From positions 28,780 to 92,779 of the forward strand of contig NZ_OMOJ01000010.1 in the NCBI RefSeq assembly GCF_900302505.1: a DNA stretch of 64,000 bases. Reading direction: 5' to 3'. The notes under the pieces are model-generated. The model did no database searches and was not told where the DNA came from. It was given only the letters and a program-made list of their open reading frames with translations. The DNA is from Pseudoprimorskyibacter insulae (GTDB lineage Bacteria > Pseudomonadota > Alphaproteobacteria > Rhodobacterales > Rhodobacteraceae). Below are positions 1 to 64,000 of the stretch, in pieces (the stretch's first letter is position 1; every line of letters begins with the position of its first letter). A program made the position numbers and the translations under genes.

Positions 1-198
1 AAGCCCTGGATCGCGGTGATCCCGGGGACAACCCAGATGGCGCATATGATGCAAAACACCGGTGCGCGCGACGTCCGTTTCACACCCGAGGAACTGGCCG
101 AATTCACCACCGCCCTGAATTCGATCGAAGTCCGCGGCGAACGCCTTCCGGCATGGGTGCTGGCCTTCTCAGAAGTCGAAGCACCGCTGAAAAAGTGA
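1..198 (+). CDS. aldo/keto reductase, C-terminal end (partial)
   Basis: The reading frame is open from base 1, so the gene begins upstream of the window. The visible 65 residues start KPWIAVIPGTTQ and end in VEAPLKK. The I-P-G-T-T stretch followed by a helix with F-T-P-E-E-L matches the C-terminal NADP-binding loop and last helix of the aldo/keto reductase family (usually I-P-G-x-x, then LS/T-x-E-L). These are cytosolic NADPH-dependent oxidoreductases; substrate cannot be told from this piece. It ends about 200 bp before an IS6-family remnant, so it is probably the last intact gene outside that mobile block. Confidence 0.75.
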   Translation, partial: KPWIAVIPGTTQMAHMMQNTGARDVRFTPEELAEFTTALNSIEVRGERLPAWVLAFSEVEAPLKK

Positions 199-394
199 TG
201 GGCCTCATGCGGCATAATTGCTGACTTTCGCCCCGTGGGTGCGATTTGATGAGCGACCTTCATCGGACCGCACCCTGAGGTGAGATAACAACGTCAACCG
301 CCGACAGTCTCTCGCAGCAGGTTTCCTAGCCGGCAAATGACAACAACCGCGCAAGCGATGCCAAAGCGAAGTACTTTTCGGAACCAATCAATAC
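199..394. other. intergenic stretch, no gene seen
   Basis: Between the aldo/keto reductase stop and the IS6-family end. I see no convincing coding frame, hairpin with T-run or repeat. Confidence 0.5.
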
Positions 395-820
395 GGGTCT
401 GTAGCATTCACTAGCCTGCCGCCGCAGGCTCAGTGTGTTCATGATAATGGAGGAGCCGATGGCACAGCTCAAGAACCCGTTCAAGCGGCATCGGTTTCCG
501 GGTGAGATCAATGCCCAGCTCTGACCGGAAGATGTGATCCAGCAGGTGGATCGGAAGTCCCTGAACAACTGGATAGAAAGCGATCACGCCGCGTTGAAGC
601 AGCGGCTGCGACCAATGCGGTCCTTCCGAACTTTGGCCGGCGCCAAAGCGGCCCTCGCAGGGATCGAGACTTTCCGCACAATCAGAAACGGCCAGTTCGA
701 GAACTGCAAAGTCTGCGTGGCCAAAAAAATCATCTTCGTCGCCAATCTCTTCCCCGAAGCCGCATGATGGAAACTGGGCACGCCCCTATTGTGCGGTTCC
801 CAGGTTAATGCAGCAGACCC
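395..820 (+). mobile_element. IS6-family element, internally deleted (copy 1)
   Basis: The ends are imperfect inverted repeats: GGGTCTGTAGCATTCAC at the left, and GGGTCTGCTGCATTAAC when the right end is read on the other strand. At 426 bp it is about half the usual 0.8-1 kb. The region between the ends encodes only the first ~22 and the last ~80 residues of an IS6/IS26-type transposase. No matching 8-bp target duplication is visible (flanks ATCAATAC and ATTACAAT). A second copy with a different deletion lies inverted at 9887-10453. Confidence 0.8.
459..767 (+). pseudogene. IS6-family transposase, internal deletion and stop
   Basis: Starts MAQLKNPFKRHRFPGE, hits an in-frame TGA at 522-524, and then continues in the same frame into the C-terminal DDE-domain end with N-x-I-E-S-D-H-A-A-L-K (the catalytic Glu) and a terminal N-L-F-P-E-A-A. 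The helix-turn-helix and the region carrying the first two catalytic Asp residues are missing. It is therefore dead as a transposase, although its ends could still be used by a related enzyme. Confidence 0.8.
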
Positions 821-821
821 A

Positions 822-2153
822 TTACAATCGTTCGGCCGTTCTCCGACCCGCGATGGCCGCGTCGCGGGCGATGGATGAACTGTCTCCGCAATAGCCCGTA
901 GGATCGAGCGCATCGGCGATCTGGGCGTCGCTGAGATGGGCGAGAACCGTACTGTCATTCCGGAGTGCGTCAGCGACACTGCACTGTTCCTCAGAGTGGT
1001 TCTCTATCGCATGATGGACCAGATCGTGGGCCTCTGCGCGACCGATCATCGGGGCAAGCATCATCATCAGCCGTTCCGTGGCGATGGCACCGCCAGTCAG
1101 GTTGGCGTTGCGCGCCATGACCGGCGCATTCACTTCGATGCGGGCGATCAGCCCTTCAAACCGCCGCGCCATGTCCCAGGCCAGCGGGATCGCGCGATCC
1201 AGGATCGAGCCCAGAAGCTGGTTCGTGGCCGAGTCGCCTTCGTGGCTTGACCGACCCGTTTCCATGGCGGGAGCGGCAAGGCCACGCAGTTCGGCCGTGT
1301 CGGCCAGAACCCGAACCACGTATTTCGGATTGATCTTGTGGGGCATGGTAGAGGACCCGACCGTACCATGATCGAGCCGCTCGGAGATCTCGCCTATCTC
1401 CTGAGACATGAGCAGGTAGAGTTCTGATGCGATGCGTTCCACCGTCATTGCCAGAAGCGACAGTTGGACGACATAGTCGGCGAAAAGATCGTTGTTGGTC
1501 CGTCCGGGCACAAGCAGTTCGCGCAGACCAAGACGGGCCGCTAGCCGACGATTTAGTTCGCGCCCCTCGGCGCCGAAGGCATGCATCGCTCCGACCGCTC
1601 CGCCGAACGGCAAGGCAAAAAGGCGTCGGGCCCCGCCATCCAGCCTGTCGACCGACCGGGTCAGTTCTTCGATCCAGCCGGCAACCTTGAAACCGAAGGT
1701 GATGGGCAGCGCATGCTGGCGATTGGTCCGGCCCGCCATGAGCGTGTCTGCATGTGTATCGGCCAGATCCGAAAACCGGGTCAGGACCCCGGCCAGCGCC
1801 TTGCGGATTTCGCGATCGGCTTCGCGGACCAGAAGGATGCGCCCGGTCTGCATCACGTTTTGCGTCGTTGCACCCCAGTGAACATAGGCTCCCGCCTCGC
1901 CTGCCGTGCGCGCCAGCAGGCGGGTGAGCGACAGGATCGGGGCATGCGTGACCTGGATGTCGGCCTCCAGCGCCTCGATACCGATCACATCAAGCCGTGC
2001 TGCGTCGCGGATGCCCTGAGCGGCGGATTCAGGTATGACCCCCATTTCAGCCTGAACTTCGGAAAGCGCGGCCTCTACGTCCAGCCAGGACTGCCAGAGG
2101 GTTTCGCGGGCGAACAGGGTGCCTGGCGTCAGGGCCGGTGTGTTCAGCATCAT
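822..2153 (-). CDS. aspartase/fumarase-superfamily lyase (adenylosuccinate lyase/PcaB-like)
   Basis: A 443-residue cytosolic lyase of the class-II fumarase fold, which breaks C-N or C-O bonds beta to a carboxylate through an anti elimination. Visible signatures are HWGATTQNVMQTG (normally H-x-G-x-T-S-Q-D), GRTNRQHALPITFG, and the family signature GSSTMPHKINP near residue 270. The start is set at the first of two tandem ATG codons, preceded by GAAGGAAG. It is the last gene after a peptide-type ABC importer on the same strand (16 bp gap), so it probably acts on the imported compound. That suggests an N-substituted aspartate or succinate such as an aminopolycarboxylate; EDDS lyase belongs to this superfamily. 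The exact substrate is inference. The stop codon lies 1 bp from the IS6 end, so the last residues may have been altered by the insertion. Confidence 0.75.
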   Translation of the reverse strand: MMLNTPALTPGTLFARETLWQSWLDVEAALSEVQAEMGVIPESAAQGIRDAARLDVIGIEALEADIQVTHAPILSLTRLLARTAGEAGAYVHWGATTQNVMQTGRILLVREADREIRKALAGVLTRFSDLADTHADTLMAGRTNRQHALPITFGFKVAGWIEELTRSVDRLDGGARRLFALPFGGAVGAMHAFGAEGRELNRRLAARLGLRELLVPGRTNNDLFADYVVQLSLLAMTVERIASELYLLMSQEIGEISERLDHGTVGSSTMPHKINPKYVVRVLADTAELRGLAAPAMETGRSSHEGDSATNQLLGSILDRAIPLAWDMARRFEGLIARIEVNAPVMARNANLTGGAIATERLMMMLAPMIGRAEAHDLVHHAIENHSEEQCSVADALRNDSTVLAHLSDAQIADALDPTGYCGDSSSIARDAAIAGRRTAERL

Positions 2154-2169
2154 GGTCTTCCTTCGGAGG

Positions 2170-3777
2170 TCATGCGATTTCAAAGCGCGGGGCCGCCGCA
2201 AGCAATCGCGCCGTGTAGTCGCTGGTCGGGCGGGACAGCACCGCCGCCGCAGTGCCCTCTTCGACAATCCGACCGCCGCGCATGACGACGACGCGGTCGG
2301 CAGTCTGGTGTACCACGGCCATGTCATGCGTGACCAGCAGCAGGGTCAGGTTCATCCGTTCGCGCAGGTCGTCCAACAGGTCGAGGATCTGCGCCTGCAC
2401 CGAGACATCGAGCGCCGAGGTCGGTTCATCGCAGATCAGCGCCTCCGGGCCGGTTACGAGCGCGCGGGCGATGGCCACGCGCTGTCTCTGGCCACCCGAG
2501 AGCTGAGACGGATATGTGTGGATCAGCCGTTCGGGCAAACGGACCCGTTCCATTGCCTCGCGCACGGCCTCTAGGTTGGCAACGCGATCACGTTCGCCGC
2601 GCAGGACCAGCGGCCGGGCAATGATTTCGGACAGACGCCTCCGCGGATTGAGCGAGGTGTAGGGATCCTGAAAGACCGGCTGGACAAAAGCCGCACGTTC
2701 CGCCGTCGGGATGTCGTGGATCGGGCGCCCGGTCATCAGGATATCGCCCGAGGTCGCTTGGTCGAGCCCCAGCAATATCCGCGCCAGGGTCGACTTGCCC
2801 GATCCGCTTTCTCCGATCAGCGCCAGGGTCTCGCCCCTCTTGACCGACAGCGACACGCCGTCCAGCGCCCGGATCTCGCGCTTCGGTTCGAACAGGCCCT
2901 TGCGCGTCATGTAGACGCGGGTGATGTCGCGGGCGACGATCACCTCGTCGGTCCTCGGCAAGGTCGGGGCCGGTCGACCGGGCGCCCCGTCCAGACGCGG
3001 CACGGCTGCTAGAAGTCTGCGGGTGTAGTCGTGCCGGGGGTCGAACAGCACGTCCCGTGCCGTCCCCTGCTCCACGATCTCTCCGCCATACATCACCGCC
3101 ACGCGGTCGGTACGCTGCGCCACCACGGCCAGATCGTGGCTGATCAGGATCAGCCCCATCTGACGTTCGCGCCGCAGGTCATCCAGCAAGTCGAGGATCT
3201 GTGCCTGCACCGTCACGTCAAGCGCCGTGGTCGGTTCGTCCGCGATCAGCAGGTCGGGGTCGAGCATCAGGGTCATGGCAATCATGACTCTCTGGCGCTG
3301 GCCACCCGACATCTGGTGCGCGTATTGGTTCATCCGGCCTTCGGGGTCGGGAATGCCGACACGGTCCAGAAGGTCGATCGCCTTCTTGCGCGCCGCGGCG
3401 GAGGACAACAGGCCGCGCGCCACCGCAGCTTCGGTCATCTGCCGCCCGATGGTGTAGACCGGGTTGAGCGAGGTCATCGGTTCCTGAAAGATCATGCCGA
3501 TGCGCGGCCCCGCGATCGTCCGGGAGAACACCCCGTCCTCGAGAGCCGGCAGGTCCTGTCCGTCGAAGCTCAGCCGGATCGCGCTGCATTTGGCACTGCG
3601 CGGCAGCAACCGCATCAGGGCCAAGGCGGTCATCGACTTGCCGGACCCGCTTTCGCCGACGATCCCAAGGGCCTCGCCGCGATCCAGGGCCAGTGTCACG
3701 TCGCGCACGACATGAAGCGGTCCATCCGGCGAGCGTAGGAAAATGTTTAGGTGGTCGATATCCAGAAGCGTTTTCAT
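2170..3777 (-). CDS. peptide/nickel-type ABC importer, fused double ATPase (DppD-DppF / GsiA-like)
   Basis: A 535-residue cytoplasmic ATPase that powers the adjacent permeases. It holds two complete ABC domains in one chain. The first has Walker A GESGSGKS, signature MSGGQRQRV and Walker B LLIADEPTTALD; the second has [18 protein letters not shown] and ALICDEPTSALD. Each half keeps the Q-loop F-Q-E/D-P and the H-loop S/T-H-D. The C-terminal oligopeptide extension (P-x-x-D-Y-T-R-R-L-L) is present in both halves. Its ATG overlaps the upstream permease stop (ATGA), so translation is coupled. GsiA is the known example of this fused arrangement. Confidence 0.92.
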   Translation of the reverse strand: MKTLLDIDHLNIFLRSPDGPLHVVRDVTLALDRGEALGIVGESGSGKSMTALALMRLLPRSAKCSAIRLSFDGQDLPALEDGVFSRTIAGPRIGMIFQEPMTSLNPVYTIGRQMTEAAVARGLLSSAAARKKAIDLLDRVGIPDPEGRMNQYAHQMSGGQRQRVMIAMTLMLDPDLLIADEPTTALDVTVQAQILDLLDDLRRERQMGLILISHDLAVVAQRTDRVAVMYGGEIVEQGTARDVLFDPRHDYTRRLLAAVPRLDGAPGRPAPTLPRTDEVIVARDITRVYMTRKGLFEPKREIRALDGVSLSVKRGETLALIGESGSGKSTLARILLGLDQATSGDILMTGRPIHDIPTAERAAFVQPVFQDPYTSLNPRRRLSEIIARPLVLRGERDRVANLEAVREAMERVRLPERLIHTYPSQLSGGQRQRVAIARALVTGPEALICDEPTSALDVSVQAQILDLLDDLRERMNLTLLLVTHDMAVVHQTADRVVVMRGGRIVEEGTAAAVLSRPTSDYTARLLAAAPRFEIA

Positions 3778-4688
3778 TCGTTGCGCCCTTCCGGCGAGGT
3801 GATGTCTCGCAGCCCGTCGCCCATGAGGTTGGCGCCTATGACAAGCAGGAACAGGCAGATGCCCGGCAAGATCACCAGCCAGGGCCGATAGAACATCGCC
3901 TGCTTGCCTTCGGCGATCATCAGACCCCAGGACGGGGTCGGCGGTTGGATGCCAACGCCCAGAAAGCTCAGCGAGCTTTCTGCCAGGATCGCGATACCCA
4001 GTTCGAAGGTGAAAATCACGATGATCGACGACATGAGGTTCGGCATGATCTCGTACCAGATGATCTGGCGCGGGCTCGCCCCGGCGGCTACGGCCGCCGC
4101 CACGAAGTCGAGCGAGCGGAAGCGCTGCGTCGCGGCGCGGGTCACGACCAGATAGTAGGTCCAGTGCAGCACGCCGACGATGCCGATCACCACCCAGATG
4201 GAAGGGCCGATGATGAAGACCAGCGCCATGGCCAACAAAAGGCCAGGCAGAGCAAGCTGTGCCGTCAGCAGGAAGCTGATGCCGTGGTCGATCCAGCCGC
4301 CGAAATATCCGGCGATCACGCCCAGTGTCACGCCAATGATCAGGCCGACGGTCGCGGCGCCGATACCGATGGTGATCGACACACGGGTGCCGTAGATCAG
4401 GCGGCTGAGGTAATCGCGACCGTTCTGGTCGGTGCCGAGGATGTGGTCCCAACGTCCGCCCTCGCTCCAGACCGGGGGCAGCATGCGGTCGGCCAGCGAC
4501 TGTGCGAAGGGATCGTGCGGCGCAAGCACCGGGGCCAGGATCGCCACAACGGCGATGATCAGGATCAGGCCTGCGCCGATCAGGAACCCGGTGTGACCGA
4601 ACATCCGCCTGCGGAAGATCTGGCCCGGTGAGAGGGTCGTGGTCCTGTCGAGTTCCACGGTTGTCAGGGTGATGTCTGTGTCGGTCAT
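3774..4688 (-). CDS. peptide-type ABC importer permease (DppC-like)
   Basis: A 304-residue inner-membrane permease. It opens with a short cytoplasmic N-terminus and a first helix (HTGFLIGAGLILIIAVVAIL), followed by a periplasmic loop with LGTDQNGRDYLSRLIYG, the typical DppC/OppC G-T-D-x-x-G-R-D motif. The EAA-type loop (RFRSLDFVAAAVAAGASP) contacts the ATPase. The start is MTDTDITL, whose ATG overlaps the TGA of the preceding dppB-like gene. It forms the heterodimeric channel with that gene product. Confidence 0.92.
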   Translation of the reverse strand: MTDTDITLTTVELDRTTTLSPGQIFRRRMFGHTGFLIGAGLILIIAVVAILAPVLAPHDPFAQSLADRMLPPVWSEGGRWDHILGTDQNGRDYLSRLIYGTRVSITIGIGAATVGLIIGVTLGVIAGYFGGWIDHGISFLLTAQLALPGLLLAMALVFIIGPSIWVVIGIVGVLHWTYYLVVTRAATQRFRSLDFVAAAVAAGASPRQIIWYEIMPNLMSSIIVIFTFELGIAILAESSLSFLGVGIQPPTPSWGLMIAEGKQAMFYRPWLVILPGICLFLLVIGANLMGDGLRDITSPEGRNE

Positions 4689-5602
4689 CCGATGCGAATC
4701 CTCGGGTCGATGGCCGCATTCAGGATGTCGGCAAGTAGGTTCATGGCGACGAAAACGATGGCGAAGACGAAGATCAGCATCTGCACGGTCGGGATATCCG
4801 CCCCGAGGATGGATTCCAGCGCCAGCCGTCCCAGGCCGTTGATGGCAAAAATGGATTCCGTGATGACGGACCCTCCGAACTTCTGGCCCAGTTGCACTGC
4901 AAGGACTGAAATCACCGGCAGGATCGCGTTGCGCAAGGCATGGCGGCGCAGCAGTTGCCACCCGCGGAACCCCTTGGACCGGGCGGTTCGGATATAGTCC
5001 GCGCCCATCACTTCTATCAGGCCGGTGCGGGTCAGGCGCATCACCGCCGGGACGGAGGACGAGCCGAGGACGAAGGCGGGAAGGACGAAGTGACGCCAGG
5101 TGCTATCGCCCGAGACCGGGAAGATCGGGATCATTACCGCAAAGACGATGATCATGATCAGGCCGAGCCAGAAGTTCGGCACCGCCTGTGCCGACACCGC
5201 GACTCCAAGCGCGAAACGGTCGATCCAGCTGTTGGGATTGAGTGCGGCGAGGGCGCCGAGAGGAATGGCAATCACGATGGTCACGGCCAGGGCCGACAAC
5301 GCCAGTGTCAGCGTTTCGTCGAGCCGGTCGGCCACCAGCGCCGCCACCGGCTTGTGCCAGTAGTAGCTTTCGCCGAAATCGCCTTGCAGTACCCCGCCGA
5401 GCCAATCGAAATACCGAACCGTCAGCGGCCGGTCGAGCCCGTAGCGGGCGCGGATGGTCTCGACCACGTCGGCGGTCGCGTCTTCGCCAGCGATGGCCTG
5501 CGCCGGGTCGCTTGCGACGTTCAGCAGTAGGAAGGCAGCCAGCGAGACGGTGAAGGCGACCAGGATCGCAAGACATCCGCGAAGAAATATGTAGCGCAGC
5601 AT
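4685..5602 (-). CDS. peptide-type ABC importer permease (DppB-like)
   Basis: A 305-residue inner-membrane permease with the classical DppB N-terminus (MLRYIFLRGCLAILVAFTVS), a periplasmic segment RARYGLDRPLTVRYFDWL, and the EAA loop with D-Y-I-R-T-A-R-S-K-G. It lies 55 bp after the first binding-protein gene, with a stem-loop in the gap, and overlaps the dppC-like gene by 4 bp. It is part of the unit binding protein 2 - binding protein 1 - DppB - DppC - ATPase - lyase. Confidence 0.92.
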   Translation of the reverse strand: MLRYIFLRGCLAILVAFTVSLAAFLLLNVASDPAQAIAGEDATADVVETIRARYGLDRPLTVRYFDWLGGVLQGDFGESYYWHKPVAALVADRLDETLTLALSALAVTIVIAIPLGALAALNPNSWIDRFALGVAVSAQAVPNFWLGLIMIIVFAVMIPIFPVSGDSTWRHFVLPAFVLGSSSVPAVMRLTRTGLIEVMGADYIRTARSKGFRGWQLLRRHALRNAILPVISVLAVQLGQKFGGSVITESIFAINGLGRLALESILGADIPTVQMLIFVFAIVFVAMNLLADILNAAIDPRIRIG

Positions 5603-5623
5603 GGTGTGGGTTCCTCAGGTTCA

Positions 5624-5646
5624 CAGGGGGCCGCGCAGGCCCCCTG
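5624..5646 (-). promoter_or_regulatory. stem-loop between binding-protein and dppB-like genes
   Basis: A perfect 9-bp stem (CAGGGGGCC / GGCCCCCTG) with a 5-nt loop and no T-run after it. It fits a 3' mRNA-stabilising or partial read-through hairpin that would keep binding-protein transcript above permease transcript, as known for malE-malF. Confidence 0.6.
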
Positions 5647-5657
5647 CCCGTCAAGTC

Positions 5658-7187
5658 TTACTTCCAAGTGGCATTCTGAAGCCTGGGCATCCCGTCGGGA
5701 TCGAGCGGAAAGTCAAGGTTCGGGGATACGAGGTAGTTGGCCGAATAGCTGAAAAGTGGCGCCCAATAGGCCTGATCCGCAATGACGCCAAGCGCTTCTG
5801 AATAGATCGCCTTGCGCTTTTCCTGATCGGCAGTCTGTTCTGCCGACAGGACCAGATCGGCGAGCGCCGTGTCGCCCGACATGTTCCGGTCACTATCGAT
5901 GTCGAAATGGATCCGTGCGATGGCAGCGGTGTCGGCTGTGCCACCTGACCCCCAGGTGCCGAAATAGGCCGGTATCTCACGCGCCGCCCGCGCCTGATTA
6001 AGGCTTTCAAGCTTCACATAGCGCAGGTTCAGATCGATGCCCACGGCCGTAAGGTCGGCGGCAATGGCTTCCGATGCTGCCTTGTCGCGATAGGCCCAGA
6101 CCTCCAACGGGAAGCCATCAGGGTATCCCGCCTCGGCCAGCAGGGCCTTGGCCTTCTCGGGGTCATACTCATAGCGGGTGACGCTTTGGTCACAGCCAAA
6201 CTGGGCGGGATGGCAGGCGGCGTGGATCGGCTCTGCCGAACCGCCGATCAGGTGCTTGGCCATGTCCGGCGTATTCAGCGCATGATTGATCGCACGACGG
6301 ACAAGTACATTGGTAAGCGGTCCGTCCGGATCCGTATGTCCGGCCGCATCCAGAACCATGAACCCGACACGAAGGTCAGGTCCACTCAGATGTGTGGCCA
6401 TGGGCGTGGCCCCCAGGCTTTCCGCAAGATCGAGCGGCACCTTGAACATCCAGTCGATGCCGCCCGACATCAATTCCGCCTGCTGCGTGCCGATGTCAGG
6501 AATATTTCGCACCACGATGGTCTTGATCTCGGGTTTTTTCCCGAAGAACGCCTCATTCCGCTCAAGCACCAGTTCGGTGCCGGGTTCAAAGCTCTTGACC
6601 TTGTAGGGGCCGGTGGCGATCAGGCTGTTGGCCATGGCATCGCGGTTGATGCCGTCACCTTCGCCATAGGTACCCGACTTGCGCAGCATCACCCTGTTGG
6701 CCATGTCGCGCAAAACCAGGGGATAGACCGACTTCAGCTTGAACCGGACTGTATTGGGGCCAGTCACCACAGCTTCGTCCAGCCAGCGCGAGACAACGCC
6801 GTTCGCGTTGGACTCGCTTCTCTGGTCGGCGATCCAGTTGTAGGTATAGGCCACGTCGTCGGGAGTCAGCACGGTTCCGTCATGAAACTGGACGTCGTCC
6901 CTCAGGGTAAGATCGAGCGTCAGGTCGTCGATCCACTCATAGCCGGTCGCGATGGCGGGCCGGTACTCCTGCGATACGGGGTCGAGGTCGAACAGCGTCG
7001 CATCGGTCAGCTGCGCGAGGATAATGTATTCGCGTTTGGTCGTGTAGTTGTAGTCGAGGTTCAGGATTTCCTCGGTCATTGCCGCACGCAGCGTGTCGTC
7101 GCCGGGGCCGGCGGCGGCCGGTCCCGACGCTGCTATCAATGCGATGGCGCTGGCCGCGCAAAAGGCTTTCAACTGTCTTATCTTCAT
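5658..7187 (-). CDS. peptide-type ABC importer substrate-binding protein 1 (SBP family 5)
   Basis: A 509-residue periplasmic binding protein with a Sec signal (MKIRQLKAFCAASAIALIAA, cleavage after GPAAA). Family-5 features include LRDDVQFHDGTVLTPDDVAYTY near residue 95 and ALLAEAGYPDGF near residue 345. An AGGGAGGA ribosome site precedes the ATG. It is clearly paralogous to the next gene upstream: both carry NLDY(N/H)YTTKREYII and a matching FHDG region. The shared N-L-D-Y-x-Y-T-T-K-R stretch suggests a common but not identical ligand. It is first in line before the permease genes, separated by a hairpin. Confidence 0.9.
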   Translation of the reverse strand: MKIRQLKAFCAASAIALIAASGPAAAGPGDDTLRAAMTEEILNLDYNYTTKREYIILAQLTDATLFDLDPVSQEYRPAIATGYEWIDDLTLDLTLRDDVQFHDGTVLTPDDVAYTYNWIADQRSESNANGVVSRWLDEAVVTGPNTVRFKLKSVYPLVLRDMANRVMLRKSGTYGEGDGINRDAMANSLIATGPYKVKSFEPGTELVLERNEAFFGKKPEIKTIVVRNIPDIGTQQAELMSGGIDWMFKVPLDLAESLGATPMATHLSGPDLRVGFMVLDAAGHTDPDGPLTNVLVRRAINHALNTPDMAKHLIGGSAEPIHAACHPAQFGCDQSVTRYEYDPEKAKALLAEAGYPDGFPLEVWAYRDKAASEAIAADLTAVGIDLNLRYVKLESLNQARAAREIPAYFGTWGSGGTADTAAIARIHFDIDSDRNMSGDTALADLVLSAEQTADQEKRKAIYSEALGVIADQAYWAPLFSYSANYLVSPNLDFPLDPDGMPRLQNATWK

Positions 7188-7209
7188 GGGTTCCTCCCTA
7201 TGGGCGTGC

Positions 7210-7280
7210 CGCGCCGCTGCGGCGCGTAGACCAGTTTTGTTTGTTCGCGCCGCCGCAGCCGGATGGCCCGCCGGCGGCGC
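7210..7280 (-). promoter_or_regulatory. two stem-loops between the paralogous binding-protein genes
   Basis: One perfect 9-bp stem (GCGCCGCCG at 7247-7255 with CGGCGGCGC at 7272-7280) and one 7-bp stem (CGCGCCG at 7210-7216 with CGGCGCG at 7220-7226). Neither is followed by a T-run on the transcribed strand, so they look like mRNA-stability or attenuation elements rather than a full terminator. Confidence 0.5.
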
Positions 7281-7295
7281 TGATGTCGCGCGTTT

Positions 7296-8828
7296 CTATT
7301 GGGTCCAGCTGGCCTTGTAGAGCCGCGGGAAACCGTCGTCGTCCAACGGGAAGACAAGCTCCGGATCGGTCAGGTAGTTGACCGAATACGACCAGAGCGG
7401 GATCCAGTAGACCTGATCGGTGATCCGGGCATGGATCTTGGCGAAGAGTTCTCCCTGCCGGTCAGGATCAAGTTCTGCGTAGGCCTCGGTTACCATCGCG
7501 GACAGCTCGGCATCGCCCGACAGGTTGCGGTCTGTCTCGGGGTCGAAATGCTGCCGGATCGGCGGCGCCGTGTCACCGCCCCAGGTTCCGAAATAGGCCG
7601 GAATTTGGCGGTTTGCCCGCGCGACGTTCAGGCTGTCCAGCTTCACCTGTCGCAGGTTGACTTTGATCCCGACCGCCTTGAGGTCTGATACGATCGCCTC
7701 GGACATCGGCTTGTCACGATAGGACCAGATCTCGGTTTCGAACCCTTCGGCGAACCCTGCTTCGGCCAGCAATGCGCGAGCCTTTTCGGGATCGTGATCA
7801 TAGATCGTGACCTCCTGGTTGCACCCCAGCTCCGACGGATGGCAGGCACCTTCGATGCGCGCCGCAGCCCCGCCGATCAACGCGCTGGCAATGCCGGCGC
7901 GGTCGATGGCATGGGCCATGGCGCGGCGCACCTTGAGATTGGTGAGCGGACCTTCGGGATCGACCAGTCCGCCCGCGTCAAGGATCAGGAATCCGATGCG
8001 CCGGTCGGGCCCGGACAGATGCTTTACGTTCGGCATCTTCCCAAGGCTTTCCGCCACATCACGCGGCACACCGTTGATCCAGTCGATGCTGCCGGACATC
8101 AGTTCGGCCTGCTGCGTGCCCTCGTCCGGCAAGGACCGGATGACAACGGTTCCGATCGCCGGATCGCCCTTGGGACCGCCAGCATAATAGCCGTCGTACC
8201 GCTCCAGCACGAGCTCCGAGCCGGACTCGAACGAGGTGACACGGTATGGTCCCAAGCCCACGGGTCCGCCCGATGCCGCATTGGGATCAAAGCTGCCCCC
8301 GGCCTCATAGGTGCCCTGTTTGCGGATCGGCACACGGATCGCCATATCCTGCAGCGCCAGCGGGTACTGCGTCTTGAAATGGAAGCGCACCTTTTGCGGC
8401 TCCAGCGCCTCGGCCCTGTCGAACCAGACCGCGATGCGCCCGCCCGACAGGGTTTGCGATGCCTGTGTTGAGATAGTGTTGTAGGTATAGGCCACGTCAT
8501 CGGCTGTCATCGCGGTGCCGTCATGAAAGGTCACGTCATCGCGGAGCGTCAGGTCCATGGTGACGGGATCAAGCTGCTCCCAGGCGGTCGCCAGCGCAGG
8601 CAGATAACTTCCATTTGCCGGATTGATTGCCAGAAGCGTCTCGTCCACCAGTTCGGAAATGATGATGTATTCCCGCTTTGTCGTGTAGTGGTAGTCGAGG
8701 TTGATGATGTCTTCGGTGAAAGCGACACGCAGCGTGTCATCGGCCTTGTCGGCATGGGCGATGCCTGCCAGCAACGGCACAACGGCAAGTGTGCCGGCGG
8801 CAAGCCGCTGGACAGCTTTCTTCAACAT
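7296..8828 (-). CDS. peptide-type ABC importer substrate-binding protein 2 (SBP family 5)
   Basis: A 510-residue periplasmic binding protein. The start is placed at MLKKAVQRLAAGTLAVVPLL, directly after GGGAGGAAACC; the signal peptide ends at IAHA. The middle has DLTLRDDVTFHDGTAMTADDVAYTYN and the C-terminal lobe has ARALLAEAGFAEGFETEIW, all typical of family 5. It is a paralogue of the neighbouring binding protein, aligned with little offset over the whole length. As the first gene of the unit, opposite the LysR gene, it is probably the most highly transcribed. Confidence 0.9.
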   Translation of the reverse strand: MLKKAVQRLAAGTLAVVPLLAGIAHADKADDTLRVAFTEDIINLDYHYTTKREYIIISELVDETLLAINPANGSYLPALATAWEQLDPVTMDLTLRDDVTFHDGTAMTADDVAYTYNTISTQASQTLSGGRIAVWFDRAEALEPQKVRFHFKTQYPLALQDMAIRVPIRKQGTYEAGGSFDPNAASGGPVGLGPYRVTSFESGSELVLERYDGYYAGGPKGDPAIGTVVIRSLPDEGTQQAELMSGSIDWINGVPRDVAESLGKMPNVKHLSGPDRRIGFLILDAGGLVDPEGPLTNLKVRRAMAHAIDRAGIASALIGGAAARIEGACHPSELGCNQEVTIYDHDPEKARALLAEAGFAEGFETEIWSYRDKPMSEAIVSDLKAVGIKVNLRQVKLDSLNVARANRQIPAYFGTWGGDTAPPIRQHFDPETDRNLSGDAELSAMVTEAYAELDPDRQGELFAKIHARITDQVYWIPLWSYSVNYLTDPELVFPLDDDGFPRLYKASWTQ

Positions 8829-8920
8829 GGTTTCCTCCCAGTGCCATGCGTTCACACAGTCCGGTGCACGGCTAGGGAAACCTTAGCGCTGGCCGGTATT
8901 TGAAAAAATTGCTAATCTGA

Positions 8921-8935
8921 TTGCAATAGTTGCAA
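8921..8935. promoter_or_regulatory. inverted repeat in the divergent LysR/binding-protein promoter region
   Basis: TTGCAA-TAG-TTGCAA lies 20 bp upstream of the LysR gene start and about 90 bp from the divergent binding-protein gene. It is an AT-rich palindrome of the T-N11-A type that LysR-family regulators usually bind. Assignment to this LysR is inference from position. Confidence 0.45.
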
Positions 8936-8955
8936 AATTCGAAAGAGTCATCGGT

Positions 8956-9885
8956 ATGAATCTCCGTGGTCTTCAGCTTTTCCGCGACATTGTGCTGACC
9001 GGAACGCTGGCCGATGCGGCCGAGCGGTCGAACATGTCGATCTCTGCTGCCAGTCGACTGCTGAGCCAGCTTGAAGGGCAGCTTGGCCTGGCTCTGTTTT
9101 CGCGATCTCGCAGAGCACTGGCGCTGACAGAGGACGGCACGCTGTTCTACCGGCAGATATCCAGCACCCTCGATGCGTTGAACGAGATCCCGGACATTGC
9201 CCGGCAGGTGGCCACGCGGGGCAGTCGCACCCTGTCGATTGTCGCCGCCACACCGATTGCCAACCAGCTTGTCGTTCCGCCGCTGGCCAGGCTGCGGTCC
9301 ACCGCATCCGAAACCGAATTCAGCCTACATGTCGAAAGCCGCTTTGCCATCGAAAGCAAGGTGGCTGCGGGGGGCTATGACCTTGGGCTGATCTCGCTTC
9401 CGGTCGAGAACGAGATCGTGCCGCTGGACATCGTGCCGCTCATCCGCGCCCGGCTATGCGTCTTCCTGCCCAAGGATCATGCTTTGGCGCGGCAGGAAAC
9501 GGTCACCGTCGACCAGATTGCGGGCGAAGACTTCGTGACGCTGGCCGCAAACCAGCGCTGGCGGGACAGGCTGGATGCCTTACTGGGCGCGGCCGGCTAT
9601 CGCCCCAACATCAGCCACCAGACCGGATCGACGGTGGTGACGCTTGAAATGGCCCGCCACGGGATCGGCATCACGTTGAGCGACGCGGTCTTCTCGCCTC
9701 CCGACGACGCAGGACCGATGACCCTTCGCCCGATCGAGGAGGACACCTGGATCACGTATGCTGCAATCCATGCCCGAGACCGTCACCCGCCGCACGCAGA
9801 TCCCTTTCTCGATGCCCTGAGCGATCACGTGGAACGGCTTCGCGCGTCGAGCCCCGAGACAGCGCAGCTCCTGCATCTGATATAG
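8956..9885 (+). CDS. LysR-family transcriptional regulator
   Basis: A 309-residue DNA-binding regulator. The N-terminal winged helix-turn-helix covers about residues 1-60 (MNLRGLQLFRDIVLTGTLADAA, SMSISAASRLLSQLEGQLGLALFSRS is the recognition part), followed by an effector-binding periplasmic-protein-like domain. It is divergent from the peptide-type importer and lyase unit with 127 bp between starts, the usual layout for a LysR protein that controls its neighbour in response to the imported compound. Its stop lies next to the inner end of the second IS6 remnant. Confidence 0.9.
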   Translation: MNLRGLQLFRDIVLTGTLADAAERSNMSISAASRLLSQLEGQLGLALFSRSRRALALTEDGTLFYRQISSTLDALNEIPDIARQVATRGSRTLSIVAATPIANQLVVPPLARLRSTASETEFSLHVESRFAIESKVAAGGYDLGLISLPVENEIVPLDIVPLIRARLCVFLPKDHALARQETVTVDQIAGEDFVTLAANQRWRDRLDALLGAAGYRPNISHQTGSTVVTLEMARHGIGITLSDAVFSPPDDAGPMTLRPIEEDTWITYAAIHARDRHPPHADPFLDALSDHVERLRASSPETAQLLHLI

Positions 9886-9886
9886 G

Positions 9887-10453
9887 GGGTCTGTTGCATT
9901 AGAACCGCACAATAGAGGCGTGCCCAGTTTCCATCATGCGGCTTCGGGGAAGAGATTGGCGACGAAGATGATTTCATTGGCCATGCCGACTTTGCAGTTC
10001 TCGAACTGGCCTTTTCTGATTGTGCGGAAAGCCCTTGCTGCTTTGGCATTTCGCCGCGGGGTCAGCCTGAAATCGATCAGCTGACCGAACTGATCGACGG
10101 CCCGCCACAAGTAGCACCATCGGCCACCAACCCTAATGTACGTCTCGTCCACATGCCACTGCAACCCGCGCCAGGAACGGTGCGCCCCATAGGCCCGTTT
10201 GCGGATCTCGGGGCCGAACTTCCTGACCCAACGGTCGATGGTCGAGGCATCAACCATCACTCTGCGCGCGGCCAGCATGTCGCGGACGTCGCGGCACGAC
10301 AGCGGGTAGCGGCAGTATCAGCGCACCGCTAAAAGCATGATCTCACGCGGAAACCGATGCCGCTTGAACGGGTTCTTGAGCTGTACCATCGGCTCCTCCA
10401 TTATCATGAACACACTGAGCCTGCGGCGGAAGGCTAGTGAATGCTACAGACCC
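9887..10453 (-). mobile_element. IS6-family element, internally deleted (copy 2, inverted)
   Basis: 567 bp. The ends are GGGTCTGTTGCATTAGA at the left and, read on the other strand, GGGTCTGTAGCATTCAC at the right. The right terminus is the same as the outer end of copy 1 at 395. No 8-bp target duplication is visible. Together with copy 1 it brackets the lyase/importer/LysR block in inverted orientation, like a composite transposon. Confidence 0.8.
9934..10389 (-). pseudogene. IS6-family transposase with in-frame stop and internal deletion
   Basis: Begins MVQLKNPFKRHRFPREIM, meets TGA at 10318-10320 (where the family has Trp), then continues through the HTH and first catalytic Asp (HVDETYIRVGG) to FRLTPRRNAKAA. 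It then jumps to RAFRTIRKGQFENCK and ends NLFPEAA. The segment with the second Asp and the catalytic Glu is deleted. Copy 1 lost the complementary middle part and kept the Glu region. Confidence 0.8.
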
Positions 10454-10518
10454 ATTGAAGCGCAGACGCAACCAATTACGATTCTACGCCTAAAGTTAAG
10501 CGTTTAGTTAAGTCACCT

Positions 10519-12044
10519 ATGTCTTCTCGTGACTATGTCGCGGATATCATTTCATCCTACTACCGCAATGAGCCAGTGTTGCTCAAAGACACGCCGGATG
10601 AGGCTTTCGAGCGTGCAATGTTTGATGTGTGGTCGCAGCAATGGCCTCGCTTGCGCTCGGAGTATTCGTTTCGAACCGTCCAGTCTTCGGAAACCGTGCT
10701 AGACAAAGGCCTGACGATCAAGGTGTCGGTGTGGAGGGGCCAGAACAGGCGTGGGTCGAGGCGGCGGTCGAGGACGCTACCTCTCAGACCATAACGTCGC
10801 TGCGGCGCTTCTTATGGCCATACTGAAAAGACGTTGCCGCGCCGCGTCGATCCTTTCCGCATATCGTCGAAATCCATCAAGCCTCGTCTGAGGCCTCCAC
10901 TGGTCTGGCTCTCGTTGTTACCGAAAAGGTTCTGGCTCGGTTTCCTGAGGCCTCTGACGCATTGACTCTCAAGCGAGACACCCTTGGAATCTCGCCGCCT
11001 GCTCTCGCGATCATACCTAGGGCGCGATCATCAGACATGCTCAGGATACTGGCAATGTGGCATGCGGTTGACGATGGCGTTGTTGAAGCTGACCAACTAA
11101 GCCGCGTCATCGCCAGCTTCGAGAAGGACGATCTGATTGCGATCGCCCAAGGTTTTAGCGAGGTAGAACAGCCCTTCTCTCGAGAAGTCGAGATCGCCAT
11201 GGATGCGCTGGTGGCCACGCTCGTCGTCGACGTGATCGAAACCGCGAATCTGTGGCAGCCGCTCTTGCTGAAGGTTCTGAAACGTCGCCCCGATCTGCTC
11301 GAAACTTTCGATGTCGAGCGTCTTACGCCGAGCGACGCCATGGATCTGATCAGTGTTGCTTCATCACCGAAAACGATTTCGAACCTGATGCGCAGGATTC
11401 TATCATTGCCGCCGAGCGAAGATACAAGCGCCAAGGTGGCAGAGCATGCAGAACTTGCGTTCGGCCGAGCAATCGACTTGTCGATCAGCGGCGGTCTCGC
11501 TGAGGGTTGGGAAGGGATGTTCAAGCGGATGGCCGGCGATATCCTGCCGCATGGCATCGCAATGCTCGCAGGCGACTCCGATCGTGCTGCTCGCGGCTTG
11601 TCCCTGCTCAACTTCCCCATGCACGGCTCTCCGTCGGCAACGGTATGGGACGAGGGTCTGGGCGATAAGGTCGACGACGACTTGTCGTGGAGTCGATCGA
11701 CTGTTGATGCTTATCTCTTGGCGTTATGCCTGAGGGACGAAGTTGCCCAAAGGGTCCCGATCCTGGTCAAGACGCTACCGCGGCTTAGGTATATGGCGGT
11801 CAACGATATTCTATCGCCTGACGCTCGAGCGTTGCTCGACAAGCACCTTCCGTCGATCGGCGAAAGCTGGGACCTCAATAAAAGGATGCTCAAGGTGTTG
11901 CGAAGGGCCAACCGTGACGCCATCGACATAAGCACTGTCATTTCTCGTCTGTCACTGACGGAGCAAGAGCTCAGCTATGTTTTCGAGGAGGACGACGAAA
12001 AGAGCAACTCGTTTTCCTTAACGCGTTTCTTCTGGCCGTGGTGA
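10519..12044 (+). pseudogene. degraded ~500-residue protein of unknown function
   Basis: Three pieces form one broken gene. Residues from MSSRDYVADIISSYYRNEPV run to about base 10733, where the frame shifts near a GGAGGGG run. The new frame reads EQAWVEAAVEDAT..SLRRFLWPY and hits TGA at 10824-10826, then stays open in that frame to 12044, ending SLTRFFWPW. The long last part (360 residues from its first ATG) is mostly helical with no signal peptide or membrane segment. I do not recognise it with confidence. The first ~60 residues (EAFERAMFDVWSQQWPRLR) vaguely recall GTPase-associated (GAP1-like) proteins of predicted conflict systems. It is flanked by IS6 and IS3 elements. Confidence 0.5.
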
Positions 12045-12155
12045 TCCTTCGCGTTGACGAAAGTTCGGATACAAGAACCCACCTTGACCAGTCTCGCTAC
12101 ACGATACGACTTTGATCGTGCGGGCTTCGCGTTACTGTGAATAGCCCCGCGTTTT

Positions 12156-13064
12156 TTAGACGCCTTTGTTGTTCAGTTTCTGTTGCCGTTCGAACTCGAT
12201 TGGCGACAGCATGCCGTTATGCGCGTGCTTGCGTTTCGGGTTGTAGAACATTTCGATGTAGTCGAACACATCCTGCCTTGCCTCCGCGCGCGTGCGGTAT
12301 GTCCGCCGTCGGATCCGCTCGCGCTTGAGCAGGTTGAAGAAACTCTCGGCGACGGCATTATCGTGACAGTTCCCCCGCCGGCTCATCGAATGTTCCAGTT
12401 TGTGGGCGCGGAGGAACGCAGCCCAATCCATGCTGGTGAATTGGCTTCCCTGATCCGAGTGGATCAGGACCTTTTCGCGGGGTTTGCGACGCCAGATCGC
12501 CATCAGCAGTGCTTGCAAAACGACATCGGTCGTCTGCCTGCTTTGCATCGACCATCCGACGACCCTTCTGGAATAAAGGTCGATGACAACAGCCAGATAG
12601 GCGAAGCCTTCATGGGTCCGGATATAGGTGATGTCTGTCACCCAAACAATGTCTGCAGCGGCAACGTCAAACTGTCGGTCCAGCGTGTTGTCCACGATGA
12701 TTGATGGCTTATCACCATACTTTCCGGGGCGGCGTTTGTAGCCGATCTGCGCCCTGATCCCAGCCAGCTTCGTTAGACGGGCAACACGGTTTAGACAGAC
12801 ACTCTCACCTTGCTCGAGCAGGTCATCGTGCAGCTTGCGATGTCCGTAGACCTTGCCACTTTCAACCCACGCTTCTTGCAGCATCGCAGTCTGGCGTTGG
12901 TCTTCAATGGCTCGTCGGCTCAGCGGTGCCTTCAGCCACGCATAGAACCCACTCGGCTGTATCCTCAGACAACGGCACATCGCACGAACCGAGAATAGCC
13001 CACGATGCTCGGCAACGAACGCGTCTCTCACTTTGCATCCCTGGCGAAATACGCGGTCACCTTT
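12156..13064 (-). CDS. IS3-family transposase OrfB (frameshift product)
   Basis: An rve integrase-core transposase, read by -1 frameshifting from orfA at an A6G run (the T-run at 13062-13067 on the plus strand). Catalytic residues are visible: the first Asp in VWVTDITY, the second in LIHSDQGSQFTS, and the Glu in AVAESFFNLLKRE. The N-terminal HTH_21 region is SVRAMCRCLRIQPSGFYAWLK, and the C-terminus is FYNPKRKHAHNGMLSP. No internal stop is seen, so the element may be active. Confidence 0.9.
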   Translation of the reverse strand, partial: KGDRVFRQGCKVRDAFVAEHRGLFSVRAMCRCLRIQPSGFYAWLKAPLSRRAIEDQRQTAMLQEAWVESGKVYGHRKLHDDLLEQGESVCLNRVARLTKLAGIRAQIGYKRRPGKYGDKPSIIVDNTLDRQFDVAAADIVWVTDITYIRTHEGFAYLAVVIDLYSRRVVGWSMQSRQTTDVVLQALLMAIWRRKPREKVLIHSDQGSQFTSMDWAAFLRAHKLEHSMSRRGNCHDNAVAESFFNLLKRERIRRRTYRTRAEARQDVFDYIEMFYNPKRKHAHNGMLSPIEFERQQKLNNKGV

Positions 13065-13300
13065 TTTAAAATATCCCGCTCCTCCGTCACACGAAGCAGT
13101 TCGCGCTTCAGCCTGCGTATCTCGGCGTCCTTGTCGCTGTCGCCTGACGCCGACTTCGCAAACTTGCGCTTCCACGCGTAGAGCGAGTGCGCGCTCACAC
13201 CCAAACGCTCAGAAACTTCCTTCACCGGATAGCCCCGTTCGGTGATTTGTGCGACCGCATCGCGTTTGAAATCGTCTGTGAAATTCCCTGTGCACATCAT
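13028..13300 (-). CDS. IS3-family transposase OrfA
   Basis: A 90-residue DNA-binding protein with an HTH_Tnp_1 domain (FTDDFKRDAVAQITERGYPV, then VSERLGVSAHSLYAWKRKF) and a C-terminal leucine-zipper-like helix (IRRLKRELLRVTEERDILKK). It overlaps orfB; the frameshift yields the OrfAB transposase. Confidence 0.9.
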   Translation of the reverse strand: MMCTGNFTDDFKRDAVAQITERGYPVKEVSERLGVSAHSLYAWKRKFAKSASGDSDKDAEIRRLKRELLRVTEERDILKKVTAYFARDAK

Positions 13301-13356
13301 GGCCTCCTTGCCTCAAAATTAGCGAAGAAGGCGTCCACAATACACGGGACTATTCA

Positions 13357-13678
13357 GTCTCCCCTGCCCGCAAAAGCCCGACGCAGCATCACGTTTGACC
13401 GGGGGTTTGAGTTCACATCCTGGCGCGAGTTGCAAAACGGCATGGGCACATAAGCCTGGTTCTGTCACCCCTAGGCGCCTTGGCAAAAAGGTTCGGTAGT
13501 AAATATGAACAAACGGGTCCGCCGATACCTTCCGCGAGACACTGCCCTCCTGTCGCTCCAAAATCGACATTTGAAGTCGCTTTGCGATCGTCTGAACGCG
13601 ACCCCGCGCAAATGTTTGGGATACAGAACACCGGCCGAGGCGTTCAGAGATGAATTGCTGAAACTGGAGAGGCGATAA
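13357..13678 (+). pseudogene. IS30-family transposase, C-terminal fragment
   Basis: The translation starts abruptly at the IS3 end with PARKSPTQHH-like frames. It contains ARRSITFDRGFEFTSWRELQ (the catalytic D-x-G-x-E-F region of IS30) and, after a frameshift near 13450-13500, NKRVRRYLPRDTALLSLQ and LNATPRKCLGYRTPAEAF, ending LLKLERR. The N-terminal half is absent, so this is the tail of an IS30-type transposase cut off by the IS3 element. Confidence 0.75.
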
Positions 13679-13723
13679 AGTATCTTTCCCACGCAGTCCG
13701 ATGCAATCGAAATGGAACTCACA

Positions 13724-14623
13724 CTAAGCTTTTACGCAGGACACATGTGCTGCCGCTGCGACAGAAGCGGTACGACAAGCCATTGCGAGGTCCGCCCCTT
13801 CAGCCAGTGCTCGTGCAAGCGCTCCAGTAAAGCAGTCACCGGCCCCATGTGAGCTAACGACTTTGACCTTTTCCGCTGGCAACGCTATTGCAGTGCCACC
13901 CCCAGACACCCATGCAAGTCCGTGCGAGCCCGCCGTTACAACAACTGCCGGAAATTTCTTGCCAAGAACCTCGGCAGCGCCGCGAGCTGAAGCAAGATCT
14001 TCAACAGGTTCAGTACCGAACATCTCGGCTTCGACTGCGTTGACGACCAAAACATCTATCAGTTCCTGAAACTCGGGCGAAAGGTCCCGCGCGGGCGCTG
14101 CGTTGAGAAGCACCGGGACCCCGCGACGACGCGCAATTCGAGCCGCAGCATAGTTGATGGCCTCGGGGATTTCGTTTTGCAGCACCAGAATACCAACATT
14201 CTCCCAAACATCAGCCTGATCAAGAACCGCTGCATCGATCTTTAAGTTGGAACCTGAGACGATCGTCGCAGCGTAATCGCCCGCGGCATTCATGACAGCA
14301 ACGCTCATACCTGACGCCGCATCTGACAGAGTCGTTACAAACCGGCTGTCGACACCCACGTCATGCAAATGCCCGCTCAGGAAACGCCCGAAATCATCTG
14401 CCCCGACAGCCCCAACCATCCGCGATGGAAAAGCCGCCACAGCCTGGTTGCCGCCTTTTCCACCAAATTTCGGAAACCAACGCGTCCCAACAGCGGTTTC
14501 ATCCAACCTAGGCAACTCGGTCGTCTGAACAACAATGTCATAATGAAGGGCGCCAACGACTAGCGGCAGAGTATCGGTCTGGGACAATTTATTCTCATCT
14601 TTCTCGTTTTTTCGATACCGCAC
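13724..14623 (-). CDS. PfkB-family sugar kinase (ribokinase-like)
   Basis: A 299-residue cytosolic ATP-dependent carbohydrate kinase that should phosphorylate the sugar brought in by the adjacent importer. PfkB signature 1 appears as FGGKGGNQAVAAF near residue 55. Signature 2 reads SSHGAGDCFTGAL near residue 260 with the catalytic Asp intact (the usual D-T-x-G-A-G-D has become S-H-G-A-G-D). The start is a GTG that overlaps the RpiR-type gene by 29 bp, so the two are co-translated. It is the last gene of the ribose-like operon. Confidence 0.85.
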   Translation of the reverse strand: MRYRKNEKDENKLSQTDTLPLVVGALHYDIVVQTTELPRLDETAVGTRWFPKFGGKGGNQAVAAFPSRMVGAVGADDFGRFLSGHLHDVGVDSRFVTTLSDAASGMSVAVMNAAGDYAATIVSGSNLKIDAAVLDQADVWENVGILVLQNEIPEAINYAAARIARRRGVPVLLNAAPARDLSPEFQELIDVLVVNAVEAEMFGTEPVEDLASARGAAEVLGKKFPAVVVTAGSHGLAWVSGGGTAIALPAEKVKVVSSHGAGDCFTGALARALAEGADLAMACRTASVAAAAHVSCVKA

Positions 14624-15458
14624 TCATCGTCTTGATAAGATTTGCATCCGCTGCGGCGCGATCTCGCTGCGCCGTAGCAACAAACAGGGCGTCGAGAAGG
14701 TTCAATTGGGCGATACGCGCAGTTGCGTTTTCCCCCAGCAAAGCCGAATTTTCAGCTGTAGAGCATAGAACCACATCAGCAGTTTGGGCCAATGTGCTGT
14801 CGTGATAGTTCGTAAAGGCGATCACGCGCGCGCCATTCTTGCGTGCAAGCTGCACCGCCTCTAAAAGGATCGACGTCTCGCCCGAATGAGAAAATGCCGT
14901 CACAACGTCCTCGGGCTCGAGCAACGAGGCGGACATCAACATCATATGAGCATCATCAAATACTGACCCCCGCAGACCAATACGCAGAAACTTGTGGCGG
15001 GCGTCACGGGCGATTTGGGCTGACCCGCCAAAGCCATAGAAATCGCGCTGCTTGGCCCTATGAAGATAATCGGCAGCCCGGTCAAACGCAGCGAGATCGA
15101 AGATCGCAAATGTCTCTTCAAGCGCCTGCATCGAGGTGCGGAAAACCTTTTGCACAATCTCGCTTGATGTGTCGTCGTTCGAAATCTCGGTATGCAGAGC
15201 TGCCGCATCAGATTTGTAATACTCGATCAAACCCTTGCGGAACTCGCGGAACCCAGCGAAGCCAAGTTTTTTGGCAACCTTGACAACCATTGCCTCGGAC
15301 ACACTCGATTTTTCCGCAACATCCTTAAGCGGTGTATCGTCGTTAATGTCCTTGCGGGCCAGAATGTCACCTGCCACTTTGCCCTCAAGAGGGGTCAGCT
15401 TCGGCAGACGCATTCTAATCTGAGCCGCTACAGTTTCAGGGTCGCCTAACATCATCAT
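14595..15458 (-). CDS. MurR/RpiR-family transcriptional regulator (HTH-SIS)
   Basis: 287 residues. The N-terminal HTH_6 domain includes LTPLEGKVAGDILARKD and SVSEAMVVKVAKKLGFAGFREFRKGL. The C-terminal SIS sugar-isomerase fold has YGFGGSAQIARDARHKFLRIG and ALLEPEDVVTAFSHSGETS. Such proteins sense phosphorylated sugars. It overlaps the permease gene by 4 bp and the kinase gene by 29 bp, so it sits inside the operon it most likely controls. Confidence 0.88.
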   Translation of the reverse strand: MMMLGDPETVAAQIRMRLPKLTPLEGKVAGDILARKDINDDTPLKDVAEKSSVSEAMVVKVAKKLGFAGFREFRKGLIEYYKSDAAALHTEISNDDTSSEIVQKVFRTSMQALEETFAIFDLAAFDRAADYLHRAKQRDFYGFGGSAQIARDARHKFLRIGLRGSVFDDAHMMLMSASLLEPEDVVTAFSHSGETSILLEAVQLARKNGARVIAFTNYHDSTLAQTADVVLCSTAENSALLGENATARIAQLNLLDALFVATAQRDRAAADANLIKTMSAVSKKRER

Positions 15459-16411
15459 TTTCCACTTGTTGCCCGGTCAATCAGCATTGCGACAATGATG
15501 ATAATCCCCGTGGCAAGCAATTGGTAGAAAGCTTGTACGTTTAGCAAAGTGAGCCCGTTTCGCAGGGCACCCAAGATGACGCAGCCAAGCAAGGTTCCCA
15601 CAATCGACCCGCGCCCGCCCATCAACGACGCGCCACCAATAGCAGAAGCCGCAATCGCATCCAGTTCCCAAAGATTGCCCAAGGTCGGCTCAGCCGCTCC
15701 GAGACGGCCAATCAGGATCAACGACGCAATCGACGCCAATGCACCGGAAATCATATAAGCCGAGATCTTGGTCAACGAGACCGGGACGCCAGCGACACGT
15801 GCAGCTTCAGGGTTGCCACCAACCGCCATCAGATATTCGCCGAGCGGAGTTTTGGTCAGTACCACCCACGCGATCAGCGCAAGGATTGCCACGATGATGA
15901 CAGGCGTCGGCACCCCCATAACGGCGCCATTAGCGATCGAACGGAACTCGCTGGGGATCCCAAAAATTGGCGTCCCACCTGTGTAGATAAGCGCCAACGC
16001 CCGGTACAGCGACAGCCCACCCAAGGTCACAATAAACGGTTGCAGTCCACCCCATGCAATCAGTGCGCCATTCACGAAACCACAGCTCACACCAACGGCT
16101 ATTGCACCCAACATCGCGATCGGCACTGGCACGCCGGCGACCATCATCGCCGCGCCCAAAGTTGCAGACAACGCTGCAACAGGGCCGACCGACAGGTCGA
16201 TACCACCCGAGATGATGACCAAGGTCATACCCAAGGCAATGCAGGCATTGATCGAACTTTGCTGCAAAATATTGCCGATGTTCGGCATCGTCAGAAAGCT
16301 GGGAGAGAGGATCGAAAACACCAACGCGATCAGCAGCAGCCCGACCAGTGTGCCTGCATCCCGAAAGCGGACGTTTGAGACAAAAGGCAGCTTCGTCAGA
16401 ATATTGTTCAT
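15455..16411 (-). CDS. ribose-type ABC importer permease (RbsC-like)
   Basis: A 318-residue inner-membrane permease (BPD_transp_2 family). Hydrophobic helices run throughout; the signature loop GGIDLSVGPVAALSATLGAAM lies near residue 70, and the C-terminal AIAASAIGGASLMGGRGSIVGT is typical of RbsC/XylH. It probably works as a homodimer with the double-domain ATPase encoded 36 bp upstream in the operon. Confidence 0.92.
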   Translation of the reverse strand: MNNILTKLPFVSNVRFRDAGTLVGLLLIALVFSILSPSFLTMPNIGNILQQSSINACIALGMTLVIISGGIDLSVGPVAALSATLGAAMMVAGVPVPIAMLGAIAVGVSCGFVNGALIAWGGLQPFIVTLGGLSLYRALALIYTGGTPIFGIPSEFRSIANGAVMGVPTPVIIVAILALIAWVVLTKTPLGEYLMAVGGNPEAARVAGVPVSLTKISAYMISGALASIASLILIGRLGAAEPTLGNLWELDAIAASAIGGASLMGGRGSIVGTLLGCVILGALRNGLTLLNVQAFYQLLATGIIIIVAMLIDRATSGK

Positions 16412-16447
16412 AGTTTTTCTCGCTTATTCAGGTGCGAAACAGAAGTC

Positions 16448-17935
16448 TCAGGCACCGGGAATGGCATGCCGTGCGATATTCGCTTCGTTGATATCCTCGG
16501 CGGACAGATCTGCGGCGATCTGACCCTCGCGCATAACCAAAACACGGTCGGACAGGCGGATCACCTCGGCCATTTCCGACGAGACCACCAACACCCCACA
16601 ACCGCTATGCGCCAGAGTTTCGATCAGATCATAGATCTCGGCTTTGGCACCGACATCAATGCCGCGGGTGGGTTCGTCAAACAGATAAATCTGCGTTCCG
16701 GCGGCCAGCCAGCGGCCTATGATCGCCTTTTGCTGATTGCCCCCGGAAAAACTTCCGATGGGTCGTGTAACATCCAATGGACGCAGGTTCACCTCGCGCA
16801 TCAGCTCTTCGCTGCGCCGATGCAATTTGTGTTTGCGGATCACCCCGGCCCGCGAAAACTGACGCATCGCGGGCAAACCAATGTTGGCGGTGATCGGGCG
16901 ATGACTGACAATCCCATCACGTTTGCGTTCTTCGGGCACCAATCCCAATCCTGCACGGATTCGCGTACGCGGCGAGTTACCTGCAACCGGTTGGCCCTCG
17001 ATCGAAACCTCACCGGCATCAGCAACATCCACGCCAGCGATCAGCCGAAGCAATTCGGTCCGCCCTGAACCGACCAGTCCGGCAATGCCCAAAACCTCGC
17101 CCTTGTGCAAAGTCAGGTCAACACCGCGTACGGCGGTGCCACGGGTCAGTCCCGAGACCTGCATCATGACCTCGTCGGTCGCAAAACTGTTGTGATGGGC
17201 GTGGGCCAGTTCACGTCCGACCATGAATTCAATGACTTGCGGCAGAGGCGTGCTGGGGATGTCCACGCGGGTCACAAACCGTCCGTCACGCAAGATTGTC
17301 GCGCTGCTGCACAGCCGATAAACCTCGTCCATTTTATGAGACACATAGATGATCGACACACCGCGCGCAGTTAATTTTTCGATCACCTCGACCAGACGCT
17401 CGAACTCAGCAGGCGTCAAACTCGATGTCGGCTCGTCCATGGCAATAACACGCGCATTGGCGCGAAGGGCCTTGGCGATTTCGACGATCTGTCGCTGCGC
17501 CACACGCAGGTCGCGCACTTGGGCTGTCACATCAATCGTCGGGTCCAACGTTGACAGCAGATCGCGCGCCTCGGCCTCCTGGGCTTTTTTATCAACAAAG
17601 AGTCCACCTTTGCGACGCGACGCCCCCAAAAAGATGTTCTGCGCCACAGTCAGTTCGGGCACTTGCTGCAATTCTTGATGGATCATCGCGATACCAGCCT
17701 GCGCTGCATCGGCCGGTGAATTGATCGTCACTTGCATGCCGTCAATTTCGACCGTACCCGCGTCGGACCGAACTACACCACACATGACATTCAGCAAGGT
17801 GGACTTTCCAGCGCCGTTCTCACCCAGCAAGCCGTGAACTTCGCCCGCAGCCAGAGCAAGTGACACGCCGTGCAGCACTTGAATCGAGCCATAAGACTTG
17901 TCAACGTCGGATAGTTTCAAACGATGATGTGTCAT
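16448..17935 (-). CDS. ribose-type ABC importer ATPase, two ABC domains (RbsA-like)
   Basis: A 495-residue cytoplasmic ATPase of the carbohydrate-uptake-2 class. The first domain has Walker A GENGAGKST, signature LRVAQRQIVEIAKAL and Walker B IAMDEPTSSL. The second has the degenerate Walker A GLVGSGRTELLR typical of RbsA, signature SGGNQQKAIIGRWL and Walker B YLFDEPTRGIDVG. It pairs with the downstream permease. Confidence 0.93.
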   Translation of the reverse strand: MTHHRLKLSDVDKSYGSIQVLHGVSLALAAGEVHGLLGENGAGKSTLLNVMCGVVRSDAGTVEIDGMQVTINSPADAAQAGIAMIHQELQQVPELTVAQNIFLGASRRKGGLFVDKKAQEAEARDLLSTLDPTIDVTAQVRDLRVAQRQIVEIAKALRANARVIAMDEPTSSLTPAEFERLVEVIEKLTARGVSIIYVSHKMDEVYRLCSSATILRDGRFVTRVDIPSTPLPQVIEFMVGRELAHAHHNSFATDEVMMQVSGLTRGTAVRGVDLTLHKGEVLGIAGLVGSGRTELLRLIAGVDVADAGEVSIEGQPVAGNSPRTRIRAGLGLVPEERKRDGIVSHRPITANIGLPAMRQFSRAGVIRKHKLHRRSEELMREVNLRPLDVTRPIGSFSGGNQQKAIIGRWLAAGTQIYLFDEPTRGIDVGAKAEIYDLIETLAHSGCGVLVVSSEMAEVIRLSDRVLVMREGQIAADLSAEDINEANIARHAIPGA

Positions 17936-17954
17936 GTATCTCTCTTGAAATGGA

Positions 17955-17980
17955 ACCCCGCAGGCCCAAGCCCGCGGGGT
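17955..17980 (-). promoter_or_regulatory. stem-loop between rbsB-like and rbsA-like genes
   Basis: Stem ACCCCGC / GCGGGGT with an inner partly paired 12-nt stretch and no T-run after it. It is placed as in many binding-protein/ATPase gaps, where it limits read-through or protects the upstream message. Confidence 0.55.
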
Positions 17981-18000
17981 CTGTTCTCAGGACAGTGCGA

Positions 18001-19050
18001 TCACTGAGCCATCAAAGTTGCACGCAGAGCTTTCAGATCGGTCGTCGCATAAGTATCGACGTTCTCGCTGGTGATCAGCGCCTGCGGAGTGGCAACCACT
18101 CGGGGCAGATCTTGCCCGGCAAGCAGACGCAGGGCAACTTCCATCGCCACTTCGCCAGTCAGCACGGGGAAGCTGTCGACAGTGCCGGTCAAATCGCCAG
18201 CACGCACCGCAGCATAAGCATCCGAGATACCGTCGGTGCCGAAAACAGCAGTCTGTTCGGCCTTGCCGGCCGCCTTGACCGCTTCGACCACACCCAAGGC
18301 CATGCCGTCGTTGTTCGCATAGAAACCGATCAAATCAGGGTGCTGCTGAAGGATCGTCGCAGCGGCGTTAAACGCCAATTCACGCGACCAATCAGCCGGA
18401 ACCGATGCCACAACTTCAAAGTTGCCGGCAGCTTCGATTGTCTCGGTAAAACCTGCGGTACGCTGACCTGCTGCAAAGACGCCAGCCTGGCCCTCGATGA
18501 CGGCAACCTTACCACCCTCGGGGTGGTTTTCGATGAACCATTTGGCGACACGAACGCCGTTGTCTTTCTGGACGTTACCGACGTAATGCGCGACCGAGGG
18601 GATCACGGCGTCGTTCACGTTGACCACAGGTACGCCTGTCGCCATCGCTTTTTCCAGTGCCGGGATCAGGTTGGCATCGGTCTGCGGCGAGAACAGAAGT
18701 GCGCTGAAGCCCTGCGAAATCAGCGTTTCGGCAATCGAAAGCTGGCCCAGCTGATCGCCTTCGCTTTGTGCCGCCTGATAGACGACATCGACGCCATGAG
18801 CGCTGGCAAAGCTGCTATAGCCCTCGCCCAACGAACGCCAGTATTCGTTCGTCAGCGTCTTAGAGACGCCGCCGACTTTGGTGCCATCCGCAACGTCGGG
18901 CAGTGCGCCAAATTTGGCATCCAATTCGGACCAGTCCATCCGGTCCGGCTCGCTGTCAGAGTTCAGCGGCGCCAAGTCCTGTGCCTGCGCCATGCCCACG
19001 CCAAGTGCCAGAGCACTGGCGATCAGTGCGGATTTCAGAAAATGTTGCAT
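18001..19050 (-). CDS. ribose-type ABC importer substrate-binding protein (RbsB-like)
   Basis: 349 residues with a Sec signal (MQHFLKSALIASALALGVGM, cleavage after AQA) and a Peripla_BP_4 fold. Typical elements are VGGVSKTLTNEYWRSLGEGY, QGFSALLFSPQTDANLIPAL and YANNDGMALGVVEAVKAAGK. It captures a sugar in the periplasm. The ligand is not deducible; the kinase and TIM-barrel isomerase in the operon point to a rare aldose or ketose. Confidence 0.9.
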   Translation of the reverse strand: MQHFLKSALIASALALGVGMAQAQDLAPLNSDSEPDRMDWSELDAKFGALPDVADGTKVGGVSKTLTNEYWRSLGEGYSSFASAHGVDVVYQAAQSEGDQLGQLSIAETLISQGFSALLFSPQTDANLIPALEKAMATGVPVVNVNDAVIPSVAHYVGNVQKDNGVRVAKWFIENHPEGGKVAVIEGQAGVFAAGQRTAGFTETIEAAGNFEVVASVPADWSRELAFNAAATILQQHPDLIGFYANNDGMALGVVEAVKAAGKAEQTAVFGTDGISDAYAAVRAGDLTGTVDSFPVLTGEVAMEVALRLLAGQDLPRVVATPQALITSENVDTYATTDLKALRATLMAQ

Positions 19051-19089
19051 TCGGGTCTCCTCCCTTTTGTCAGTTTAAAGATTTCTCGA

Positions 19090-20082
19090 TCACGCCAGAA
19101 CTTCGTCCCGAAGAGCGAGTTGCGCGATTTCAGTTCCAACCACAGGGTCTTGAGCGGCAAGTGCCTCACCCAGGCGATTGTTGGATTCGATCAGGTCAAC
19201 GGCCTGCAACATTCGGCGAACGGTCCGAATGTTTGCTGCGCACTCTGCGACAGGGTCCAGGCCGGATGCGTCCGGGAAAGTGTCAAAATAGATGGCACCA
19301 TCGTATCCGCCGCGTTTGACTTCGCGGAGCAGTTCCAGTGTCGCCTGCACATGCACCGCAGCCACCATCAGCCCGTCGTCGCGCTTGGCATATCCATCGT
19401 TCAGGTGCATCCCGAGCAGCTTGGAGCGCCGCATGATATGCGAGGCCGACAGTGCAGGCTGTTCATTTGCATAAAGCGAATGAGCGAAATCGATGGTTAC
19501 ACCCAGATTGGGCGCGCCGACTTCTTCGATCGCCATAAGCGTTGTCGCGGCATCGGGCAAAAGGGAATAGGACCGCGGCTCATTCGGCTTATATTCGATC
19601 GAAATCTGGCAATCCGGGTCATGAGCCGCAACTTCGGCAATACCCTCAATCTCGTCGGCCCAAAGCGCTTGGTAGTCACACTGAAAGCCATAGTCGAAAC
19701 CGTCCTGGCCGAGCCAGAGCGTCATCATCGGGGCTCCCATCTCACGCGCGGCATCGATTCCCCTTTTGGTCAGATCAATAGCCTCGCGGCGCACGGCGCG
19801 GTCAGGGTTTGTGAAAGCGCCTCGTTTGAACGCCGGGTTGGTGTAATACCGCATTGCAAGCCCGGACACGCTCAACCCATTGTCGCCGACCATATTTGCG
19901 ACATCGCGCGGTTTTTCCGCGACATGATCAGGATAGTTAAGGTCCAACTCCGTCAGGCCATCGACCGTAGCTGCACGGGCGATCATTTGGGCCAAACTTG
20001 GCTTACCCGACAGATCCGGCCAGTAACTGCCAGCATCCGATGCGAATGAATTGATACGAGTGGCGAAGCGTTGTCCAAGCAT
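19090..20082 (-). CDS. sugar-phosphate isomerase/epimerase, xylose-isomerase-like TIM barrel
   Basis: A 330-residue metal-dependent cytosolic isomerase of the AP_endonuc_2 family. Candidate metal ligands in order are Glu in SIEYKPNEPRS, Asp in TIDFAHS, His in GMHLND, and an acid in AIYFDTFPD. It opens the ribose-like operon (40 bp before the binding-protein gene) and is preceded by a repeated CGTAARTT motif. It would convert the imported sugar to the form used by the PfkB kinase. Alternatives are an inosose-type dehydratase or a sugar epimerase. Confidence 0.8.
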   Translation of the reverse strand: MLGQRFATRINSFASDAGSYWPDLSGKPSLAQMIARAATVDGLTELDLNYPDHVAEKPRDVANMVGDNGLSVSGLAMRYYTNPAFKRGAFTNPDRAVRREAIDLTKRGIDAAREMGAPMMTLWLGQDGFDYGFQCDYQALWADEIEGIAEVAAHDPDCQISIEYKPNEPRSYSLLPDAATTLMAIEEVGAPNLGVTIDFAHSLYANEQPALSASHIMRRSKLLGMHLNDGYAKRDDGLMVAAVHVQATLELLREVKRGGYDGAIYFDTFPDASGLDPVAECAANIRTVRRMLQAVDLIESNNRLGEALAAQDPVVGTEIAQLALRDEVLA

Positions 20083-20108
20083 GTGATTCTCCTTGCTTCA
20101 CAAATTAT

Positions 20109-20125
20109 CGTAAGTTCGTAAAGTT
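20109..20125 (-). promoter_or_regulatory. direct repeat upstream of the isomerase gene
   Basis: CGTAAGTT is followed immediately by CGTAAAGTT, about 30 bp upstream of the isomerase ATG. The GTAAAGTT half also occurs in the palindrome at 24496-24510 in front of the second sugar importer, so one RpiR-type regulator may bind both. Confidence 0.4.
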
Positions 20126-20177
20126 GGAAAGATAAAAAGTGGCCGAATGGCAGACAGGCATGAATTTTCCTTATATA

Positions 20178-20648
20178 TTAGAGATTTACAGAGATGACTG
20201 GAGGCAAGTTGATGACCCCCTTGGTCAAAATGAAGCAGCCATAGGGGCCACTATCCGAGGTGCGGATCACACCGAAACAATTGCGCGCAGCCGCATAGAA
20301 TTCGAAACGATCCAGAGCGCCCATACCGACATCACGACCTTCGATTTCATTAACCACCGACTGAATTTCACTAAACAGAGGCAATTGCGCCTCAGGGTCG
20401 CCAACAACCTTCATGCGCTGAACCGGCTCAGGTATGAATGTATCCAGCGGCATCAGGCTGAGCAGCGCCCCGATTGCCGCAGGCAAATCCGACCCCGCCA
20501 TATGCAGGACCTTTCCCGCAACAGTGTGGCGGGCAATCTCTGCTGCCGGATGATTGACATCGCATAACAATACGCTGTCGCCATGCCCCATCGACATCAA
20601 CATGTGAAGAATTTCGGCGGTCAGCCTTTGGTCAATCCCCTTCAACAT
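20178..20648 (-). CDS. RbsD/FucU-family sugar mutarotase
   Basis: A 156-residue cytosolic protein that interconverts sugar anomers or pyranose/furanose forms. Family features are MLKGIDQRLTAEILHMLMSMGHGD with the catalytic His, VLLCDVNHPA, and a C-terminal GPYGCFILTKGV. The length fits FucU better than RbsD. Its ATG overlaps the stop of the upstream permease (TAATG), so it belongs to the MalFG-like importer operon. It hints that the substrate is a reducing sugar such as a deoxyhexose or pentose. Confidence 0.85.
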   Translation of the reverse strand: MLKGIDQRLTAEILHMLMSMGHGDSVLLCDVNHPAAEIARHTVAGKVLHMAGSDLPAAIGALLSLMPLDTFIPEPVQRMKVVGDPEAQLPLFSEIQSVVNEIEGRDVGMGALDRFEFYAAARNCFGVIRTSDSGPYGCFILTKGVINLPPVISVNL

Positions 20649-21562
20649 TACTTCACCGCCCCCGCAGCCATCCCTTTGATGATAAAACGCTCCAGCAATA
20701 TCCCAACCAAAAGCAGTGGCAGAATTGCAGCAAAGGAAAGCGCGGCCATGGACCACCACGAGATGCCTTGCGACCCTGTTTGCGAGGCGACCATGACTGG
20801 CAAAGTATTTGCGTGGGTCGAGGTCAGAAGCGCCGCAAAGAAATATTCATTCCAGGTCAGAACCAGGGAAATTATGAAAGCAGACACCATGCCCGGCAAA
20901 GACAGCGGCAAGATGATCGTCAGAAAGGCGCCCCATATTGACAAACCATCAACCAGCGCGGCTTCTTCCAATTCGCTAGGGATCGCGGCGAATTGGTCCT
21001 TCATGATCCAAACAACTATCGGCAAAACACTAAGAGTATAGAGCAAGATCAAACCAAACCGCGTGTCCAGAAGGGCCATTGATTTGTACAGCACCAGAAA
21101 TGGCAGCGCCAAGACGACGGGCGGCAAGATCAGCTGGCTCAGGAAAAAGAACGAGATATCATCGTTCTTCATGAACCCGAATTTATAGTCGAACCGCGAA
21201 AGGCCATAGGCAGCCGTACCGCCCAATCCAACAGCCAGCAGTGAGGCCGTCACGGCGATCACCGCCGAGTTGCTGAATCGCTTCAGGAACTCACCCCGAA
21301 CCGAGGATGGCTCGGCGATTGTGTCGGGAGACAGTCCAAGTGATCGCCAGCCCAGCCAGTTTGGCTTGAAGTCTATCCAAGGCAGAATATGCCCCTTCAT
21401 CACGTCGGGCGCCGTCTTGAAGGCTGTGGTCAATGTCCAGAAAATCGGCATCAAACAGACGAAAGCCCAAAGCCCAAGCGCTGCGTAAAGTGCTAGACGC
21501 CCAAATCTTCGCTTTACCGGGATACGATCGGCAGGGTGGTCGTGAAAAATCTGAACACTCAT
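20648..21562 (-). CDS. carbohydrate ABC importer permease (MalG-like)
   Basis: A 304-residue inner-membrane permease. The EAA loop ELEEAALVDGLSIWGAFLTI near residue 210 contacts the ATPase. The first helix is LYAALGLWAFVCLMPIFWTL, and an extended periplasmic loop follows it, as in carbohydrate-uptake-1 permeases. It overlaps the MalF-like gene by 4 bp and the mutarotase gene by 1 bp. Confidence 0.9.
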   Translation of the reverse strand: MSVQIFHDHPADRIPVKRRFGRLALYAALGLWAFVCLMPIFWTLTTAFKTAPDVMKGHILPWIDFKPNWLGWRSLGLSPDTIAEPSSVRGEFLKRFSNSAVIAVTASLLAVGLGGTAAYGLSRFDYKFGFMKNDDISFFFLSQLILPPVVLALPFLVLYKSMALLDTRFGLILLYTLSVLPIVVWIMKDQFAAIPSELEEAALVDGLSIWGAFLTIILPLSLPGMVSAFIISLVLTWNEYFFAALLTSTHANTLPVMVASQTGSQGISWWSMAALSFAAILPLLLVGILLERFIIKGMAAGAVK

Positions 21563-22635
21563 GCGTCAGCCCCTTTCCAGCGATTGGTGAATTTGATCAG
21601 GCCAGTCATTCCTATGACAATCACCACCAGATAGAACATCGCCAACATCGTCCCATAGCCAACGTTCGATCGGTCTCGATATTCGCGATAGATGAAACTG
21701 GTGACACTATCGGTCGCGCCCCCCGGACCGCCACCAGTGACGGTGATGATGATGTCAGCCAGCTTCAACTTGAAGATCACACGGATCAAAATTGCTGTGA
21801 TCGACACCCGTGCCATTATGGGAAAGGTGATCTCGAAAAACCTACGGACACCTCGGGCTCCATCAACATCTGCAGCCTCGTTCAGATCCTTGGGGATCGC
21901 CTGCAGGCCTGCCAACAGCATGATCATCATGAACGGAATATAGGTCCAGGCATCCATCAACATGATGGTCAGCTTTGCGATAGCGGGATCCCCAAAGAAG
22001 GTTGGATTGTCGACACCCAGACTTCGCAGGAGCCGGGCGACTGGACCAAACCGGTTTTCCAGCATGGATTTGCCAATCATCCAGCTGACCGCAACAGGCG
22101 ACAGCATCAGCGGCAAGAGAAATGCGACGCGAAAAAATTTGCGCCCACGGATCTCGGCGTTCAGCATTAAAGCCAGACCAAAGGCGACGATGTACTCGGC
22201 AAGGATTGCAAGCACATACCAACCCATATTGCCCATCGAGCGCCAGAAATACGTATCGCCGAACATTTGCTTGATGTTGGCGAGCCCGTTGAATTGCCGG
22301 CCGTCAGGATTGGCGAGGTTCCAATCGGAAAATGCAATTGTCAGCCCAAAAACCAGCGGAAAAAGCGCCAGCGATGCAACAAACAGAGCCGCAGGCAACA
22401 CGAACAAGACCCGCTTACCTTGCTCCCCGCGCACGATCACCTGACTGGCACAAAGCGCAATCGCCCACAGGACATAGGCATATAGTGTTGGGCGCCAATT
22501 TGTGAGGCCGAGAGGCAAATACTGCGCGGCAATCGTGCCAAGAAGCAGCAAAGACGCCGCCGCGTTCAGACCATAGCCTAAGCGCAGACGCCGGGCCGAA
22601 TCCACCTGTGTCGCAACAATATGAAGCTTGCTCAT
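21559..22635 (-). CDS. carbohydrate ABC importer permease (MalF-like)
   Basis: A 358-residue inner-membrane permease, longer than many MalF partners because of two extra N-terminal helices (about residues 20-75). The EAA loop is PKDLNEAADVDGARGVRRFF. It heterodimerises with the MalG-like protein encoded next. It follows the binding-protein gene after a 69-bp gap that holds a strong hairpin. Confidence 0.9.
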   Translation of the reverse strand: MSKLHIVATQVDSARRLRLGYGLNAAASLLLLGTIAAQYLPLGLTNWRPTLYAYVLWAIALCASQVIVRGEQGKRVLFVLPAALFVASLALFPLVFGLTIAFSDWNLANPDGRQFNGLANIKQMFGDTYFWRSMGNMGWYVLAILAEYIVAFGLALMLNAEIRGRKFFRVAFLLPLMLSPVAVSWMIGKSMLENRFGPVARLLRSLGVDNPTFFGDPAIAKLTIMLMDAWTYIPFMMIMLLAGLQAIPKDLNEAADVDGARGVRRFFEITFPIMARVSITAILIRVIFKLKLADIIITVTGGGPGGATDSVTSFIYREYRDRSNVGYGTMLAMFYLVVIVIGMTGLIKFTNRWKGADA

Positions 22636-22660
22636 TACGGGTCTTTCCTAAAATCCAAGT

Positions 22661-22692
22661 CGGTGATGGCGTTGGGAGTAGCGCCATCACCG
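22661..22692 (-). promoter_or_regulatory. stem-loop between sugar-binding-protein and malF-like genes
   Basis: A perfect 11-bp stem (CGGTGATGGCG / CGCCATCACCG) with a 10-nt loop and no T-run. A likely partial terminator or mRNA-stability hairpin that lets the binding protein exceed the permease. Confidence 0.6.
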
Positions 22693-22704
22693 TGATTACA
22701 GCGA

Positions 22705-24357
22705 TCAGAGACCGAGCGACGCGCGATACAGAGCGATCTGGCTGTCGCGACCGATCTGGTCGGTAATCTTCTCCCAGGCTTCAGCGATAGCATCGCCGAT
22801 AGCCTGCGCGCTCTCGTACTGGCCCGCAAACCCTTTGGCCAATTCGTCCTCGGCCGCCGAATAGTACTGGAAGATCCCCGGAATGCGCGGCTCGACCGCA
22901 GCATTAGGATGGTTATAGCTGTCTAGGTTCGACCCAAGGAAATCCTCGACAAAGGCGCGATCATAGCCAGCAATTTCCCATTCATCGTAGTTGAAATGAG
23001 ACTTGCGATAGGGCTGGTATCCCGACGGATAGGCCGAGGTCCAAAGCGAGATGTCCTTACCGCCCAGATGAGCCGCAGCAGACCAAGCCGCCTTGCGCTT
23101 CAATTCGTCACCCGACACACGCGAGGTCACATAGATACCCCACCCAAGATAGGCCATGTTGGGGGATTCATTGTACCGCTCTTCCCATTCTTGGGTCTTC
23201 GAATTGTACACCCGGTTCGCGCCCGGCAGGATATCGAAACCGACGACATCACCGACAACTGAACTGTCCGAGGTCCGCGCAGAAGAACCTACATCACCCC
23301 ACCACGTCAGCATCGAGCCGGTTCCGGCCAGAAACTGCTGGAAGGCAGTCGTGCCGGGATCTGCATTTATCTGATCGGCAGGATAGGCGCCGGGCGTCGC
23401 GATCAGGTCCAGCACATCCTGAATGGCCTGCACGAAAGCCGGATTGTTGACCCGCGGCTTCATCGTCTCGGGATCGAACAGCCATGCAGGATCGTCGGGA
23501 TGCTTGGCATATGCGGTTGCGCGGTCTTCAAGGAAATAAAAGCTGAAGCCACCCCAACTTTTCATGGGGTCAAGGAAGCCATGCGCCGGCAAGCCGGTCA
23601 GCGGATCGTCTTTGCCGGCAAGGAACTTGGAATAGGCGTTGACCTGCTCCCAAGTCTTGGGAACCGACCAATCGGAACCGTCGCCTTCTTTGGCCCAAGC
23701 CTGTGCAAAATCAGCATTGTCATAATAATCGGTCCGATACGAGAACGTGTGACAATCGCCATCCACGGTGACACGATAGGTCTTTCCATCCCAAGTCCCG
23801 ACAGGAGCTTTGAGATAGTCTACCAGATCGTCCATATCGATCGCATCTTTGACCCACTCGGGCATCTCATCCAACAAGCCACGACCAGCCGTATCCCCTT
23901 CGAAGGGCGCGCCCATTTCCAAGAGATCGAAATCCACCGTTCCGGTGGCAATCGACTGTTGCAGTCTGGCGTTATAGTCCCCCTGCGCCAGATCGATCCA
24001 ATTGATCTTTGCGCCGGTGTATTCTTCCCATGACGATAAGAACGCGCGGAATAGCACGTTGTGCAGGTTCTGGTTGTTGGTCCCCATAAAGGTAAGCTCA
24101 ACACCAGCAAATTCGCCCGGCGCAACATTGGCTTTTGTCTGCCCGAGGCACAACGCCCCAACCTTGCGCCAGTCAGCCTCTGTCGGCGCGCCATTCCCGA
24201 CGCCAGGGATTTGCAAAATCTGCTCGCGGACAGACCCAGCCTGTGCCAGCGCAAACTTTGGCATCGCCGCCAGCGCGCCGGTTGCAGCCGCCCCACGCAA
24301 CATTGTCCGTCGGCTCATTCGCCCCGAGGTCATGGCTTTGTAAATATCTGTTTTCAC
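22705..24357 (-). CDS. carbohydrate ABC importer substrate-binding protein (large, Tat-type signal)
   Basis: A 550-residue extracellular solute-binding protein (SBP family 1 class, larger than the usual ~420). The N-terminus SRRTMLRGAAATGALAAMP has a twin-Arg motif followed by a hydrophobic stretch and A-L-A-Q-A cleavage site, pointing to Tat export. The core includes GTVDFDLLEMGAPFEGD and VPKTWEQVNAYSKFLAGKDD. It is the first gene of the MalFG-like operon and is divergent from the ATPase gene. Its ligand is unknown. Confidence 0.85.
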   Translation of the reverse strand: MKTDIYKAMTSGRMSRRTMLRGAAATGALAAMPKFALAQAGSVREQILQIPGVGNGAPTEADWRKVGALCLGQTKANVAPGEFAGVELTFMGTNNQNLHNVLFRAFLSSWEEYTGAKINWIDLAQGDYNARLQQSIATGTVDFDLLEMGAPFEGDTAGRGLLDEMPEWVKDAIDMDDLVDYLKAPVGTWDGKTYRVTVDGDCHTFSYRTDYYDNADFAQAWAKEGDGSDWSVPKTWEQVNAYSKFLAGKDDPLTGLPAHGFLDPMKSWGGFSFYFLEDRATAYAKHPDDPAWLFDPETMKPRVNNPAFVQAIQDVLDLIATPGAYPADQINADPGTTAFQQFLAGTGSMLTWWGDVGSSARTSDSSVVGDVVGFDILPGANRVYNSKTQEWEERYNESPNMAYLGWGIYVTSRVSGDELKRKAAWSAAAHLGGKDISLWTSAYPSGYQPYRKSHFNYDEWEIAGYDRAFVEDFLGSNLDSYNHPNAAVEPRIPGIFQYYSAAEDELAKGFAGQYESAQAIGDAIAEAWEKITDQIGRDSQIALYRASLGL

Positions 24358-24495
24358 AACGTTCCTCCTAGTTGGTCACCAAAGACCTTATCCAAACCGC
24401 CATATCGAACGGTTTTTGCGACCCTCCTGCCGCATGGCAGGGCCTGCAATTACACGCCCTGTCGCAATAGCTATTCGATGCTTTATGGGTTGTCA

Positions 24496-24510
24496 AACTT
24501 TTGTAAAGTT
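24496..24510. promoter_or_regulatory. palindrome in the divergent sugar-importer promoter region
   Basis: AACTTT-TGT-AAAGTT is a perfect 15-bp inverted repeat in the 214-bp gap between the divergent binding-protein and ATPase genes. It is a good operator candidate for a regulator controlling both directions, perhaps the RpiR protein at 14595-15458. Confidence 0.5.
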
Positions 24511-24571
24511 GTGATGTTACCGCAAATCAATTCTGATTGACGATGCGACAAGGCATTGGGAGGACGCGCCA

Positions 24572-25651
24572 GTGGTTAACATCACCATCAATAATCTTAA
24601 GAAGAAGTACGGCGAGATGCAGGTCGTACACGGCATTGACCTCGATATCGCTGACGGGGAATTCGTGGTGCTCGTCGGCCCGTCGGGCTGCGGAAAGTCA
24701 ACGTTGCTGCGGATGCTTGCAGGCCTAGAGGAGATCACTTCAGGGACTATCGCGATTGGTGACCGGGTCGTGAACAACCTGCCTCCATCGGAAAGGGACA
24801 TCGCTATGGTATTTCAAAGTTATGCCCTCTATCCGCACAAGACGGTCGCGCAAAACATGGGGTTTGCCCTCAAAATGCGCGGCATGGAGGCCGCGGACAT
24901 CACTGAACGTGTATCAAATGCCGCCGAGATTCTCGGGCTGACACCCTATCTGAATCGCACCCCTCGCGCCCTGTCCGGCGGCCAGAGACAGCGCGTCGCC
25001 ATGGGGCGTGCAATTGTCCGCGATCCGGCCGTTTTCCTGTTTGATGAGCCACTGTCAAACCTCGACGCTAAATTGCGTGTTCAAATGCGGGGTGAGATAC
25101 GGTCCCTGCAACAACGCCTGAAAACGACGACCGTTTATGTGACTCACGACCAAATCGAGGCCATGACAATGGCCGACAAAATTGTCGTCATGCAAGGCGG
25201 ACAAATCGAACAAGTTGGATCGCCGCTTGAGCTCTACGACTATCCGGCCAACACTTTTGTCGCCAGCTTTATTGGTTCGCCTGCAATGAACCTCTTGAGT
25301 GGCGTGATTGATAATGAATCGGTCAGGATTGGCGCTGATACTCTTCCTGTGCCGAAGGGCATGTCCCTCCAGAATGGTCGCGACGTGACCTTTGGCTTTC
25401 GCCCTGAAGCCCTGACAATCAGCGACGACGGCGCCGGCCTCAAAGCAACCGTCGAAGTCGTCGAACCAACGGGCGCCGAGACCCATCTTGTTTTGAAACA
25501 CGGCTCCGAGAAATTCGTCGCCGTCCTCCGGAGCCGAATTTATTGCGAGGTCGGCCAACAGCTTACAATCATGCCAAATACGGAAAAAACGCATCTATTC
25601 GACGCCACATCAGGACAACGGCTTGCAAATAGCGCAGAAGATCAGGTGTAA
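24572..25651 (+). CDS. carbohydrate ABC importer ATPase (UgpC/MalK-like)
   Basis: A 359-residue cytoplasmic ATPase. Walker A is [17 protein letters not shown]-loop [10 protein letters not shown], signature [14 protein letters not shown], Walker [13 protein letters not shown] and H-loop VYVTHDQ; a C-terminal MalK-type regulatory OB domain with [10 protein letters not shown] follows. The start codon is GTG with GGGAGG 8 nt upstream. It is transcribed away from the MalFG-like operon it must serve, since that operon lacks its own ATPase. Confidence 0.93.
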
Positions 25652-26061
25652 CGCGGCATTTACATAAATTGAGACACCGAGGAAACAAATTCAATTTGTG
25701 TCGTCAAAGGTAATCCACCAGGCGCATTTTGTGCGCTGCGCCAAATTTGCGACTGGCAACACTATCGCCTCCAATAGTCCAGTATGCGTTTTGGACTGGC
25801 CCAAGATTCCCCATAGAATTCGCCCTCTACAACCTCCCTGTGGACGAACGACTGGCAGCACCGGTATTGCCGGTGCCGCCTTTTTCCGAATGATCGATTG
25901 AACGGTCCAATATGTTCGCAAGACGAATCATCGCGTGACCTAAGTATCGGCAGGCATCCCCTGCCGGCGATCTCGCGGCGCTCCAAGATTTCTTCTTTGG
26001 CCCGCCGAATATAACATATATCGCTTGGCGATATTTCGCGTATCGTGTCCGTTTCGCGGGC
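25652..26061. other. 410-bp stretch without a recognised gene
   Basis: It holds a short palindrome (ACAAATT-C-AATTTGT near 25686) without a T-run, and otherwise nothing I recognise. The frames open here are short and lack ribosome sites. Confidence 0.4.
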
Positions 26062-26289
26062 ATGAACTTCCGGGACCGTGTGGCACAGAACATCCCGGAC
26101 TTGATACGCGCCCGCGGCCTCAGCCAGGAGGAGCTTGCTCATCAGGCCGATGTGAGCCGCGGCCATATGGGCCAGGTCGAGACGGCCAAGTTCGCGGCCT
26201 CCTTCGAATGGCTGGAAATAGTAGCGCGGTCTTGCTTGCAATCAATGTATCTTCGGTTTCGCCTTTCTTCTGGCGGCAACTTCCGTTAG
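26062..26289 (+). CDS. small XRE-family (Cro/CI-type) HTH regulator
   Basis: 75 residues. MNFRDRVAQNIPDLIRARGL is followed by SQEELAHQADVSRGHMGQVE, a clear HTH_3 fold, and then KFAASFEWLEIVARSCL. The last ~20 residues (LRFRLSSGGNFR) do not look like the family's usual ending, so the C-terminus may be frameshifted. It lies just upstream of the IS427-type element and may be a leftover of a larger module. Confidence 0.65.
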   Translation: MNFRDRVAQNIPDLIRARGLSQEELAHQADVSRGHMGQVETAKFAASFEWLEIVARSCLQSMYLRFRLSSGGNFR

Positions 26290-26363
26290 ATAACGGCAAC
26301 CAGTGATTGAGTTGCTGTATTTATGGGTTCCGTGGCGAAGAGAAATTCAGGCTGGCCTTTCTA

Positions 26364-27176
26364 GGGTCTGTGGACATTCATCTTGACGCAATCAAAGCAG
26401 CGGCAAGGTTCCAACTGGTTGTGTAGCTGCAATCAGTTTTGTCGTAGCGTGTTGCTATACCTCTGAATTCCTTGATCTTCGCGAAGTAGTTTTCAATCAG
26501 ATGCCGCCACTTGTAAGCTTCTGTGTCATAGTCGCGCTGGTGCTTGCGGTTCGTTTTCGGCGGGATCACGGCACTTGCGCCGCGCTCATCCAACTCTTCC
26601 AGAAGCCCTTTCGCATCGAACGCTTTATCCGCCATGAGCGCGCCGAAGGAGATGTCCCGGATCAGCGGTGCGACTCCTTTCATGTCGTGCGCCTGACCCG
26701 GCAGCAACAGAAAGCGGACCAGGTTGCCAAGCGCGTCTACCAGCGCGACGATTTTGGTCGTCAGGCCGCCGCGCGAACGTCCGATGGCCTGAGCTTGAGT
26801 CCCCCTTTTGCGCCGGTTGCCTTCTGGTGAACCTGAACGATGGTGCCGTCGATGAGTGCGTATTCAAGGTCGGGCTCACCGCTTATGGAGTTGAAAAGAC
26901 TCTCGAATACGCGGGCTTTGGCCCAGCGGCGGAAACGCCGGAACTGACTGTTCCAGTTGCCGAAAGCCGGCGGCAAGTCACGCCATGGCGAGCCGGTCCG
27001 AACCCGCCAGAAAACTGCTTCCAGGAACAGGCGATTATCCTTTGCCGTGGCCCCCGCGTCGCCGGCCTTCACCGGCAGATGCGGCTCAAGCCGCTGCCAT
27101 ACACGATCCGTCACCACAAAGCGCTGCTCGTTCATTCAAACCTCCATTTGGGAGGTTTGAATCAGAAATCAGACCC
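26364..27176 (-). mobile_element. IS5-family (IS427-group) insertion sequence
   Basis: 813 bp, with ends starting GGGTCTG on both sides: GGGTCTGTGGACATTCA at the left, GGGTCTGATTTCTGATTCA at the right read inverted. It carries the two-frame transposase typical of the IS427 group. A perfect target duplication is not visible. Confidence 0.8.
26378..27135 (-). CDS. IS427-group transposase (two frames, frameshift)
   Basis: Frame A (124 residues from 27135) begins MNEQRFVVTDRVWQRLEPHL and contains DLPPAFGNWNSQFRRFRRWA plus the first catalytic Asp in LIDGTIVQVHQ. Frame B, joined at an A4G5 run (plus-strand 26801-26809), supplies QAIGRSRGGLTTKI, the second Asp in LMADKAFDAKGL, and the Glu in HLIENYFAKIKEFRGIATRYDK. 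The layout fits programmed frameshifting in this IS group, so it is probably intact. Confidence 0.8.
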
Positions 27177-27280
27177 GATGGGAATCCTGATTGTCCACAG
27201 GTTCTAGCATGAATGCCTGGGCGCTACCTCAACTCAACCTCCGCGGCACACGCACCTCACCCTGAAAGAGCGTCGCGCCG

Positions 27281-27512
27281 GTGCGCGCCGAGCTTTTCGG
27301 TATCGAAAGGCTGGAGCAACATGCCGCCTGCCTGGCCGAGGTACAACGTATCTGCGCCTCTACACCGCGTGTCGCGTCACTGCGCCAGCGACTGGACAAT
27401 AATGCGACGGCTCTGCGGGCCACCCGCAAGGCCTGTCCCTCAGAGTCGGCAGCGGGAAAACCTATTGTCCCCGCTGCCCAATGGCTGGTGGACAATTTTC
27501 ACAGAGTCGAAG
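27281..27512 (+). pseudogene. NdvB-type cyclic beta-glucan synthase, N-terminal fragment
   Basis: The frame reads RAELFGIERLEQHAACLAEV and, 45 residues on, PAAQWLVDNFHRVEGL, the characteristic N-terminus of the very large (over 2800 residues) membrane cyclic beta-1,2-glucan synthases of GT84/GH94 type. It is cut at base 27513 by the IS5-family element; the rest of the gene is not in the window. It therefore marks a host gene destroyed by insertion plus rearrangement. Confidence 0.65.
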
Positions 27513-28467
27513 GGCTCTATTGCACAAATCGCGTGAGGGATTCATCTCGTGTATCCAGCGTAGTAGCTGGGATGTATGAGCAGACCCATACCGCCGACCT
27601 ACAAGACCCGGAACCGGCCAGCCTACAATGAAGCGTTCAAGCGCCGGGGCTTGCTGACGATCTGATTTGACCCCGAGATGAGCTGGGACGCCGTGCCGAC
27701 AGGCAGGCGTGGCCGTGAACATTCTCTACCGCGATTCCAAGGGACCGTTGCACCTGCTGATGGACAGCACCGGGATCAAGGTCGAAGGTGAAGGCGAGTG
27801 GCACGCCCGCAAGCATGGCGGCCCGAAACGGCAGGTCTGGCGCAAGATCCACATCGGGATCGACGAAGAAACGCTGGAGGTCCGGGCTGTCGAGATCATA
27901 GGGAGCCACATCGGTGATTCGCCGATCCTGCCCGACCTTCTCGACCAGATCCCGCAGGACCAAGAAATCGGTAGTGTCGCGGCTGATGGTCCCTATGACA
28001 CACGTAAATGCCACGATGCCATTGCCGACCGCGGCGCCCATGCCGTCATCCCGCCCCGCAAGAACGCGAAGCTCTGGAAGACGATCACCGCCGGAGCGCT
28101 CGCCATTGTCCTCGGACCAATGGCAGACAAAGGCTCGCCGCGAAACGAGGCCCTGCGCGCGGCGAAATACCTGGGCCGCGCGCTCTGGCGACCCCTCTCG
28201 GGCCATCGCTTCGCGATGCCCTGCCGGGCAGTGGATGGAGCGGATACCACCGCTGATGCCGCGTCGAGACAAAGATCCATTGTATGAAGTTGCTGGACCA
28301 GCGGCTCATAGCGCGGGAGTTCGACCGACAGGTAGCGGAACGCCAGGGTCCGCATCGCCGTCCTGAACGGTTACACCGCGCTCGGCATACCCGTCACGGA
28401 AGCTGTGGGATAACTCCGTCCGAGGAAAGGGGAAACTCGGCGCTCAGCCGATTTGTGCAACAGAGCC
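27513..28467 (+). mobile_element. IS5-family insertion sequence, decayed
   Basis: 955 bp with termini GGCTCTATTGCACAAATC at the left and GGCTCTGTTGCACAAATC at the right read inverted. It interrupts an NdvB-type gene on its left; its right end borders the catabolic island. The last ~70 bp plus 26 bp outside the element recur inverted at 45143-45238. Confidence 0.8.
27575..28413 (+). pseudogene. IS5-family transposase, broken
   Basis: Starts MSRPIPPTYKTRNRPAYNEA and has TGA where the family has Trp in T-I-W-F-D. About 300 bp are deleted before LYRDSKGPLHLLMDSTGIKV (first catalytic Asp), and ADGPYDTRKCHDAIADRGA (second Asp) is intact. A further insertion and frameshifts around 28090-28260 separate the C-terminal end RLIAREFDRQVAER, which carries the region after the catalytic Glu. 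Several lesions make it inactive. Confidence 0.8.
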
Positions 28468-28493
28468 GGGCTGCGGGCCAAAAAATGTTTGCA
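28398..28493 (+). repeat. 96-bp inverted repeat, island left copy
   Basis: It spans the end of the IS5 transposase gene, the IS right terminus (to 28467) and 26 further bases beginning GGGCTGCGGGCCAAAAAATG. The same sequence occurs inverted at 45143-45238 with one difference (T for C in GCTGTGGG/GCTGCGGG). The two copies face outward around the 16.6-kb catabolic island. Confidence 0.9.
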
Positions 28494-28676
28494 TCAACCT
28501 TCCGTCAGAACCGAGCGGACGCATTTTGTCAGTGGGACATATACGCCGGTGAACTCGCCGCATGAGCTGAAGTAAACCGCCAATTTCTCAGTATTAGGCA
28601 AAAACTTGACGATGCCGGGGATTCCGTTGGCGGCTGGCAGCGCCTTTATGCACCCCTTCGGGACTGAATTAAACGC

Positions 28677-28705
28677 TTGACATCAGCTCATATCTTCCAT
28701 TAATT
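28677..28705 (+). promoter_or_regulatory. predicted promoter of the island's rightward operon
   Basis: A consensus -35 TTGACA (28677-28682), 17-bp spacer, then TTAATT (28700-28705). The -10 lies inside the operator-like repeat, which fits direct repression or regulated activation by IclR. Confidence 0.6.
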
Positions 28706-28736
28706 GGAATTATATCCTATTGAATGGAATTTGAGG
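28695..28736. promoter_or_regulatory. operator-like site A (putative IclR site)
   Basis: It starts with TTCCA-TTAAT-TGGAA, an inverted repeat, and then TATTGAATGGAATTT. An ungapped alignment over 40 bases with the reverse strand of 45081-45120 gives about 28 matches. It overlaps the -10 of the rightward operon. Confidence 0.55.
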
Positions 28737-28756
28737 TCAAGAGGAGGACCTTGGAA

Positions 28757-29617
28757 GTGAGTACGGGGGAGGTGCGAAATTTTCCGGCGCCGGACGGCGC
28801 AGACATGGCTGTCCACGTCTGGCCCGGCGCGGATTCTGGCACCCCGTTGCTTTGCCTCCATTCGCTCTTTTTTGATGGTCGCATGTTCCAACCCGTCGTG
28901 GCGCTGCTGGACCAGATGTTGACCGCCCGCCCGACAGTCTATGCCCCCGATTTTCGAGGGCAGGGTGCATCGTCGATGGGGGATCTGCGTCCTTTGATGC
29001 AGACGCTTGCCAAAGACGTGCTGGCCCTGCTGGACTACGAAAATTTAGAGCAGGTTCATGTTCTGGGCAGCTCGATGGGGGGCTATGTGGCGATGGAACT
29101 GATGCGGCTGGCACCAGAGCGGATGTCGGGTGTCGTTCTGTCGTGTTGCACCGGCGAAGCCGAAGCCGATCCCGCGCGGTTTTTCCAACTTGCCGACAGA
29201 CTGCAACATGAAGGTGCAAAGGCGCTGACAGAGATGCTGTTACAAACGATGTTCGGAGACAGCTTTCTCGCTGCGAACTCGGATCTGCTGCATCTCTGGC
29301 GCAAGCGCTTCAGCGAACTGCCCCCGTCAATTGCCGAGGTCGTTCGCGGTGTATTCGAACATCCCGATTACGGCGGCACGCTTTCTGGTTTTACGAAACC
29401 GATCTTGTCGATTGGCGGCGGCGAAGACCGCGCAAAGAGCCCCGCGAATGCACGCTGGATCGCAGATCGCGCTTCAAATGGCACGTTCGCGGTTATCGAG
29501 AAATCCGGCCATACACCACCTGTTGAGGCCCCGAATGTCTATGTCGACCTCTTTACACCGTTCCTCAGTCAGCTGGGTGCGTGGCGCAATACTTCACTAG
29601 CAAAGGACATGAAATGA
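28757..29617 (+). CDS. alpha/beta hydrolase (island, first gene)
   Basis: A 286-residue cytosolic hydrolase. The nucleophile elbow is GSSMGG near residue 115, the oxyanion region is CLHSLFFDGRMF, the late Asp is probably in GGEDRAKSP, and the catalytic His is in KSGHTPPVEAP. I chose the GTG at 28757 because AGGAGG (28742-28747) ends 9 nt before it; the ATG at 28724 lies inside the operator-like repeat and has no ribosome site. The fold suits C-C bond, ester, lactone or thioester hydrolysis. It leads the island's rightward operon and overlaps the next gene by 4 bp. Confidence 0.85.
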   Translation: MSTGEVRNFPAPDGADMAVHVWPGADSGTPLLCLHSLFFDGRMFQPVVALLDQMLTARPTVYAPDFRGQGASSMGDLRPLMQTLAKDVLALLDYENLEQVHVLGSSMGGYVAMELMRLAPERMSGVVLSCCTGEAEADPARFFQLADRLQHEGAKALTEMLLQTMFGDSFLAANSDLLHLWRKRFSELPPSIAEVVRGVFEHPDYGGTLSGFTKPILSIGGGEDRAKSPANARWIADRASNGTFAVIEKSGHTPPVEAPNVYVDLFTPFLSQLGAWRNTSLAKDMK

Positions 29618-30048
29618 GTGGAAGCACTGCCAATGCTGAACCCCGCGGCGAATACATCGTTGCCGACGCGGGTCCGATTGCCGATCTGGACTTCAGCTCT
29701 CGCCAAGATTTTACGCGCCGCGACGGTGCGGTTTTTCTGAACGCCAGCCGTTCGGCCTCGTCTGGTAGTATGGCCTTTCCGGCCCGAACCATCTGTCAGG
29801 AAACGGCGGCCCGCGATATGGAGCCAATCGAGGTTGGTCCCGCAGGTGTTCTTTATTCGCACTCCACTATCCATGTCTCGGCCACCCGCCAGACGCCTTA
29901 CACCATTGGCTACGTAGATTTCCCGAACGGTTTGCGGGTTTTGGCGCAGGTGCGCGGAATTGCGGCCGATGCGGGCTGCGACATCCCGGTGGTTCTGGAT
30001 GCCGATGCCGACGGATGGTTCGTCGTTCCGGCCAAGAAGGAGGTGTAA
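29614..30048 (+). CDS. DUF35 OB-fold protein lacking the zinc-ribbon cysteines
   Basis: 144 residues. The C-terminal half (GVLYSHSTIHVSATRQTPYT, GYVDFPNGLRVLAQVRG) is the OB-fold of DUF35 proteins, which partner thiolase-like enzymes and bind acyl-CoA. The N-terminal zinc ribbon (normally R-C-x-x-C-G, then F-P-P-R-x-x-C-P-x-C) reads RSASSG then FPARTICQET: Ser47 and Ser50 replace the first two Cys, Cys61 remains, and Thr64 replaces the last, so zinc binding is probably lost. It immediately precedes the thiolase gene (1-bp gap), as in steroid side-chain retro-aldolase pairs. Confidence 0.8.
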   Translation: MSGSTANAEPRGEYIVADAGPIADLDFSSRQDFTRRDGAVFLNASRSASSGSMAFPARTICQETAARDMEPIEVGPAGVLYSHSTIHVSATRQTPYTIGYVDFPNGLRVLAQVRGIAADAGCDIPVVLDADADGWFVVPAKKEV

Positions 30049-30049
30049 A

Positions 30050-31195
30050 ATGACCCAAGTTCACATGATCGGTGCGGGCATGATCCCCATGGGCAAGCAC
30101 CGCCAGTCCAGCTATTCCGGTCTCGCAGTCCCTGCCGTTCTGACGGCCCTAAAATCAGCGGGAATTGCGCCAAAGGATGTTCAGTCCGTGGCCTGTGGCC
30201 ACGCCTTTGGCGGGATGTTGACCGCACAACGGATTGTAAAGGAAGTCGGCATCGGCACGGTTCCCATGGTCAATGTCGACAACGCCTGTTCGGGTGGTGC
30301 GACAGCGCTCAGCTTGGGTACACGTGACATTCTTGAAGGGCGGGCAGAAGTCGTCTTGGTCATTGGCGTCGACAAGCTGACCCAGTTCGGCGGCGGCACC
30401 TTGCCCTTAGTTGCTGAGGATCCTGAGGTGCAGCAAGGCATGGTCATGCCGGCCGTTTATGGCATGCGCGCCCGTCGTTTTCTGCACGACCGGAACGAAA
30501 CACCGGCGACGCTTGCGGAGGTCTCCGTCAAGGCCCGTCGGCATGGCAAGGCCAACCCGTTCGCTCAGTTTCGCGAAGATACAACTGTCGAAGCGGTGCT
30601 TGCCTCACGCCCGATCGCGGATCCTTTGACCTTGCTGCAATGCTGCCCGACCGGTGACGGGGCAGCGGCTGTGGTACTTGTCTCTGATGCCTATCGCAAA
30701 AAGCTTGGGGCGGCCGGGGTGCGGATTGCTGCATCGATCTTGCATGCGGGGCAGGCAACATCGGGATTCCGCAATATGCTTCACCCGGACATTTCATATC
30801 ATTCGGCGCATGACGCCTATGAGCAAGCCGGCTTTGGCCCCGAAGATCTGGATCTGGCCGAACTGCACGACGCCTTTACCATCGCGGAGTTGGTCTATTA
30901 CGAGGCCCTTGGCTTCTGCCCTGAAGGCGAGGCTGGCATTTTCTTGAAATCGGGCCGCTCGACCTACGGTGGTGATTTGGTCGTCAACCCTTCGGGCGGG
31001 CTGCTGGCCAAAGGGCATCCGGTTGGTTGCTCTGGGGTTGCCCAGGCGGTCGAGGTATTCTGGCACCTGACCGGACAGGCCGGGGCACGCCAAGTGCCCG
31101 ATGCCAAGCGCGCGTTGACCCACGTGACCGGCGGCGGCATCGCCGGAATGGATCACGGAGCCTGCACCGTTCATCTCTTTGAAGCTTCGGCATGA
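30050..31195 (+). CDS. SCP2/SCPx-type thiolase
   Basis: A 381-residue thiolase-superfamily enzyme. The nucleophilic Cys80 sits in VNVDNACSGGATAL; the HDAF motif (LAELHDAFTIAEL) replaces the N-E-A-F of classical thiolases, as usual in SCP2-type members; the GHPVGCSG motif lies near residue 325. It should cleave a beta-ketoacyl-CoA or, with the DUF35 partner, a beta-hydroxyacyl-CoA in a retro-aldol step. Translation is probably coupled to the DUF35 gene. Confidence 0.88.
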   Translation: MTQVHMIGAGMIPMGKHRQSSYSGLAVPAVLTALKSAGIAPKDVQSVACGHAFGGMLTAQRIVKEVGIGTVPMVNVDNACSGGATALSLGTRDILEGRAEVVLVIGVDKLTQFGGGTLPLVAEDPEVQQGMVMPAVYGMRARRFLHDRNETPATLAEVSVKARRHGKANPFAQFREDTTVEAVLASRPIADPLTLLQCCPTGDGAAAVVLVSDAYRKKLGAAGVRIAASILHAGQATSGFRNMLHPDISYHSAHDAYEQAGFGPEDLDLAELHDAFTIAELVYYEALGFCPEGEAGIFLKSGRSTYGGDLVVNPSGGLLAKGHPVGCSGVAQAVEVFWHLTGQAGARQVPDAKRALTHVTGGGIAGMDHGACTVHLFEASA

Positions 31196-31216
31196 CGACC
31201 GAGATCGTGACAAAAA

Positions 31217-32473
31217 ATGACACATCTATCGGACATGGCCTTGCTTAATTCGCAGCAGATTTCAAAGCCGTTGGCAGGCTATCGGGTTTTAGACCTGACT
31301 ACCTTCCTTTCCGGCCCATATTGCACGCAAATCCTCGGTGATCTGGGGGCCGACGTCGTCAAGGTCGAGGCGCCTGACGGCGACAGCAGTCGAAGCATTC
31401 CACCACATTTCGTGGACGGCGACTCGGCCTATTATCTGGCCAACAACCGAAACAAACGGTCTATTTCGGTCGATCTGAAAGAGGCCAAGGGTATCGAACT
31501 GGTGCGCCGCCTAATTGCTGAAGTCGACGTTGTGGTCGAAAACTATCGCCCAGGCGTCGCCTCGAGATTGGGGTTGGATCCACAACGGATGACAACAGAT
31601 CATTCGCGGCTGATCTGGGCCTCGATCAGCGGGTTCGGGCAGCATAGCCCGTGGAAAGACCGCCCAGCTTACGACATGATCGTGCAGGCCCTGTCCGGCG
31701 TGATGAGTTTGACAGGCGAGCGCAACAGCACCAAGTCTGTACGACTGGGCATTCCCGCCGGGGATACCGTGGCGGGGCTTTATGCCGCGATCGCAGTGAA
31801 TGCCGCTCTTGCCGACCGGGAGCGCACTGGCGCAGGCCGGCTGATTGACGTGTCGATGCTGGATTGCCAACTTTCCATGCTGTCGTATCAAAGCGCTTAT
31901 ACTCTGATAGCGGACGTCACGCCCGGCCATCAGGGCGCAAGCCACGACTCGATCCCGACATATAGATCGTTTCTGGCGGGTGATGGGCGCGAGGTGGTGA
32001 TCACCGCCAATACCGCACGGATGTGGCGGGGGCTTTGCAGTGCAATTGGTCAGCCCGCGCTGGCCAATGACCCCCGGTTCGACGATGGCGGCAAGAGACT
32101 CGAGAACCGTCAGGCACTTTGGGACATCCTTGAGCCCGCTTTTCTTGCGCGAAGTGCGGCTGAATGGGTTGACGTGTTGAACGAAAACGACGTCCCCTGC
32201 GCGTTGATTAAGTTGGTCCCCGAAGCATTGGCCGACGCGCGCGAGTCTGGGCGGGACATGGTCGTGTCGATGCGCAATGCATCCGGTAAGGAAATTGAAG
32301 TTGTCGGCAATCCGGTCCACTTCACCGGCGGAACGCGCGAGGCACCGAATTATCCCCCCAGCCTCGGTGGCGATGCCAGCAGCGTACTCGGGGAATGGTT
32401 GCAGATGGGCGATGAAGAGGTCGCCAGCCTAGCCAAGGCGGGCGTGTTGCGAACGGCGGCACAATCGCAATGA
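31217..32473 (+). CDS. family III CoA-transferase (CaiB/BaiF/Frc type)
   Basis: A 418-residue cytosolic enzyme that moves CoA from a donor thioester to a free acid through an aspartyl-CoA anhydride. LSGPYCTQILGDLGADVVKV is the N-terminal family signature; the catalytic Asp is in PAYDMIVQALSGVMSLTG near residue 150; NNRNKRSISVDLK is also diagnostic. The first ATG (31217) has a poor ribosome site and the ATG at 31235 is an alternative. It probably activates the island's acid substrate so the thiolase branch can act. Confidence 0.9.
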   Translation: MTHLSDMALLNSQQISKPLAGYRVLDLTTFLSGPYCTQILGDLGADVVKVEAPDGDSSRSIPPHFVDGDSAYYLANNRNKRSISVDLKEAKGIELVRRLIAEVDVVVENYRPGVASRLGLDPQRMTTDHSRLIWASISGFGQHSPWKDRPAYDMIVQALSGVMSLTGERNSTKSVRLGIPAGDTVAGLYAAIAVNAALADRERTGAGRLIDVSMLDCQLSMLSYQSAYTLIADVTPGHQGASHDSIPTYRSFLAGDGREVVITANTARMWRGLCSAIGQPALANDPRFDDGGKRLENRQALWDILEPAFLARSAAEWVDVLNENDVPCALIKLVPEALADARESGRDMVVSMRNASGKEIEVVGNPVHFTGGTREAPNYPPSLGGDASSVLGEWLQMGDEEVASLAKAGVLRTAAQSQ

Positions 32474-33288
32474 AACAACCGGTCACCATACCGGGCGCTC
32501 TGAACCTGCGCCGACTGTCGCCAACCCCCGGTGGGGCACCTGTTTTGGCCTTGCATTCGCTTGGGCTAGACGGCGACAGCTTTGCCGGAATGGCTCAGGC
32601 TCTGGCCCCGACTTTCGAGGTTTGGGCCTTTGATCAACGGGGACATGGCGCACAACGTAATCGGCCCGCAACAGGCTTTGACGATCTGGTTGCGGATGCC
32701 GAGTTGGTCATTGACCATCTGTCTGCATCGCAACCGGTTCATCTGATCGGGCATTCTATGGGCGGCGCAGTTGCCGCGACGGCGGCCGCGCGCCGCGGCG
32801 GGCGCGCTCGATCGGTGATGACAATCGCCACACCAGCGCGCGGAATGCCCGCGTTTCTGGATCGCGCGACAGCGCAAAAAAGCGGTCTGGAGGTCTGCAT
32901 AGGCACGACCATGTCGAGGTGGTTTGAACAACCCGATCGGGAGGTGCCTGCGGTGCAAATCGCCCGCGCGGCCTTGGCGCGGATGACCCCTGCGGGGTTT
33001 GACGCATCATGGCATGCCTTGGCCGAGTTTCCGGGCTTTGCCGAAATCGCGGCGTCTCTGCCTGCGCTGTGCGCTTTGGCGTATTGCGATGATCGGTCAA
33101 CACCGCCTGCCGTGCTTGACGATATCGCGGATTCCGTCGCCACATCAGGCGGACATGCGCAACGCGTCGATATCACAGACGCCGGGCACATGGGGTTGTT
33201 AGAAAAACCTGGGCCAACCGCCGAAGCCTTTGCCATGTTCGTCGCGAACCTGCCGGTGGCCACAGCAAGCAAGGATGATGCAAGTTGA
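32470..33288 (+). CDS. alpha/beta hydrolase (island, second)
   Basis: A 272-residue cytosolic hydrolase with LALHSLGLDGDSF (oxyanion), nucleophile elbow GHSMGG near residue 97, a probable acid in YCDDRSTPP, and catalytic His in DAGHMGLLEKPG. It overlaps the CoA-transferase stop by 4 bp and is overlapped in turn by the SDR start. It differs clearly from the first hydrolase and so presumably acts on another intermediate. Confidence 0.85.
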   Translation: MKQPVTIPGALNLRRLSPTPGGAPVLALHSLGLDGDSFAGMAQALAPTFEVWAFDQRGHGAQRNRPATGFDDLVADAELVIDHLSASQPVHLIGHSMGGAVAATAAARRGGRARSVMTIATPARGMPAFLDRATAQKSGLEVCIGTTMSRWFEQPDREVPAVQIARAALARMTPAGFDASWHALAEFPGFAEIAASLPALCALAYCDDRSTPPAVLDDIADSVATSGGHAQRVDITDAGHMGLLEKPGPTAEAFAMFVANLPVATASKDDAS

Positions 33289-34061
33289 TAGACACTGAAT
33301 TTTTTCCCGGCCTATCTGGCCGCGTCGCGCTTGTGACCGGAGCCGCCTCAGGGGTTGGTCAGGCCGTGACCGAAAGCCTTTTGCGTTATGGCGTGATCGT
33401 GGCCGGCCTCGACATAACCGCCGAGGGCATTCCGCAGGGGGCAAAGGTGATCTTGGCCGATGTGCGGGATCAGGCTGCGGTGACAAAGGCGATTGATGAT
33501 TTCGCGGCATCGCACGGATGCCTTGATGTCCTCGTAAACAATGCTGGCGTAAGTTACACCGGCAAGGTCGAGGACGGAGACGAGGCCGATTGGTCCCGTG
33601 TATTCGACATCAATGTTTTCGGGCAACTGCGCGTGATGCGGGCGGCCCTGCCTTGGTTGCGCAAATCTGGGTCCGCTTCGGTGATCGTCATGTCCTCTTG
33701 CACGGCCATCAATGGCATACCCGAGCGGGTGGTCTATTCCGCGACCAAAGGTGCTGTGCAATCGATGTCGATCGCAATGGCCACCGATTTGGTGGCAGAA
33801 GGAATTCGGGTCAATACGATCAGTCCGGGAACAGTTGACACGCCCTTCATGCGTGAGCTGGCCTCGCGCACACCGGATCCCGCCGCAACGCGCGCGGCGC
33901 ATGAGGCCCGCCAACCCACCGGCAAAATGGTGGATCCAAACGAAATCGGGCTCGCGGTGGCCTATCTGGCCAGCACTATTTCCAAATCTGTTACGGGAAC
34001 GACCTTGGTCGTGGACGGTGGAATGGGCGCGCTTCGGCTGGCCGCCAAAGCCAAACAGTAA
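33285..34061 (+). CDS. short-chain dehydrogenase/reductase (island, first)
   Basis: A 258-residue NAD(P)-dependent oxidoreductase. The cofactor motif is VTGAASGVGQAV, NNAG motif LVNNAGVSY, catalytic YSATK, and a C-terminal GTTLVVDGGMGAL. The start is a TTG that overlaps the hydrolase stop, with AAGGA upstream. An acid at the end of beta-2 (AGLDI) suggests NAD preference. It probably oxidises a secondary alcohol of a pathway intermediate. Confidence 0.88.
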   Translation: MIDTEFFPGLSGRVALVTGAASGVGQAVTESLLRYGVIVAGLDITAEGIPQGAKVILADVRDQAAVTKAIDDFAASHGCLDVLVNNAGVSYTGKVEDGDEADWSRVFDINVFGQLRVMRAALPWLRKSGSASVIVMSSCTAINGIPERVVYSATKGAVQSMSIAMATDLVAEGIRVNTISPGTVDTPFMRELASRTPDPAATRAAHEARQPTGKMVDPNEIGLAVAYLASTISKSVTGTTLVVDGGMGALRLAAKAKQ

Positions 34062-34077
34062 GATCAATTCGGGAGCT

Positions 34078-34839
34078 ATGAACGTGAGATTTCAAGACAA
34101 AACGGTGTTGGTGACAGGCGGAGCGCAGGGGATCGGCCGGGCCTATTGTTTGGCATTTGCCAATGAAGGCGCAAAGGTTGTTGTGGCCGATTTCAACGAC
34201 GTGAAAGCGGAAGCAGTCGCGGAAGAAATTCGGGCGGCGGGCGGCAAGGCCACGGCGGTCAAAGTCGATGTTTCTGACAAAGGGTCGGTTCTGGCCATGA
34301 TTGCCAAAATCGAAGGCACTTTCGGCGCAGTCGATGTTCTGGTGAACAACGCCGCGATTTTCTCGACGCTGAAGATGAAACCCTTTGAGGAAATTGACGC
34401 TGACGAATGGGACAAGGTCCAGGCTGTCAACGCACGCGGGGTCTTCTTCTGCTGTCAGGCCGTCGCACCGGGAATGCGGGCACGCAAAAGCGGCAAGATC
34501 ATAAATATTTCATCCTCGGTCGTTGTGACCGGGCGCGCCAATTACGCGCATTACGTCGCCTCGAAAGGGGCCGTCGTCGCGCTGACACGTGCGTTGGCCA
34601 CCGAGTTGGGGCCGGATGGGATCAACGTCAATGCGATCAGCCCCCACGGCATTGTGACCGAAGTTCCGCGCGATACCATTCGTCCCGAACAATGGGACGA
34701 GATCATCGCGGCGCAGGCGCTCAAGCGTAAAGGATCGGTTCAAGACATGATCGGAACCACGATGTTTCTTGCCTCGAGCGAGAGCGACTACATCACCGGC
34801 CAATGCATGAACGTGGACGCCGGTCTGCGGTTCAACTGA
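34078..34839 (+). CDS. short-chain dehydrogenase/reductase (island, second)
   Basis: A 254-residue SDR with VTGGAQGIGRAY, LVNNAAIFS, the Ser-Tyr-Lys set (ISSSVVVTG, HYVASKGAV) and C-terminal ITGQCMNVDAGLRF. VVADFN after beta-2 favours NAD. The start is the ATG at 34078 behind GGGAG. It lies 16 bp after the other SDR gene. Confidence 0.88.
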   Translation: MNVRFQDKTVLVTGGAQGIGRAYCLAFANEGAKVVVADFNDVKAEAVAEEIRAAGGKATAVKVDVSDKGSVLAMIAKIEGTFGAVDVLVNNAAIFSTLKMKPFEEIDADEWDKVQAVNARGVFFCCQAVAPGMRARKSGKIINISSSVVVTGRANYAHYVASKGAVVALTRALATELGPDGINVNAISPHGIVTEVPRDTIRPEQWDEIIAAQALKRKGSVQDMIGTTMFLASSESDYITGQCMNVDAGLRFN

Positions 34840-34851
34840 GGAGACACCGAT

Positions 34852-35382
34852 TTGGAACAGTTTACAGCAACCGTTCAACGTGCAGGCGACAGAAGACACA
34901 AGATCGCTGTCATCGACGGACCCAATATGTCCAGTCTCGGTCGGCGGTCGAAAAAGGTCTATGGCAAAATCGCCTCGCTCGATGATCTCAAGCAGTGGGT
35001 CACCGATTTCGGAGCCGGACTTGGCGTCGATGTCGAAACTTTTTCATCTAACTACCAAGGCGCGATACTGGAATTCATTCACGAAAGCGCCGAACGCGTA
35101 GATGCCTATATCATCAATCCGGCTGGTCTTACGACTGTCGGTGAAGGTGTGCGCCACGCGCTTGAAGATACCGGACTGCCCGTGATGGAGGTCCATTTCT
35201 CCAATATTTCCGCAAATGCCGGGGCCGCGCGCGGTCTGGGTGGCGGAGCGATCAATTCGAGTTTCACCCATACGGCCACAGGCCTGTCGATGGGGATGCG
35301 TCACTACAGCTATGCGGCTGCTTTGACGGCACTAACGCTTGGGCTCGATGATCAAGACTTTTTAGGCGCAGAAGCGGACTAA
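34852..35382 (+). CDS. divergent type II 3-dehydroquinate dehydratase-like protein
   Basis: 176 residues. Compared with type II dehydroquinase it keeps Asn25 (IDGPN), Arg32 and the catalytic Tyr37 (LGRRSKKVYG), Asn89 (IINPAG), and the Glu113/His115 pair (MEVHFSN). The S-N-H-E-G motif has become SNYQG, and the His of I-N-P-x-x-x-T-H-T is Thr95. The lid-side H-A-R-E-x-F-R stretch is replaced by a Gly/Ala-rich insertion (about residues 121-135). A non-shikimate substrate is likely, probably a related ring or enolisable hydroxyketone. TTG start behind GAGGAGA. Last catabolic gene before the TRAP genes. Confidence 0.75.
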   Translation: MEQFTATVQRAGDRRHKIAVIDGPNMSSLGRRSKKVYGKIASLDDLKQWVTDFGAGLGVDVETFSSNYQGAILEFIHESAERVDAYIINPAGLTTVGEGVRHALEDTGLPVMEVHFSNISANAGAARGLGGGAINSSFTHTATGLSMGMRHYSYAAALTALTLGLDDQDFLGAEAD

Positions 35383-35386
35383 AATC

Positions 35387-35407
35387 GGCGGCGCGACTGG
35401 CGCCGTC
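35387..35407 (+). promoter_or_regulatory. stem-loop between the dehydroquinase-like gene and dctP
   Basis: 8-bp stem (GGCGGCGC / GCGCCGTC, one G-U pair) around a 5-nt loop, no T-run. It may set the ratio of catabolic to transport transcript. Confidence 0.4.
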
Positions 35408-35436
35408 AAATTCCAAAGTAAATGGGAGGACACCAT

Positions 35437-36411
35437 ATGAAACTTCGAATGACCGCAACTATTGCGATGGCTCTTTGGGGCGCGATGTCCAGCATCGCGT
35501 CCGCAGAGTTCGACAACGTGACGCTGCAAATGGCGCACATCTATAACCCCGGCGAGCACTGGGGTGATGTCGCGGATGATTTCAAAGCCCGCGTCGAAGA
35601 GGCATCGGGCGGCACTGTCAAAATCAATATTTCGCCCAGCGGGACCACAGGTGACTGGCCCCAGTCCATTGAAGGCCTGAAGATCGGTACCAACGACATC
35701 GTTCTGCAAAGTGTTGGCGCGCTGGATCGCTATGGCTCGATCGCTGGCATCGAGGCGTTCCCCTATCTGCTGCGTGACGTCGGCCATTTCGAAGCCTTCT
35801 ATTACGGCCCCGTTGGCGCAGAAGTTTTCGATGCAATCGAAGAGCAAACCGGCTTTCACCTGATCGGCGCATCTTACCGTGGTGCGCGGCATCTGTCCGC
35901 CAACCGCGAAGCTGGGACACTGGAACAGCTTGCCGGTCTGAAACTGCGCGTTCCGCCGCTGAAAATGTACCGTGAAACATGGGAAAATCTTGGCGCAAGC
36001 CCGGTTCCCATGGGCTTTGCCGAGGTCTTTACCTCGCTGCAGCACGGCCTGATCGATGGTCAGGAAAACCCGCTTGAAGTGATCCAGAACGTCAGCCTCT
36101 ACGAGGTACAAGATTACGTGATGGAAACGGGTCACGTGATGGGCGCAATGACTTTCATCTTCAACGGCGCACGTTTTGACCAACTGTCGGCAGACACTCA
36201 GACCCTGCTGAAAGAGGCGGGTGAAGCCGCAATGAAAGCCGGAACCGAGCGCATGATCGCGACCGAAGCCGACTTGAAAGCCAACCTCCAGGAAAAAGGT
36301 ATGACCTTTATCGAAGTCGACAAGAAGGCCTTTGCAGCCAAGCTTGACGGCTATGCCAAAGAGTTCCCCGATCTGGAACCGTGGGTCGAGAAGATCCAGG
36401 CAATCGAATAA
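35437..36411 (+). CDS. TRAP transporter solute-binding protein (DctP family)
   Basis: A 324-residue periplasmic binding protein. The signal peptide is MKLRMTATIAMALWGAMSS, cleaved after IASA; GGGAGGA precedes the ATG. The DctP core has AGLKLRVPPLKMYRETWENL, with the conserved Arg that binds the ligand carboxylate, and FAEVFTSLQHGLIDGQENP. The ligand is therefore probably an organic acid. It feeds the DctQM membrane proteins encoded next. Confidence 0.9.
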   Translation: MKLRMTATIAMALWGAMSSIASAEFDNVTLQMAHIYNPGEHWGDVADDFKARVEEASGGTVKINISPSGTTGDWPQSIEGLKIGTNDIVLQSVGALDRYGSIAGIEAFPYLLRDVGHFEAFYYGPVGAEVFDAIEEQTGFHLIGASYRGARHLSANREAGTLEQLAGLKLRVPPLKMYRETWENLGASPVPMGFAEVFTSLQHGLIDGQENPLEVIQNVSLYEVQDYVMETGHVMGAMTFIFNGARFDQLSADTQTLLKEAGEAAMKAGTERMIATEADLKANLQEKGMTFIEVDKKAFAAKLDGYAKEFPDLEPWVEKIQAIE

Positions 36412-36419
36412 TACAAAAT

Positions 36420-36446
36420 GGTGCTCCGGGATTTCCCCGGGGCACC
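36420..36446 (+). promoter_or_regulatory. stem-loop between dctP and dctQ
   Basis: 11-bp stem (GGTGCTCCGGG / CCCGGGGCACC, one G-U pair) with a 5-nt loop and no T-run; positioned to keep binding-protein mRNA in excess. Confidence 0.6.
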
Positions 36447-36479
36447 AGAAACGCTTGCGAAGATTTGCGGAGGGGTGGG

Positions 36480-37004
36480 ATGACTGCACAAAATGAACTG
36501 TCTGCAGATTGGCCAGACAAGATAAGCCGCTGGATAGGCGCACTGCTGAATGTTTTGATCGGGTCGATGCTGTTTGTGATGTGCGCCGTGATCGCGTGGC
36601 AGGTCTTTGCGCGTTACGTCTTGAATAATGCATCATCTTGGTCAGAAGAGGTCGCCCGCATCATGATGACCTGGATCGTCATGATGGGATCGGCCGTGGT
36701 GATTAGATCAGGCGGACATATCACCGTGACGGTGGTGATCGACAGGATGCCGCCCGCCATGCGCCGTGCTGTGCTTTGGATCCGCGACATTGCGATGTTC
36801 CTGACGCTGATCGTCATTGCAAAGAGTGGCTTTGAATTTGCGCAGTTGAACGCGGTCCAACTGTCTGCCGCAATGGACCTGCCTATGGTTTATATTTACG
36901 CAGCACTCTGGATCGGTGCTGGGCTGATGCTGCTGATGCTCTTGCTGGTCCGTTTGCGGCGCGACCGCGCCGACTGGACCGCGGACCCAGACGGCTTCGA
37001 ATAA
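36480..37004 (+). CDS. TRAP transporter small membrane subunit (DctQ family)
   Basis: 174 residues with four predicted helices, starting at MTAQNELS behind GGAGGGGTGGG. Family features are CAVIAWQVFARYVLNNASSW, SEEVARIMMTWIVMMGSAVV and RSGGHITVTVVIDRMP. It forms the membrane complex with DctM. Confidence 0.9.
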   Translation: MTAQNELSADWPDKISRWIGALLNVLIGSMLFVMCAVIAWQVFARYVLNNASSWSEEVARIMMTWIVMMGSAVVIRSGGHITVTVVIDRMPPAMRRAVLWIRDIAMFLTLIVIAKSGFEFAQLNAVQLSAAMDLPMVYIYAALWIGAGLMLLMLLLVRLRRDRADWTADPDGFE

Positions 37005-37014
37005 GGAAACACTC

Positions 37015-38286
37015 ATGGATTCCATCGCCATTCTCTTGGGCTCGACATTTGTTCTGATGCTCTTGGCGCTTCCGATTGCCTTTGCGGTCATCGCAGGTTC
37101 AATCATCACACTTCTGTACATTGGCGGCATCAATCTGATGGCCATTCCGCAGAACCTTTTTTCCGGGTTGGATAGTTTTTCACTGCTGGCCATTCCCTTC
37201 TTTGTTCTGGCCGGCAGTTTAATGACCTCCGGAGGGATCACCGAACGGCTGCTGGCGTTGGCCAATGCGTTGCTTGGGCGGTTTCGGGGTGGTCTTGCCA
37301 TGAGCGCGGTCTTGTCCTCGGCCCTGTTCGCAGGGATCTCGGGCTCGGCCGTGGCCGACACATCGGCACTGGGGCGCATCTTGATCCCGTCGATGATCCG
37401 GTCTGGCTATGCACCTAACTTTTCGGCGGGCCTTTTGGCTGCCGCAAATGTCATGGCCCCAATTATCCCGCCGTCGATCCCCTTTATCGTTGTCGCGACT
37501 TTGACCCACCAATCAATTGGCACCCTGTTTCTGGCAGGCGTCATTCCCGGCTTGTTTTATATGGCTGCGATGATTTTCCTTGCCTGGTGGCTCAGCCGAA
37601 AGCGCGGCTATCCGGTGCAGGAACCGGCCAGCGGACGAGAGATCCTGATGGCACTTCGCGACGCGTTTTTTGCGCTTGCTCTGCCAATTTTTGTATTAGT
37701 CGGCATCCGCAGTGGCGTTTTCAATATCACCGAATGTGCTGTTGTGGCGGCACTCTATGCCTTGTTGGTCGGCACGTTCGTCTATCGTCGAATTACGCTG
37801 CGAGTTCTAGTTGATGCCTTTGCTTCGGCGGCGCGGACTACGGCTGTGATCATGATCGTTGTCGCGGCGGCGCGGCTCTTCAGCTGGGTGCTGGCCTATC
37901 TTGGCATTCCAGGTCTGATTTCGGATTTTGCCTTGGAGAATTTCTCGGATCCTCTGATGTTCCTGTTGGCCATGAACCTTTTGCTGCTGGTCGTGGGTAT
38001 GTTCATCGAGACCAATGCAGCAATTGTGATGCTTGTACCGGTGCTCTATCCAATCGCGCTCAAGCTGGGCGTCGATCCCACGCATTTCTCGGTGCTGGTG
38101 GTCGTCAACCTGTGTATCGGCCTTATCACGCCCCCTGCTGGTCTGTGCCTGAACATTGCGACAATTCTTGCCAAGACCGATCTTGAGGATGGCGTCAAAG
38201 GGGTTCTGCCATTTCTGGCTCTGGCCATTGGGATCCTTGCGATCCTGACTTTCTTCCCGGGACTGTTCTTGTGGTTCGTGGCCTAA
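37015..38286 (+). CDS. TRAP transporter large permease subunit (DctM family)
   Basis: 423 residues with about 12 helices. Diagnostic stretches are IPFFVLAGSLMTSGGITERL, FAGISGSAVADTSALGRIL, ANVMAPIIPPSIPFIVVATL and GLITPPAGLCLNIATILAKT. Imports the acid captured by DctP using the sodium gradient. Last gene of the rightward operon, followed by a strong terminator. Confidence 0.93.
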   Translation: MDSIAILLGSTFVLMLLALPIAFAVIAGSIITLLYIGGINLMAIPQNLFSGLDSFSLLAIPFFVLAGSLMTSGGITERLLALANALLGRFRGGLAMSAVLSSALFAGISGSAVADTSALGRILIPSMIRSGYAPNFSAGLLAAANVMAPIIPPSIPFIVVATLTHQSIGTLFLAGVIPGLFYMAAMIFLAWWLSRKRGYPVQEPASGREILMALRDAFFALALPIFVLVGIRSGVFNITECAVVAALYALLVGTFVYRRITLRVLVDAFASAARTTAVIMIVVAAARLFSWVLAYLGIPGLISDFALENFSDPLMFLLAMNLLLLVVGMFIETNAAIVMLVPVLYPIALKLGVDPTHFSVLVVVNLCIGLITPPAGLCLNIATILAKTDLEDGVKGVLPFLALAIGILAILTFFPGLFLWFVA

Positions 38287-38307
38287 CGGAATGTTGGCCT
38301 TTCCCCT

Positions 38308-38344
38308 CAGAGGCCGCGCTGCGCGGCCTCTGAATGCATTTTGC
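38308..38344 (+). terminator. intrinsic terminator after dctM
   Basis: A perfect 11-bp stem (CAGAGGCCGCG / CGCGGCCTCTG) with a 3-nt loop, followed by AATGCATTTT. It ends the rightward island operon before iclR. Confidence 0.8.
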
Positions 38345-38404
38345 CTCGGACGCAGTAGGTGTTGCGCGGATTGAGAACAGAAAGTTCCCTTTGCCCGGTC
38401 CAAT

Positions 38405-38456
38405 TTGATCTGCCATCGACATCGATCGACTTGATCTGCCATCTACATCGATCGAC
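38405..38456. repeat. tandem 26-bp direct repeat upstream of iclR
   Basis: Two back-to-back copies of a 26-bp unit that begins TTGATCTGCCAT and ends ACATCGATCGAC, with one mismatch (G/T). Each contains the palindrome ATCGAT. It lies between the terminator and the iclR start and may be a regulator-binding region. Confidence 0.8.
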
Positions 38457-38518
38457 GATATTGGACGGAAGAGTAAGTCATTGGTTGCAAACCATTCAAA
38501 GATTGAGGAACATGCCTA

Positions 38519-38537
38519 AAATTCATTCAATGGATTG
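38519..38537. promoter_or_regulatory. operator-like site C in front of iclR
   Basis: On the minus strand it reads CAATCCATTGAATGAATTT. TCCATTGAAT matches the TCCATTGAATA start of site B and resembles site A, about 65-85 bp upstream of the iclR start. It would fit autoregulation. Confidence 0.45.
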
Positions 38538-38602
38538 TCATTCCGGTGTGCAGCCATCTGAATCGCGGTGTGATGAAGTTCGACAGGAAAGTACGGCAGA
38601 TT

Positions 38603-39424
38603 ATGGCCCCAGATACGCGTGAGACCAATCAAGACCGTTCGCAGGCCCCGGTCGGCACAGTAACCCGCACTCTCAGGGTTATTTCGTTGCTGGCGGATCT
38701 GGACGAGCAGTTCACCGTCAAGACCGTTGCAGACGGGTTGAATCTCGCCCCCTCCACGGCGCACCGGCTTTTGAACCAACTGGCCAGCGAAGGGTTTGTC
38801 GTTTCGATTCCGCGCACTCGCAGCTACGAAACTGGCCCCGAATTTTATCGGATTGCCTCGCGGATCTTGGCCAAGGCCACGGCCATCCATCTTGCCGAAC
38901 AGACGATGAAAGAGATCGCTGCGAAATATGATGAGACTGTCGTGTTCGGCCTGCACGATCCCAACCGGCATGCGCTGGTCTTTATCGCGCGTGCCGATGG
39001 CAGCAATGCACTGACCTATCGCATCGAACTGAACAAGCCGTTGTCATTGGTTTGGGGCGCGTCCGGGAAAGCGGCACTTGCCTATGTGTCCGACGACGAG
39101 GTGGCTGCTGCTTTGGAGGCCGAGGGGCGCTCTCCCGCCAGCAACGCCCCGCCGCCGACATTAGTAGAGCTTGCGGCCCAACTGCATGCGGTCCGCGAAA
39201 AAGGATTTGCCATCAGCAAGGGCGAAAAGCTTGCGGGGGCCCGCGGCATTGCGGCGCCGGTTTTCGGCCCGGGGGGTCTGGTAGGGTCTATCTGCCTGAC
39301 CTCTCCGGCATCTCAGCTTGAAGCAAGCGGTGTAGATATCGAATCCATAGGTCAGGACATCGCACAATACTGTGCCCAGCTTTCGCACACCTTAGGCGGC
39401 AACGTGCCGGGCAAGCCGGGATAA
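38603..39424 (+). CDS. IclR-family transcriptional regulator
   Basis: 273 residues from MAPDTRETNQ; upstream in-frame ATG codons at 38573 and 38546 are possible but lack ribosome sites. N-terminal winged HTH: FTVKTVADGLNLAPSTAHRL followed by LLNQLASEGFV. The C-terminal IclR effector domain has FGLHDPNRHALVFIAR, LVWGASGKAALAY and GARGIAAPVFGPGGLVGSIC. It lies between the two converging operons and is the only regulator inside the island, so it is the obvious candidate for binding sites A, B and C. Confidence 0.9.
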   Translation: MAPDTRETNQDRSQAPVGTVTRTLRVISLLADLDEQFTVKTVADGLNLAPSTAHRLLNQLASEGFVVSIPRTRSYETGPEFYRIASRILAKATAIHLAEQTMKEIAAKYDETVVFGLHDPNRHALVFIARADGSNALTYRIELNKPLSLVWGASGKAALAYVSDDEVAAALEAEGRSPASNAPPPTLVELAAQLHAVREKGFAISKGEKLAGARGIAAPVFGPGGLVGSICLTSPASQLEASGVDIESIGQDIAQYCAQLSHTLGGNVPGKPG

Positions 39425-39457
39425 TTCCGGCACCCGGCACTTTGCGCGTTCAGGCAA

Positions 39458-40288
39458 TCAGGCGTAACAACCCTCGGTCGATTTGCGCAACGTGGCGAAC
39501 TGGTCAAGGTCGTGACCAAACCAAACCTGCGCGTTATGGCGGGTTTCCAGTTCTCGAATGCGGCGAACGGTGCGCATTGCGCCAACTGAGTCTTTGACCA
39601 CACCCGGCATTTGAACAGGATCACGGTAGTTCGCAGCTGTATAAACAGCATCAGACGTCAAGATCACGTTTCCTGTCTCAGGCAGTTCGACCCGCAAGCC
39701 AAGCATGCCATCGGCATGGCCCGGTCCGAAATTCAAGATCTCGACGCCATCGGCCAGCATCAGGTCGCCCTCATCAGGTTCGACCAACCGCCAGTTCAGA
39801 TCCGTATGGGTCCAGCGCTCGATGTCTTTGCGAACATAGGGCGTGTTGTCCTGTCGCATTCCATAGGCACTGAGCGCGGCAGCAAACTCATTCCTGTGAA
39901 CGATCAGCTGTGACTTCTTGAAATACTCAACACATCCGGCGTGATCGTTATGCAGATGTGACAGCACCGCGTAGCGAATATCATCCGGGCCAATCCCCAT
40001 TTGTTCTAGCCGGTTCGGTAGCTGGCATTCTTCGCCGCCGGAATAGGGGCACAATTCTTGCAAGAACGGGTCCCAACGCCCTTGCTCGCCCATGGCATTC
40101 GGATTGCAGCCGACATCGAACAAAATATGCCCATCGGTGTGGTGGATACAGTAGCTCGATACTGGGACATCAATCAGTTTGTGCTGCGCATGGGGATTGC
40201 TGTGCGTTGCCAATGAGCTGTTCCCAACCATCAGGTTTTGATCCAGCGTCAATCGTCCCAAGTCCAGGACATCCATTGTCGTATGCAT
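39458..40288 (-). CDS. metallo-beta-lactamase-fold hydrolase, N-acyl-homoserine-lactonase-like
   Basis: 276 residues. The metal site SHLHNDHAGCVEYF (H-x-H-x-D-H) lies near residue 110, a further His in GPGHADGMLGL and an Asp in LTSDAVY; VSSYCIHHTDGHILFDVGCN is the typical N-terminal half of AttM/AiiA-like lactonases. It is the last gene of the ABC importer operon, 31 bp after livF. In this context it more likely opens a lactone formed in, or imported for, the island's pathway than quenches quorum signals. Confidence 0.85.
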   Translation of the reverse strand: MHTTMDVLDLGRLTLDQNLMVGNSSLATHSNPHAQHKLIDVPVSSYCIHHTDGHILFDVGCNPNAMGEQGRWDPFLQELCPYSGGEECQLPNRLEQMGIGPDDIRYAVLSHLHNDHAGCVEYFKKSQLIVHRNEFAAALSAYGMRQDNTPYVRKDIERWTHTDLNWRLVEPDEGDLMLADGVEILNFGPGHADGMLGLRVELPETGNVILTSDAVYTAANYRDPVQMPGVVKDSVGAMRTVRRIRELETRHNAQVWFGHDLDQFATLRKSTEGCYA

Positions 40289-40319
40289 CGGTCTTTCCTT
40301 TCGGTTCTACTCTTTTGGG

Positions 40320-41027
40320 TTACATCCCAAGATATGCAACACGGACTTCATCGCTGCTCGCCAGTTCCTTTGTCGATCCGCTGACGGTAATTCGGCCCGA
40401 TTCCAGCAGGTATCCCCGATCCGCGACCCCCAGTGCCATGACAGCGTTTTGTTCGACGATCAGCGTCGTCAAGCTGCGGTCCTGGCGCAGTGCGTGCACG
40501 ACATCAGCCAGTTCATCGACCATCCGGGGGGAAAGCCCGGATGAAGGTTCGTCCAGGAGCAAAAGCTTGGGTCGCGAGATCAGGGCGCGGCCAAAGGCCA
40601 GCATCTTCTGTTCTCCACCGCTCAGCGATCCAGCCTTTTGGCTGGCGCGCTTGCGCAGAATTGGAAAATAAGTGTGGATACGATCAATCATATCGCTGTG
40701 GTCCATACCGTTTTTATGACGATAGGTTCCAAGCAAAAGATTTTCATGCACCGACATGTCGGGGAACAAGTGCGAGCGCTGTGCCACCTGTGCCACCCCG
40801 AAACGTGAAATCACATGCGGCGGTTTTCCGGTCAGATCGACACCGTCGACACTGAAAGTTCCGCCGATGGTGGGGTTGATGCCTGACAGAGCCATCATAA
40901 GCGAGGTTTTCCCAGCTCCGTTCGGCCCGATGAGAGTGACAACCTCGTGCTCTGCGATCTCAAGTGAAATGTCATGCAGCACACGTACCTTGCCATAGGC
41001 CAGATCAAGGTTCGAAATATCAAGCAT
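40320..41027 (-). CDS. branched-chain-amino-acid-type ABC importer ATPase (LivF-like)
   Basis: A 235-residue ATPase with Walker A GPNGAGKTSLMMALSG, signature LSGGEQKMLAFGRAL and Walker B LLLDEPSSGLSP. It overlaps livG by 8 bp. The family also serves aromatic and alicyclic acids, urea and amides, so the ligand is open. Confidence 0.92.
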   Translation of the reverse strand: MLDISNLDLAYGKVRVLHDISLEIAEHEVVTLIGPNGAGKTSLMMALSGINPTIGGTFSVDGVDLTGKPPHVISRFGVAQVAQRSHLFPDMSVHENLLLGTYRHKNGMDHSDMIDRIHTYFPILRKRASQKAGSLSGGEQKMLAFGRALISRPKLLLLDEPSSGLSPRMVDELADVVHALRQDRSLTTLIVEQNAVMALGVADRGYLLESGRITVSGSTKELASSDEVRVAYLGM

Positions 41028-41832
41028 GCGCGTGCTCCTCAGGGTGGTCCTGTTTCACGTCACGGCCCAGATAGATTTCCCTGACCTTCGGATTTGCAAC
41101 GATCTCTTCCGGGCTGCCTTCGGCGTATTTGCGTCCGTAATCCAGAACGCAGATGCGCGCGCACAGTTTCATAACAAAGCGTGTGTTGTGTTCGATCAGG
41201 ATGATTGTGATGCCCTGCTGGTTAAGCGTCTGGATCAGCACGCCTAGGTCTGCTGTCTCCGAGGGGCTCAGGCCCGCGGCCGGTTCGTCCAGCAACAACA
41301 TCGTCGGGCGGGTTGCGATTGCCATAGCGATTTCTAGCCGGCGCTGCTGCACAAAGCTGAGCGCATCGACAGACGCTTGCTCGGTCCCTGCAAGGCCAAC
41401 CGTCGCAAGGATGCGGCGTGCCTCGTCGCGCAACTGGTCCAGTTCCTCGCGATAGCCTTTAGTATAGAATACTGACGCCAAAAGGCCCTTTTTGACATGC
41501 AGATGCGCGCCAACAAGCATGGTGTCGATAACGGTCAGCCCGGCGAACAGATTGGTCAATTGAAACGTCCGCGCCAAACCGCGCTTCGCCATATCAAATG
41601 GCTTGAGTTTGGTGACATCCTCGCCCTTGAAAAAGACGCGACCCGATGTCGGCGTCAACGCGCCACTCAGAAGGTTGAAAGATGTACTTTTGCCGGCACC
41701 GTTCGGGCCGATCAGACCAAATATCTCGCCTTTGCGCACCTCGATATCCAGCGCGTCTACGGCCTTAAGGCCGCCGAACTGGATGCCCAGTCCTTGCGTC
41801 TTCAAAAGCGTTTCGGAAGGTGTCATGTCCAT
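41020..41832 (-). CDS. branched-chain-amino-acid-type ABC importer ATPase (LivG-like)
   Basis: 270 residues from the ATG at 41832 (an in-frame TTG at 41838 and ATG at 41826 are alternatives). Walker A is GPNGAGKSTSFNLLSG, signature LSFVQQRRLEIAMAIA (degenerate, as usual in LivG), Walker B LLLDEPAAGLSP, and the C-terminal DYGRKYAEGSPEEIV. Works with LivF under the LivHM channel. Confidence 0.92.
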   Translation of the reverse strand: MDMTPSETLLKTQGLGIQFGGLKAVDALDIEVRKGEIFGLIGPNGAGKSTSFNLLSGALTPTSGRVFFKGEDVTKLKPFDMAKRGLARTFQLTNLFAGLTVIDTMLVGAHLHVKKGLLASVFYTKGYREELDQLRDEARRILATVGLAGTEQASVDALSFVQQRRLEIAMAIATRPTMLLLDEPAAGLSPSETADLGVLIQTLNQQGITIILIEHNTRFVMKLCARICVLDYGRKYAEGSPEEIVANPKVREIYLGRDVKQDHPEEHAHA

Positions 41833-41842
41833 TGCCAATCGC

Positions 41843-42874
41843 CTATTTGGTCTTGGTGGTAAGTGAGTTTGGTGTCAGCGCGCCTGCATCCTTGCCTTTG
41901 GAACGCATCCACGATGTCAATGAGTCTTGTAGCGACGGGATAATCCCCTTAGGCAGGACTAGGATTGTCACCAGCAGCAACGCCCCAAAGATGATGGTCC
42001 GCCATTCCTGAGCAAACGAAAGAAACTCGGGGACAAAGACGAAGATCCATGCACCAACAACAGGACCGATAAGCGAGCGCGAGCCGCCGACGACCACCAT
42101 GACCAAAAGCCAGAACATATAGTACAGACCCAGGCTTTGCGGACCGACTTGGCCGCTGAAATGTGCAAAGATCACCCCAGCCACACCGGCAAGCGCGCTG
42201 GCAAGCGTGAATGCAGCAACGTAATGCCAATAAGGGTTGATCCCAAGCGCGCTGGATTGTTGTTCATTGTCCCGGATCGCAGCAACCGCGCGGCCGTTGC
42301 GGGACCGGCGCCACGCATGCACGACATAGGCGCTCAGGCAGAGAATAGCCAATGCGACGTAATACGACCCCAGCTCGCTATAAAGCGGGACCCAGCCGTT
42401 GGTGGAACTGTAATAGCTGACAGGAGGCACCATCGGAATTCCACTGATCCCGCCAGATAGCTCGTACCAGCTGGTCATGACGACCTGAATAACTTGACCA
42501 ACGCCAAGCGTAATAATCGCCAGATACAGCCCGCGCGCCCGTTTCAGCGCAATGAGCGCCACGATAAAACCCAGCAACGTTGAAAACAGGATGCCGAACA
42601 CCATCGACGGGCCAACAGGCATATCCAATTTTACGCTAAGGATCGCGGTCACATAGGCGCTCATCCCGAATAGGGCCTGATGGCCAAAGGAAAACTGACC
42701 CATGTCGCCGATGATGATATCCAGGCTGATCGCCAAAGTGCCGAAAATTAGCGTCAAAACAAGTAGGTAACGCCAATATGGGTCGTTCATCGCAAGCGGA
42801 AGCACAGATGCGACAGTGATCACCGCAAGCCAGACCAGAGGGCGTTTTGATTGAGAAGTGAGGATCTTATGCAT
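41843..42874 (-). CDS. branched-chain-amino-acid-type ABC importer permease (LivM-like)
   Basis: 343 residues with about ten helices. Typical stretches are YLLVLTLIFGTLAISLDIII, GHQALFGMSAYVTAIL, GRAVAAIRDNEQQSSALGIN and WLLVMVVVGGSRSLIGPVVG. Overlaps livH by 8 bp. Confidence 0.92.
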   Translation of the reverse strand: MHKILTSQSKRPLVWLAVITVASVLPLAMNDPYWRYLLVLTLIFGTLAISLDIIIGDMGQFSFGHQALFGMSAYVTAILSVKLDMPVGPSMVFGILFSTLLGFIVALIALKRARGLYLAIITLGVGQVIQVVMTSWYELSGGISGIPMVPPVSYYSSTNGWVPLYSELGSYYVALAILCLSAYVVHAWRRSRNGRAVAAIRDNEQQSSALGINPYWHYVAAFTLASALAGVAGVIFAHFSGQVGPQSLGLYYMFWLLVMVVVGGSRSLIGPVVGAWIFVFVPEFLSFAQEWRTIIFGALLLVTILVLPKGIIPSLQDSLTSWMRSKGKDAGALTPNSLTTKTK

Positions 42875-43724
42875 TCTTGAAAATTCCTTGCGGCCGGATA
42901 AGACACATCAGAACAAGCAGGCTGAAAGCAAAGGCGCTTGTATAGGCGGTCGAGACGTATTGGCCGAACAATGCTTCGGATACACCCAACCCAAGCCCAA
43001 CCAAAACCGCACCGCGGGCGCTGCCCATCCCGGCAACGATGATGACCGCGAACCCTTTGAGCAGGATATTCTCGCCCATTGTCGGGAAGGCTGACCAGAT
43101 TGGCCCAATAATGCCGCCGGCAATAGCGGCAAGCGCGCCCGACACGGCAATGGTGATCGAGTAAATCGCGCGGACATTGATCCCGATCAGTGCCGCACCG
43201 GTCTCGTCTTGCGCGACCGCGCGCATGATTCTTCCCGTAGCCGTCTTTTCGATAAAGAACCAAAGCGCGACCAATGCCACGATACCAATCAGCGACAATA
43301 CCAACGCAGTCTGGGAAATCGTGACGCCAGCAAATGTGTACTGGCCCGAAAACGGCGTCGGAATAATCCTGGTGTCGGTGTTCCAGACAATGGTCGCAAG
43401 GTTTACCATAATCACACTGATCGCCATGCTCGAGATCATGACGTTCAGTGGTTGGGTATTGAGCAGTGGCTGGACCGCGATGCGGTCAAATATGACCGAG
43501 AACAAGGCGACTATTGCCGCCGCGAATATCAGGGCCAGAAAGAACGGCACATGCAGCACCGCCGTCATCGTGAATATCAGCATGGCGCCCATCATGAAGA
43601 ATTCGCCATGCGCCATGTTGATGACCCGCATCATCCCGAAAATGAGCGTCAGCCCCATCGCAAAAATGCTGTAGCCCATACCAACGACAAGGCCGTTCAC
43701 GACCTGCTGCCCGAAAGTCCACAT
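42867..43724 (-). CDS. branched-chain-amino-acid-type ABC importer permease (LivH-like)
   Basis: 285 residues. Diagnostic stretches are GMGYSIFAMGLTLIFGMMRV, INMAHGEFFMMGAM, MRAVAQDETGAALIGINVRA and KGFAVIIVAGMGSARGAVLV. It is separated from the binding-protein gene by 112 bp containing a stem-loop. Confidence 0.92.
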   Translation of the reverse strand: MWTFGQQVVNGLVVGMGYSIFAMGLTLIFGMMRVINMAHGEFFMMGAMLIFTMTAVLHVPFFLALIFAAAIVALFSVIFDRIAVQPLLNTQPLNVMISSMAISVIMVNLATIVWNTDTRIIPTPFSGQYTFAGVTISQTALVLSLIGIVALVALWFFIEKTATGRIMRAVAQDETGAALIGINVRAIYSITIAVSGALAAIAGGIIGPIWSAFPTMGENILLKGFAVIIVAGMGSARGAVLVGLGLGVSEALFGQYVSTAYTSAFAFSLLVLMCLIRPQGIFKNA

Positions 43725-43778
43725 TCTCGTTTTCCTGATCAGATTTCGTCTACACCCATGCCTTTAAAAGAACTGGTG

Positions 43779-43806
43779 CCGGGGAGGCAGATGTCCGCCT
43801 CTCCGG
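43779..43806 (-). promoter_or_regulatory. stem-loop between livK-like and livH-like genes
   Basis: 10-bp stem (CCGGGGAGGC / GCCTCTCCGG on the plus strand, one G-U pair) with an 8-nt loop and no T-run in the transcribed direction. Confidence 0.55.
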
Positions 43807-43836
43807 TCCATTATCGGCTGGGTGCCAAGGCGGGCT

Positions 43837-45066
43837 TCAGAGTTTCGCCCAATCGTCCGGCAGTTCTGCAAGCCAATCGTTCGGCGTCATATCCAGATAC
43901 TTATCGATCTCGATCTTGCCGCCGCGGACTTGTACCAGCGGTGTACGGGGCAGAATGCCCAGGCCGCGATCGCTCAAGACCACTGCGTCGCCGGTCGGGG
44001 CGACCCACTCCAGCTCGCGCATTGCTTTCGAAATCGCCTCAAGCCCATCGGGGCGTCCGTTGCCCTCGGTGCCGGCAAGATCCATCGCACGCATCAGAAA
44101 TACGCTCTGCGCGTAGATGACTTCGGCAGACCGCCAAGGCTGCGCGCCTTCGCCATATTTCGCCGTCCAAAGATCAAGGAAAGCAGCATTGGCAGGAACC
44201 GAAGCGTCTGGCGCCCAGTCCATTTTAGAATAGACGCCTTCGGTCAGTTCGGTTGGCATGTTGTCGACGTCGTCTTGAGTGAGGTCTGCCGTAACACTGA
44301 CTTCACCCGAGTAGTTCAGATCGTTAAGCTTTTTCAGCATCGACGCTGCAACCTGCGCCGACCATTCCTCGGCCCAGATAAAGTCGGGCGACTGACCGAC
44401 AGCCTTCGTAAGTTCGGTATCGAGCTGCGTCGAACCCCAGGGATAATATATGATGTCCAGCAGCTTGACCGGCGAGTCTGCGCGTTCCCAACGTTCGCGG
44501 ACCAGCTTTTCAACATCCCGGTTGTAGTCGATGTCGACCATCAACATGACAACGCTTTCGATGCCTTTTTCTTCCAGCCAGCGCAGCTGCGGCATGGTAC
44601 GGGCACGTGCGTTACACGACAGGCCCAAAGTGCCCGGATAGCCCTGGTCATACAGCCACATGCCGCCCTGATCAGGGGCGAACGGCAGGTTATAGCGTTG
44701 TGCAACTGACAAGCCTGCCGGTGCTGTATCCGCCCAATGCGGGCCAACCAGCGCATGAACGCCCTCGCGCTGTGCCAGTTTCAACGCCGCAGAACGGGCC
44801 GTCTCGCCGGTTGTGCCCTGCGAGGCGAAAACCATTTCGACCGGACGACCGCCCAGAATGCCGCCCGTTTCGTTGACATGCTGGATCGCGGTTTCCAGGC
44901 CCTTCGTATATTCTCGGCCGTCCTTGAGGGCTTGCCCCTCGGTCGGGGCGATCATCCCGATCTTGATGGCGTCACCGGCGGCAAAGGCCGCGCGTGACAA
45001 ATACGGCAAGGCAAGTGTCGAAGTTGCCAAAGTCGCAAACTTACGGCGGGTGATTTGGGTATTCAT
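43837..45066 (-). CDS. branched-chain-amino-acid-type ABC importer binding protein (LivK-like, Tat signal)
   Basis: 409 residues. The N-terminus TRRKFATLATSTLALPYLSR carries a twin-Arg motif with an A-F-A-A-G cleavage site, so Tat export is likely. The Peripla_BP_6 fold shows IKIGMIAPTEGQALKDGREY, HVNETGGILGGRPVEMVF and ALVGPHWADTAPAGLSVAQR. GGAGGAG precedes the ATG. It is the first gene of the leftward island operon, behind operator-like site B. Confidence 0.9.
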   Translation of the reverse strand: MNTQITRRKFATLATSTLALPYLSRAAFAAGDAIKIGMIAPTEGQALKDGREYTKGLETAIQHVNETGGILGGRPVEMVFASQGTTGETARSAALKLAQREGVHALVGPHWADTAPAGLSVAQRYNLPFAPDQGGMWLYDQGYPGTLGLSCNARARTMPQLRWLEEKGIESVVMLMVDIDYNRDVEKLVRERWERADSPVKLLDIIYYPWGSTQLDTELTKAVGQSPDFIWAEEWSAQVAASMLKKLNDLNYSGEVSVTADLTQDDVDNMPTELTEGVYSKMDWAPDASVPANAAFLDLWTAKYGEGAQPWRSAEVIYAQSVFLMRAMDLAGTEGNGRPDGLEAISKAMRELEWVAPTGDAVVLSDRGLGILPRTPLVQVRGGKIEIDKYLDMTPNDWLAELPDDWAKL

Positions 45067-45080
45067 TAGGTCTCCTCCCC

Positions 45081-45120
45081 CTGAATTCCACTCAGTAGAA
45101 TAATATTCTATTCAATGGAG
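45081..45120. promoter_or_regulatory. operator-like site B (putative IclR site)
   Basis: On the minus strand it reads CTCCATTGAATAGAATATTA and continues TTCTACTGAGTGGAATT. It aligns with site A over 40 bases with about 28 matches and no gaps. It lies 15-54 bp upstream of the livK-like ATG. Confidence 0.55.
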
Positions 45121-45142
45121 GTTAACGAGAGAGGCGATTTTT

Positions 45143-45238
45143 TGCAAACATTTTTTGGCCCGCAGCCCGGCTCTGTTGCACAAATCGGCTGAGCGCCGAG
45201 TTTCCCCTTTCCTCGGACGGAGTTATCCCGCAGCTTCC
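45143..45238 (-). repeat. 96-bp inverted repeat, island right copy
   Basis: The reverse complement matches 28398-28493 at 95 of 96 positions. It contains the IS5 right terminus (GGCTCTGTTGCACAAATC) and 26 bases beyond it, but there is no IS body on this side. The outer edge (GAAGCTGCGGG) merges with the Fic-like gene through an 11-base microhomology. Confidence 0.9.
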
Positions 45239-45720
45239 TCGCCAAACCTAAACAGTCGCTCGGTCTGCAAAATATCGTAGGTGTTCCCCTCCATCCTGGA
45301 CGACGCTCAGCTGAGATCGACCAGAGGCTGTTCAAGGATCCGGCGCGCGTATGTTCCGGCCGGAACTTCGCCTCCCTGCGGACGGCCAGCCTCCAACAGT
45401 CTTTCGCGGTCAAGTGCAGACAGATACCAAGTCTTTCCCGGAACGTATGCATCGGGAAACTGCGGTCGATAGCACACCGGTGCTCGCCTGCTGTACGGCG
45501 TCGACAAATGCGCCCGGACGACCGCAACCCCGGCGATCCTGTATCCAGTGGCCCTACCCTTGCCGGATACCTCGAGGCGACCTTCTTCCACCATGCGTTT
45601 CAAGAGGCACCATACAGTGGTTTCGCTCACATCCCTTGCAACGCCCTACCGGATTGCATCGCATCCGGCACCCGGGTTCTCGCCGACAAAGTCGAGAATG
45701 ACTTGATCCGACATGGCCAT
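45223..45720 (-). pseudogene. Fic-family protein, N-terminal fragment with stops
   Basis: Begins MAMSDQVILDFVGENPGAGC. An in-frame TAG follows DAIR, then an HTH-like segment SETTVWCLLKRMVEEGRLEV, an LSTPYSRRAPVCYRPQFPDA stretch, a TGA after LVDLS (Trp expected), and MEGNTYDILQTERLFRFGEE. The S-x-x-E-G-N-x-Y segment is the inhibitory/N-terminal motif of many Fic proteins. The catalytic H-P-F-x-x-G-N-G-R part is missing because the IS5-end repeat follows. Fic proteins modify targets, usually by AMPylation; this one is dead. Confidence 0.65.
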
Positions 45721-45854
45721 GAAACGATATCCCATAGTATGGTACGATTATCGCCTTGAAATAGTGCATATTTCTGAGATTTCGCATGAGTCGCTCTACG
45801 GCGAATGAAACGACAAGCGGAACGGCGGACTTCACCCTCAGCATCGGCAGCGCG

Positions 45855-46970
45855 TTAACCGAAATCGACCTGTGGCGCTCCACCTGCAACCCCCGCATCC
45901 TCTAGCTGCTCACGATCTGGAAGATCGCGTAGACTTTCCAACCCAAAGGCGACAAGAAACTGCTCGGTCGTCACAAAGGTATAGGGCGCCCCGCGGCGCG
46001 GCGATCGTGGCCCGGTCCCGATCAGGTCGCGCGCATGTAGCCGCCCGAAACTGCGAAACGCGCCGTAATCCACCGAGAGGTGAACCTCGACCCATTTCCA
46101 CGCCGCCTCGAAGGGTTTGGCCGCAGCCTGCAGCTTTTCGATGGCGAGGCGCTCGAGGAGCTCGGAATTTTCCATATGGGCGCTGGCACGATCGTCGAAG
46201 AGATCGCGCAGGAGAACCCCGCCCGCCGCCTCATAGGCCTCGATTCCGACAAAGCGCCCGAGGGCCGAGTTCGCCGAGTACGCGGTCTCGGTCAGATGGC
46301 GTTTAATGCTCTGCGGGTGCATGTGATAGCCGCCTTTCACCGCGTTCCAGACCGCCAGTTGGCGATCGTGACCGTCTGTCAGCGTGAACGCCATCACGCA
46401 TTCGAGGGTCAGATCGCCCGCGCGGAACTGCTCGATGATCTCGGGCGCGACACGGGGGAGTTTCAAACGACGGCGCACGAGGTCGACGGAAACGCCGAAC
46501 TTCAGCGCGATTTCGTCCTCGCTTCGCCCCTCGGCGATCATCTTGTCGAACGCTTCGAACTGGTCGGCCGGGTGCATCGCCGCGCGCTGGAGGTTTTCTG
46601 TGGCGGAAGTGAGGACGGCGTTGCGCTCGTCTTCCACAAGGCAGGGCACCGGGTGGTCTGCGGGGACTACGCCGTCCTCGGCAAGCTGTTTCAGCGCCTT
46701 GAGGCGACGACCGCCGGCATCGACCGCAAAACGTGTCTCGGAGAGCGGATGAACCACCAGGTTCTGTTTGATGCCCGTCTCGCGGATGCTGGCGAGGAGT
46801 TCTGCATCATCGCTGGCGCTTGCCGCGACTTTGCGGACGTTGAGCGGGCTCGGCTCTAACTGATCGAGCGGGATCATTCGGATGTCGGCGGCGCCGTCAG
46901 GCGCGGCCAACCCGGTGCCTTCGGTTTTCTTCGCGCTGGCGGGCTTCGGGCGGGTCGTGGTCTTGGCCAT
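45855..46970 (-). CDS. chimeric ParB-like / ScpB-like protein
   Basis: 371 residues from MAKTTTRPKPASAKK. Residues ~30-300 are a plasmid-type ParB: IRMIPLDQLEPSPLNVRKVA, AGGRRLKALKQLAEDG, ENLQRAAMHPADQFEAF and an HTH (EIALKFGVSVDLVRRRLKLP). After YGAFRSFGR the sequence switches to HARDLIGTGPRSPRRGAPYT, then EQFLVAFGLESLRDLPDREQ, which is the C-terminal winged-helix end of ScpB. The reading frame is open through the junction (~46040). Such ParB homologues are normally several hundred residues longer, so this looks like a deletion fusion of two genes. Whether it is functional is unknown. Confidence 0.7.
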   Translation of the reverse strand: MAKTTTRPKPASAKKTEGTGLAAPDGAADIRMIPLDQLEPSPLNVRKVAASASDDAELLASIRETGIKQNLVVHPLSETRFAVDAGGRRLKALKQLAEDGVVPADHPVPCLVEDERNAVLTSATENLQRAAMHPADQFEAFDKMIAEGRSEDEIALKFGVSVDLVRRRLKLPRVAPEIIEQFRAGDLTLECVMAFTLTDGHDRQLAVWNAVKGGYHMHPQSIKRHLTETAYSANSALGRFVGIEAYEAAGGVLLRDLFDDRASAHMENSELLERLAIEKLQAAAKPFEAAWKWVEVHLSVDYGAFRSFGRLHARDLIGTGPRSPRRGAPYTFVTTEQFLVAFGLESLRDLPDREQLEDAGVAGGAPQVDFG

Positions 46971-47366
46971 GGTCAGGGTCCTTGTCACGCCGGACCCGGA
47001 TGAGCCTCTCTCTATCCTTTCAAGCCCGGCACCCGGGCTTCCCTTTCTCTGGCTCTTGCCAGGAACAGCCATCCGCCTCTGCCCGCCAAAAATTGTATAA
47101 GCCCATGTATATATTACCTAATGTCGTTTGGGGATCGCCAGAGAAGCCTGATGAAGAGACCGTCAAGGCCGCGCCCATTGCAGTTAATCGCGACCCTGGC
47201 GCCGATCAGTGTAAGTCGTTCGGTCGCTTCGAAGGACGTAAACTGCGAGCCCTGCACGATATTCATGATCTCGAGTGGGGCAAACTCTTAGAAGGCCGTG
47301 TAAGTTTAAGGAATTCAATACGTTGAGAATGGGCGGACTACCACATTGAGAATAAGACAGAGACGA
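46971..47366. other. 396-bp stretch without a recognised gene
   Basis: The upstream region of the ParB-like gene. It has a small perfect hairpin (AGCCCGG-CAC-CCGGGCT near 47023-47039). I see no ribosome site or known domain in the short open frames. Confidence 0.4.
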
Positions 47367-48245
47367 TCAAACTTGCGTCACGATCGGAATTTCAGGATGC
47401 GCTGAGCCGCTTTGCAGGCGGGCCGCCGTTGCAAGGACAATAGCTTGCGCGACGCATGATGGCGCCGCAATAGACCTTGAAAACGTATGTCTATGCTCCG
47501 GCACCGCGAAAAACGCATCAGCAGATTTAGCGAGTGGGGAAAGTGTACTGTCAGAAATCGCAACAGTTTTTATTTCTTTTTCGCGGGCGTCATGCACTAT
47601 TGAGACGACTTCGTTGGCATAATAGCGGAACGAGACAGCAACCAGTACGTCTTGTTTTGTCATCGTTTTGGCCATGTGTGTGGCAAGCCCGCCGCTCGGA
47701 TCGAGCATCACGCAGCGTTTTCCGATCATGGTGAGCATATAGCGGAGGAATTCGGCAACCGGGGCCGACCGGAGTTGACCCAAAAGATAAACGGTATTTG
47801 CTTCACTCAGTAGATCAGCAGCATGAGACAATTGCGCGGCGTCTACGTCATCCAAGAGCGACTGAAGTGCTGCAATGTCTTTGACGACCAGTTCGCGCAA
47901 AAAACCGAAGTCAGTCGGGTCGTCCCGATTTTCAAGCTCATCTTCCAATACACGGATGCGCGCTTCAAATCCCGGAGCGGCCGTTTCCAGGCGTTTTTGG
48001 AAAAGCATCTGGACATCTTTAAACCCGGAATACCCAAGGGCCTGTGCAAAGCGGACAAAGCTTGAAGCGTGCGTGCCACATCGCTGAGCAATAGCATTCA
48101 CCGAATGAACCGCCACTTCATTCGGGTTTTGCGTCAGGAAACGCGCGATTTGCTGATAGGTCTTGCTCATGGTTTCGAAGCGCTCGTGTATGAGCAACAC
48201 AAGCGCTTCGTAATCCTTCGGCGGGGGTGTCGTCGTTTTGTCCAG
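47367..48245 (-). CDS. MurR/RpiR-family transcriptional regulator, probable CTG start
   Basis: 292 residues if started at the CTG (48245), which has GGAGGAG ending 7 nt upstream and reads MDKTTTPPPKDYEALVLLIH. The GTG at 48200 has no ribosome site and would drop the start of the HTH_6 domain. HTH: VHSVNAIAQRCGTHASSFVR then FAQALGYSGFKDVQ; SIS domain: VYLLGQLRSAPVAEFLRYML and DVLVAVSFRYYANEV. It is the last gene of the leftward unit of the inositol-type cluster and probably controls it; IolR of rhizobia is a related RpiR protein. Confidence 0.8.
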   Translation of the reverse strand: MDKTTTPPPKDYEALVLLIHERFETMSKTYQQIARFLTQNPNEVAVHSVNAIAQRCGTHASSFVRFAQALGYSGFKDVQMLFQKRLETAAPGFEARIRVLEDELENRDDPTDFGFLRELVVKDIAALQSLLDDVDAAQLSHAADLLSEANTVYLLGQLRSAPVAEFLRYMLTMIGKRCVMLDPSGGLATHMAKTMTKQDVLVAVSFRYYANEVVSIVHDAREKEIKTVAISDSTLSPLAKSADAFFAVPEHRHTFSRSIAAPSCVAQAIVLATAARLQSGSAHPEIPIVTQV

Positions 48246-48270
48246 CGGTTTGCTCCTCCAAGCCCCTGCC

Positions 48271-49341
48271 TTAGACCATCAACCGTCTCCCAGTCGGGGC
48301 AAAGCGGCGGACCATAGTCGCGTCAGGATGTCTCGTGCGTTGGTCTAGCTCAATTTTCTGTGCGGTTCCAGTCTTGGCCGCTTCCTCCATAGCCAAGAGG
48401 ATCTCGACATCCGCGAGCCCCTCTTCGCCGCAGGCCTCCGGCGCAGCCCCTGCGGCGATGCAGTCGGAGAAATAGCCGACTTGCCCCGCAAACTGGTCGG
48501 TTTGCTCGAAGACATGCTCGATGACCTCCGCGCCGCGCGTCAGTCGAACGATGGTCGGCGATTGGAAGTCATACGCGCGTTCGACCGCGATTTCGCCCTC
48601 AGTTCCGGCGATGCGGTACATATCAAGCTGTTCTGCTCCGAAGCTTGTAACGAATTGTGCCACGCGGCCCTTGGGGAACATCATCGTGGCGGCAAAGGTT
48701 TCCTCGACTTCGCTGAACCGCGGGTCGTCAGTGTGATTGCGAACAGCGGTGACTTCGACAGGTTCGTCGGCAAAGATATGGCGAACGGCATTCACGCAAT
48801 AAATGCCTATATCTTGCAAAGGCCCGCCCCAATGGGAGGCTTTGAGCCGATGATTGTCCGCGCCGGCCTGAAACGAGAACACTGACGAAAAGACCCTCGG
48901 GTCCCCGATCGCACCGGACCGGATAAGCTCCAACGCATGGACCGTTCCCGGCTCGTTGTGCAACCGGTACGCGGTCATCAGGTAAACGCCCGCTGCCTCG
49001 GCCGCCTCGATCATCGCCTGGCATTCGGCTGCGGAAATCGCGAGGGGCTTTTCGACGATTACATGTTTGCCCGCCTTCGCGGCACGGATCGCATAGTCGG
49101 CATGCATGGAATTGGGCAGAGCGATATAGACCGCATCCACCACATCGGCGGCAAGCATTTCCTCATACTGGTCGTACGTGAATGTGTGCTCGATATCGTA
49201 GAATTCCGCGAGACGCCTCGACGTCTCGCGATTGCCACTGACCAGGGCAGTGGTCTTGGAGTTTCCGGTCAAATCCACACCGGGCAGAAAGGCAATCTGC
49301 GAAATCCATCCTGCGCCGACGACGCCATAACGTACAGTCAT
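48271..49341 (-). CDS. Gfo/Idh/MocA-family oxidoreductase
   Basis: 356 residues. The Rossmann motif is YGVVGAGWISQIAFLPG (G-x-G-x-x-x), the EKP motif VIVEKPLAIS near residue 97, and the C-terminal dimerisation domain has KASHWGGPLQDIGIYCVNAV with the catalytic Asp/His region. NAD(P)-dependent oxidation or reduction of a sugar or cyclitol. 1-bp gap to the next Gfo gene. Confidence 0.88.
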   Translation of the reverse strand: MTVRYGVVGAGWISQIAFLPGVDLTGNSKTTALVSGNRETSRRLAEFYDIEHTFTYDQYEEMLAADVVDAVYIALPNSMHADYAIRAAKAGKHVIVEKPLAISAAECQAMIEAAEAAGVYLMTAYRLHNEPGTVHALELIRSGAIGDPRVFSSVFSFQAGADNHRLKASHWGGPLQDIGIYCVNAVRHIFADEPVEVTAVRNHTDDPRFSEVEETFAATMMFPKGRVAQFVTSFGAEQLDMYRIAGTEGEIAVERAYDFQSPTIVRLTRGAEVIEHVFEQTDQFAGQVGYFSDCIAAGAAPEACGEEGLADVEILLAMEEAAKTGTAQKIELDQRTRHPDATMVRRFAPTGRRLMV

Positions 49342-49342
49342 C

Positions 49343-50470
49343 TTATCCGCTCACTTTGCGCCAGGCGCGTTCCCGGGAAGACTGCTGGATGTCCTCTAGC
49401 AATGTCTGGATGCGAAGCCCTGCGCGGAAATTGAACGGCTCTGCGCCGTCTCCGTTGATGGCGCTCAGGTAGCCTGCGACCTCGATCGCCTTGAGGTCGT
49501 TGAACCCGATCTGATGCCCGGGCGCGACGCAGAACAGCCCGTAAGGAGGGTGCGCAGGCGCGGCCTCGATCCTGCGAAATCCCTGACGCCCTGCGGCATC
49601 GTCCGTCGAATAGAAATGCAGTTCGTTGAAGCGTTCCTGGCTGAAGGCGAGCGCGCCTTTGGACCCGAACACTTCGAAATCGTGCTGCATTTTGCGGCCC
49701 GTCGCGACCCAATTGGCTTCGATGGAACCCGAGGCCCCGTTTTCGAACCGCAAAAAGGCACGTCCGATGTCGTCGACCTCGACCTTGCGCGTCGCGCCGC
49801 TTGCGTCCTTGCGGGCGTCGATGACCGTCACGCAATCGCCCATGACATCGGTCACGGAGCCCAGCAGGAATTCGGCTGTGGCCAAGGCGTGGCTGCCGAG
49901 ATCGGCCAGGGCGCCGCCGCCGGCCGGGTCATGGCGGAAGGTGAGCGGGCCAGTGGCATCCGCCATGTAATCTTCGGCGTGCAGCCCGCGATAGCCGCGG
50001 ATTTCACCCAGCTCGCCCGCCTCGATCATGGCGCGGGCAAGTTTCAGCATCGGATTGCACAGATAGTTGAACCCGACTTGCGTTTTCACGCCCGCAGCCT
50101 CGGCGGCCTCGGCCATCTCACGTGCATCCTGCGCAAGCGGTGCAAGGGGCTTTTCGCAATAGACATGCTTGCCCGCGGCAATCGCCGCCAGCGCCATCTC
50201 CTTGTGCAGGGCGTTGGGCGCCGTGATCGAGACGATCCCGATTTCAGGGTCGGCAATGATGTCACGCCAATCGGCGGTCGCCTTGGCAAATCCGAAGGCA
50301 CGCGCCGCACGCCCGGCTTCGGCCTCGTTGATGTCCGCGACGGTGTCCAGCTCGACTTCGACCGGAAGATCGAAGACGCGCGAGGCATTGGTGAACCCGA
50401 AAGCGTGGGCCTTGCCCATGAAGCCGGTGCCGATCAGACCGACTTTGATTTTAGTTTTGGAGGGCGACAT
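49343..50470 (-). CDS. Gfo/Idh/MocA-family oxidoreductase
   Basis: 375 residues with VGLIGTGFMGKAHAFGFTNA at the N-terminus, HVYCEKPLAPLAQDAREM near residue 95, and the C-terminal motif AGGGALADLGSHALATAEFL with the Asp-x-x-x-His proton-relay pair. Its start lies 20 bp inside the hydroxyacid dehydrogenase gene, so translation is coupled. Resembles inositol and rhizopine (MocA) dehydrogenases. Confidence 0.88.
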   Translation of the reverse strand: MSPSKTKIKVGLIGTGFMGKAHAFGFTNASRVFDLPVEVELDTVADINEAEAGRAARAFGFAKATADWRDIIADPEIGIVSITAPNALHKEMALAAIAAGKHVYCEKPLAPLAQDAREMAEAAEAAGVKTQVGFNYLCNPMLKLARAMIEAGELGEIRGYRGLHAEDYMADATGPLTFRHDPAGGGALADLGSHALATAEFLLGSVTDVMGDCVTVIDARKDASGATRKVEVDDIGRAFLRFENGASGSIEANWVATGRKMQHDFEVFGSKGALAFSQERFNELHFYSTDDAAGRQGFRRIEAAPAHPPYGLFCVAPGHQIGFNDLKAIEVAGYLSAINGDGAEPFNFRAGLRIQTLLEDIQQSSRERAWRKVSG

Positions 50471-51425
50471 TGAACTTGTCCTTGTTTACGATCAACGCGG
50501 GATCGATCGTCCCGTTGAAATAGTCGAGAATGTTTTCTGCCGAGGAAACGGCCATGCGTTCGGCGGCATCCAGCGTCAATCCACCGATATGAGGCGAGAG
50601 CAGGACCTGGTCGAAGCCTGCCAAGGGATGGTCATGAGGCATCGGTTCCTGGTGGAAGACATCAAGTCCGGCCGCGCCGACCTTGCCGCTGGCGAGGGCC
50701 GCGATCATGGCATGTTCATCGAGGATGCCGCCGCGAGAGGTATTCACCACCACGACACCGTCGCGCATCCGCTCGAATTCCGCCGCGCCGATCAAGGGCG
50801 CGCCCGTGTGCGGCAGGCAAAAGCACAGGACATCCGCCCAAGCCAGCCCATCGTCGAGCGTTTCCACGCAAGGAACGCCGTTTTCGGGCCAACCTTGTTT
50901 CATCAGGTAGGGATCAAAGGCGCGCACATTCATGTTGAATGCCCGCATCATGTCCGCGGTCCTACGGCCAATGCGACCGTAGCCGACCAGCAGAAGGTTC
51001 TGCCCGCTCACATCCCGGGCCTCGAGCTTATTGCGCCATTCCCACGGCCCAGTCCGCACAGATATATCGGACCGGAGCGCGCGTTTGCACGCGGCAAGGA
51101 TCATCATGGCGGAATGTTCGGCAACCGAGGTGGAATTGACATCGCCACAAACCGACAAGGCAATGCCGCGACGGTTGAGCGCCGCCAAGTCGACCGCGTC
51201 ATAACCGACGCCGTGGCGCGAGACTATCTTGAGGTTCGGCGCAAGATCGACGGTCCGCGCGCCCAAGGGCTGCGTTCGAAGCAAGACCGCATCCGCGCCA
51301 GCGATCTCGGCGGCGAGGCTCGCCTCGGAGGTCTCTGCGATATAGGTGACCGTCACGTCTTTGGCATTGTCCAGAATGGCTCTGCCCGATGCATGCAAAG
51401 GCCCCGCAACAACAATATGTACCAT
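50451..51425 (-). CDS. D-2-hydroxyacid dehydrogenase family protein
   Basis: 324 residues. NAD motif LLLVGYGRIGRRTADMM (G-x-G-x-x-G); catalytic Arg in VVNTSRGGILDEHAM, Glu in GLDVFHQEPMP, His in LLSPHIGGLT, the full set for phosphoglycerate-dehydrogenase-like enzymes. Start overlaps the aldolase stop (TGATG). In the cluster it could interconvert a 2-keto acid product of the aldolase and its hydroxyacid. Confidence 0.88.
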   Translation of the reverse strand: MVHIVVAGPLHASGRAILDNAKDVTVTYIAETSEASLAAEIAGADAVLLRTQPLGARTVDLAPNLKIVSRHGVGYDAVDLAALNRRGIALSVCGDVNSTSVAEHSAMMILAACKRALRSDISVRTGPWEWRNKLEARDVSGQNLLLVGYGRIGRRTADMMRAFNMNVRAFDPYLMKQGWPENGVPCVETLDDGLAWADVLCFCLPHTGAPLIGAAEFERMRDGVVVVNTSRGGILDEHAMIAALASGKVGAAGLDVFHQEPMPHDHPLAGFDQVLLSPHIGGLTLDAAERMAVSSAENILDYFNGTIDPALIVNKDKFNVALQN

Positions 51426-52246
51426 CAGTATGCTCCTCCTTTTGAGACCGCCCCGGCCGCCGGAGCCTCCTGGGTGCCGGTCAGATCGCGAAAACGCTTG
51501 ACGCTGGCGGCTGCGGCTCCCGCCAAAAGTCGGGTGTCCCCGGAGACGGTTGTCAGGCTATAGCCCCAACCGATGGCCTTGGCGGCGTATTCCGGAGTGC
51601 CACAATGCAGGCAGGCCTTGATGCCGTTCTTTTCACAGACCATTGCGATGTGCTGGATAAGCTCGATCATCTCCGGTTCTTCACGATCGAACCCCGGAGC
51701 GAGCCGGCCTTCCTGAGTGCCGAGCGTCAGATCGGCAGGGCCGACGTAGATCCCGTCAAGGCCCGGCGTCGCCGCAATGGCGTCCAGGTTTGCGACACCT
51801 TCGGCGGTTTCGATCATCGCAAGGGCCAGGACCTCTGAGTTCATCCTCAGACCGTAGCCGGGTAGGGCGACGCCCGCCCGGGTGGGTCCGAAACTGCGCT
51901 GGCCGTGCGGCGGGTAACGCATGTAGCTGACAAATTCGGCGGCTTGCTCGGCGGTGTTGATCATCGGGCAGATGATGTTCATCGCCCCCGCATCGAGGGC
52001 TTTCATGATAATACCGGGTTCGAGCCACGGCACACGCGCCCCGATGGTCACGCCGCTGGCGCGCATCGCTTGAAACATCGGCAGCACCGCAGAATAATCG
52101 AGCGCGCCGTGCTGGATGTCGATGGAGATTGCATCATAACCCTGCGCGGCCATGATCTCGGCGGTGAACGGGTTGCCGATGGAAAGCCAGCCATGCAACA
52201 CGGGTTTGCCCTCGGCCCAGAGGGTTTTCACTTTGTTAATTGACAT
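51425..52246 (-). CDS. HpcH/HpaI-family aldolase (class II, pyruvate-type)
   Basis: A 273-residue metal-dependent aldolase. Family features: HGWLSIGNPFTAEIMAAQGY, SIDIQHGALDYSAVLPMFQA, the metal-binding Glu in AMIETAEGVANLDAI, Asp in GIYVGPADLTLG. Such enzymes cleave 4-hydroxy-2-keto acids to pyruvate and an aldehyde, without phosphorylation. Next to an aldehyde dehydrogenase it forms a plausible lower pathway. Confidence 0.88.
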   Translation of the reverse strand: MSINKVKTLWAEGKPVLHGWLSIGNPFTAEIMAAQGYDAISIDIQHGALDYSAVLPMFQAMRASGVTIGARVPWLEPGIIMKALDAGAMNIICPMINTAEQAAEFVSYMRYPPHGQRSFGPTRAGVALPGYGLRMNSEVLALAMIETAEGVANLDAIAATPGLDGIYVGPADLTLGTQEGRLAPGFDREEPEMIELIQHIAMVCEKNGIKACLHCGTPEYAAKAIGWGYSLTTVSGDTRLLAGAAAASVKRFRDLTGTQEAPAAGAVSKGGAY

Positions 52247-52255
52247 GATGGCTCC

Positions 52256-53686
52256 TCAGAACACGATCTGGGCGAGCTTGGTGTCAAGGTAGTCCTCAAT
52301 GCCTTCGCTGCCGCCTTCCCGGCCCAGACCGGAGAAATTGGTGCCGCCAAAGGGGGCTTCGGAAGCGGCCAAAGCAAAGCTGTTGATCCCCACCATGCCG
52401 GCCTTCAAAGCCTTGACCGTCCTGCGCGCGCGCTCGGGCGAGGCGGTAAAAGCATAGGCAGACAGCCCCATGGTGGAGTTGTTCGCCCGGGCCAGAACCT
52501 CGTCGTCACTGGAAAACGAAGTGATGGCCGCGACGGGGCCGAAGTTTTCCTCTGCGAACACCTCCTGATCGTCGGACACATTGGTCAGGACGGTTGGTTC
52601 GTAGAAGTGGCCCGTGTTGAAGGCCGAAGCCCGCTTGCCGCCAAAAGCAAGGGTCGCGCCACCCGATACGGCATCCTGAACGATCCGGTCGATCGTCTCG
52701 AGGCTGCGCGCATTGATCAGCGGCCCCATCCCCACGCTCGGATCCAGGCCATCACCCAGCTTGATCTTGCTCGTGCGGGCCACAAAGCCCTCGACAAACC
52801 GCTCATACAGGGCTTCGTGGACGAACATGCGGTCAGGGGTCACGCAAACCTGCCCGCAGTTCGCGTATTTCGTGGCAACGATCGCGTCGAGCGCCATATC
52901 CAGATCCGCATCATCGTACACGATCAGCGGCGCGTTGCCGCCAAGCTCCATCGAGACTTTTTTGACCGTCTCGGCCGCATCGCGGATCATTTGCTGTCCG
53001 ACGCGCGTCGAGCCCGTGAGCGAAACCTTGCGCACGCGTGGGTCTGCCATGATGGGGCCATAGGTCTGGTCGGTGTTGCCGACGACGAGGTTGACCGCCC
53101 CGTCCGGCAGGCCCGCCGCGCGCAGACAGTCAACCATGACCATTGCAACGCCGGGGGTCTGCGACGACGGCCGCAGGACCACGGGGCAGCCGGCCGCAAG
53201 GGCAGGGGCGAGTTTGCGCGCCGGAAGAGCGGCCGGAAAATTCCAGGCGGTGAACGCGCCGACGATGCCCACAGGCTCGCGGCTAATTTCAAAGCGCCCA
53301 CCGGGCACACGGCTTTCGACGGTCCGCCCGTAGATACGGCGCGCCTCTTCCGCGTACCAACGGAACTGGTCACAGGCGAGGACCCATTCGCGTCCCGCCT
53401 GTGCAATGGGTTTGCCGGTCTCGGTCGAGATCATCGTCGCGGCCTCGTCGGCCCGCGCGATCATCTCGTCGGCCGCCTTGTGCAGCGCGTCAGCCCGGCC
53501 GAACCCGCCCATGGCCACCAGAGCCGGGAGGGCCTTGGCCGCCGCTTCGATCGCGGCTTGCGTGACGGCAACGGACGCGGTCGCGATCGTCCCGAGCGAT
53601 TTTTCCGTGACGGGCGACATGACCTGGGCGGTGCCTGAACCCGAAGTCCAGGCACCGTCGATGAAAATTCCGAATTTTTCATACAT
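52256..53686 (-). CDS. NAD(P)-dependent aldehyde dehydrogenase (succinate-semialdehyde-dehydrogenase-like)
   Basis: 476 residues from the ATG at 53686 (a TTG at 53695 overlapping the previous gene is the alternative). FTAWNFPAALPARKLAPAL is the cofactor-binding segment, the catalytic Glu is in KVSMELGGNAPLIV, Cys in NCGQVCVTPDRMF, and EENFGPVAAI follows. It should oxidise the aldehyde released by the HpaI-type aldolase. Confidence 0.9.
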   Translation of the reverse strand: MYEKFGIFIDGAWTSGSGTAQVMSPVTEKSLGTIATASVAVTQAAIEAAAKALPALVAMGGFGRADALHKAADEMIARADEAATMISTETGKPIAQAGREWVLACDQFRWYAEEARRIYGRTVESRVPGGRFEISREPVGIVGAFTAWNFPAALPARKLAPALAAGCPVVLRPSSQTPGVAMVMVDCLRAAGLPDGAVNLVVGNTDQTYGPIMADPRVRKVSLTGSTRVGQQMIRDAAETVKKVSMELGGNAPLIVYDDADLDMALDAIVATKYANCGQVCVTPDRMFVHEALYERFVEGFVARTSKIKLGDGLDPSVGMGPLINARSLETIDRIVQDAVSGGATLAFGGKRASAFNTGHFYEPTVLTNVSDDQEVFAEENFGPVAAITSFSSDDEVLARANNSTMGLSAYAFTASPERARRTVKALKAGMVGINSFALAASEAPFGGTNFSGLGREGGSEGIEDYLDTKLAQIVF

Positions 53687-53687
53687 G

Positions 53688-54695
53688 TCAGGCAAACTCG
53701 CTTGTCAGTACGGTGCGGCCCTCGGCCACAGACTTGAAACAGGCATCGGCCAGCAGCAGGGCCAGACGACCATCCTCGAAACCGACCGGCACCGGCGCTC
53801 CGTTTTCGATGGCATCGACAAACTTGCTGATCTCGATGTCAAAGGCTTCACCGTAGCGCTCGATAAAAAAGTGCTGCAGGGGCGAGGACACATTGGTCTC
53901 GTTCGCCAGATACTTTTTCATCGAGTGATTGTGGTGGTTGTCGGTGATCAGCATGCCCTTGGAACCCAAGAGTTCGATGCGCTGGTCATAGCCATAAACC
54001 GCTTCGCGGGAGTTGGTGATCACAGCCTGCTTGCCGCTGGCGGTCTTCAGGATGACCACAACCGTGTCGTAGTCGTTGCATTCCTCCATCAGGGCAGGAT
54101 TCACGAGGCGCGAGCCGGTTGCTGTAACCTCTATCACCTCTTCGCCAAGCAAGAACCGCGCGAGATCCAGGTCATGAATCGTCATGTCACGGAATATACC
54201 GCCCGACGTCTTGATGTAACCGTCGGGGGCCATGCCGGGGTCGCGCGACGTGATTGTAACCTGATGCAGTTCACCGATTTCACCTGCCGCGCGCGCCCGT
54301 TCGGCAGCCGCATGACCCGGATCAAAGCGGCGCACAAAACCCAGCATAATTGGCACGTTCGTGCCTTCGATTCGCTTGGCCAAAGCGTTGACCCGTTCCA
54401 AAGACAGGTCGATCGGCTTCTCACAAAGTACTGCTTTACCGGCTTTGACGCATGCCTCAAGGAACTCGACGTGGGTCGAGGTCGGAGTCGCGATCAGAAC
54501 TGCGTCAACGCTGTCTGAATTGATCGCCTCTTCAGCGGAAGCAAAGTTGGCAACCCCATGTTTTTCGGCGATCTCCGCAGCGAACGGGGCATGAGTATCA
54601 AAGACACCAGCCAGTGTTGCTTGCGGATGAGCTGCGATGTTGTCGGCATGCATACGACCAATTCGTCCGCATCCGAGTACAGAAATTCGTGGCAT
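53688..54695 (-). CDS. iolG: inositol 2-dehydrogenase-like Gfo/Idh/MocA oxidoreductase
   Basis: 335 residues from MPRISVLGCGRIGRMHADNI. EKP motif AVLCEKPIDLSLERVNAL, substrate domain VRRFDPGHAAAERARAAGEI, and GGIFRDMTIHDLDLARFLLG with the catalytic Asp/His. This matches IolG enzymes that oxidise myo-inositol to 2-keto-myo-inositol (scyllo-inosose). It is divergent from iolD and heads the leftward unit. Other cyclitol dehydrogenases are possible. Confidence 0.85.
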   Translation of the reverse strand: MPRISVLGCGRIGRMHADNIAAHPQATLAGVFDTHAPFAAEIAEKHGVANFASAEEAINSDSVDAVLIATPTSTHVEFLEACVKAGKAVLCEKPIDLSLERVNALAKRIEGTNVPIMLGFVRRFDPGHAAAERARAAGEIGELHQVTITSRDPGMAPDGYIKTSGGIFRDMTIHDLDLARFLLGEEVIEVTATGSRLVNPALMEECNDYDTVVVILKTASGKQAVITNSREAVYGYDQRIELLGSKGMLITDNHHNHSMKKYLANETNVSSPLQHFFIERYGEAFDIEISKFVDAIENGAPVPVGFEDGRLALLLADACFKSVAEGRTVLTSEFA

Positions 54696-54716
54696 TGTGG
54701 CCTCCCATTTTTCTTG

Positions 54717-54757
54717 TTGCAATGATCGTTGCAAACTGCAATATTTGTCAATATATA
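54717..54757. promoter_or_regulatory. operator-like repeat and promoter between iolG and iolD
   Basis: TTGCAA-TGATCG-TTGCAA (54717-54734) is an inverted repeat in the 117-bp divergent gap. The right TTGCAA (54729-54734) can serve as -35 for iolD with TATATA 17 bp further (54752-54757). It is probably bound by the cluster's RpiR protein. Confidence 0.5.
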
Positions 54758-54812
54758 TTTCGCACAGCGTCGGTGGAGCGGCGCATGCGAAACAATCCGG
54801 GAGGGACCCTAC

Positions 54813-56672
54813 ATGGACTCGAAAACCGTGCGCCTCACTATGGCGCAAGCTCTAGTGCGCTATCTTTGCGCCCAAAAGACTCGAATCGACGGAGAAACGG
54901 TGCCTCTGTTTGCGGGAGTTTTCGGGATTTTCGGTCACGGCAATGTCACCTGCCTTGCGGAAGCGCTAGAGCGCGTACAAGACCAACTGCCCACCTGGCG
55001 CGGTCAAAACGAACAGTCCATGGCGCTTGCCGCCATTGGATATGCCAAGTCGAAAAAGCGCCGTCAGATCATGATCGCGACCTCGTCCGTCGGGCCTGGT
55101 GCCACGAATATGGTGACGGCCGCCGGCGTGGCGCATGCGAACCGTTTGCCCGTTCTGTTGATCTCGGGTGACACCTATGTGAACCGCCTGCCGGATCCCG
55201 TGCTGCAACAGGTCGAACACTTTGGCGATCCCACTCTGACCGTGAACGACTCTTTCAAGGCCGTGACCCGGTACTGGGACCGCATCGTGCATCCGGCGCA
55301 GATCATCCAGTCGTTGCCGCAGGCGATTGCCACGATGCTCGATCCTGCCGATTGCGGCCCTGCGTTCATCGGTCTGCCGCAGGACACGCAAGAGCTGGCC
55401 TATGACTATCCAGAGGAATTCTTCGAAGAAAAGATCTGGACCATCCCGCGCCCGCGTCCCTCTGTCGATCAGGTGGCCGAAGCCGTCGAGATTCTGAAGT
55501 CCGCGAAAAACCCGCTGATCATCTCGGGCGGCGGCGTGCGCTATTCCGGTGCCGAGGAGGCGGTCGCAGCTTTCGCTAAGAAACGCGGCATTCCAATGGC
55601 CGAATCCATCGCGGGAAAAGGGGCGGTCTGCCACGACCACCCGGTCTATGTCGGCGCGATGGGCATCGAAGGTAGCGAAGCCGCACGGAAACTATCCGAA
55701 TCCGCGGATGTCATCGTCGCAATCGGCACGCGCATGCAGGATTTCACTACGGGGTCGTGGACGACTTTTCCCAAGGACGCCAAATTCATCAACATCAACG
55801 CCGCCCGTTTTGACTCGCTCAAACACCGCGCCACGCCCGTCGTCGGAGATGCGCTGGAATGCATAATCGAACTGGACGCGGCGCTTGGTGCCTGGACCGC
55901 GCCGGCTGCGCGGATGGTCCAAGCGCAGGCTTGGTACAAGGAATGGAACGAACTCCTGGACGAAGGGCAAGCCCCGACCAATCAGGCCGTTCCGTCCTAC
56001 GCGCAGGTCATTGCGGTTGTGAACAAGGTCGCGCGGCCCGACGACGTGCTGATCACGGCCGCGGGTGGCCTGCCGGGTGAGACCATCAAGAACTGGCGCT
56101 GCAAGTCGCCGCATACCTTCGACTGCGAGTTCGGCTTTTCCTGCATGGGCTACGAGATCGCGGGCGCCTGGGGTCACGCGATGGCAATGGGCGGCAAAGG
56201 CACGCCGATCGTCATGTTGGGCGACGGGTCCTACATGATGATGAACTCGGACATCCATTCGTCCGTGATCGCCGGACACAAGATGATTGTCGTCGTTTGC
56301 GACAATGGCGGCTTCGGGGTCATCAACCGGCTGCAAACCGGCATGGGCGGCGCGGGTTTCAACAACCTGCTCAAAGACAGCCGCGTCCTGGATCCGACTA
56401 ACGTGCGCCATGTCGATTTCGTCAAGCACGCCGAGGCGATGGGAGCCTATGCCCGCCAGTGCGACAGCCTCGCCGACCTTGAGGCCGCAATGGAATGGGC
56501 GCAAACCACCGATGCCACCACCGTCATCTGCATCAATTCCGACGCCTACACTTGGACCCCCGGCGGGGCCGATTGGTATGTCGGCGTTCCGGAGGTCAGC
56601 CCTCGCGCTTCGGTCAACGAGGCCCGCAAGGGACAAGAAGAATTCCGCAAAAAACAGCGGCATGGAGTCTAA
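54813..56672 (+). CDS. iolD: 3D-(3,5/4)-trihydroxycyclohexane-1,2-dione hydrolase (IolD)
   Basis: A 619-residue thiamine-diphosphate enzyme that opens the inositol-derived ring. The start MDSKTVRLTMAQALVRYLC follows GGGAGGG. N-terminal pyrimidine domain: FGIFGHGNVTCLAEAL and RGQNEQSMALAAIGYAKSK with the catalytic Glu region. C-terminal ThDP domain: IVMLGDGSYMMMNSDIHSSV (G-D-G motif) and VVVCDNGGFGVINRLQTGMG. Length is that of IolD proteins. Confidence 0.93.
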   Translation: MDSKTVRLTMAQALVRYLCAQKTRIDGETVPLFAGVFGIFGHGNVTCLAEALERVQDQLPTWRGQNEQSMALAAIGYAKSKKRRQIMIATSSVGPGATNMVTAAGVAHANRLPVLLISGDTYVNRLPDPVLQQVEHFGDPTLTVNDSFKAVTRYWDRIVHPAQIIQSLPQAIATMLDPADCGPAFIGLPQDTQELAYDYPEEFFEEKIWTIPRPRPSVDQVAEAVEILKSAKNPLIISGGGVRYSGAEEAVAAFAKKRGIPMAESIAGKGAVCHDHPVYVGAMGIEGSEAARKLSESADVIVAIGTRMQDFTTGSWTTFPKDAKFININAARFDSLKHRATPVVGDALECIIELDAALGAWTAPAARMVQAQAWYKEWNELLDEGQAPTNQAVPSYAQVIAVVNKVARPDDVLITAAGGLPGETIKNWRCKSPHTFDCEFGFSCMGYEIAGAWGHAMAMGGKGTPIVMLGDGSYMMMNSDIHSSVIAGHKMIVVVCDNGGFGVINRLQTGMGGAGFNNLLKDSRVLDPTNVRHVDFVKHAEAMGAYARQCDSLADLEAAMEWAQTTDATTVICINSDAYTWTPGGADWYVGVPEVSPRASVNEARKGQEEFRKKQRHGV

Positions 56673-56678
56673 ACAGTA

Positions 56679-57578
56679 ATGTTGAAAGCGAAACTTGGCA
56701 TTGCCCCGATCGCGTGGTGGAACGATGATCTCGAGGAACTCTCGGATGATGTCAGCCTCGACGAGTGCCTAAGGCAGGCCTCCGAGGCCGGGCTCACCGG
56801 CATGGAGACCGGCCGCCGCTTCCCCATGAACATGGCGGAGTTGGGTCCGGTGCTCGACAAGCATGGCGTCTCTGTCTGCGGCGGCTGGTTCTCCGGCCTG
56901 CTGCTGGATGACGACATCGAGGTGGAGAAGGACCGCATCGCAGAGCAGCACGCCTTCTTCAAAGCGGCTGGCGCGCCTTGCATCGCCTATGGCGAGACCG
57001 CGCGCTCGGTTCAGGGCGAACGCCACACGCCTCTGGCGCAAAAGCCCAAGCTGTCTGAGGCCGAGATGGCGGCCTACGGTCGCAAGATTTCCGATTTCGC
57101 GGACTGGTGCGCCAAGGAGGGGATGCCACTGAGCTATCACCACCACATGGCTGCCGCCGTGGAAACCGAAGCCGAGCTCGACCTCTTCATGAAGCATTCC
57201 TCGGTCCCGCTTTTGTTCGATGCAGGCCATATGGCATTTGCCGGTGGTGACAATTTCCGTGTGATCGAAAACCACCACAAACGCATCAGCCACGTCCATG
57301 CAAAAGACATTCGGGGTGACGTCGTGGGTGGTCTGGACCGTTCGAAAGAGAGCTTTCTGGACGCGGTCATAAAAGGCGCCTTTACGGTGCCCGGTGACGG
57401 CAGCCTGGATTTCGAGGCCATTGCAAAGGCACTGGCTGGCAAAGGCTATGAGGGGTGGTTCGTCATCGAAGCCGAACAGGACCCCATCGCAAATCCCCCC
57501 CTTGAAATGGCCAAAAAGGGCCGGACTGAGCTTTTCCGCGTCCTTAACGCGGCTGGTTACGAGGTCGTCGGAGCATGA
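56679..57578 (+). CDS. iolE: myo-inosose-2 dehydratase (IolE)
   Basis: A 299-residue TIM-barrel dehydratase that removes water from scyllo-inosose to give the diketone used by IolD. Family features are KLGIAPIAWWNDDLEEL at the N-terminus and metal-ligand positions in LSYHHHMAAAVET, LLFDAGHMAFAGG, HVHAKDIRGDV and FVIEAEQDP. 6-bp gap to iolD; overlaps the following SDR by 4 bp. Confidence 0.92.
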   Translation: MLKAKLGIAPIAWWNDDLEELSDDVSLDECLRQASEAGLTGMETGRRFPMNMAELGPVLDKHGVSVCGGWFSGLLLDDDIEVEKDRIAEQHAFFKAAGAPCIAYGETARSVQGERHTPLAQKPKLSEAEMAAYGRKISDFADWCAKEGMPLSYHHHMAAAVETEAELDLFMKHSSVPLLFDAGHMAFAGGDNFRVIENHHKRISHVHAKDIRGDVVGGLDRSKESFLDAVIKGAFTVPGDGSLDFEAIAKALAGKGYEGWFVIEAEQDPIANPPLEMAKKGRTELFRVLNAAGYEVVGA

Positions 57579-58390
57579 ACAGAATTGACGGGAAAATTGC
57601 GGTCATCACGGGTGGCACGCAAGGCTTAGGAGCCACCGCGGCGTTGCTGTTTGCGCAGGCCGGTGCCGCAGGTATCGCCATCGTCGGTCGCGGACTAGAA
57701 AAAGGTCAAGCCAAAGCGGCTGAAATCAGCGCCGAAACCGGCGTGCCGGTCGAAATGATCGCTGCGGATCTAGCGAATATCGATGATGTTCTGCGGATCA
57801 TCCCGGCTGCAGACAAGGCCTTTGGCACGGTCGATATTCTGGTCAATGCAGCCGGACTGACGGATCGCGGGAACCTGTTGAACACGACCCCAGATCTGTT
57901 CGACCGGATGTTCGCGGTCAATACCCGCGCACCGTTCTTTTTGATGCAAGACACAGTCAAAATCATGGAGCGCGACGGCAAAGGCGGCCGGATCGTGAAT
58001 ATCGGGTCCACCTCGTCCAATGCCGGACAGCCCTTTATCGCGCCCTATTGCGCGTCCAAGGCCGCACTGTCCACGCTGACCCGCAGCTCGGGCTATGCCC
58101 TGATGCGCAATGGCATTCACGTTAACCAGCTTGATATTGGCTGGATGGCCTCGGACCACGAGCGCGAACTTCAACTTGCGGAATCCGGAGATCCGGATTG
58201 GGAATCGAAAGCCAATGCAGGTCTACCTTTCGGGCGTTTGATCGATCCGCGCGAAGTTGCGCGGGCGGCCTTGTTCCTCGCCTCCGAAGACGCCGGAATC
58301 ATGACTGGTGCTGTCATCCATTATGACCAATCGGTTTGGGGCGGATACGACGGACAAGCCCCCGGCCCCGCGGTGAGGCTCGTAGAATAA
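57575..58390 (+). CDS. short-chain dehydrogenase/reductase (inositol cluster)
   Basis: A 271-residue SDR: VITGGTQGLGATAALLFAQA, LVNAAGLTDRG, catalytic GSTSSNAGQPFIAPYCASKA, and a long substrate loop (NQLDIGWMASDHERELQ). Translation is coupled to iolE and to the next Gfo gene (TAATG). Probably another cyclitol or sugar-acid dehydrogenase. Confidence 0.87.
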   Translation: MNRIDGKIAVITGGTQGLGATAALLFAQAGAAGIAIVGRGLEKGQAKAAEISAETGVPVEMIAADLANIDDVLRIIPAADKAFGTVDILVNAAGLTDRGNLLNTTPDLFDRMFAVNTRAPFFLMQDTVKIMERDGKGGRIVNIGSTSSNAGQPFIAPYCASKAALSTLTRSSGYALMRNGIHVNQLDIGWMASDHERELQLAESGDPDWESKANAGLPFGRLIDPREVARAALFLASEDAGIMTGAVIHYDQSVWGGYDGQAPGPAVRLVE

Positions 58391-59427
58391 TGTCGGTTCG
58401 TGTTGCAGTCATTGGAACGGGCGTGATGGGCGCAGACCATGCAAGGATCCTTACATCCGATGTTCCGGGTGCGGCCTTGCAGGTTATTTGCGATGCCAAC
58501 GGCACCCGCGCGCGGGAACTGGGCGACCAGCTGGGCGCAGCGCATGTCCTGACGGATCCCCTCGAGGCGCTCAGCCGTGCCGATGTCGATGCGGTTCTGA
58601 TTGCAAGCCCCGACAGCACCCATGCCGATCTGACCATCGCGGCGATGGAAGCCGGCAAGCATGTTTTGTGCGAAAAGCCGTTGGCACCGACGTCGCAAGA
58701 TACGCAGCGCGTGATCGAGGCGGAGAACCGCCTTGGCGAACGTCGGGTTCATGTAGGCTTCATGCGTCGGTTCGATCCCGCCTACGGCGCAATGAAGTCC
58801 GCCATGGAAGACGGCTTAGTCGGTGACGCGCTGATGATGCATAATTTTCATCGCAACGTGACCGCGCCCGAATGGTTCACGGGCGAGATGGCGATTTCCA
58901 ATTCCGCGCCACATGAGTTCGACATTTGCAGATTCGTGTTGGGTTCCGAATATGTCTCAGTGATTGCGGTTCAAATGCCCAGCAAGAATGCCATCGCTCC
59001 GGTGTTTCTGATTCTGAAAACCGCCGATGGCCAGATGGTCAATATCGAGGTGAACAACAATGCCGCTTACGGCTATGACGTGCGCTGCGAATTGGTCGGC
59101 AGCACGGGCAGCGTGGATCTGAAGGCGCCCGTTCACGCGACCTACAACGCGTCGCTTAAATCTGTGCAACGGTTCGATGCCGACTGGCGCCCGCGATTTG
59201 CCGATGCCTACCGGCTGCAAAACAAGGCGTGGATTAACGGAATCTCACGCGGTGCGACCGACCCGAGGCTAGCAAACGCCTGGGACGGGTTGTGTTCAAC
59301 ACTCGTCGCAGAGGCCGGTGTAGTCTCGTTGCAAACGGGCACGTGGCAACCAGTTTCGTCTCTGGACGTACCGGCCCTTTACCAAGGAGCAAAAGCGAAT
59401 TCTTCGCTGATCGTGCCAGCGGAATGA
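58390..59427 (+). CDS. Gfo/Idh/MocA-family oxidoreductase (inositol cluster)
   Basis: 345 residues from MSVRVAVIGTGVMGADHARI. EKP motif VLCEKPLAPTSQDTQRV, then GFMRRFDPAYGAMKSAM and ISNSAPHEFDICRFVLGSEY. Similar to inositol dehydrogenases. The fourth Gfo gene of the cluster, suggesting several cyclitol stereoisomers or methylated derivatives are handled. Confidence 0.88.
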   Translation: MSVRVAVIGTGVMGADHARILTSDVPGAALQVICDANGTRARELGDQLGAAHVLTDPLEALSRADVDAVLIASPDSTHADLTIAAMEAGKHVLCEKPLAPTSQDTQRVIEAENRLGERRVHVGFMRRFDPAYGAMKSAMEDGLVGDALMMHNFHRNVTAPEWFTGEMAISNSAPHEFDICRFVLGSEYVSVIAVQMPSKNAIAPVFLILKTADGQMVNIEVNNNAAYGYDVRCELVGSTGSVDLKAPVHATYNASLKSVQRFDADWRPRFADAYRLQNKAWINGISRGATDPRLANAWDGLCSTLVAEAGVVSLQTGTWQPVSSLDVPALYQGAKANSSLIVPAE

Positions 59428-59458
59428 AAACGGTCGAGCAAATTTCGACCCATCGGAT

Positions 59459-59477
59459 TGCACTCGATTTCAGTGCA
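59459..59477. promoter_or_regulatory. palindrome upstream of the ribose-type importer
   Basis: TGCACT-CGATTTC-AGTGCA, a perfect 6-bp inverted repeat about 75 bp before the binding-protein ATG, in the 122-bp gap after the Gfo gene. Candidate operator for a separate importer promoter. Confidence 0.4.
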
Positions 59478-59549
59478 TAAATGGCCATTTCGGCCAAACT
59501 TAGATGTCGTACCGCAATCTCGCGGTCCAAATCAGGGAGGAGAAACGAC

Positions 59550-60509
59550 ATGAACTTTAAGAAAACTATCGTAGGAGCAGTGGTCGCGTCGATTACAGCG
59601 GGGTCGGCCATGGCGGCAGACATCGCACTTGTGATCGGCTCGAACCAGGATGCGTTCTGGAACGTTGTGAAAAAAGGTGCGGAAGACGCCGCGGTTCTGG
59701 TGGAAGCACGGGGTGGTTCGCTGACCATCCTGCAAACCCAAGGCTACGAAAACTACGGCCCCGATTTGGCCGTTCTGATCGAACAAGCCACCGCGCAAGG
59801 TGTCGACGGGATCGCGACTGTTCTTCCGGTGCCCGAAGCCCAACTTCCCGCGATCAAAGCAGCGATCGACGCCGGGATCAAAGTCACCCTTCTGAACGGC
59901 GGCAGCGACTCTCTCGAAGAATCCGGCGCGCTGAACTACTTCGGTTCGGAAGAGTACACTGCCGGATATGAAGGCGGGAAATACCTTGCCAAGGCCGGCG
60001 CAAAGAACATTCTTTGCCACAACCAAACCCCCGGCACTGCAAACCTGGACGCGCGCTGCCGCGGCGTCGTAGACGGCGCCACTGAAGTCGGCGCAAGCGC
60101 TCGCGAACTGCCGTTGCCCGCCAACCTCGACCAAGACGTCGCAGGCACGTCGGCCGCGATTGAGGCCGAGCTGAACGGTGATCCGTCCATTGATGCGGTC
60201 ATCACTCTGGCAACTTGGGCTGCTGACGCCGCCTATGGTGCGATCAACAGCCTTGGAAAGACAGACACCGTCAAACTGGGCACATTCGATTTGAGCCCGT
60301 CCACATTGGATCGGATCAAGGCGGGCACGCAAACCATGGCGATTGACCAGACCCCTTACTATCAGGGCTTTCTGTCGGTCTCCACGCTTGCTGCCCACAT
60401 CGATTTTGGCACCAAGATCGCTACCGCTCCGGTGCTGACTGGCCCGGCAATCGTTGACGCCTCGAACATTGACGCCACCTTCGCCGGTGTTGAGGCAGGC
60501 ACTCGCTAA
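59550..60509 (+). CDS. ribose/inositol-type ABC importer substrate-binding protein
   Basis: 319 residues with signal MNFKKTIVGAVVASITAGSA cleaved after MAA; GGGAGGAG precedes the ATG. Peripla_BP_4 fold: DIALVIGSNQDAFWNVVKKG, QATAQGVDGIATVLPVPEAQ, GTFDLSPSTLDRIKAGTQT. In this context it probably binds inositol or a related cyclitol. Confidence 0.88.
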   Translation: MNFKKTIVGAVVASITAGSAMAADIALVIGSNQDAFWNVVKKGAEDAAVLVEARGGSLTILQTQGYENYGPDLAVLIEQATAQGVDGIATVLPVPEAQLPAIKAAIDAGIKVTLLNGGSDSLEESGALNYFGSEEYTAGYEGGKYLAKAGAKNILCHNQTPGTANLDARCRGVVDGATEVGASARELPLPANLDQDVAGTSAAIEAELNGDPSIDAVITLATWAADAAYGAINSLGKTDTVKLGTFDLSPSTLDRIKAGTQTMAIDQTPYYQGFLSVSTLAAHIDFGTKIATAPVLTGPAIVDASNIDATFAGVEAGTR

Positions 60510-60526
60510 TCACAAAGAAGCCGATG

Positions 60527-60555
60527 ATCTGGCCGGGTGACCTGCCCGGCCAGAT
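60527..60555 (+). promoter_or_regulatory. stem-loop between binding-protein and permease genes
   Basis: A perfect 11-bp stem (ATCTGGCCGGG / CCCGGCCAGAT) with a 7-nt loop and no T-run; expected to stabilise the binding-protein message or limit read-through. Confidence 0.6.
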
Positions 60556-60598
60556 TAATCCGCTGCAGCGCCGTAAACAAAAATAGGGGAGTGAGCTC

Positions 60599-61642
60599 AT
60601 GTCAGACGCCATTCAAGTAGCCAAAAGCTCAAAACCAAAAGCCAGCCATTTTTCGGTCGGCGAACTCATGCGCAGCCCAGCAATGGGTGCCTTTGTCGGC
60701 ATGGTCTTGGTCTTTTGCATCTTTGCAGCATTTGGCTTTCACAAGAACTTTCTTAGTGTCTTCGGGATCGCCAACTGGATGAATTTTGCATCCATGATTG
60801 GAATTGTCGCAATCCCGGTCGGGTTCTTGATGATTGCGGGTGAGCTCGACATTTCCGTAGGCGCAATTATGCCCGCATCCGCAATGACTCTCGGTATTTT
60901 GTGTGGCCCGTACGAATTGCCGCTTGGCCTTGGAATGATCATTACCTTCGCCATGGCCGCAGGCATTGGTTTGATCAACGGCATTCTGGTCACACGCACG
61001 CAAGTGCCCTCATTCATCGTCACTCTGGCGACGCTGTTTGCTGTCGGCGGTCTGACACTGACCCTATCGGTGATCTTTGTGAACCGCCCTCAGGTTGCCT
61101 ATGAAGCCCCCGAACTCGCTAAGGCCTTGCTTGGTGACCGCTATTTCGGCTTCCGCGCCTCGGTGTTTTGGTGGATCCTATTGTCGGCGGCCCTCTACTT
61201 CGTCTTGCATAAATCGCCGTGGGGGAACTGGATTTTCGCAGTCGGCGGTGACGCTGAGAGTGCACGTAATGCCGGTATCCCAGTGAATCGACTGAAGATT
61301 TCACTCTTCGTGCTAAGCGCCGTGTGCACAGCCTTTGCCGGGATGCTGCAGGTGGCGGCGTTCAATTCGGCGCAGTCCGCGACGAACTTTCCGCTGATCT
61401 TCAATACGATCATTGCCTGCGTCGTGGGAGGCGTTCTTCTGACCGGCGGCTTTGGCACACTGATTGGTATCTTCTTTGGCACCATGACTTTGGGAATCGT
61501 CCAGCAAGGTATCGGCTATACCGACATCGACCGAAACCTGTCCCAGTTGATCATCGGGGTAATGCTGCTTGCTGCGGTTCTGATGAACGGGACGTTCCAG
61601 AAGTTGGCCACGAGCTGGTCCACAAGCAAGAAGGAGGACTGA
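60599..61642 (+). CDS. ribose/inositol-type ABC importer permease
   Basis: A 347-residue BPD_transp_2 permease. Signature GELDISVGAIMPASAMTLGI near residue 85, PSFIVTLATLFAVGGLTLTL, and the C-terminal IFNTIIACVVGGVLLTGGFG. GGGGAGTGAG ribosome region upstream. Confidence 0.92.
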   Translation: MSDAIQVAKSSKPKASHFSVGELMRSPAMGAFVGMVLVFCIFAAFGFHKNFLSVFGIANWMNFASMIGIVAIPVGFLMIAGELDISVGAIMPASAMTLGILCGPYELPLGLGMIITFAMAAGIGLINGILVTRTQVPSFIVTLATLFAVGGLTLTLSVIFVNRPQVAYEAPELAKALLGDRYFGFRASVFWWILLSAALYFVLHKSPWGNWIFAVGGDAESARNAGIPVNRLKISLFVLSAVCTAFAGMLQVAAFNSAQSATNFPLIFNTIIACVVGGVLLTGGFGTLIGIFFGTMTLGIVQQGIGYTDIDRNLSQLIIGVMLLAAVLMNGTFQKLATSWSTSKKED

Positions 61643-61644
61643 TT

Positions 61645-62433
61645 ATGTCCGACACAAAAAACGTCCTCGAATTGCGCAATGTCGACAAATCCTTCGGACC
61701 AATCGACGTGCTGCACAAAATCAACCTGTCTGTAAGAGCCGGCGAAGTTCTTTGCCTGCTGGGTGACAATGGCGCAGGAAAATCCACCCTGATCAAAACC
61801 ATGGCCGGGGTGCACGCGCCGACGCGCGGCGAAATTTTGATGGATGGCAAGCCAATCAGTTTCAGAGGCCCGAAAGCGGCGCAAGAAGCTGGCATCGCCT
61901 GCGTTCACCAATTTGGCGGAACGTTCCCACTGATGTCGATCAGCCGCAGTTTTTTCGCCGGAGTCGAGCCTACCATAGGTTGGGGACCATTCAAGGTCTT
62001 TGACCGCAAAAAGGCCAATGACATCGCCGTTCATGAAGTGCGTAATTTCGGGATCACGCGGATCGAGGATGGAGACCGCCTCGTCGGTGGCCTGTCGGGA
62101 GGTGAGCGTCAGTCTCTTGCCATTGCCCGCGCGGTCTATTTCGGAGCGCGCGTGCTGATCCTGGACGAGCCTACAGCGGCACTCGGTGTGAAGCAGTCCG
62201 CGCATGTTCTGCGTATCGTCAATGAAGCCAAGCGGCGTGGCCTTGCTGTGATCTTCATCACGCATCAAGTCATGCATGCATTGGCTGTGGGTGACCACTT
62301 TGCTGTGCTTATCCGCGGCTCGATCGCGGCCGACTTCAAAAAGGGTGACAAAACCCGCGAAGAAATCGCCGACCTGATGGCCGGCGGTGAAAGCATGGCG
62401 GACCTTGAGGAAAAGGTTGGCATCGAAGCCTAA
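61645..62433 (+). CDS. ribose/inositol-type ABC importer ATPase (single domain, FrcA-like)
   Basis: 262 residues; start MSDTKNVLELRNVDKSFG behind AAGGAGG. Walker A GDNGAGKSTLIKTMAG, signature LSGGERQSLAIARAV, Walker B LILDEPTAALG, H-loop IFITHQ. Only one ABC domain, as in FrcA-type fructose/inositol systems, unlike the double RbsA at 16448. It has 2-bp spacing to the permease gene. Confidence 0.92.
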   Translation: MSDTKNVLELRNVDKSFGPIDVLHKINLSVRAGEVLCLLGDNGAGKSTLIKTMAGVHAPTRGEILMDGKPISFRGPKAAQEAGIACVHQFGGTFPLMSISRSFFAGVEPTIGWGPFKVFDRKKANDIAVHEVRNFGITRIEDGDRLVGGLSGGERQSLAIARAVYFGARVLILDEPTAALGVKQSAHVLRIVNEAKRRGLAVIFITHQVMHALAVGDHFAVLIRGSIAADFKKGDKTREEIADLMAGGESMADLEEKVGIEA

Positions 62434-62452
62434 CAACATTTCGAATGCTCGC

Positions 62453-62490
62453 TTCGCGCCCTTTTCCTGGATTGGGGCGCGAATTTTTTT
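62453..62490 (+). terminator. intrinsic terminator after the importer ATPase gene
   Basis: A 9-bp stem (TTCGCGCCC / GGGCGCGAA) directly followed by seven T. It ends the inositol-type cluster before the pyruvate carboxylase gene. Confidence 0.85.
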
Positions 62491-62520
62491 AAGACCTTCC
62501 GATACGAGGAGCTTTGCCGA

Positions 62521-64000
62521 ATGAGTAGTTTCCAGAAAGTCCTCATAGCCAACCGTGGTGAAATTGCCATCCGCGTGATGCGGGCTGCCAATGAGATGGG
62601 GAAACGGACAGTCGCGATTTATGCCGAGGAAGACAAACTCTCGCTGCACCGCTTTAAAGCGGACGAGGCGTATAAGGTCGGCGAAGGTCTTGGCCCCGTT
62701 GCTGCCTATCTGTCGATCCCCGAGATTATCCGTGTTGCCAAGGAAAGCGGTGCGGATGCGATCCATCCGGGCTATGGCCTGTTGTCGGAAAACCCCGATT
62801 TCGTGGACGCCTGCGCCGCCAATGGCATCACCTTTATCGGCCCCAAAGCCGAAACCATGCGCGCGCTTGGCGACAAGGCCTCGGCCCGCCGCGTGGCGAT
62901 CCAGGCGGGCGTGCCGGTCATTCCCGCCACCGAAGTTCTGGGCAATGATTTCGCCGCCATCACCAAGGAAGCCGCCGAAATCGGCTATCCCCTGATGCTG
63001 AAAGCCAGCTGGGGCGGCGGCGGTCGCGGGATGCGTCCGATCAACGGCCCTGACGAGCTGAAGGAAAAGGTTCTGGAAGGTCGCCGCGAGGCCGAGGCCG
63101 CCTTTGGCAACGGCGAAGGATATCTGGAAAAGATGATCCTCCGCGCGCGCCACGTCGAGGTGCAGATCCTTGGCGACAGCCACGGCCAGATCTATCACCT
63201 GTTCGAGCGCGACTGCTCGGTGCAGCGTCGCAACCAGAAGGTCGTCGAGCGCGCCCCCGCGCCGTACCTGTCCGAAGAACAGCGCGCCGAGATTTGCGAG
63301 CTTGGCAAAAAGATCTGTCAGCACGTGAACTACGAATGCGCCGGCACGGTCGAGTTCCTGATGGATATGGAAACCGGCAAGTTCTATTTCATCGAGGTGA
63401 ACCCCCGCGTTCAGGTGGAACACACCGTCACCGAAGAAGTCACCGGTATCGACATCGTTCAGGCGCAAATCCTGATCGCCGAGGGCAAGACGCTGGCCGA
63501 GGCCACCGGCGCCGCCAGCCAGGCCGATATCAGTCTGCACGGCCACGCCCTGCAAACCCGCGTGACGACCGAAGATCCGACCAACAACTTTATCCCCGAC
63601 TATGGCCGCATCACCGCCTATCGCTCGGCCACCGGTATGGGCATCCGTCTGGACGGCGGCACGGCCTATGCGGGCGGGGTGATCACCCGCTATTATGACT
63701 CGCTGCTGGTCAAGGTCACCGCCCATGCGCAGACGCCAGAAAAGGCGATTGCCCGGATGGACCGCGCCCTGCGCGAATTCCGCATTCGGGGCGTCAGCAC
63801 GAACATCGACTTCGTGATCAACCTGCTCAAGCACCCGACTTTCCTGACGAACCAATACACCACCAAGTTCATCGACACGACGCCCGAGCTGTTCCAGTTC
63901 AAAAAGCGCCGTGACCGGGGCACCAAGGTGCTGACCTATATCGCGGATATCACGGTAAACGGGCACCCCGAGGTGCAGGGCCGCCCGCGCCCGGCCGAAG
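62521..64000 (+). CDS. pyc: pyruvate carboxylase, N-terminal part (runs off the window)
   Basis: 493 residues visible, starting MSSFQKVLIANRGEIAIRVM behind GAGGAG. Biotin-carboxylase domains: IHPGYGLLSENPDF, the glycine-rich ATP loop KASWGGGGRGM, FERDCSVQRRNQKVVE and FIEVNPRVQVEHTVTEEVTG. After residue ~460 the linker FQFKKRRDRGTKVLTYIADI and TVNGHPEVQGRP are typical of pyruvate carboxylase rather than acetyl-CoA carboxylase AccC. It converts pyruvate to oxaloacetate. The carboxyltransferase and biotinyl domains lie beyond the window. Confidence 0.9.
   Translation, partial: MSSFQKVLIANRGEIAIRVMRAANEMGKRTVAIYAEEDKLSLHRFKADEAYKVGEGLGPVAAYLSIPEIIRVAKESGADAIHPGYGLLSENPDFVDACAANGITFIGPKAETMRALGDKASARRVAIQAGVPVIPATEVLGNDFAAITKEAAEIGYPLMLKASWGGGGRGMRPINGPDELKEKVLEGRREAEAAFGNGEGYLEKMILRARHVEVQILGDSHGQIYHLFERDCSVQRRNQKVVERAPAPYLSEEQRAEICELGKKICQHVNYECAGTVEFLMDMETGKFYFIEVNPRVQVEHTVTEEVTGIDIVQAQILIAEGKTLAEATGAASQADISLHGHALQTRVTTEDPTNNFIPDYGRITAYRSATGMGIRLDGGTAYAGGVITRYYDSLLVKVTAHAQTPEKAIARMDRALREFRIRGVSTNIDFVINLLKHPTFLTNQYTTKFIDTTPELFQFKKRRDRGTKVLTYIADITVNGHPEVQGRPRPAE

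Follow-up and report, generated by a model that had tools for sequence, protein, structure and literature searches.

Does the gene region that begins at position 28724 of the window encode one degradation pathway, and if so, for what kind of compound? The window is the whole stretch of DNA analysed, 64,000 nucleotides from Pseudoprimorskyibacter insulae. The genes named in an earlier sequence-only reading of it are all found within 28724-45066, in the families given there. A domain scan covered the 19 main ORFs from 28724 to 47072. No tRNA lies within the window, and between 26000 and 47500 no Rfam family reaches the gathering threshold. Among 84,980 species genomes scanned, 42 related loci were found, in 16 of which ob, thi, caiB, sdr1 and dhq co-occur; these are termed the fuller loci. 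The features of the region are as follows.

28724..29617, plus strand: abh1, alpha/beta hydrolase, PcaD-like (TIGR02427, 118.4 bits against a cut-off of 255.85); kept in 13 of 16 fuller loci
29614..30048, plus strand: ob, DUF35/OB-fold subunit; zinc ribbon reduced to one of its four cysteines
30050..31195, plus strand: thi, SCP2-type thiolase; closest solved relative is benzoylsuccinyl-CoA thiolase
31217..32473, plus strand: caiB, family III CoA-transferase (387.4 bits against a cut-off of 23.3)
32470..33288, plus strand: abh2, second alpha/beta hydrolase; present in 15 of 16 fuller loci
33285..34061, plus strand: sdr1, short-chain dehydrogenase (SDR) with YxxxK
34078..34839, plus strand: sdr2, short-chain dehydrogenase (SDR) with YxxxK; start taken from the sequence
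34852..35382, plus strand: dhq, type II dehydroquinase-like protein from a clade of its own (DHquinase_II, 103.3 bits against a cut-off of 23.3)
35422..36411, plus strand: dctP, TRAP solute-binding protein
36480..37004, plus strand: dctQ, TRAP small membrane subunit
37015..38286, plus strand: dctM, TRAP large membrane subunit
38546..39424, plus strand: iclR, regulator; a relative sits between thi and caiB in 13 of 16 fuller loci
39458-45066, convergent with 28724-39424: MBL-LIV set, a metallo-beta-lactamase-fold protein and a five-gene LIV importer

The gene set is confirmed, and the bulk of it forms a single unit. The eight genes abh1-ob-thi-caiB-abh2-sdr1-sdr2-dhq (28.7-35.4 kb) follow an identical order, the regulator aside, in eight of the 42 loci, which represent unrelated bacteria and include one from Leucobacter, and most of the set is found shortened or rearranged in eight further loci. 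The combination of dehydroquinase-like, DUF35 and thiolase proteins, which the sequence-only reading had suggested looking for in genome neighbourhoods, recurs in 16/42 loci. The divergence of nine genes tracks that of dhq (Mantel r 0.57-0.75), with none of 2000 permutations as high for any gene. Furthermore, abh1 and sdr2 covary, both being present in 13 and both absent in 3 of the fuller loci, and abh2 is absent from L025. Shorter clusters hold dhq with no CoA genes nearby. The operon is patchy within the window's family (3 of 394 genomes) and is preceded by a transposase ORF. The region had originally been grouped as a whole: by gene order, 28724-39424 stands as one unit, and inclusion of the MBL-LIV set is not supported. 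These comparisons support the reading as a conserved catabolic-type operon.

We postulate, with a probability of roughly 0.5, that the eight order-conserved genes, the TRAP genes and iclR (28724-39424) serve the uptake and degradation of an already oxygenated hydroxy acid. What is observed is the gene content and order, the joint divergence and the conservation of catalytic residues; the sequence of steps and their chemistry are inferred from the families. The hydroxy acid would enter through the TRAP transporter. In the longer version of the operon, Abh1 would then hydrolyse an ester or lactone, and Sdr2 would contribute one oxidation. Sdr1 would oxidise a hydroxyl to a ketone, and the beta-hydroxyketone acid so formed would lose water by beta-elimination through Dhq. 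Abh2 would open a lactone or C-C bond by hydrolysis and so release a beta-keto acid; as abh2 is missing in L025, this fifth step cannot be universal in the proposed form. The family III transferase (CaiB) would transfer CoA, and the OB-thiolase complex would finally carry out thiolysis to two acyl-CoAs.

CoA activation and thiolase-type cleavage had been anticipated in the sequence-only reading, and the conserved operon content supports both. All rows but one (21 of 22; the distant L026 differs) keep the nucleophilic cysteine and the HDxF motif of Thi. Because Thi keeps this cysteine, thiolysis is favoured over retro-aldol cleavage, which had been put forward as an option; the latter is less likely, as the motif in the window reads HDAF and not the YDHF/YDCY carried by related aldolases, according to the relevant part of PMC12329534. 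The partner protein Ob is a DUF35/OB-fold match (39.8 bits against a cut-off of 27.1). Its four-Cys zinc ribbon is retained in all seven Actinomycetota rows and in none of the 13 rows from Pseudomonadota, among them the window; L020 is gapped there. As a pair of OB-fold protein and thiolase, Ob and Thi resemble the benzoylsuccinyl-CoA thiolase BbsAB of the lower benzylsuccinate pathway, the nearest solved structure, and an HVTGGG...HxACT stretch is shared. Compared to BbsAB, however, both proteins score under the equivalog cut-offs (50.4 against 250 bits for BbsA, 322 against 750 bits for BbsB), and the OB subunit of the operon lacks the zinc ribbon.

The closeness of Thi to the Bbs enzyme also speaks for an alternative, namely beta-oxidation of a benzylsuccinate-like or alicyclic acid, with Dhq taking the place of the usual enoyl-CoA hydratase on the free acid or the CoA ester. 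Two further points are in its favour: genes for an OB-thiolase, a CoA-transferase and an enoyl-CoA hydratase recur in the four plasmid loci viewed, and the window operon is without a gene of the enoyl-CoA hydratase family. However, unlike the Bbs pathway, the region has neither acyl-CoA dehydrogenase nor enoyl-CoA hydratase domains among the 19 ORFs scanned, and the lack of the dehydrogenase speaks against beta-oxidation, as does L027, which carries both dhq and an enoyl-CoA hydratase. No AroQ-fold enzyme is known to act on a CoA ester. We regard this alternative as unlikely.

Type II dehydroquinases normally serve aromatic amino acid biosynthesis. Dhq resembles these enzymes (AroQ/QuiB) in belonging to Pfam PF01220 and in keeping five core residues, N25, R32, Y37, N89 and H115, which are invariant across 24 aligned rows and which we take to be the AroQ catalytic set. 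In contrast to AroQ/QuiB, Dhq carries an insertion behind its HF[SA]N motif and is placed in a separate clade (100/100). Where the AroQ of the same genome has His and Asp, Dhq has T95 and H102, and the protein falls below every NCBIfam AroQ cut-off (99.1 against 169.85 bits for the equivalog model TIGR01088, with four subfamily models likewise missed). Tentatively, and with the odds against it, the IDGPNM clade of dehydroquinase-like proteins may represent a new catabolic lyase, which would add or remove water on 2-hydroxy-4-oxo acids made by the neighbouring SDR from sugar-acid-like compounds.

If Dhq were instead a true 3-dehydroquinate dehydratase, the operon would encode a quinate- or shikimate-type route. 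The DHquinase_II match and the conserved core are compatible with this, and the SDRs could oxidise the ring alcohol. Nevertheless, the missed cut-offs, the separate clade and the two substitutions argue against it, and elsewhere in the window's genome two DHquinase_II genes score better than dhq. Moreover, such a route needs neither a thiolase nor a CoA-transferase, and we regard a quinate-type route as improbable. Among the scanned ORFs of the region, no quinate dehydrogenase or dehydroshikimate dehydratase is recognised, but SDRs are present.

With regard to the substrate of the proposed hydroxy acid pathway, we detected no oxygenase domain among the scanned ORFs of the region, so the compound is likely to be already oxygenated. 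DctP, DctQ and DctM all score above their Pfam cut-offs, and the TRAP trio is thus complete. A TRAP solute-binding gene is found in 13/16 fuller loci, with 56-70% identity to the DctP of the window in six loci and 26-28% in seven; L020 has an MFS transporter instead. As different loci carry different transporters, the hosts may degrade different compounds. The substrate could be alicyclic. DctP itself suggested no ligand: its predicted model is poor (pLDDT 65.0), and its structural matches are nearly tied TRAP proteins that bind a range of ligands. Two further candidate clues are not widely recurrent, namely an apiosidase-like gene (after the TRAP genes in L016, and in L008 by sequence clustering only) and an aconitase-family gene in L027. 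Cluster u19 (L010, L016) was dropped, as it has no Pfam match and seems, on visual inspection, to be a shadow of a gene on the other strand. The plasmid loci in which dhq relatives are distant or occur in pairs (best identities 43-47%) contain xanthine-dehydrogenase-type or FAD oxidoreductase genes, and these gave no substrate clue. Schemes with an acyclic sugar acid or a cyclic 1,3-diketone, considered on theoretical grounds, were likewise set aside.

The MBL and LIV genes are probably mere neighbours, since the LIV set of the window occurs in none of the 16 fuller loci and an MBL relative in one, L015, where it lies upstream of abh1 with 31% identity. The MBL protein scores below the equivalog cut-off for AhlS-type acyl-homoserine lactonases (356.8 against 475 bits). 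The pathway first proposed for the whole region, in which both the LIV importer and the lactonase would take part, is improbable. In its favour, the MBL-LIV set adjoins the operon, LIV genes adjoin OB-thiolase genes in two of the four plasmid loci viewed (with an MBL-fold gene as well in Salipiger L085), L028 has MBL-fold genes in the vicinity of dhq, and in L050 LIV-type genes accompany dhq relatives that are paired and more distant. Against it, the set as such is absent from the fuller loci and convergent to the operon, the MBL protein shares about 50% identity with aiiB-annotated lactonases among the matches listed (10 of 50 plasmid records), and a close MBL occurs in the window's own genome alone among the 394 family genomes.

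Among the matches listed from the open-licence literature, we found no published description of the gene set, in agreement with the initial impression that it fits no standard pathway. The lower beta-ketoadipate pathway (PcaD, CoA-transferase, thiolase) follows a similar logic of hydrolase, CoA-transferase and thiolase. In contrast, both hydrolases of the window fall far under the PcaD cut-off (118.4 and 100.5 against 255.85 bits), its transferase is of family III, and its thiolase is SCP2-type. The deoxyribonate cluster of Klebsiella michiganensis, as presented in part of PMC6365646, combines a CoA-synthetase, a dehydrogenase, a thiolase and a CoA-transferase. It thus shares the last three with the window, there for a sugar acid, and by analogy this known logic lends support to the proposed pathway. 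Unlike the window, it has a CoA-synthetase, a glycerate kinase and MFS transporters, and that part of the paper names no dehydroquinase-like member.

As a whole, the conserved operon provides a defined gene set with sequenced, named carriers for a direct substrate search. Environmental carriers include Azospirillum agricola, in which abh2 is missing, Oceaniglobus trochenteri, the only one of the three without abh1 and sdr2, and Aeromicrobium camelliae. If the proposal for the IDGPNM clade is true, its lyase would open a widespread, mobile and phosphate-free route by which polyhydroxy acids are turned into acyl-CoAs. "Dehydroquinases" named for aromatic biosynthesis in at least two phyla may be degradative enzymes with another substrate.

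All genes named in the sequence-only reading, which had proposed a degradation pathway including a LIV-type importer and a lactonase-like gene of the metallo-beta-lactamase (MBL) fold, were found in the window. They are arranged as follows.

28724-35382, + strand: in this order, abh1 (alpha/beta hydrolase), ob (DUF35/OB-fold subunit), thi (SCP2-type thiolase), caiB (family III CoA-transferase), abh2 (alpha/beta hydrolase), sdr1 and sdr2 (short-chain dehydrogenases), and dhq (type II dehydroquinase-like protein)
After dhq, + strand: dctP, dctQ and dctM (TRAP transporter)
Ending at 39424, + strand, 259 bases after the TRAP genes: iclR
39458-45066, - strand, convergent with the operon: MBL-fold gene, livF, livG, livM, livH and livK

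The eight genes from abh1 to dhq are separated by 4-base overlaps or gaps of at most 21 bases. Further upstream, at 20648-25651, lie sugar-type ABC importer genes encoding two permeases, a solute-binding protein, and an ATPase with a MalK-type OB domain. Beyond livK, a ParB_N-domain protein (45855-47072, - strand) adjoins genes for an RpiR-type regulator and a Gfo/Idh oxidoreductase.

The operon is real and conserved. When aligned dhq relatives were used to scan 84,980 species genomes, 42 loci emerged, a lower bound, since the scan requires exact short peptides. Eight of the 42 carry all eight genes in the window order on a single strand: Granulosicoccus (L004), Achromobacter (L006), a Rhodobacteraceae bin (L007), Alcaligenes (L011, L013, L022), a Granulosicoccaceae bin (L012), and the actinomycetotal Leucobacter (L015). 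In these eight, an iclR relative sits between thi and caiB, whereas the iclR of the window lies downstream of the TRAP genes. Azospirillum (L025) keeps the order without abh2, Aeromicrobium (L017, L018) and Nesterenkonia (L024) hold all eight genes in a different order, and L010 has abh1 and sdr2 on the opposite strand. Jointly, ob, thi, caiB, sdr1, and dhq occur in 16 loci, with the abh1-sdr2 pair complete in 13 and wholly absent from three (L008, L016, L020); as the 16 loci are kin to each other, this pattern does not represent independent events. Portions of the set stand at contig ends in L005, L009, L014, and L044, and L043 retains only TRAP genes and a dhq fragment. The remaining loci hold more distant dhq relatives in mostly different surroundings, yet ob, thi, caiB, and abh2 still lie close by in L027 and L033. 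No description of the operon was found in the literature searched.

Nine genes diverge in parallel with dhq: for their pairwise identities, compared over 14 to 17 sequences per gene, Mantel r is 0.57 to 0.75, and none of 2000 permutations reached the observed r for any gene. By identity, the gammaproteobacterial bin L012 is closest to the window for six of the nine genes, with abh1 tied; caiB is closest to L007, abh2 to L010, and sdr2 to Alcaligenes, which is also nearest to the window by path on the dhq tree. Among 394 genomes of the window's family, three carry a close dhq, the window's own genome included; in the Alcaligenes family the figure is 6 of 268, one being a Bordetella (L029) without the operon. 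A transposase-family (DDE_Tnp_1) ORF lies immediately 5' of the operon (27709-28287). The patchy distribution, the cross-class relatedness, and the transposase together point to spread by horizontal transfer.

The nearest solved structure to thi is benzoylsuccinyl-CoA thiolase (E 6.8e-84), with which it has a C-terminal HVTGGG...HxACT stretch in common. In related steroid aldolases the motif is YDHF or YDCY, and in CtSal a Gly occupies the nucleophilic Cys position (PMC12329534). Unlike these, thi relatives keep NACS and HD[AS]F in all but one of 22 rows (the distant L026 departs), so that thiolysis is more likely than the retro-aldol cleavage also considered previously. For caiB, which falls under the equivalog cut-offs, the nearest solved structure is a succinate-hydroxymethylglutarate CoA-transferase. 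Four plasmid loci with OB-thiolase pairs (49-61% thiolase identity) hold CoA-transferase and enoyl-CoA hydratase genes, marking the lower module of OB-thiolase and CoA-transferase as a recurring kind of cassette; SDR genes occur in three of the four, and no dehydroquinase is listed in their incomplete gene table. The OB subunit (29614-30048 in the window; L004-L033) has lost its four-Cys zinc ribbon in all 13 Pseudomonadota rows (the alignment has a gap at that place in L020, and L025 retains two of the four Cys), while all 7 Actinomycetota rows keep it.

The MBL gene, last of the minus-strand run with the LIV-type importer, scores 356.8 of 475 bits against the AhlS model, under its cut-off, and shares about 50% identity with aiiB-annotated plasmid genes among the best 10 of 50 records. 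That these genes belong with the OB-thiolase operon, as the whole-region reading held, finds an echo on two of the four plasmids viewed, where LIV genes adjoin the OB-thiolase genes (the Salipiger one also with an MBL-fold gene); it is nevertheless very improbable. The LIV set is absent from all 16 fuller loci, only one of which (L015) carries, upstream of abh1, an MBL gene with 31% identity, and among 394 genomes of the family the window's own is the sole carrier of a close MBL. The MBL gene and LIV set are thus probably outside the operon. Of the 16 loci, 13 have a TRAP solute-binding gene, which is of the window's kind in six (56-70% identical) and of another in seven (26-28%); L020 has an MFS transporter downstream of dhq.

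Against PF01220, dhq scores 103.3 bits, below two other DHquinase_II genes of the genome (187.8 and 161.4 bits), and it lies under the cut-off of all five NCBIfam AroQ models matched. It has 370 protein matches at E <=1e-20, of which 120 were listed. On a 43-row tree, the split between its clade, the IDGPNM proteins, and the three AroQ-like rows has 100/100 support, on branches whose length draws a warning from the program. The 18 operon-labelled rows require two changes and form no exact clade; with L005 and L009, short contigs bearing part of the operon, they make a set of 20 at 94/95, slightly below the program's mark. N25, R32, Y37, N89, and H115, which we take to be the AroQ catalytic set, are invariant in all 24 alignment rows, the window among them. 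T95 and H102 replace His and Asp of the genome's own AroQ (L001), two residues that contact ring hydroxyls. Around the third contact the protein carries an insertion and an invariant R127 that aligns with an offset of one residue, and the modelled loop (residues 118-144, pLDDT <50) is unreliable. We infer the same elimination chemistry on a different substrate. In L035, L038, L039, L049, and L050, two more distant dehydroquinase-like genes are adjacent to each other; in L049 and L050, which are plasmids, xanthine-dehydrogenase-type genes and a succinate-semialdehyde dehydrogenase gene accompany them.

From family chemistry, we postulate that the substrate would be taken up, oxidized, dehydrated, hydrolyzed, transferred to CoA, and finally cleaved by thiolysis; a longer version would add abh1 and sdr2, which appear and vanish together. 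Other clusters combine dhq with a GntR regulator, a different alpha/beta hydrolase, and an MFS transporter (e.g. Pseudomonas L021, L023). A CMD-family gene joins them in some (scanned: L028 and L032), and the operon's thiolase is not near dhq in these clusters. Given such arrangements, the dhq step may well be the older core. As a whole, the gene set first noticed is borne out, and its interpretation as a pathway stands in part, as a conserved unit probably excluding the LIV and MBL genes. The finding is of moderate importance and would gain weight if a new reaction were established for the dehydroquinase clade.
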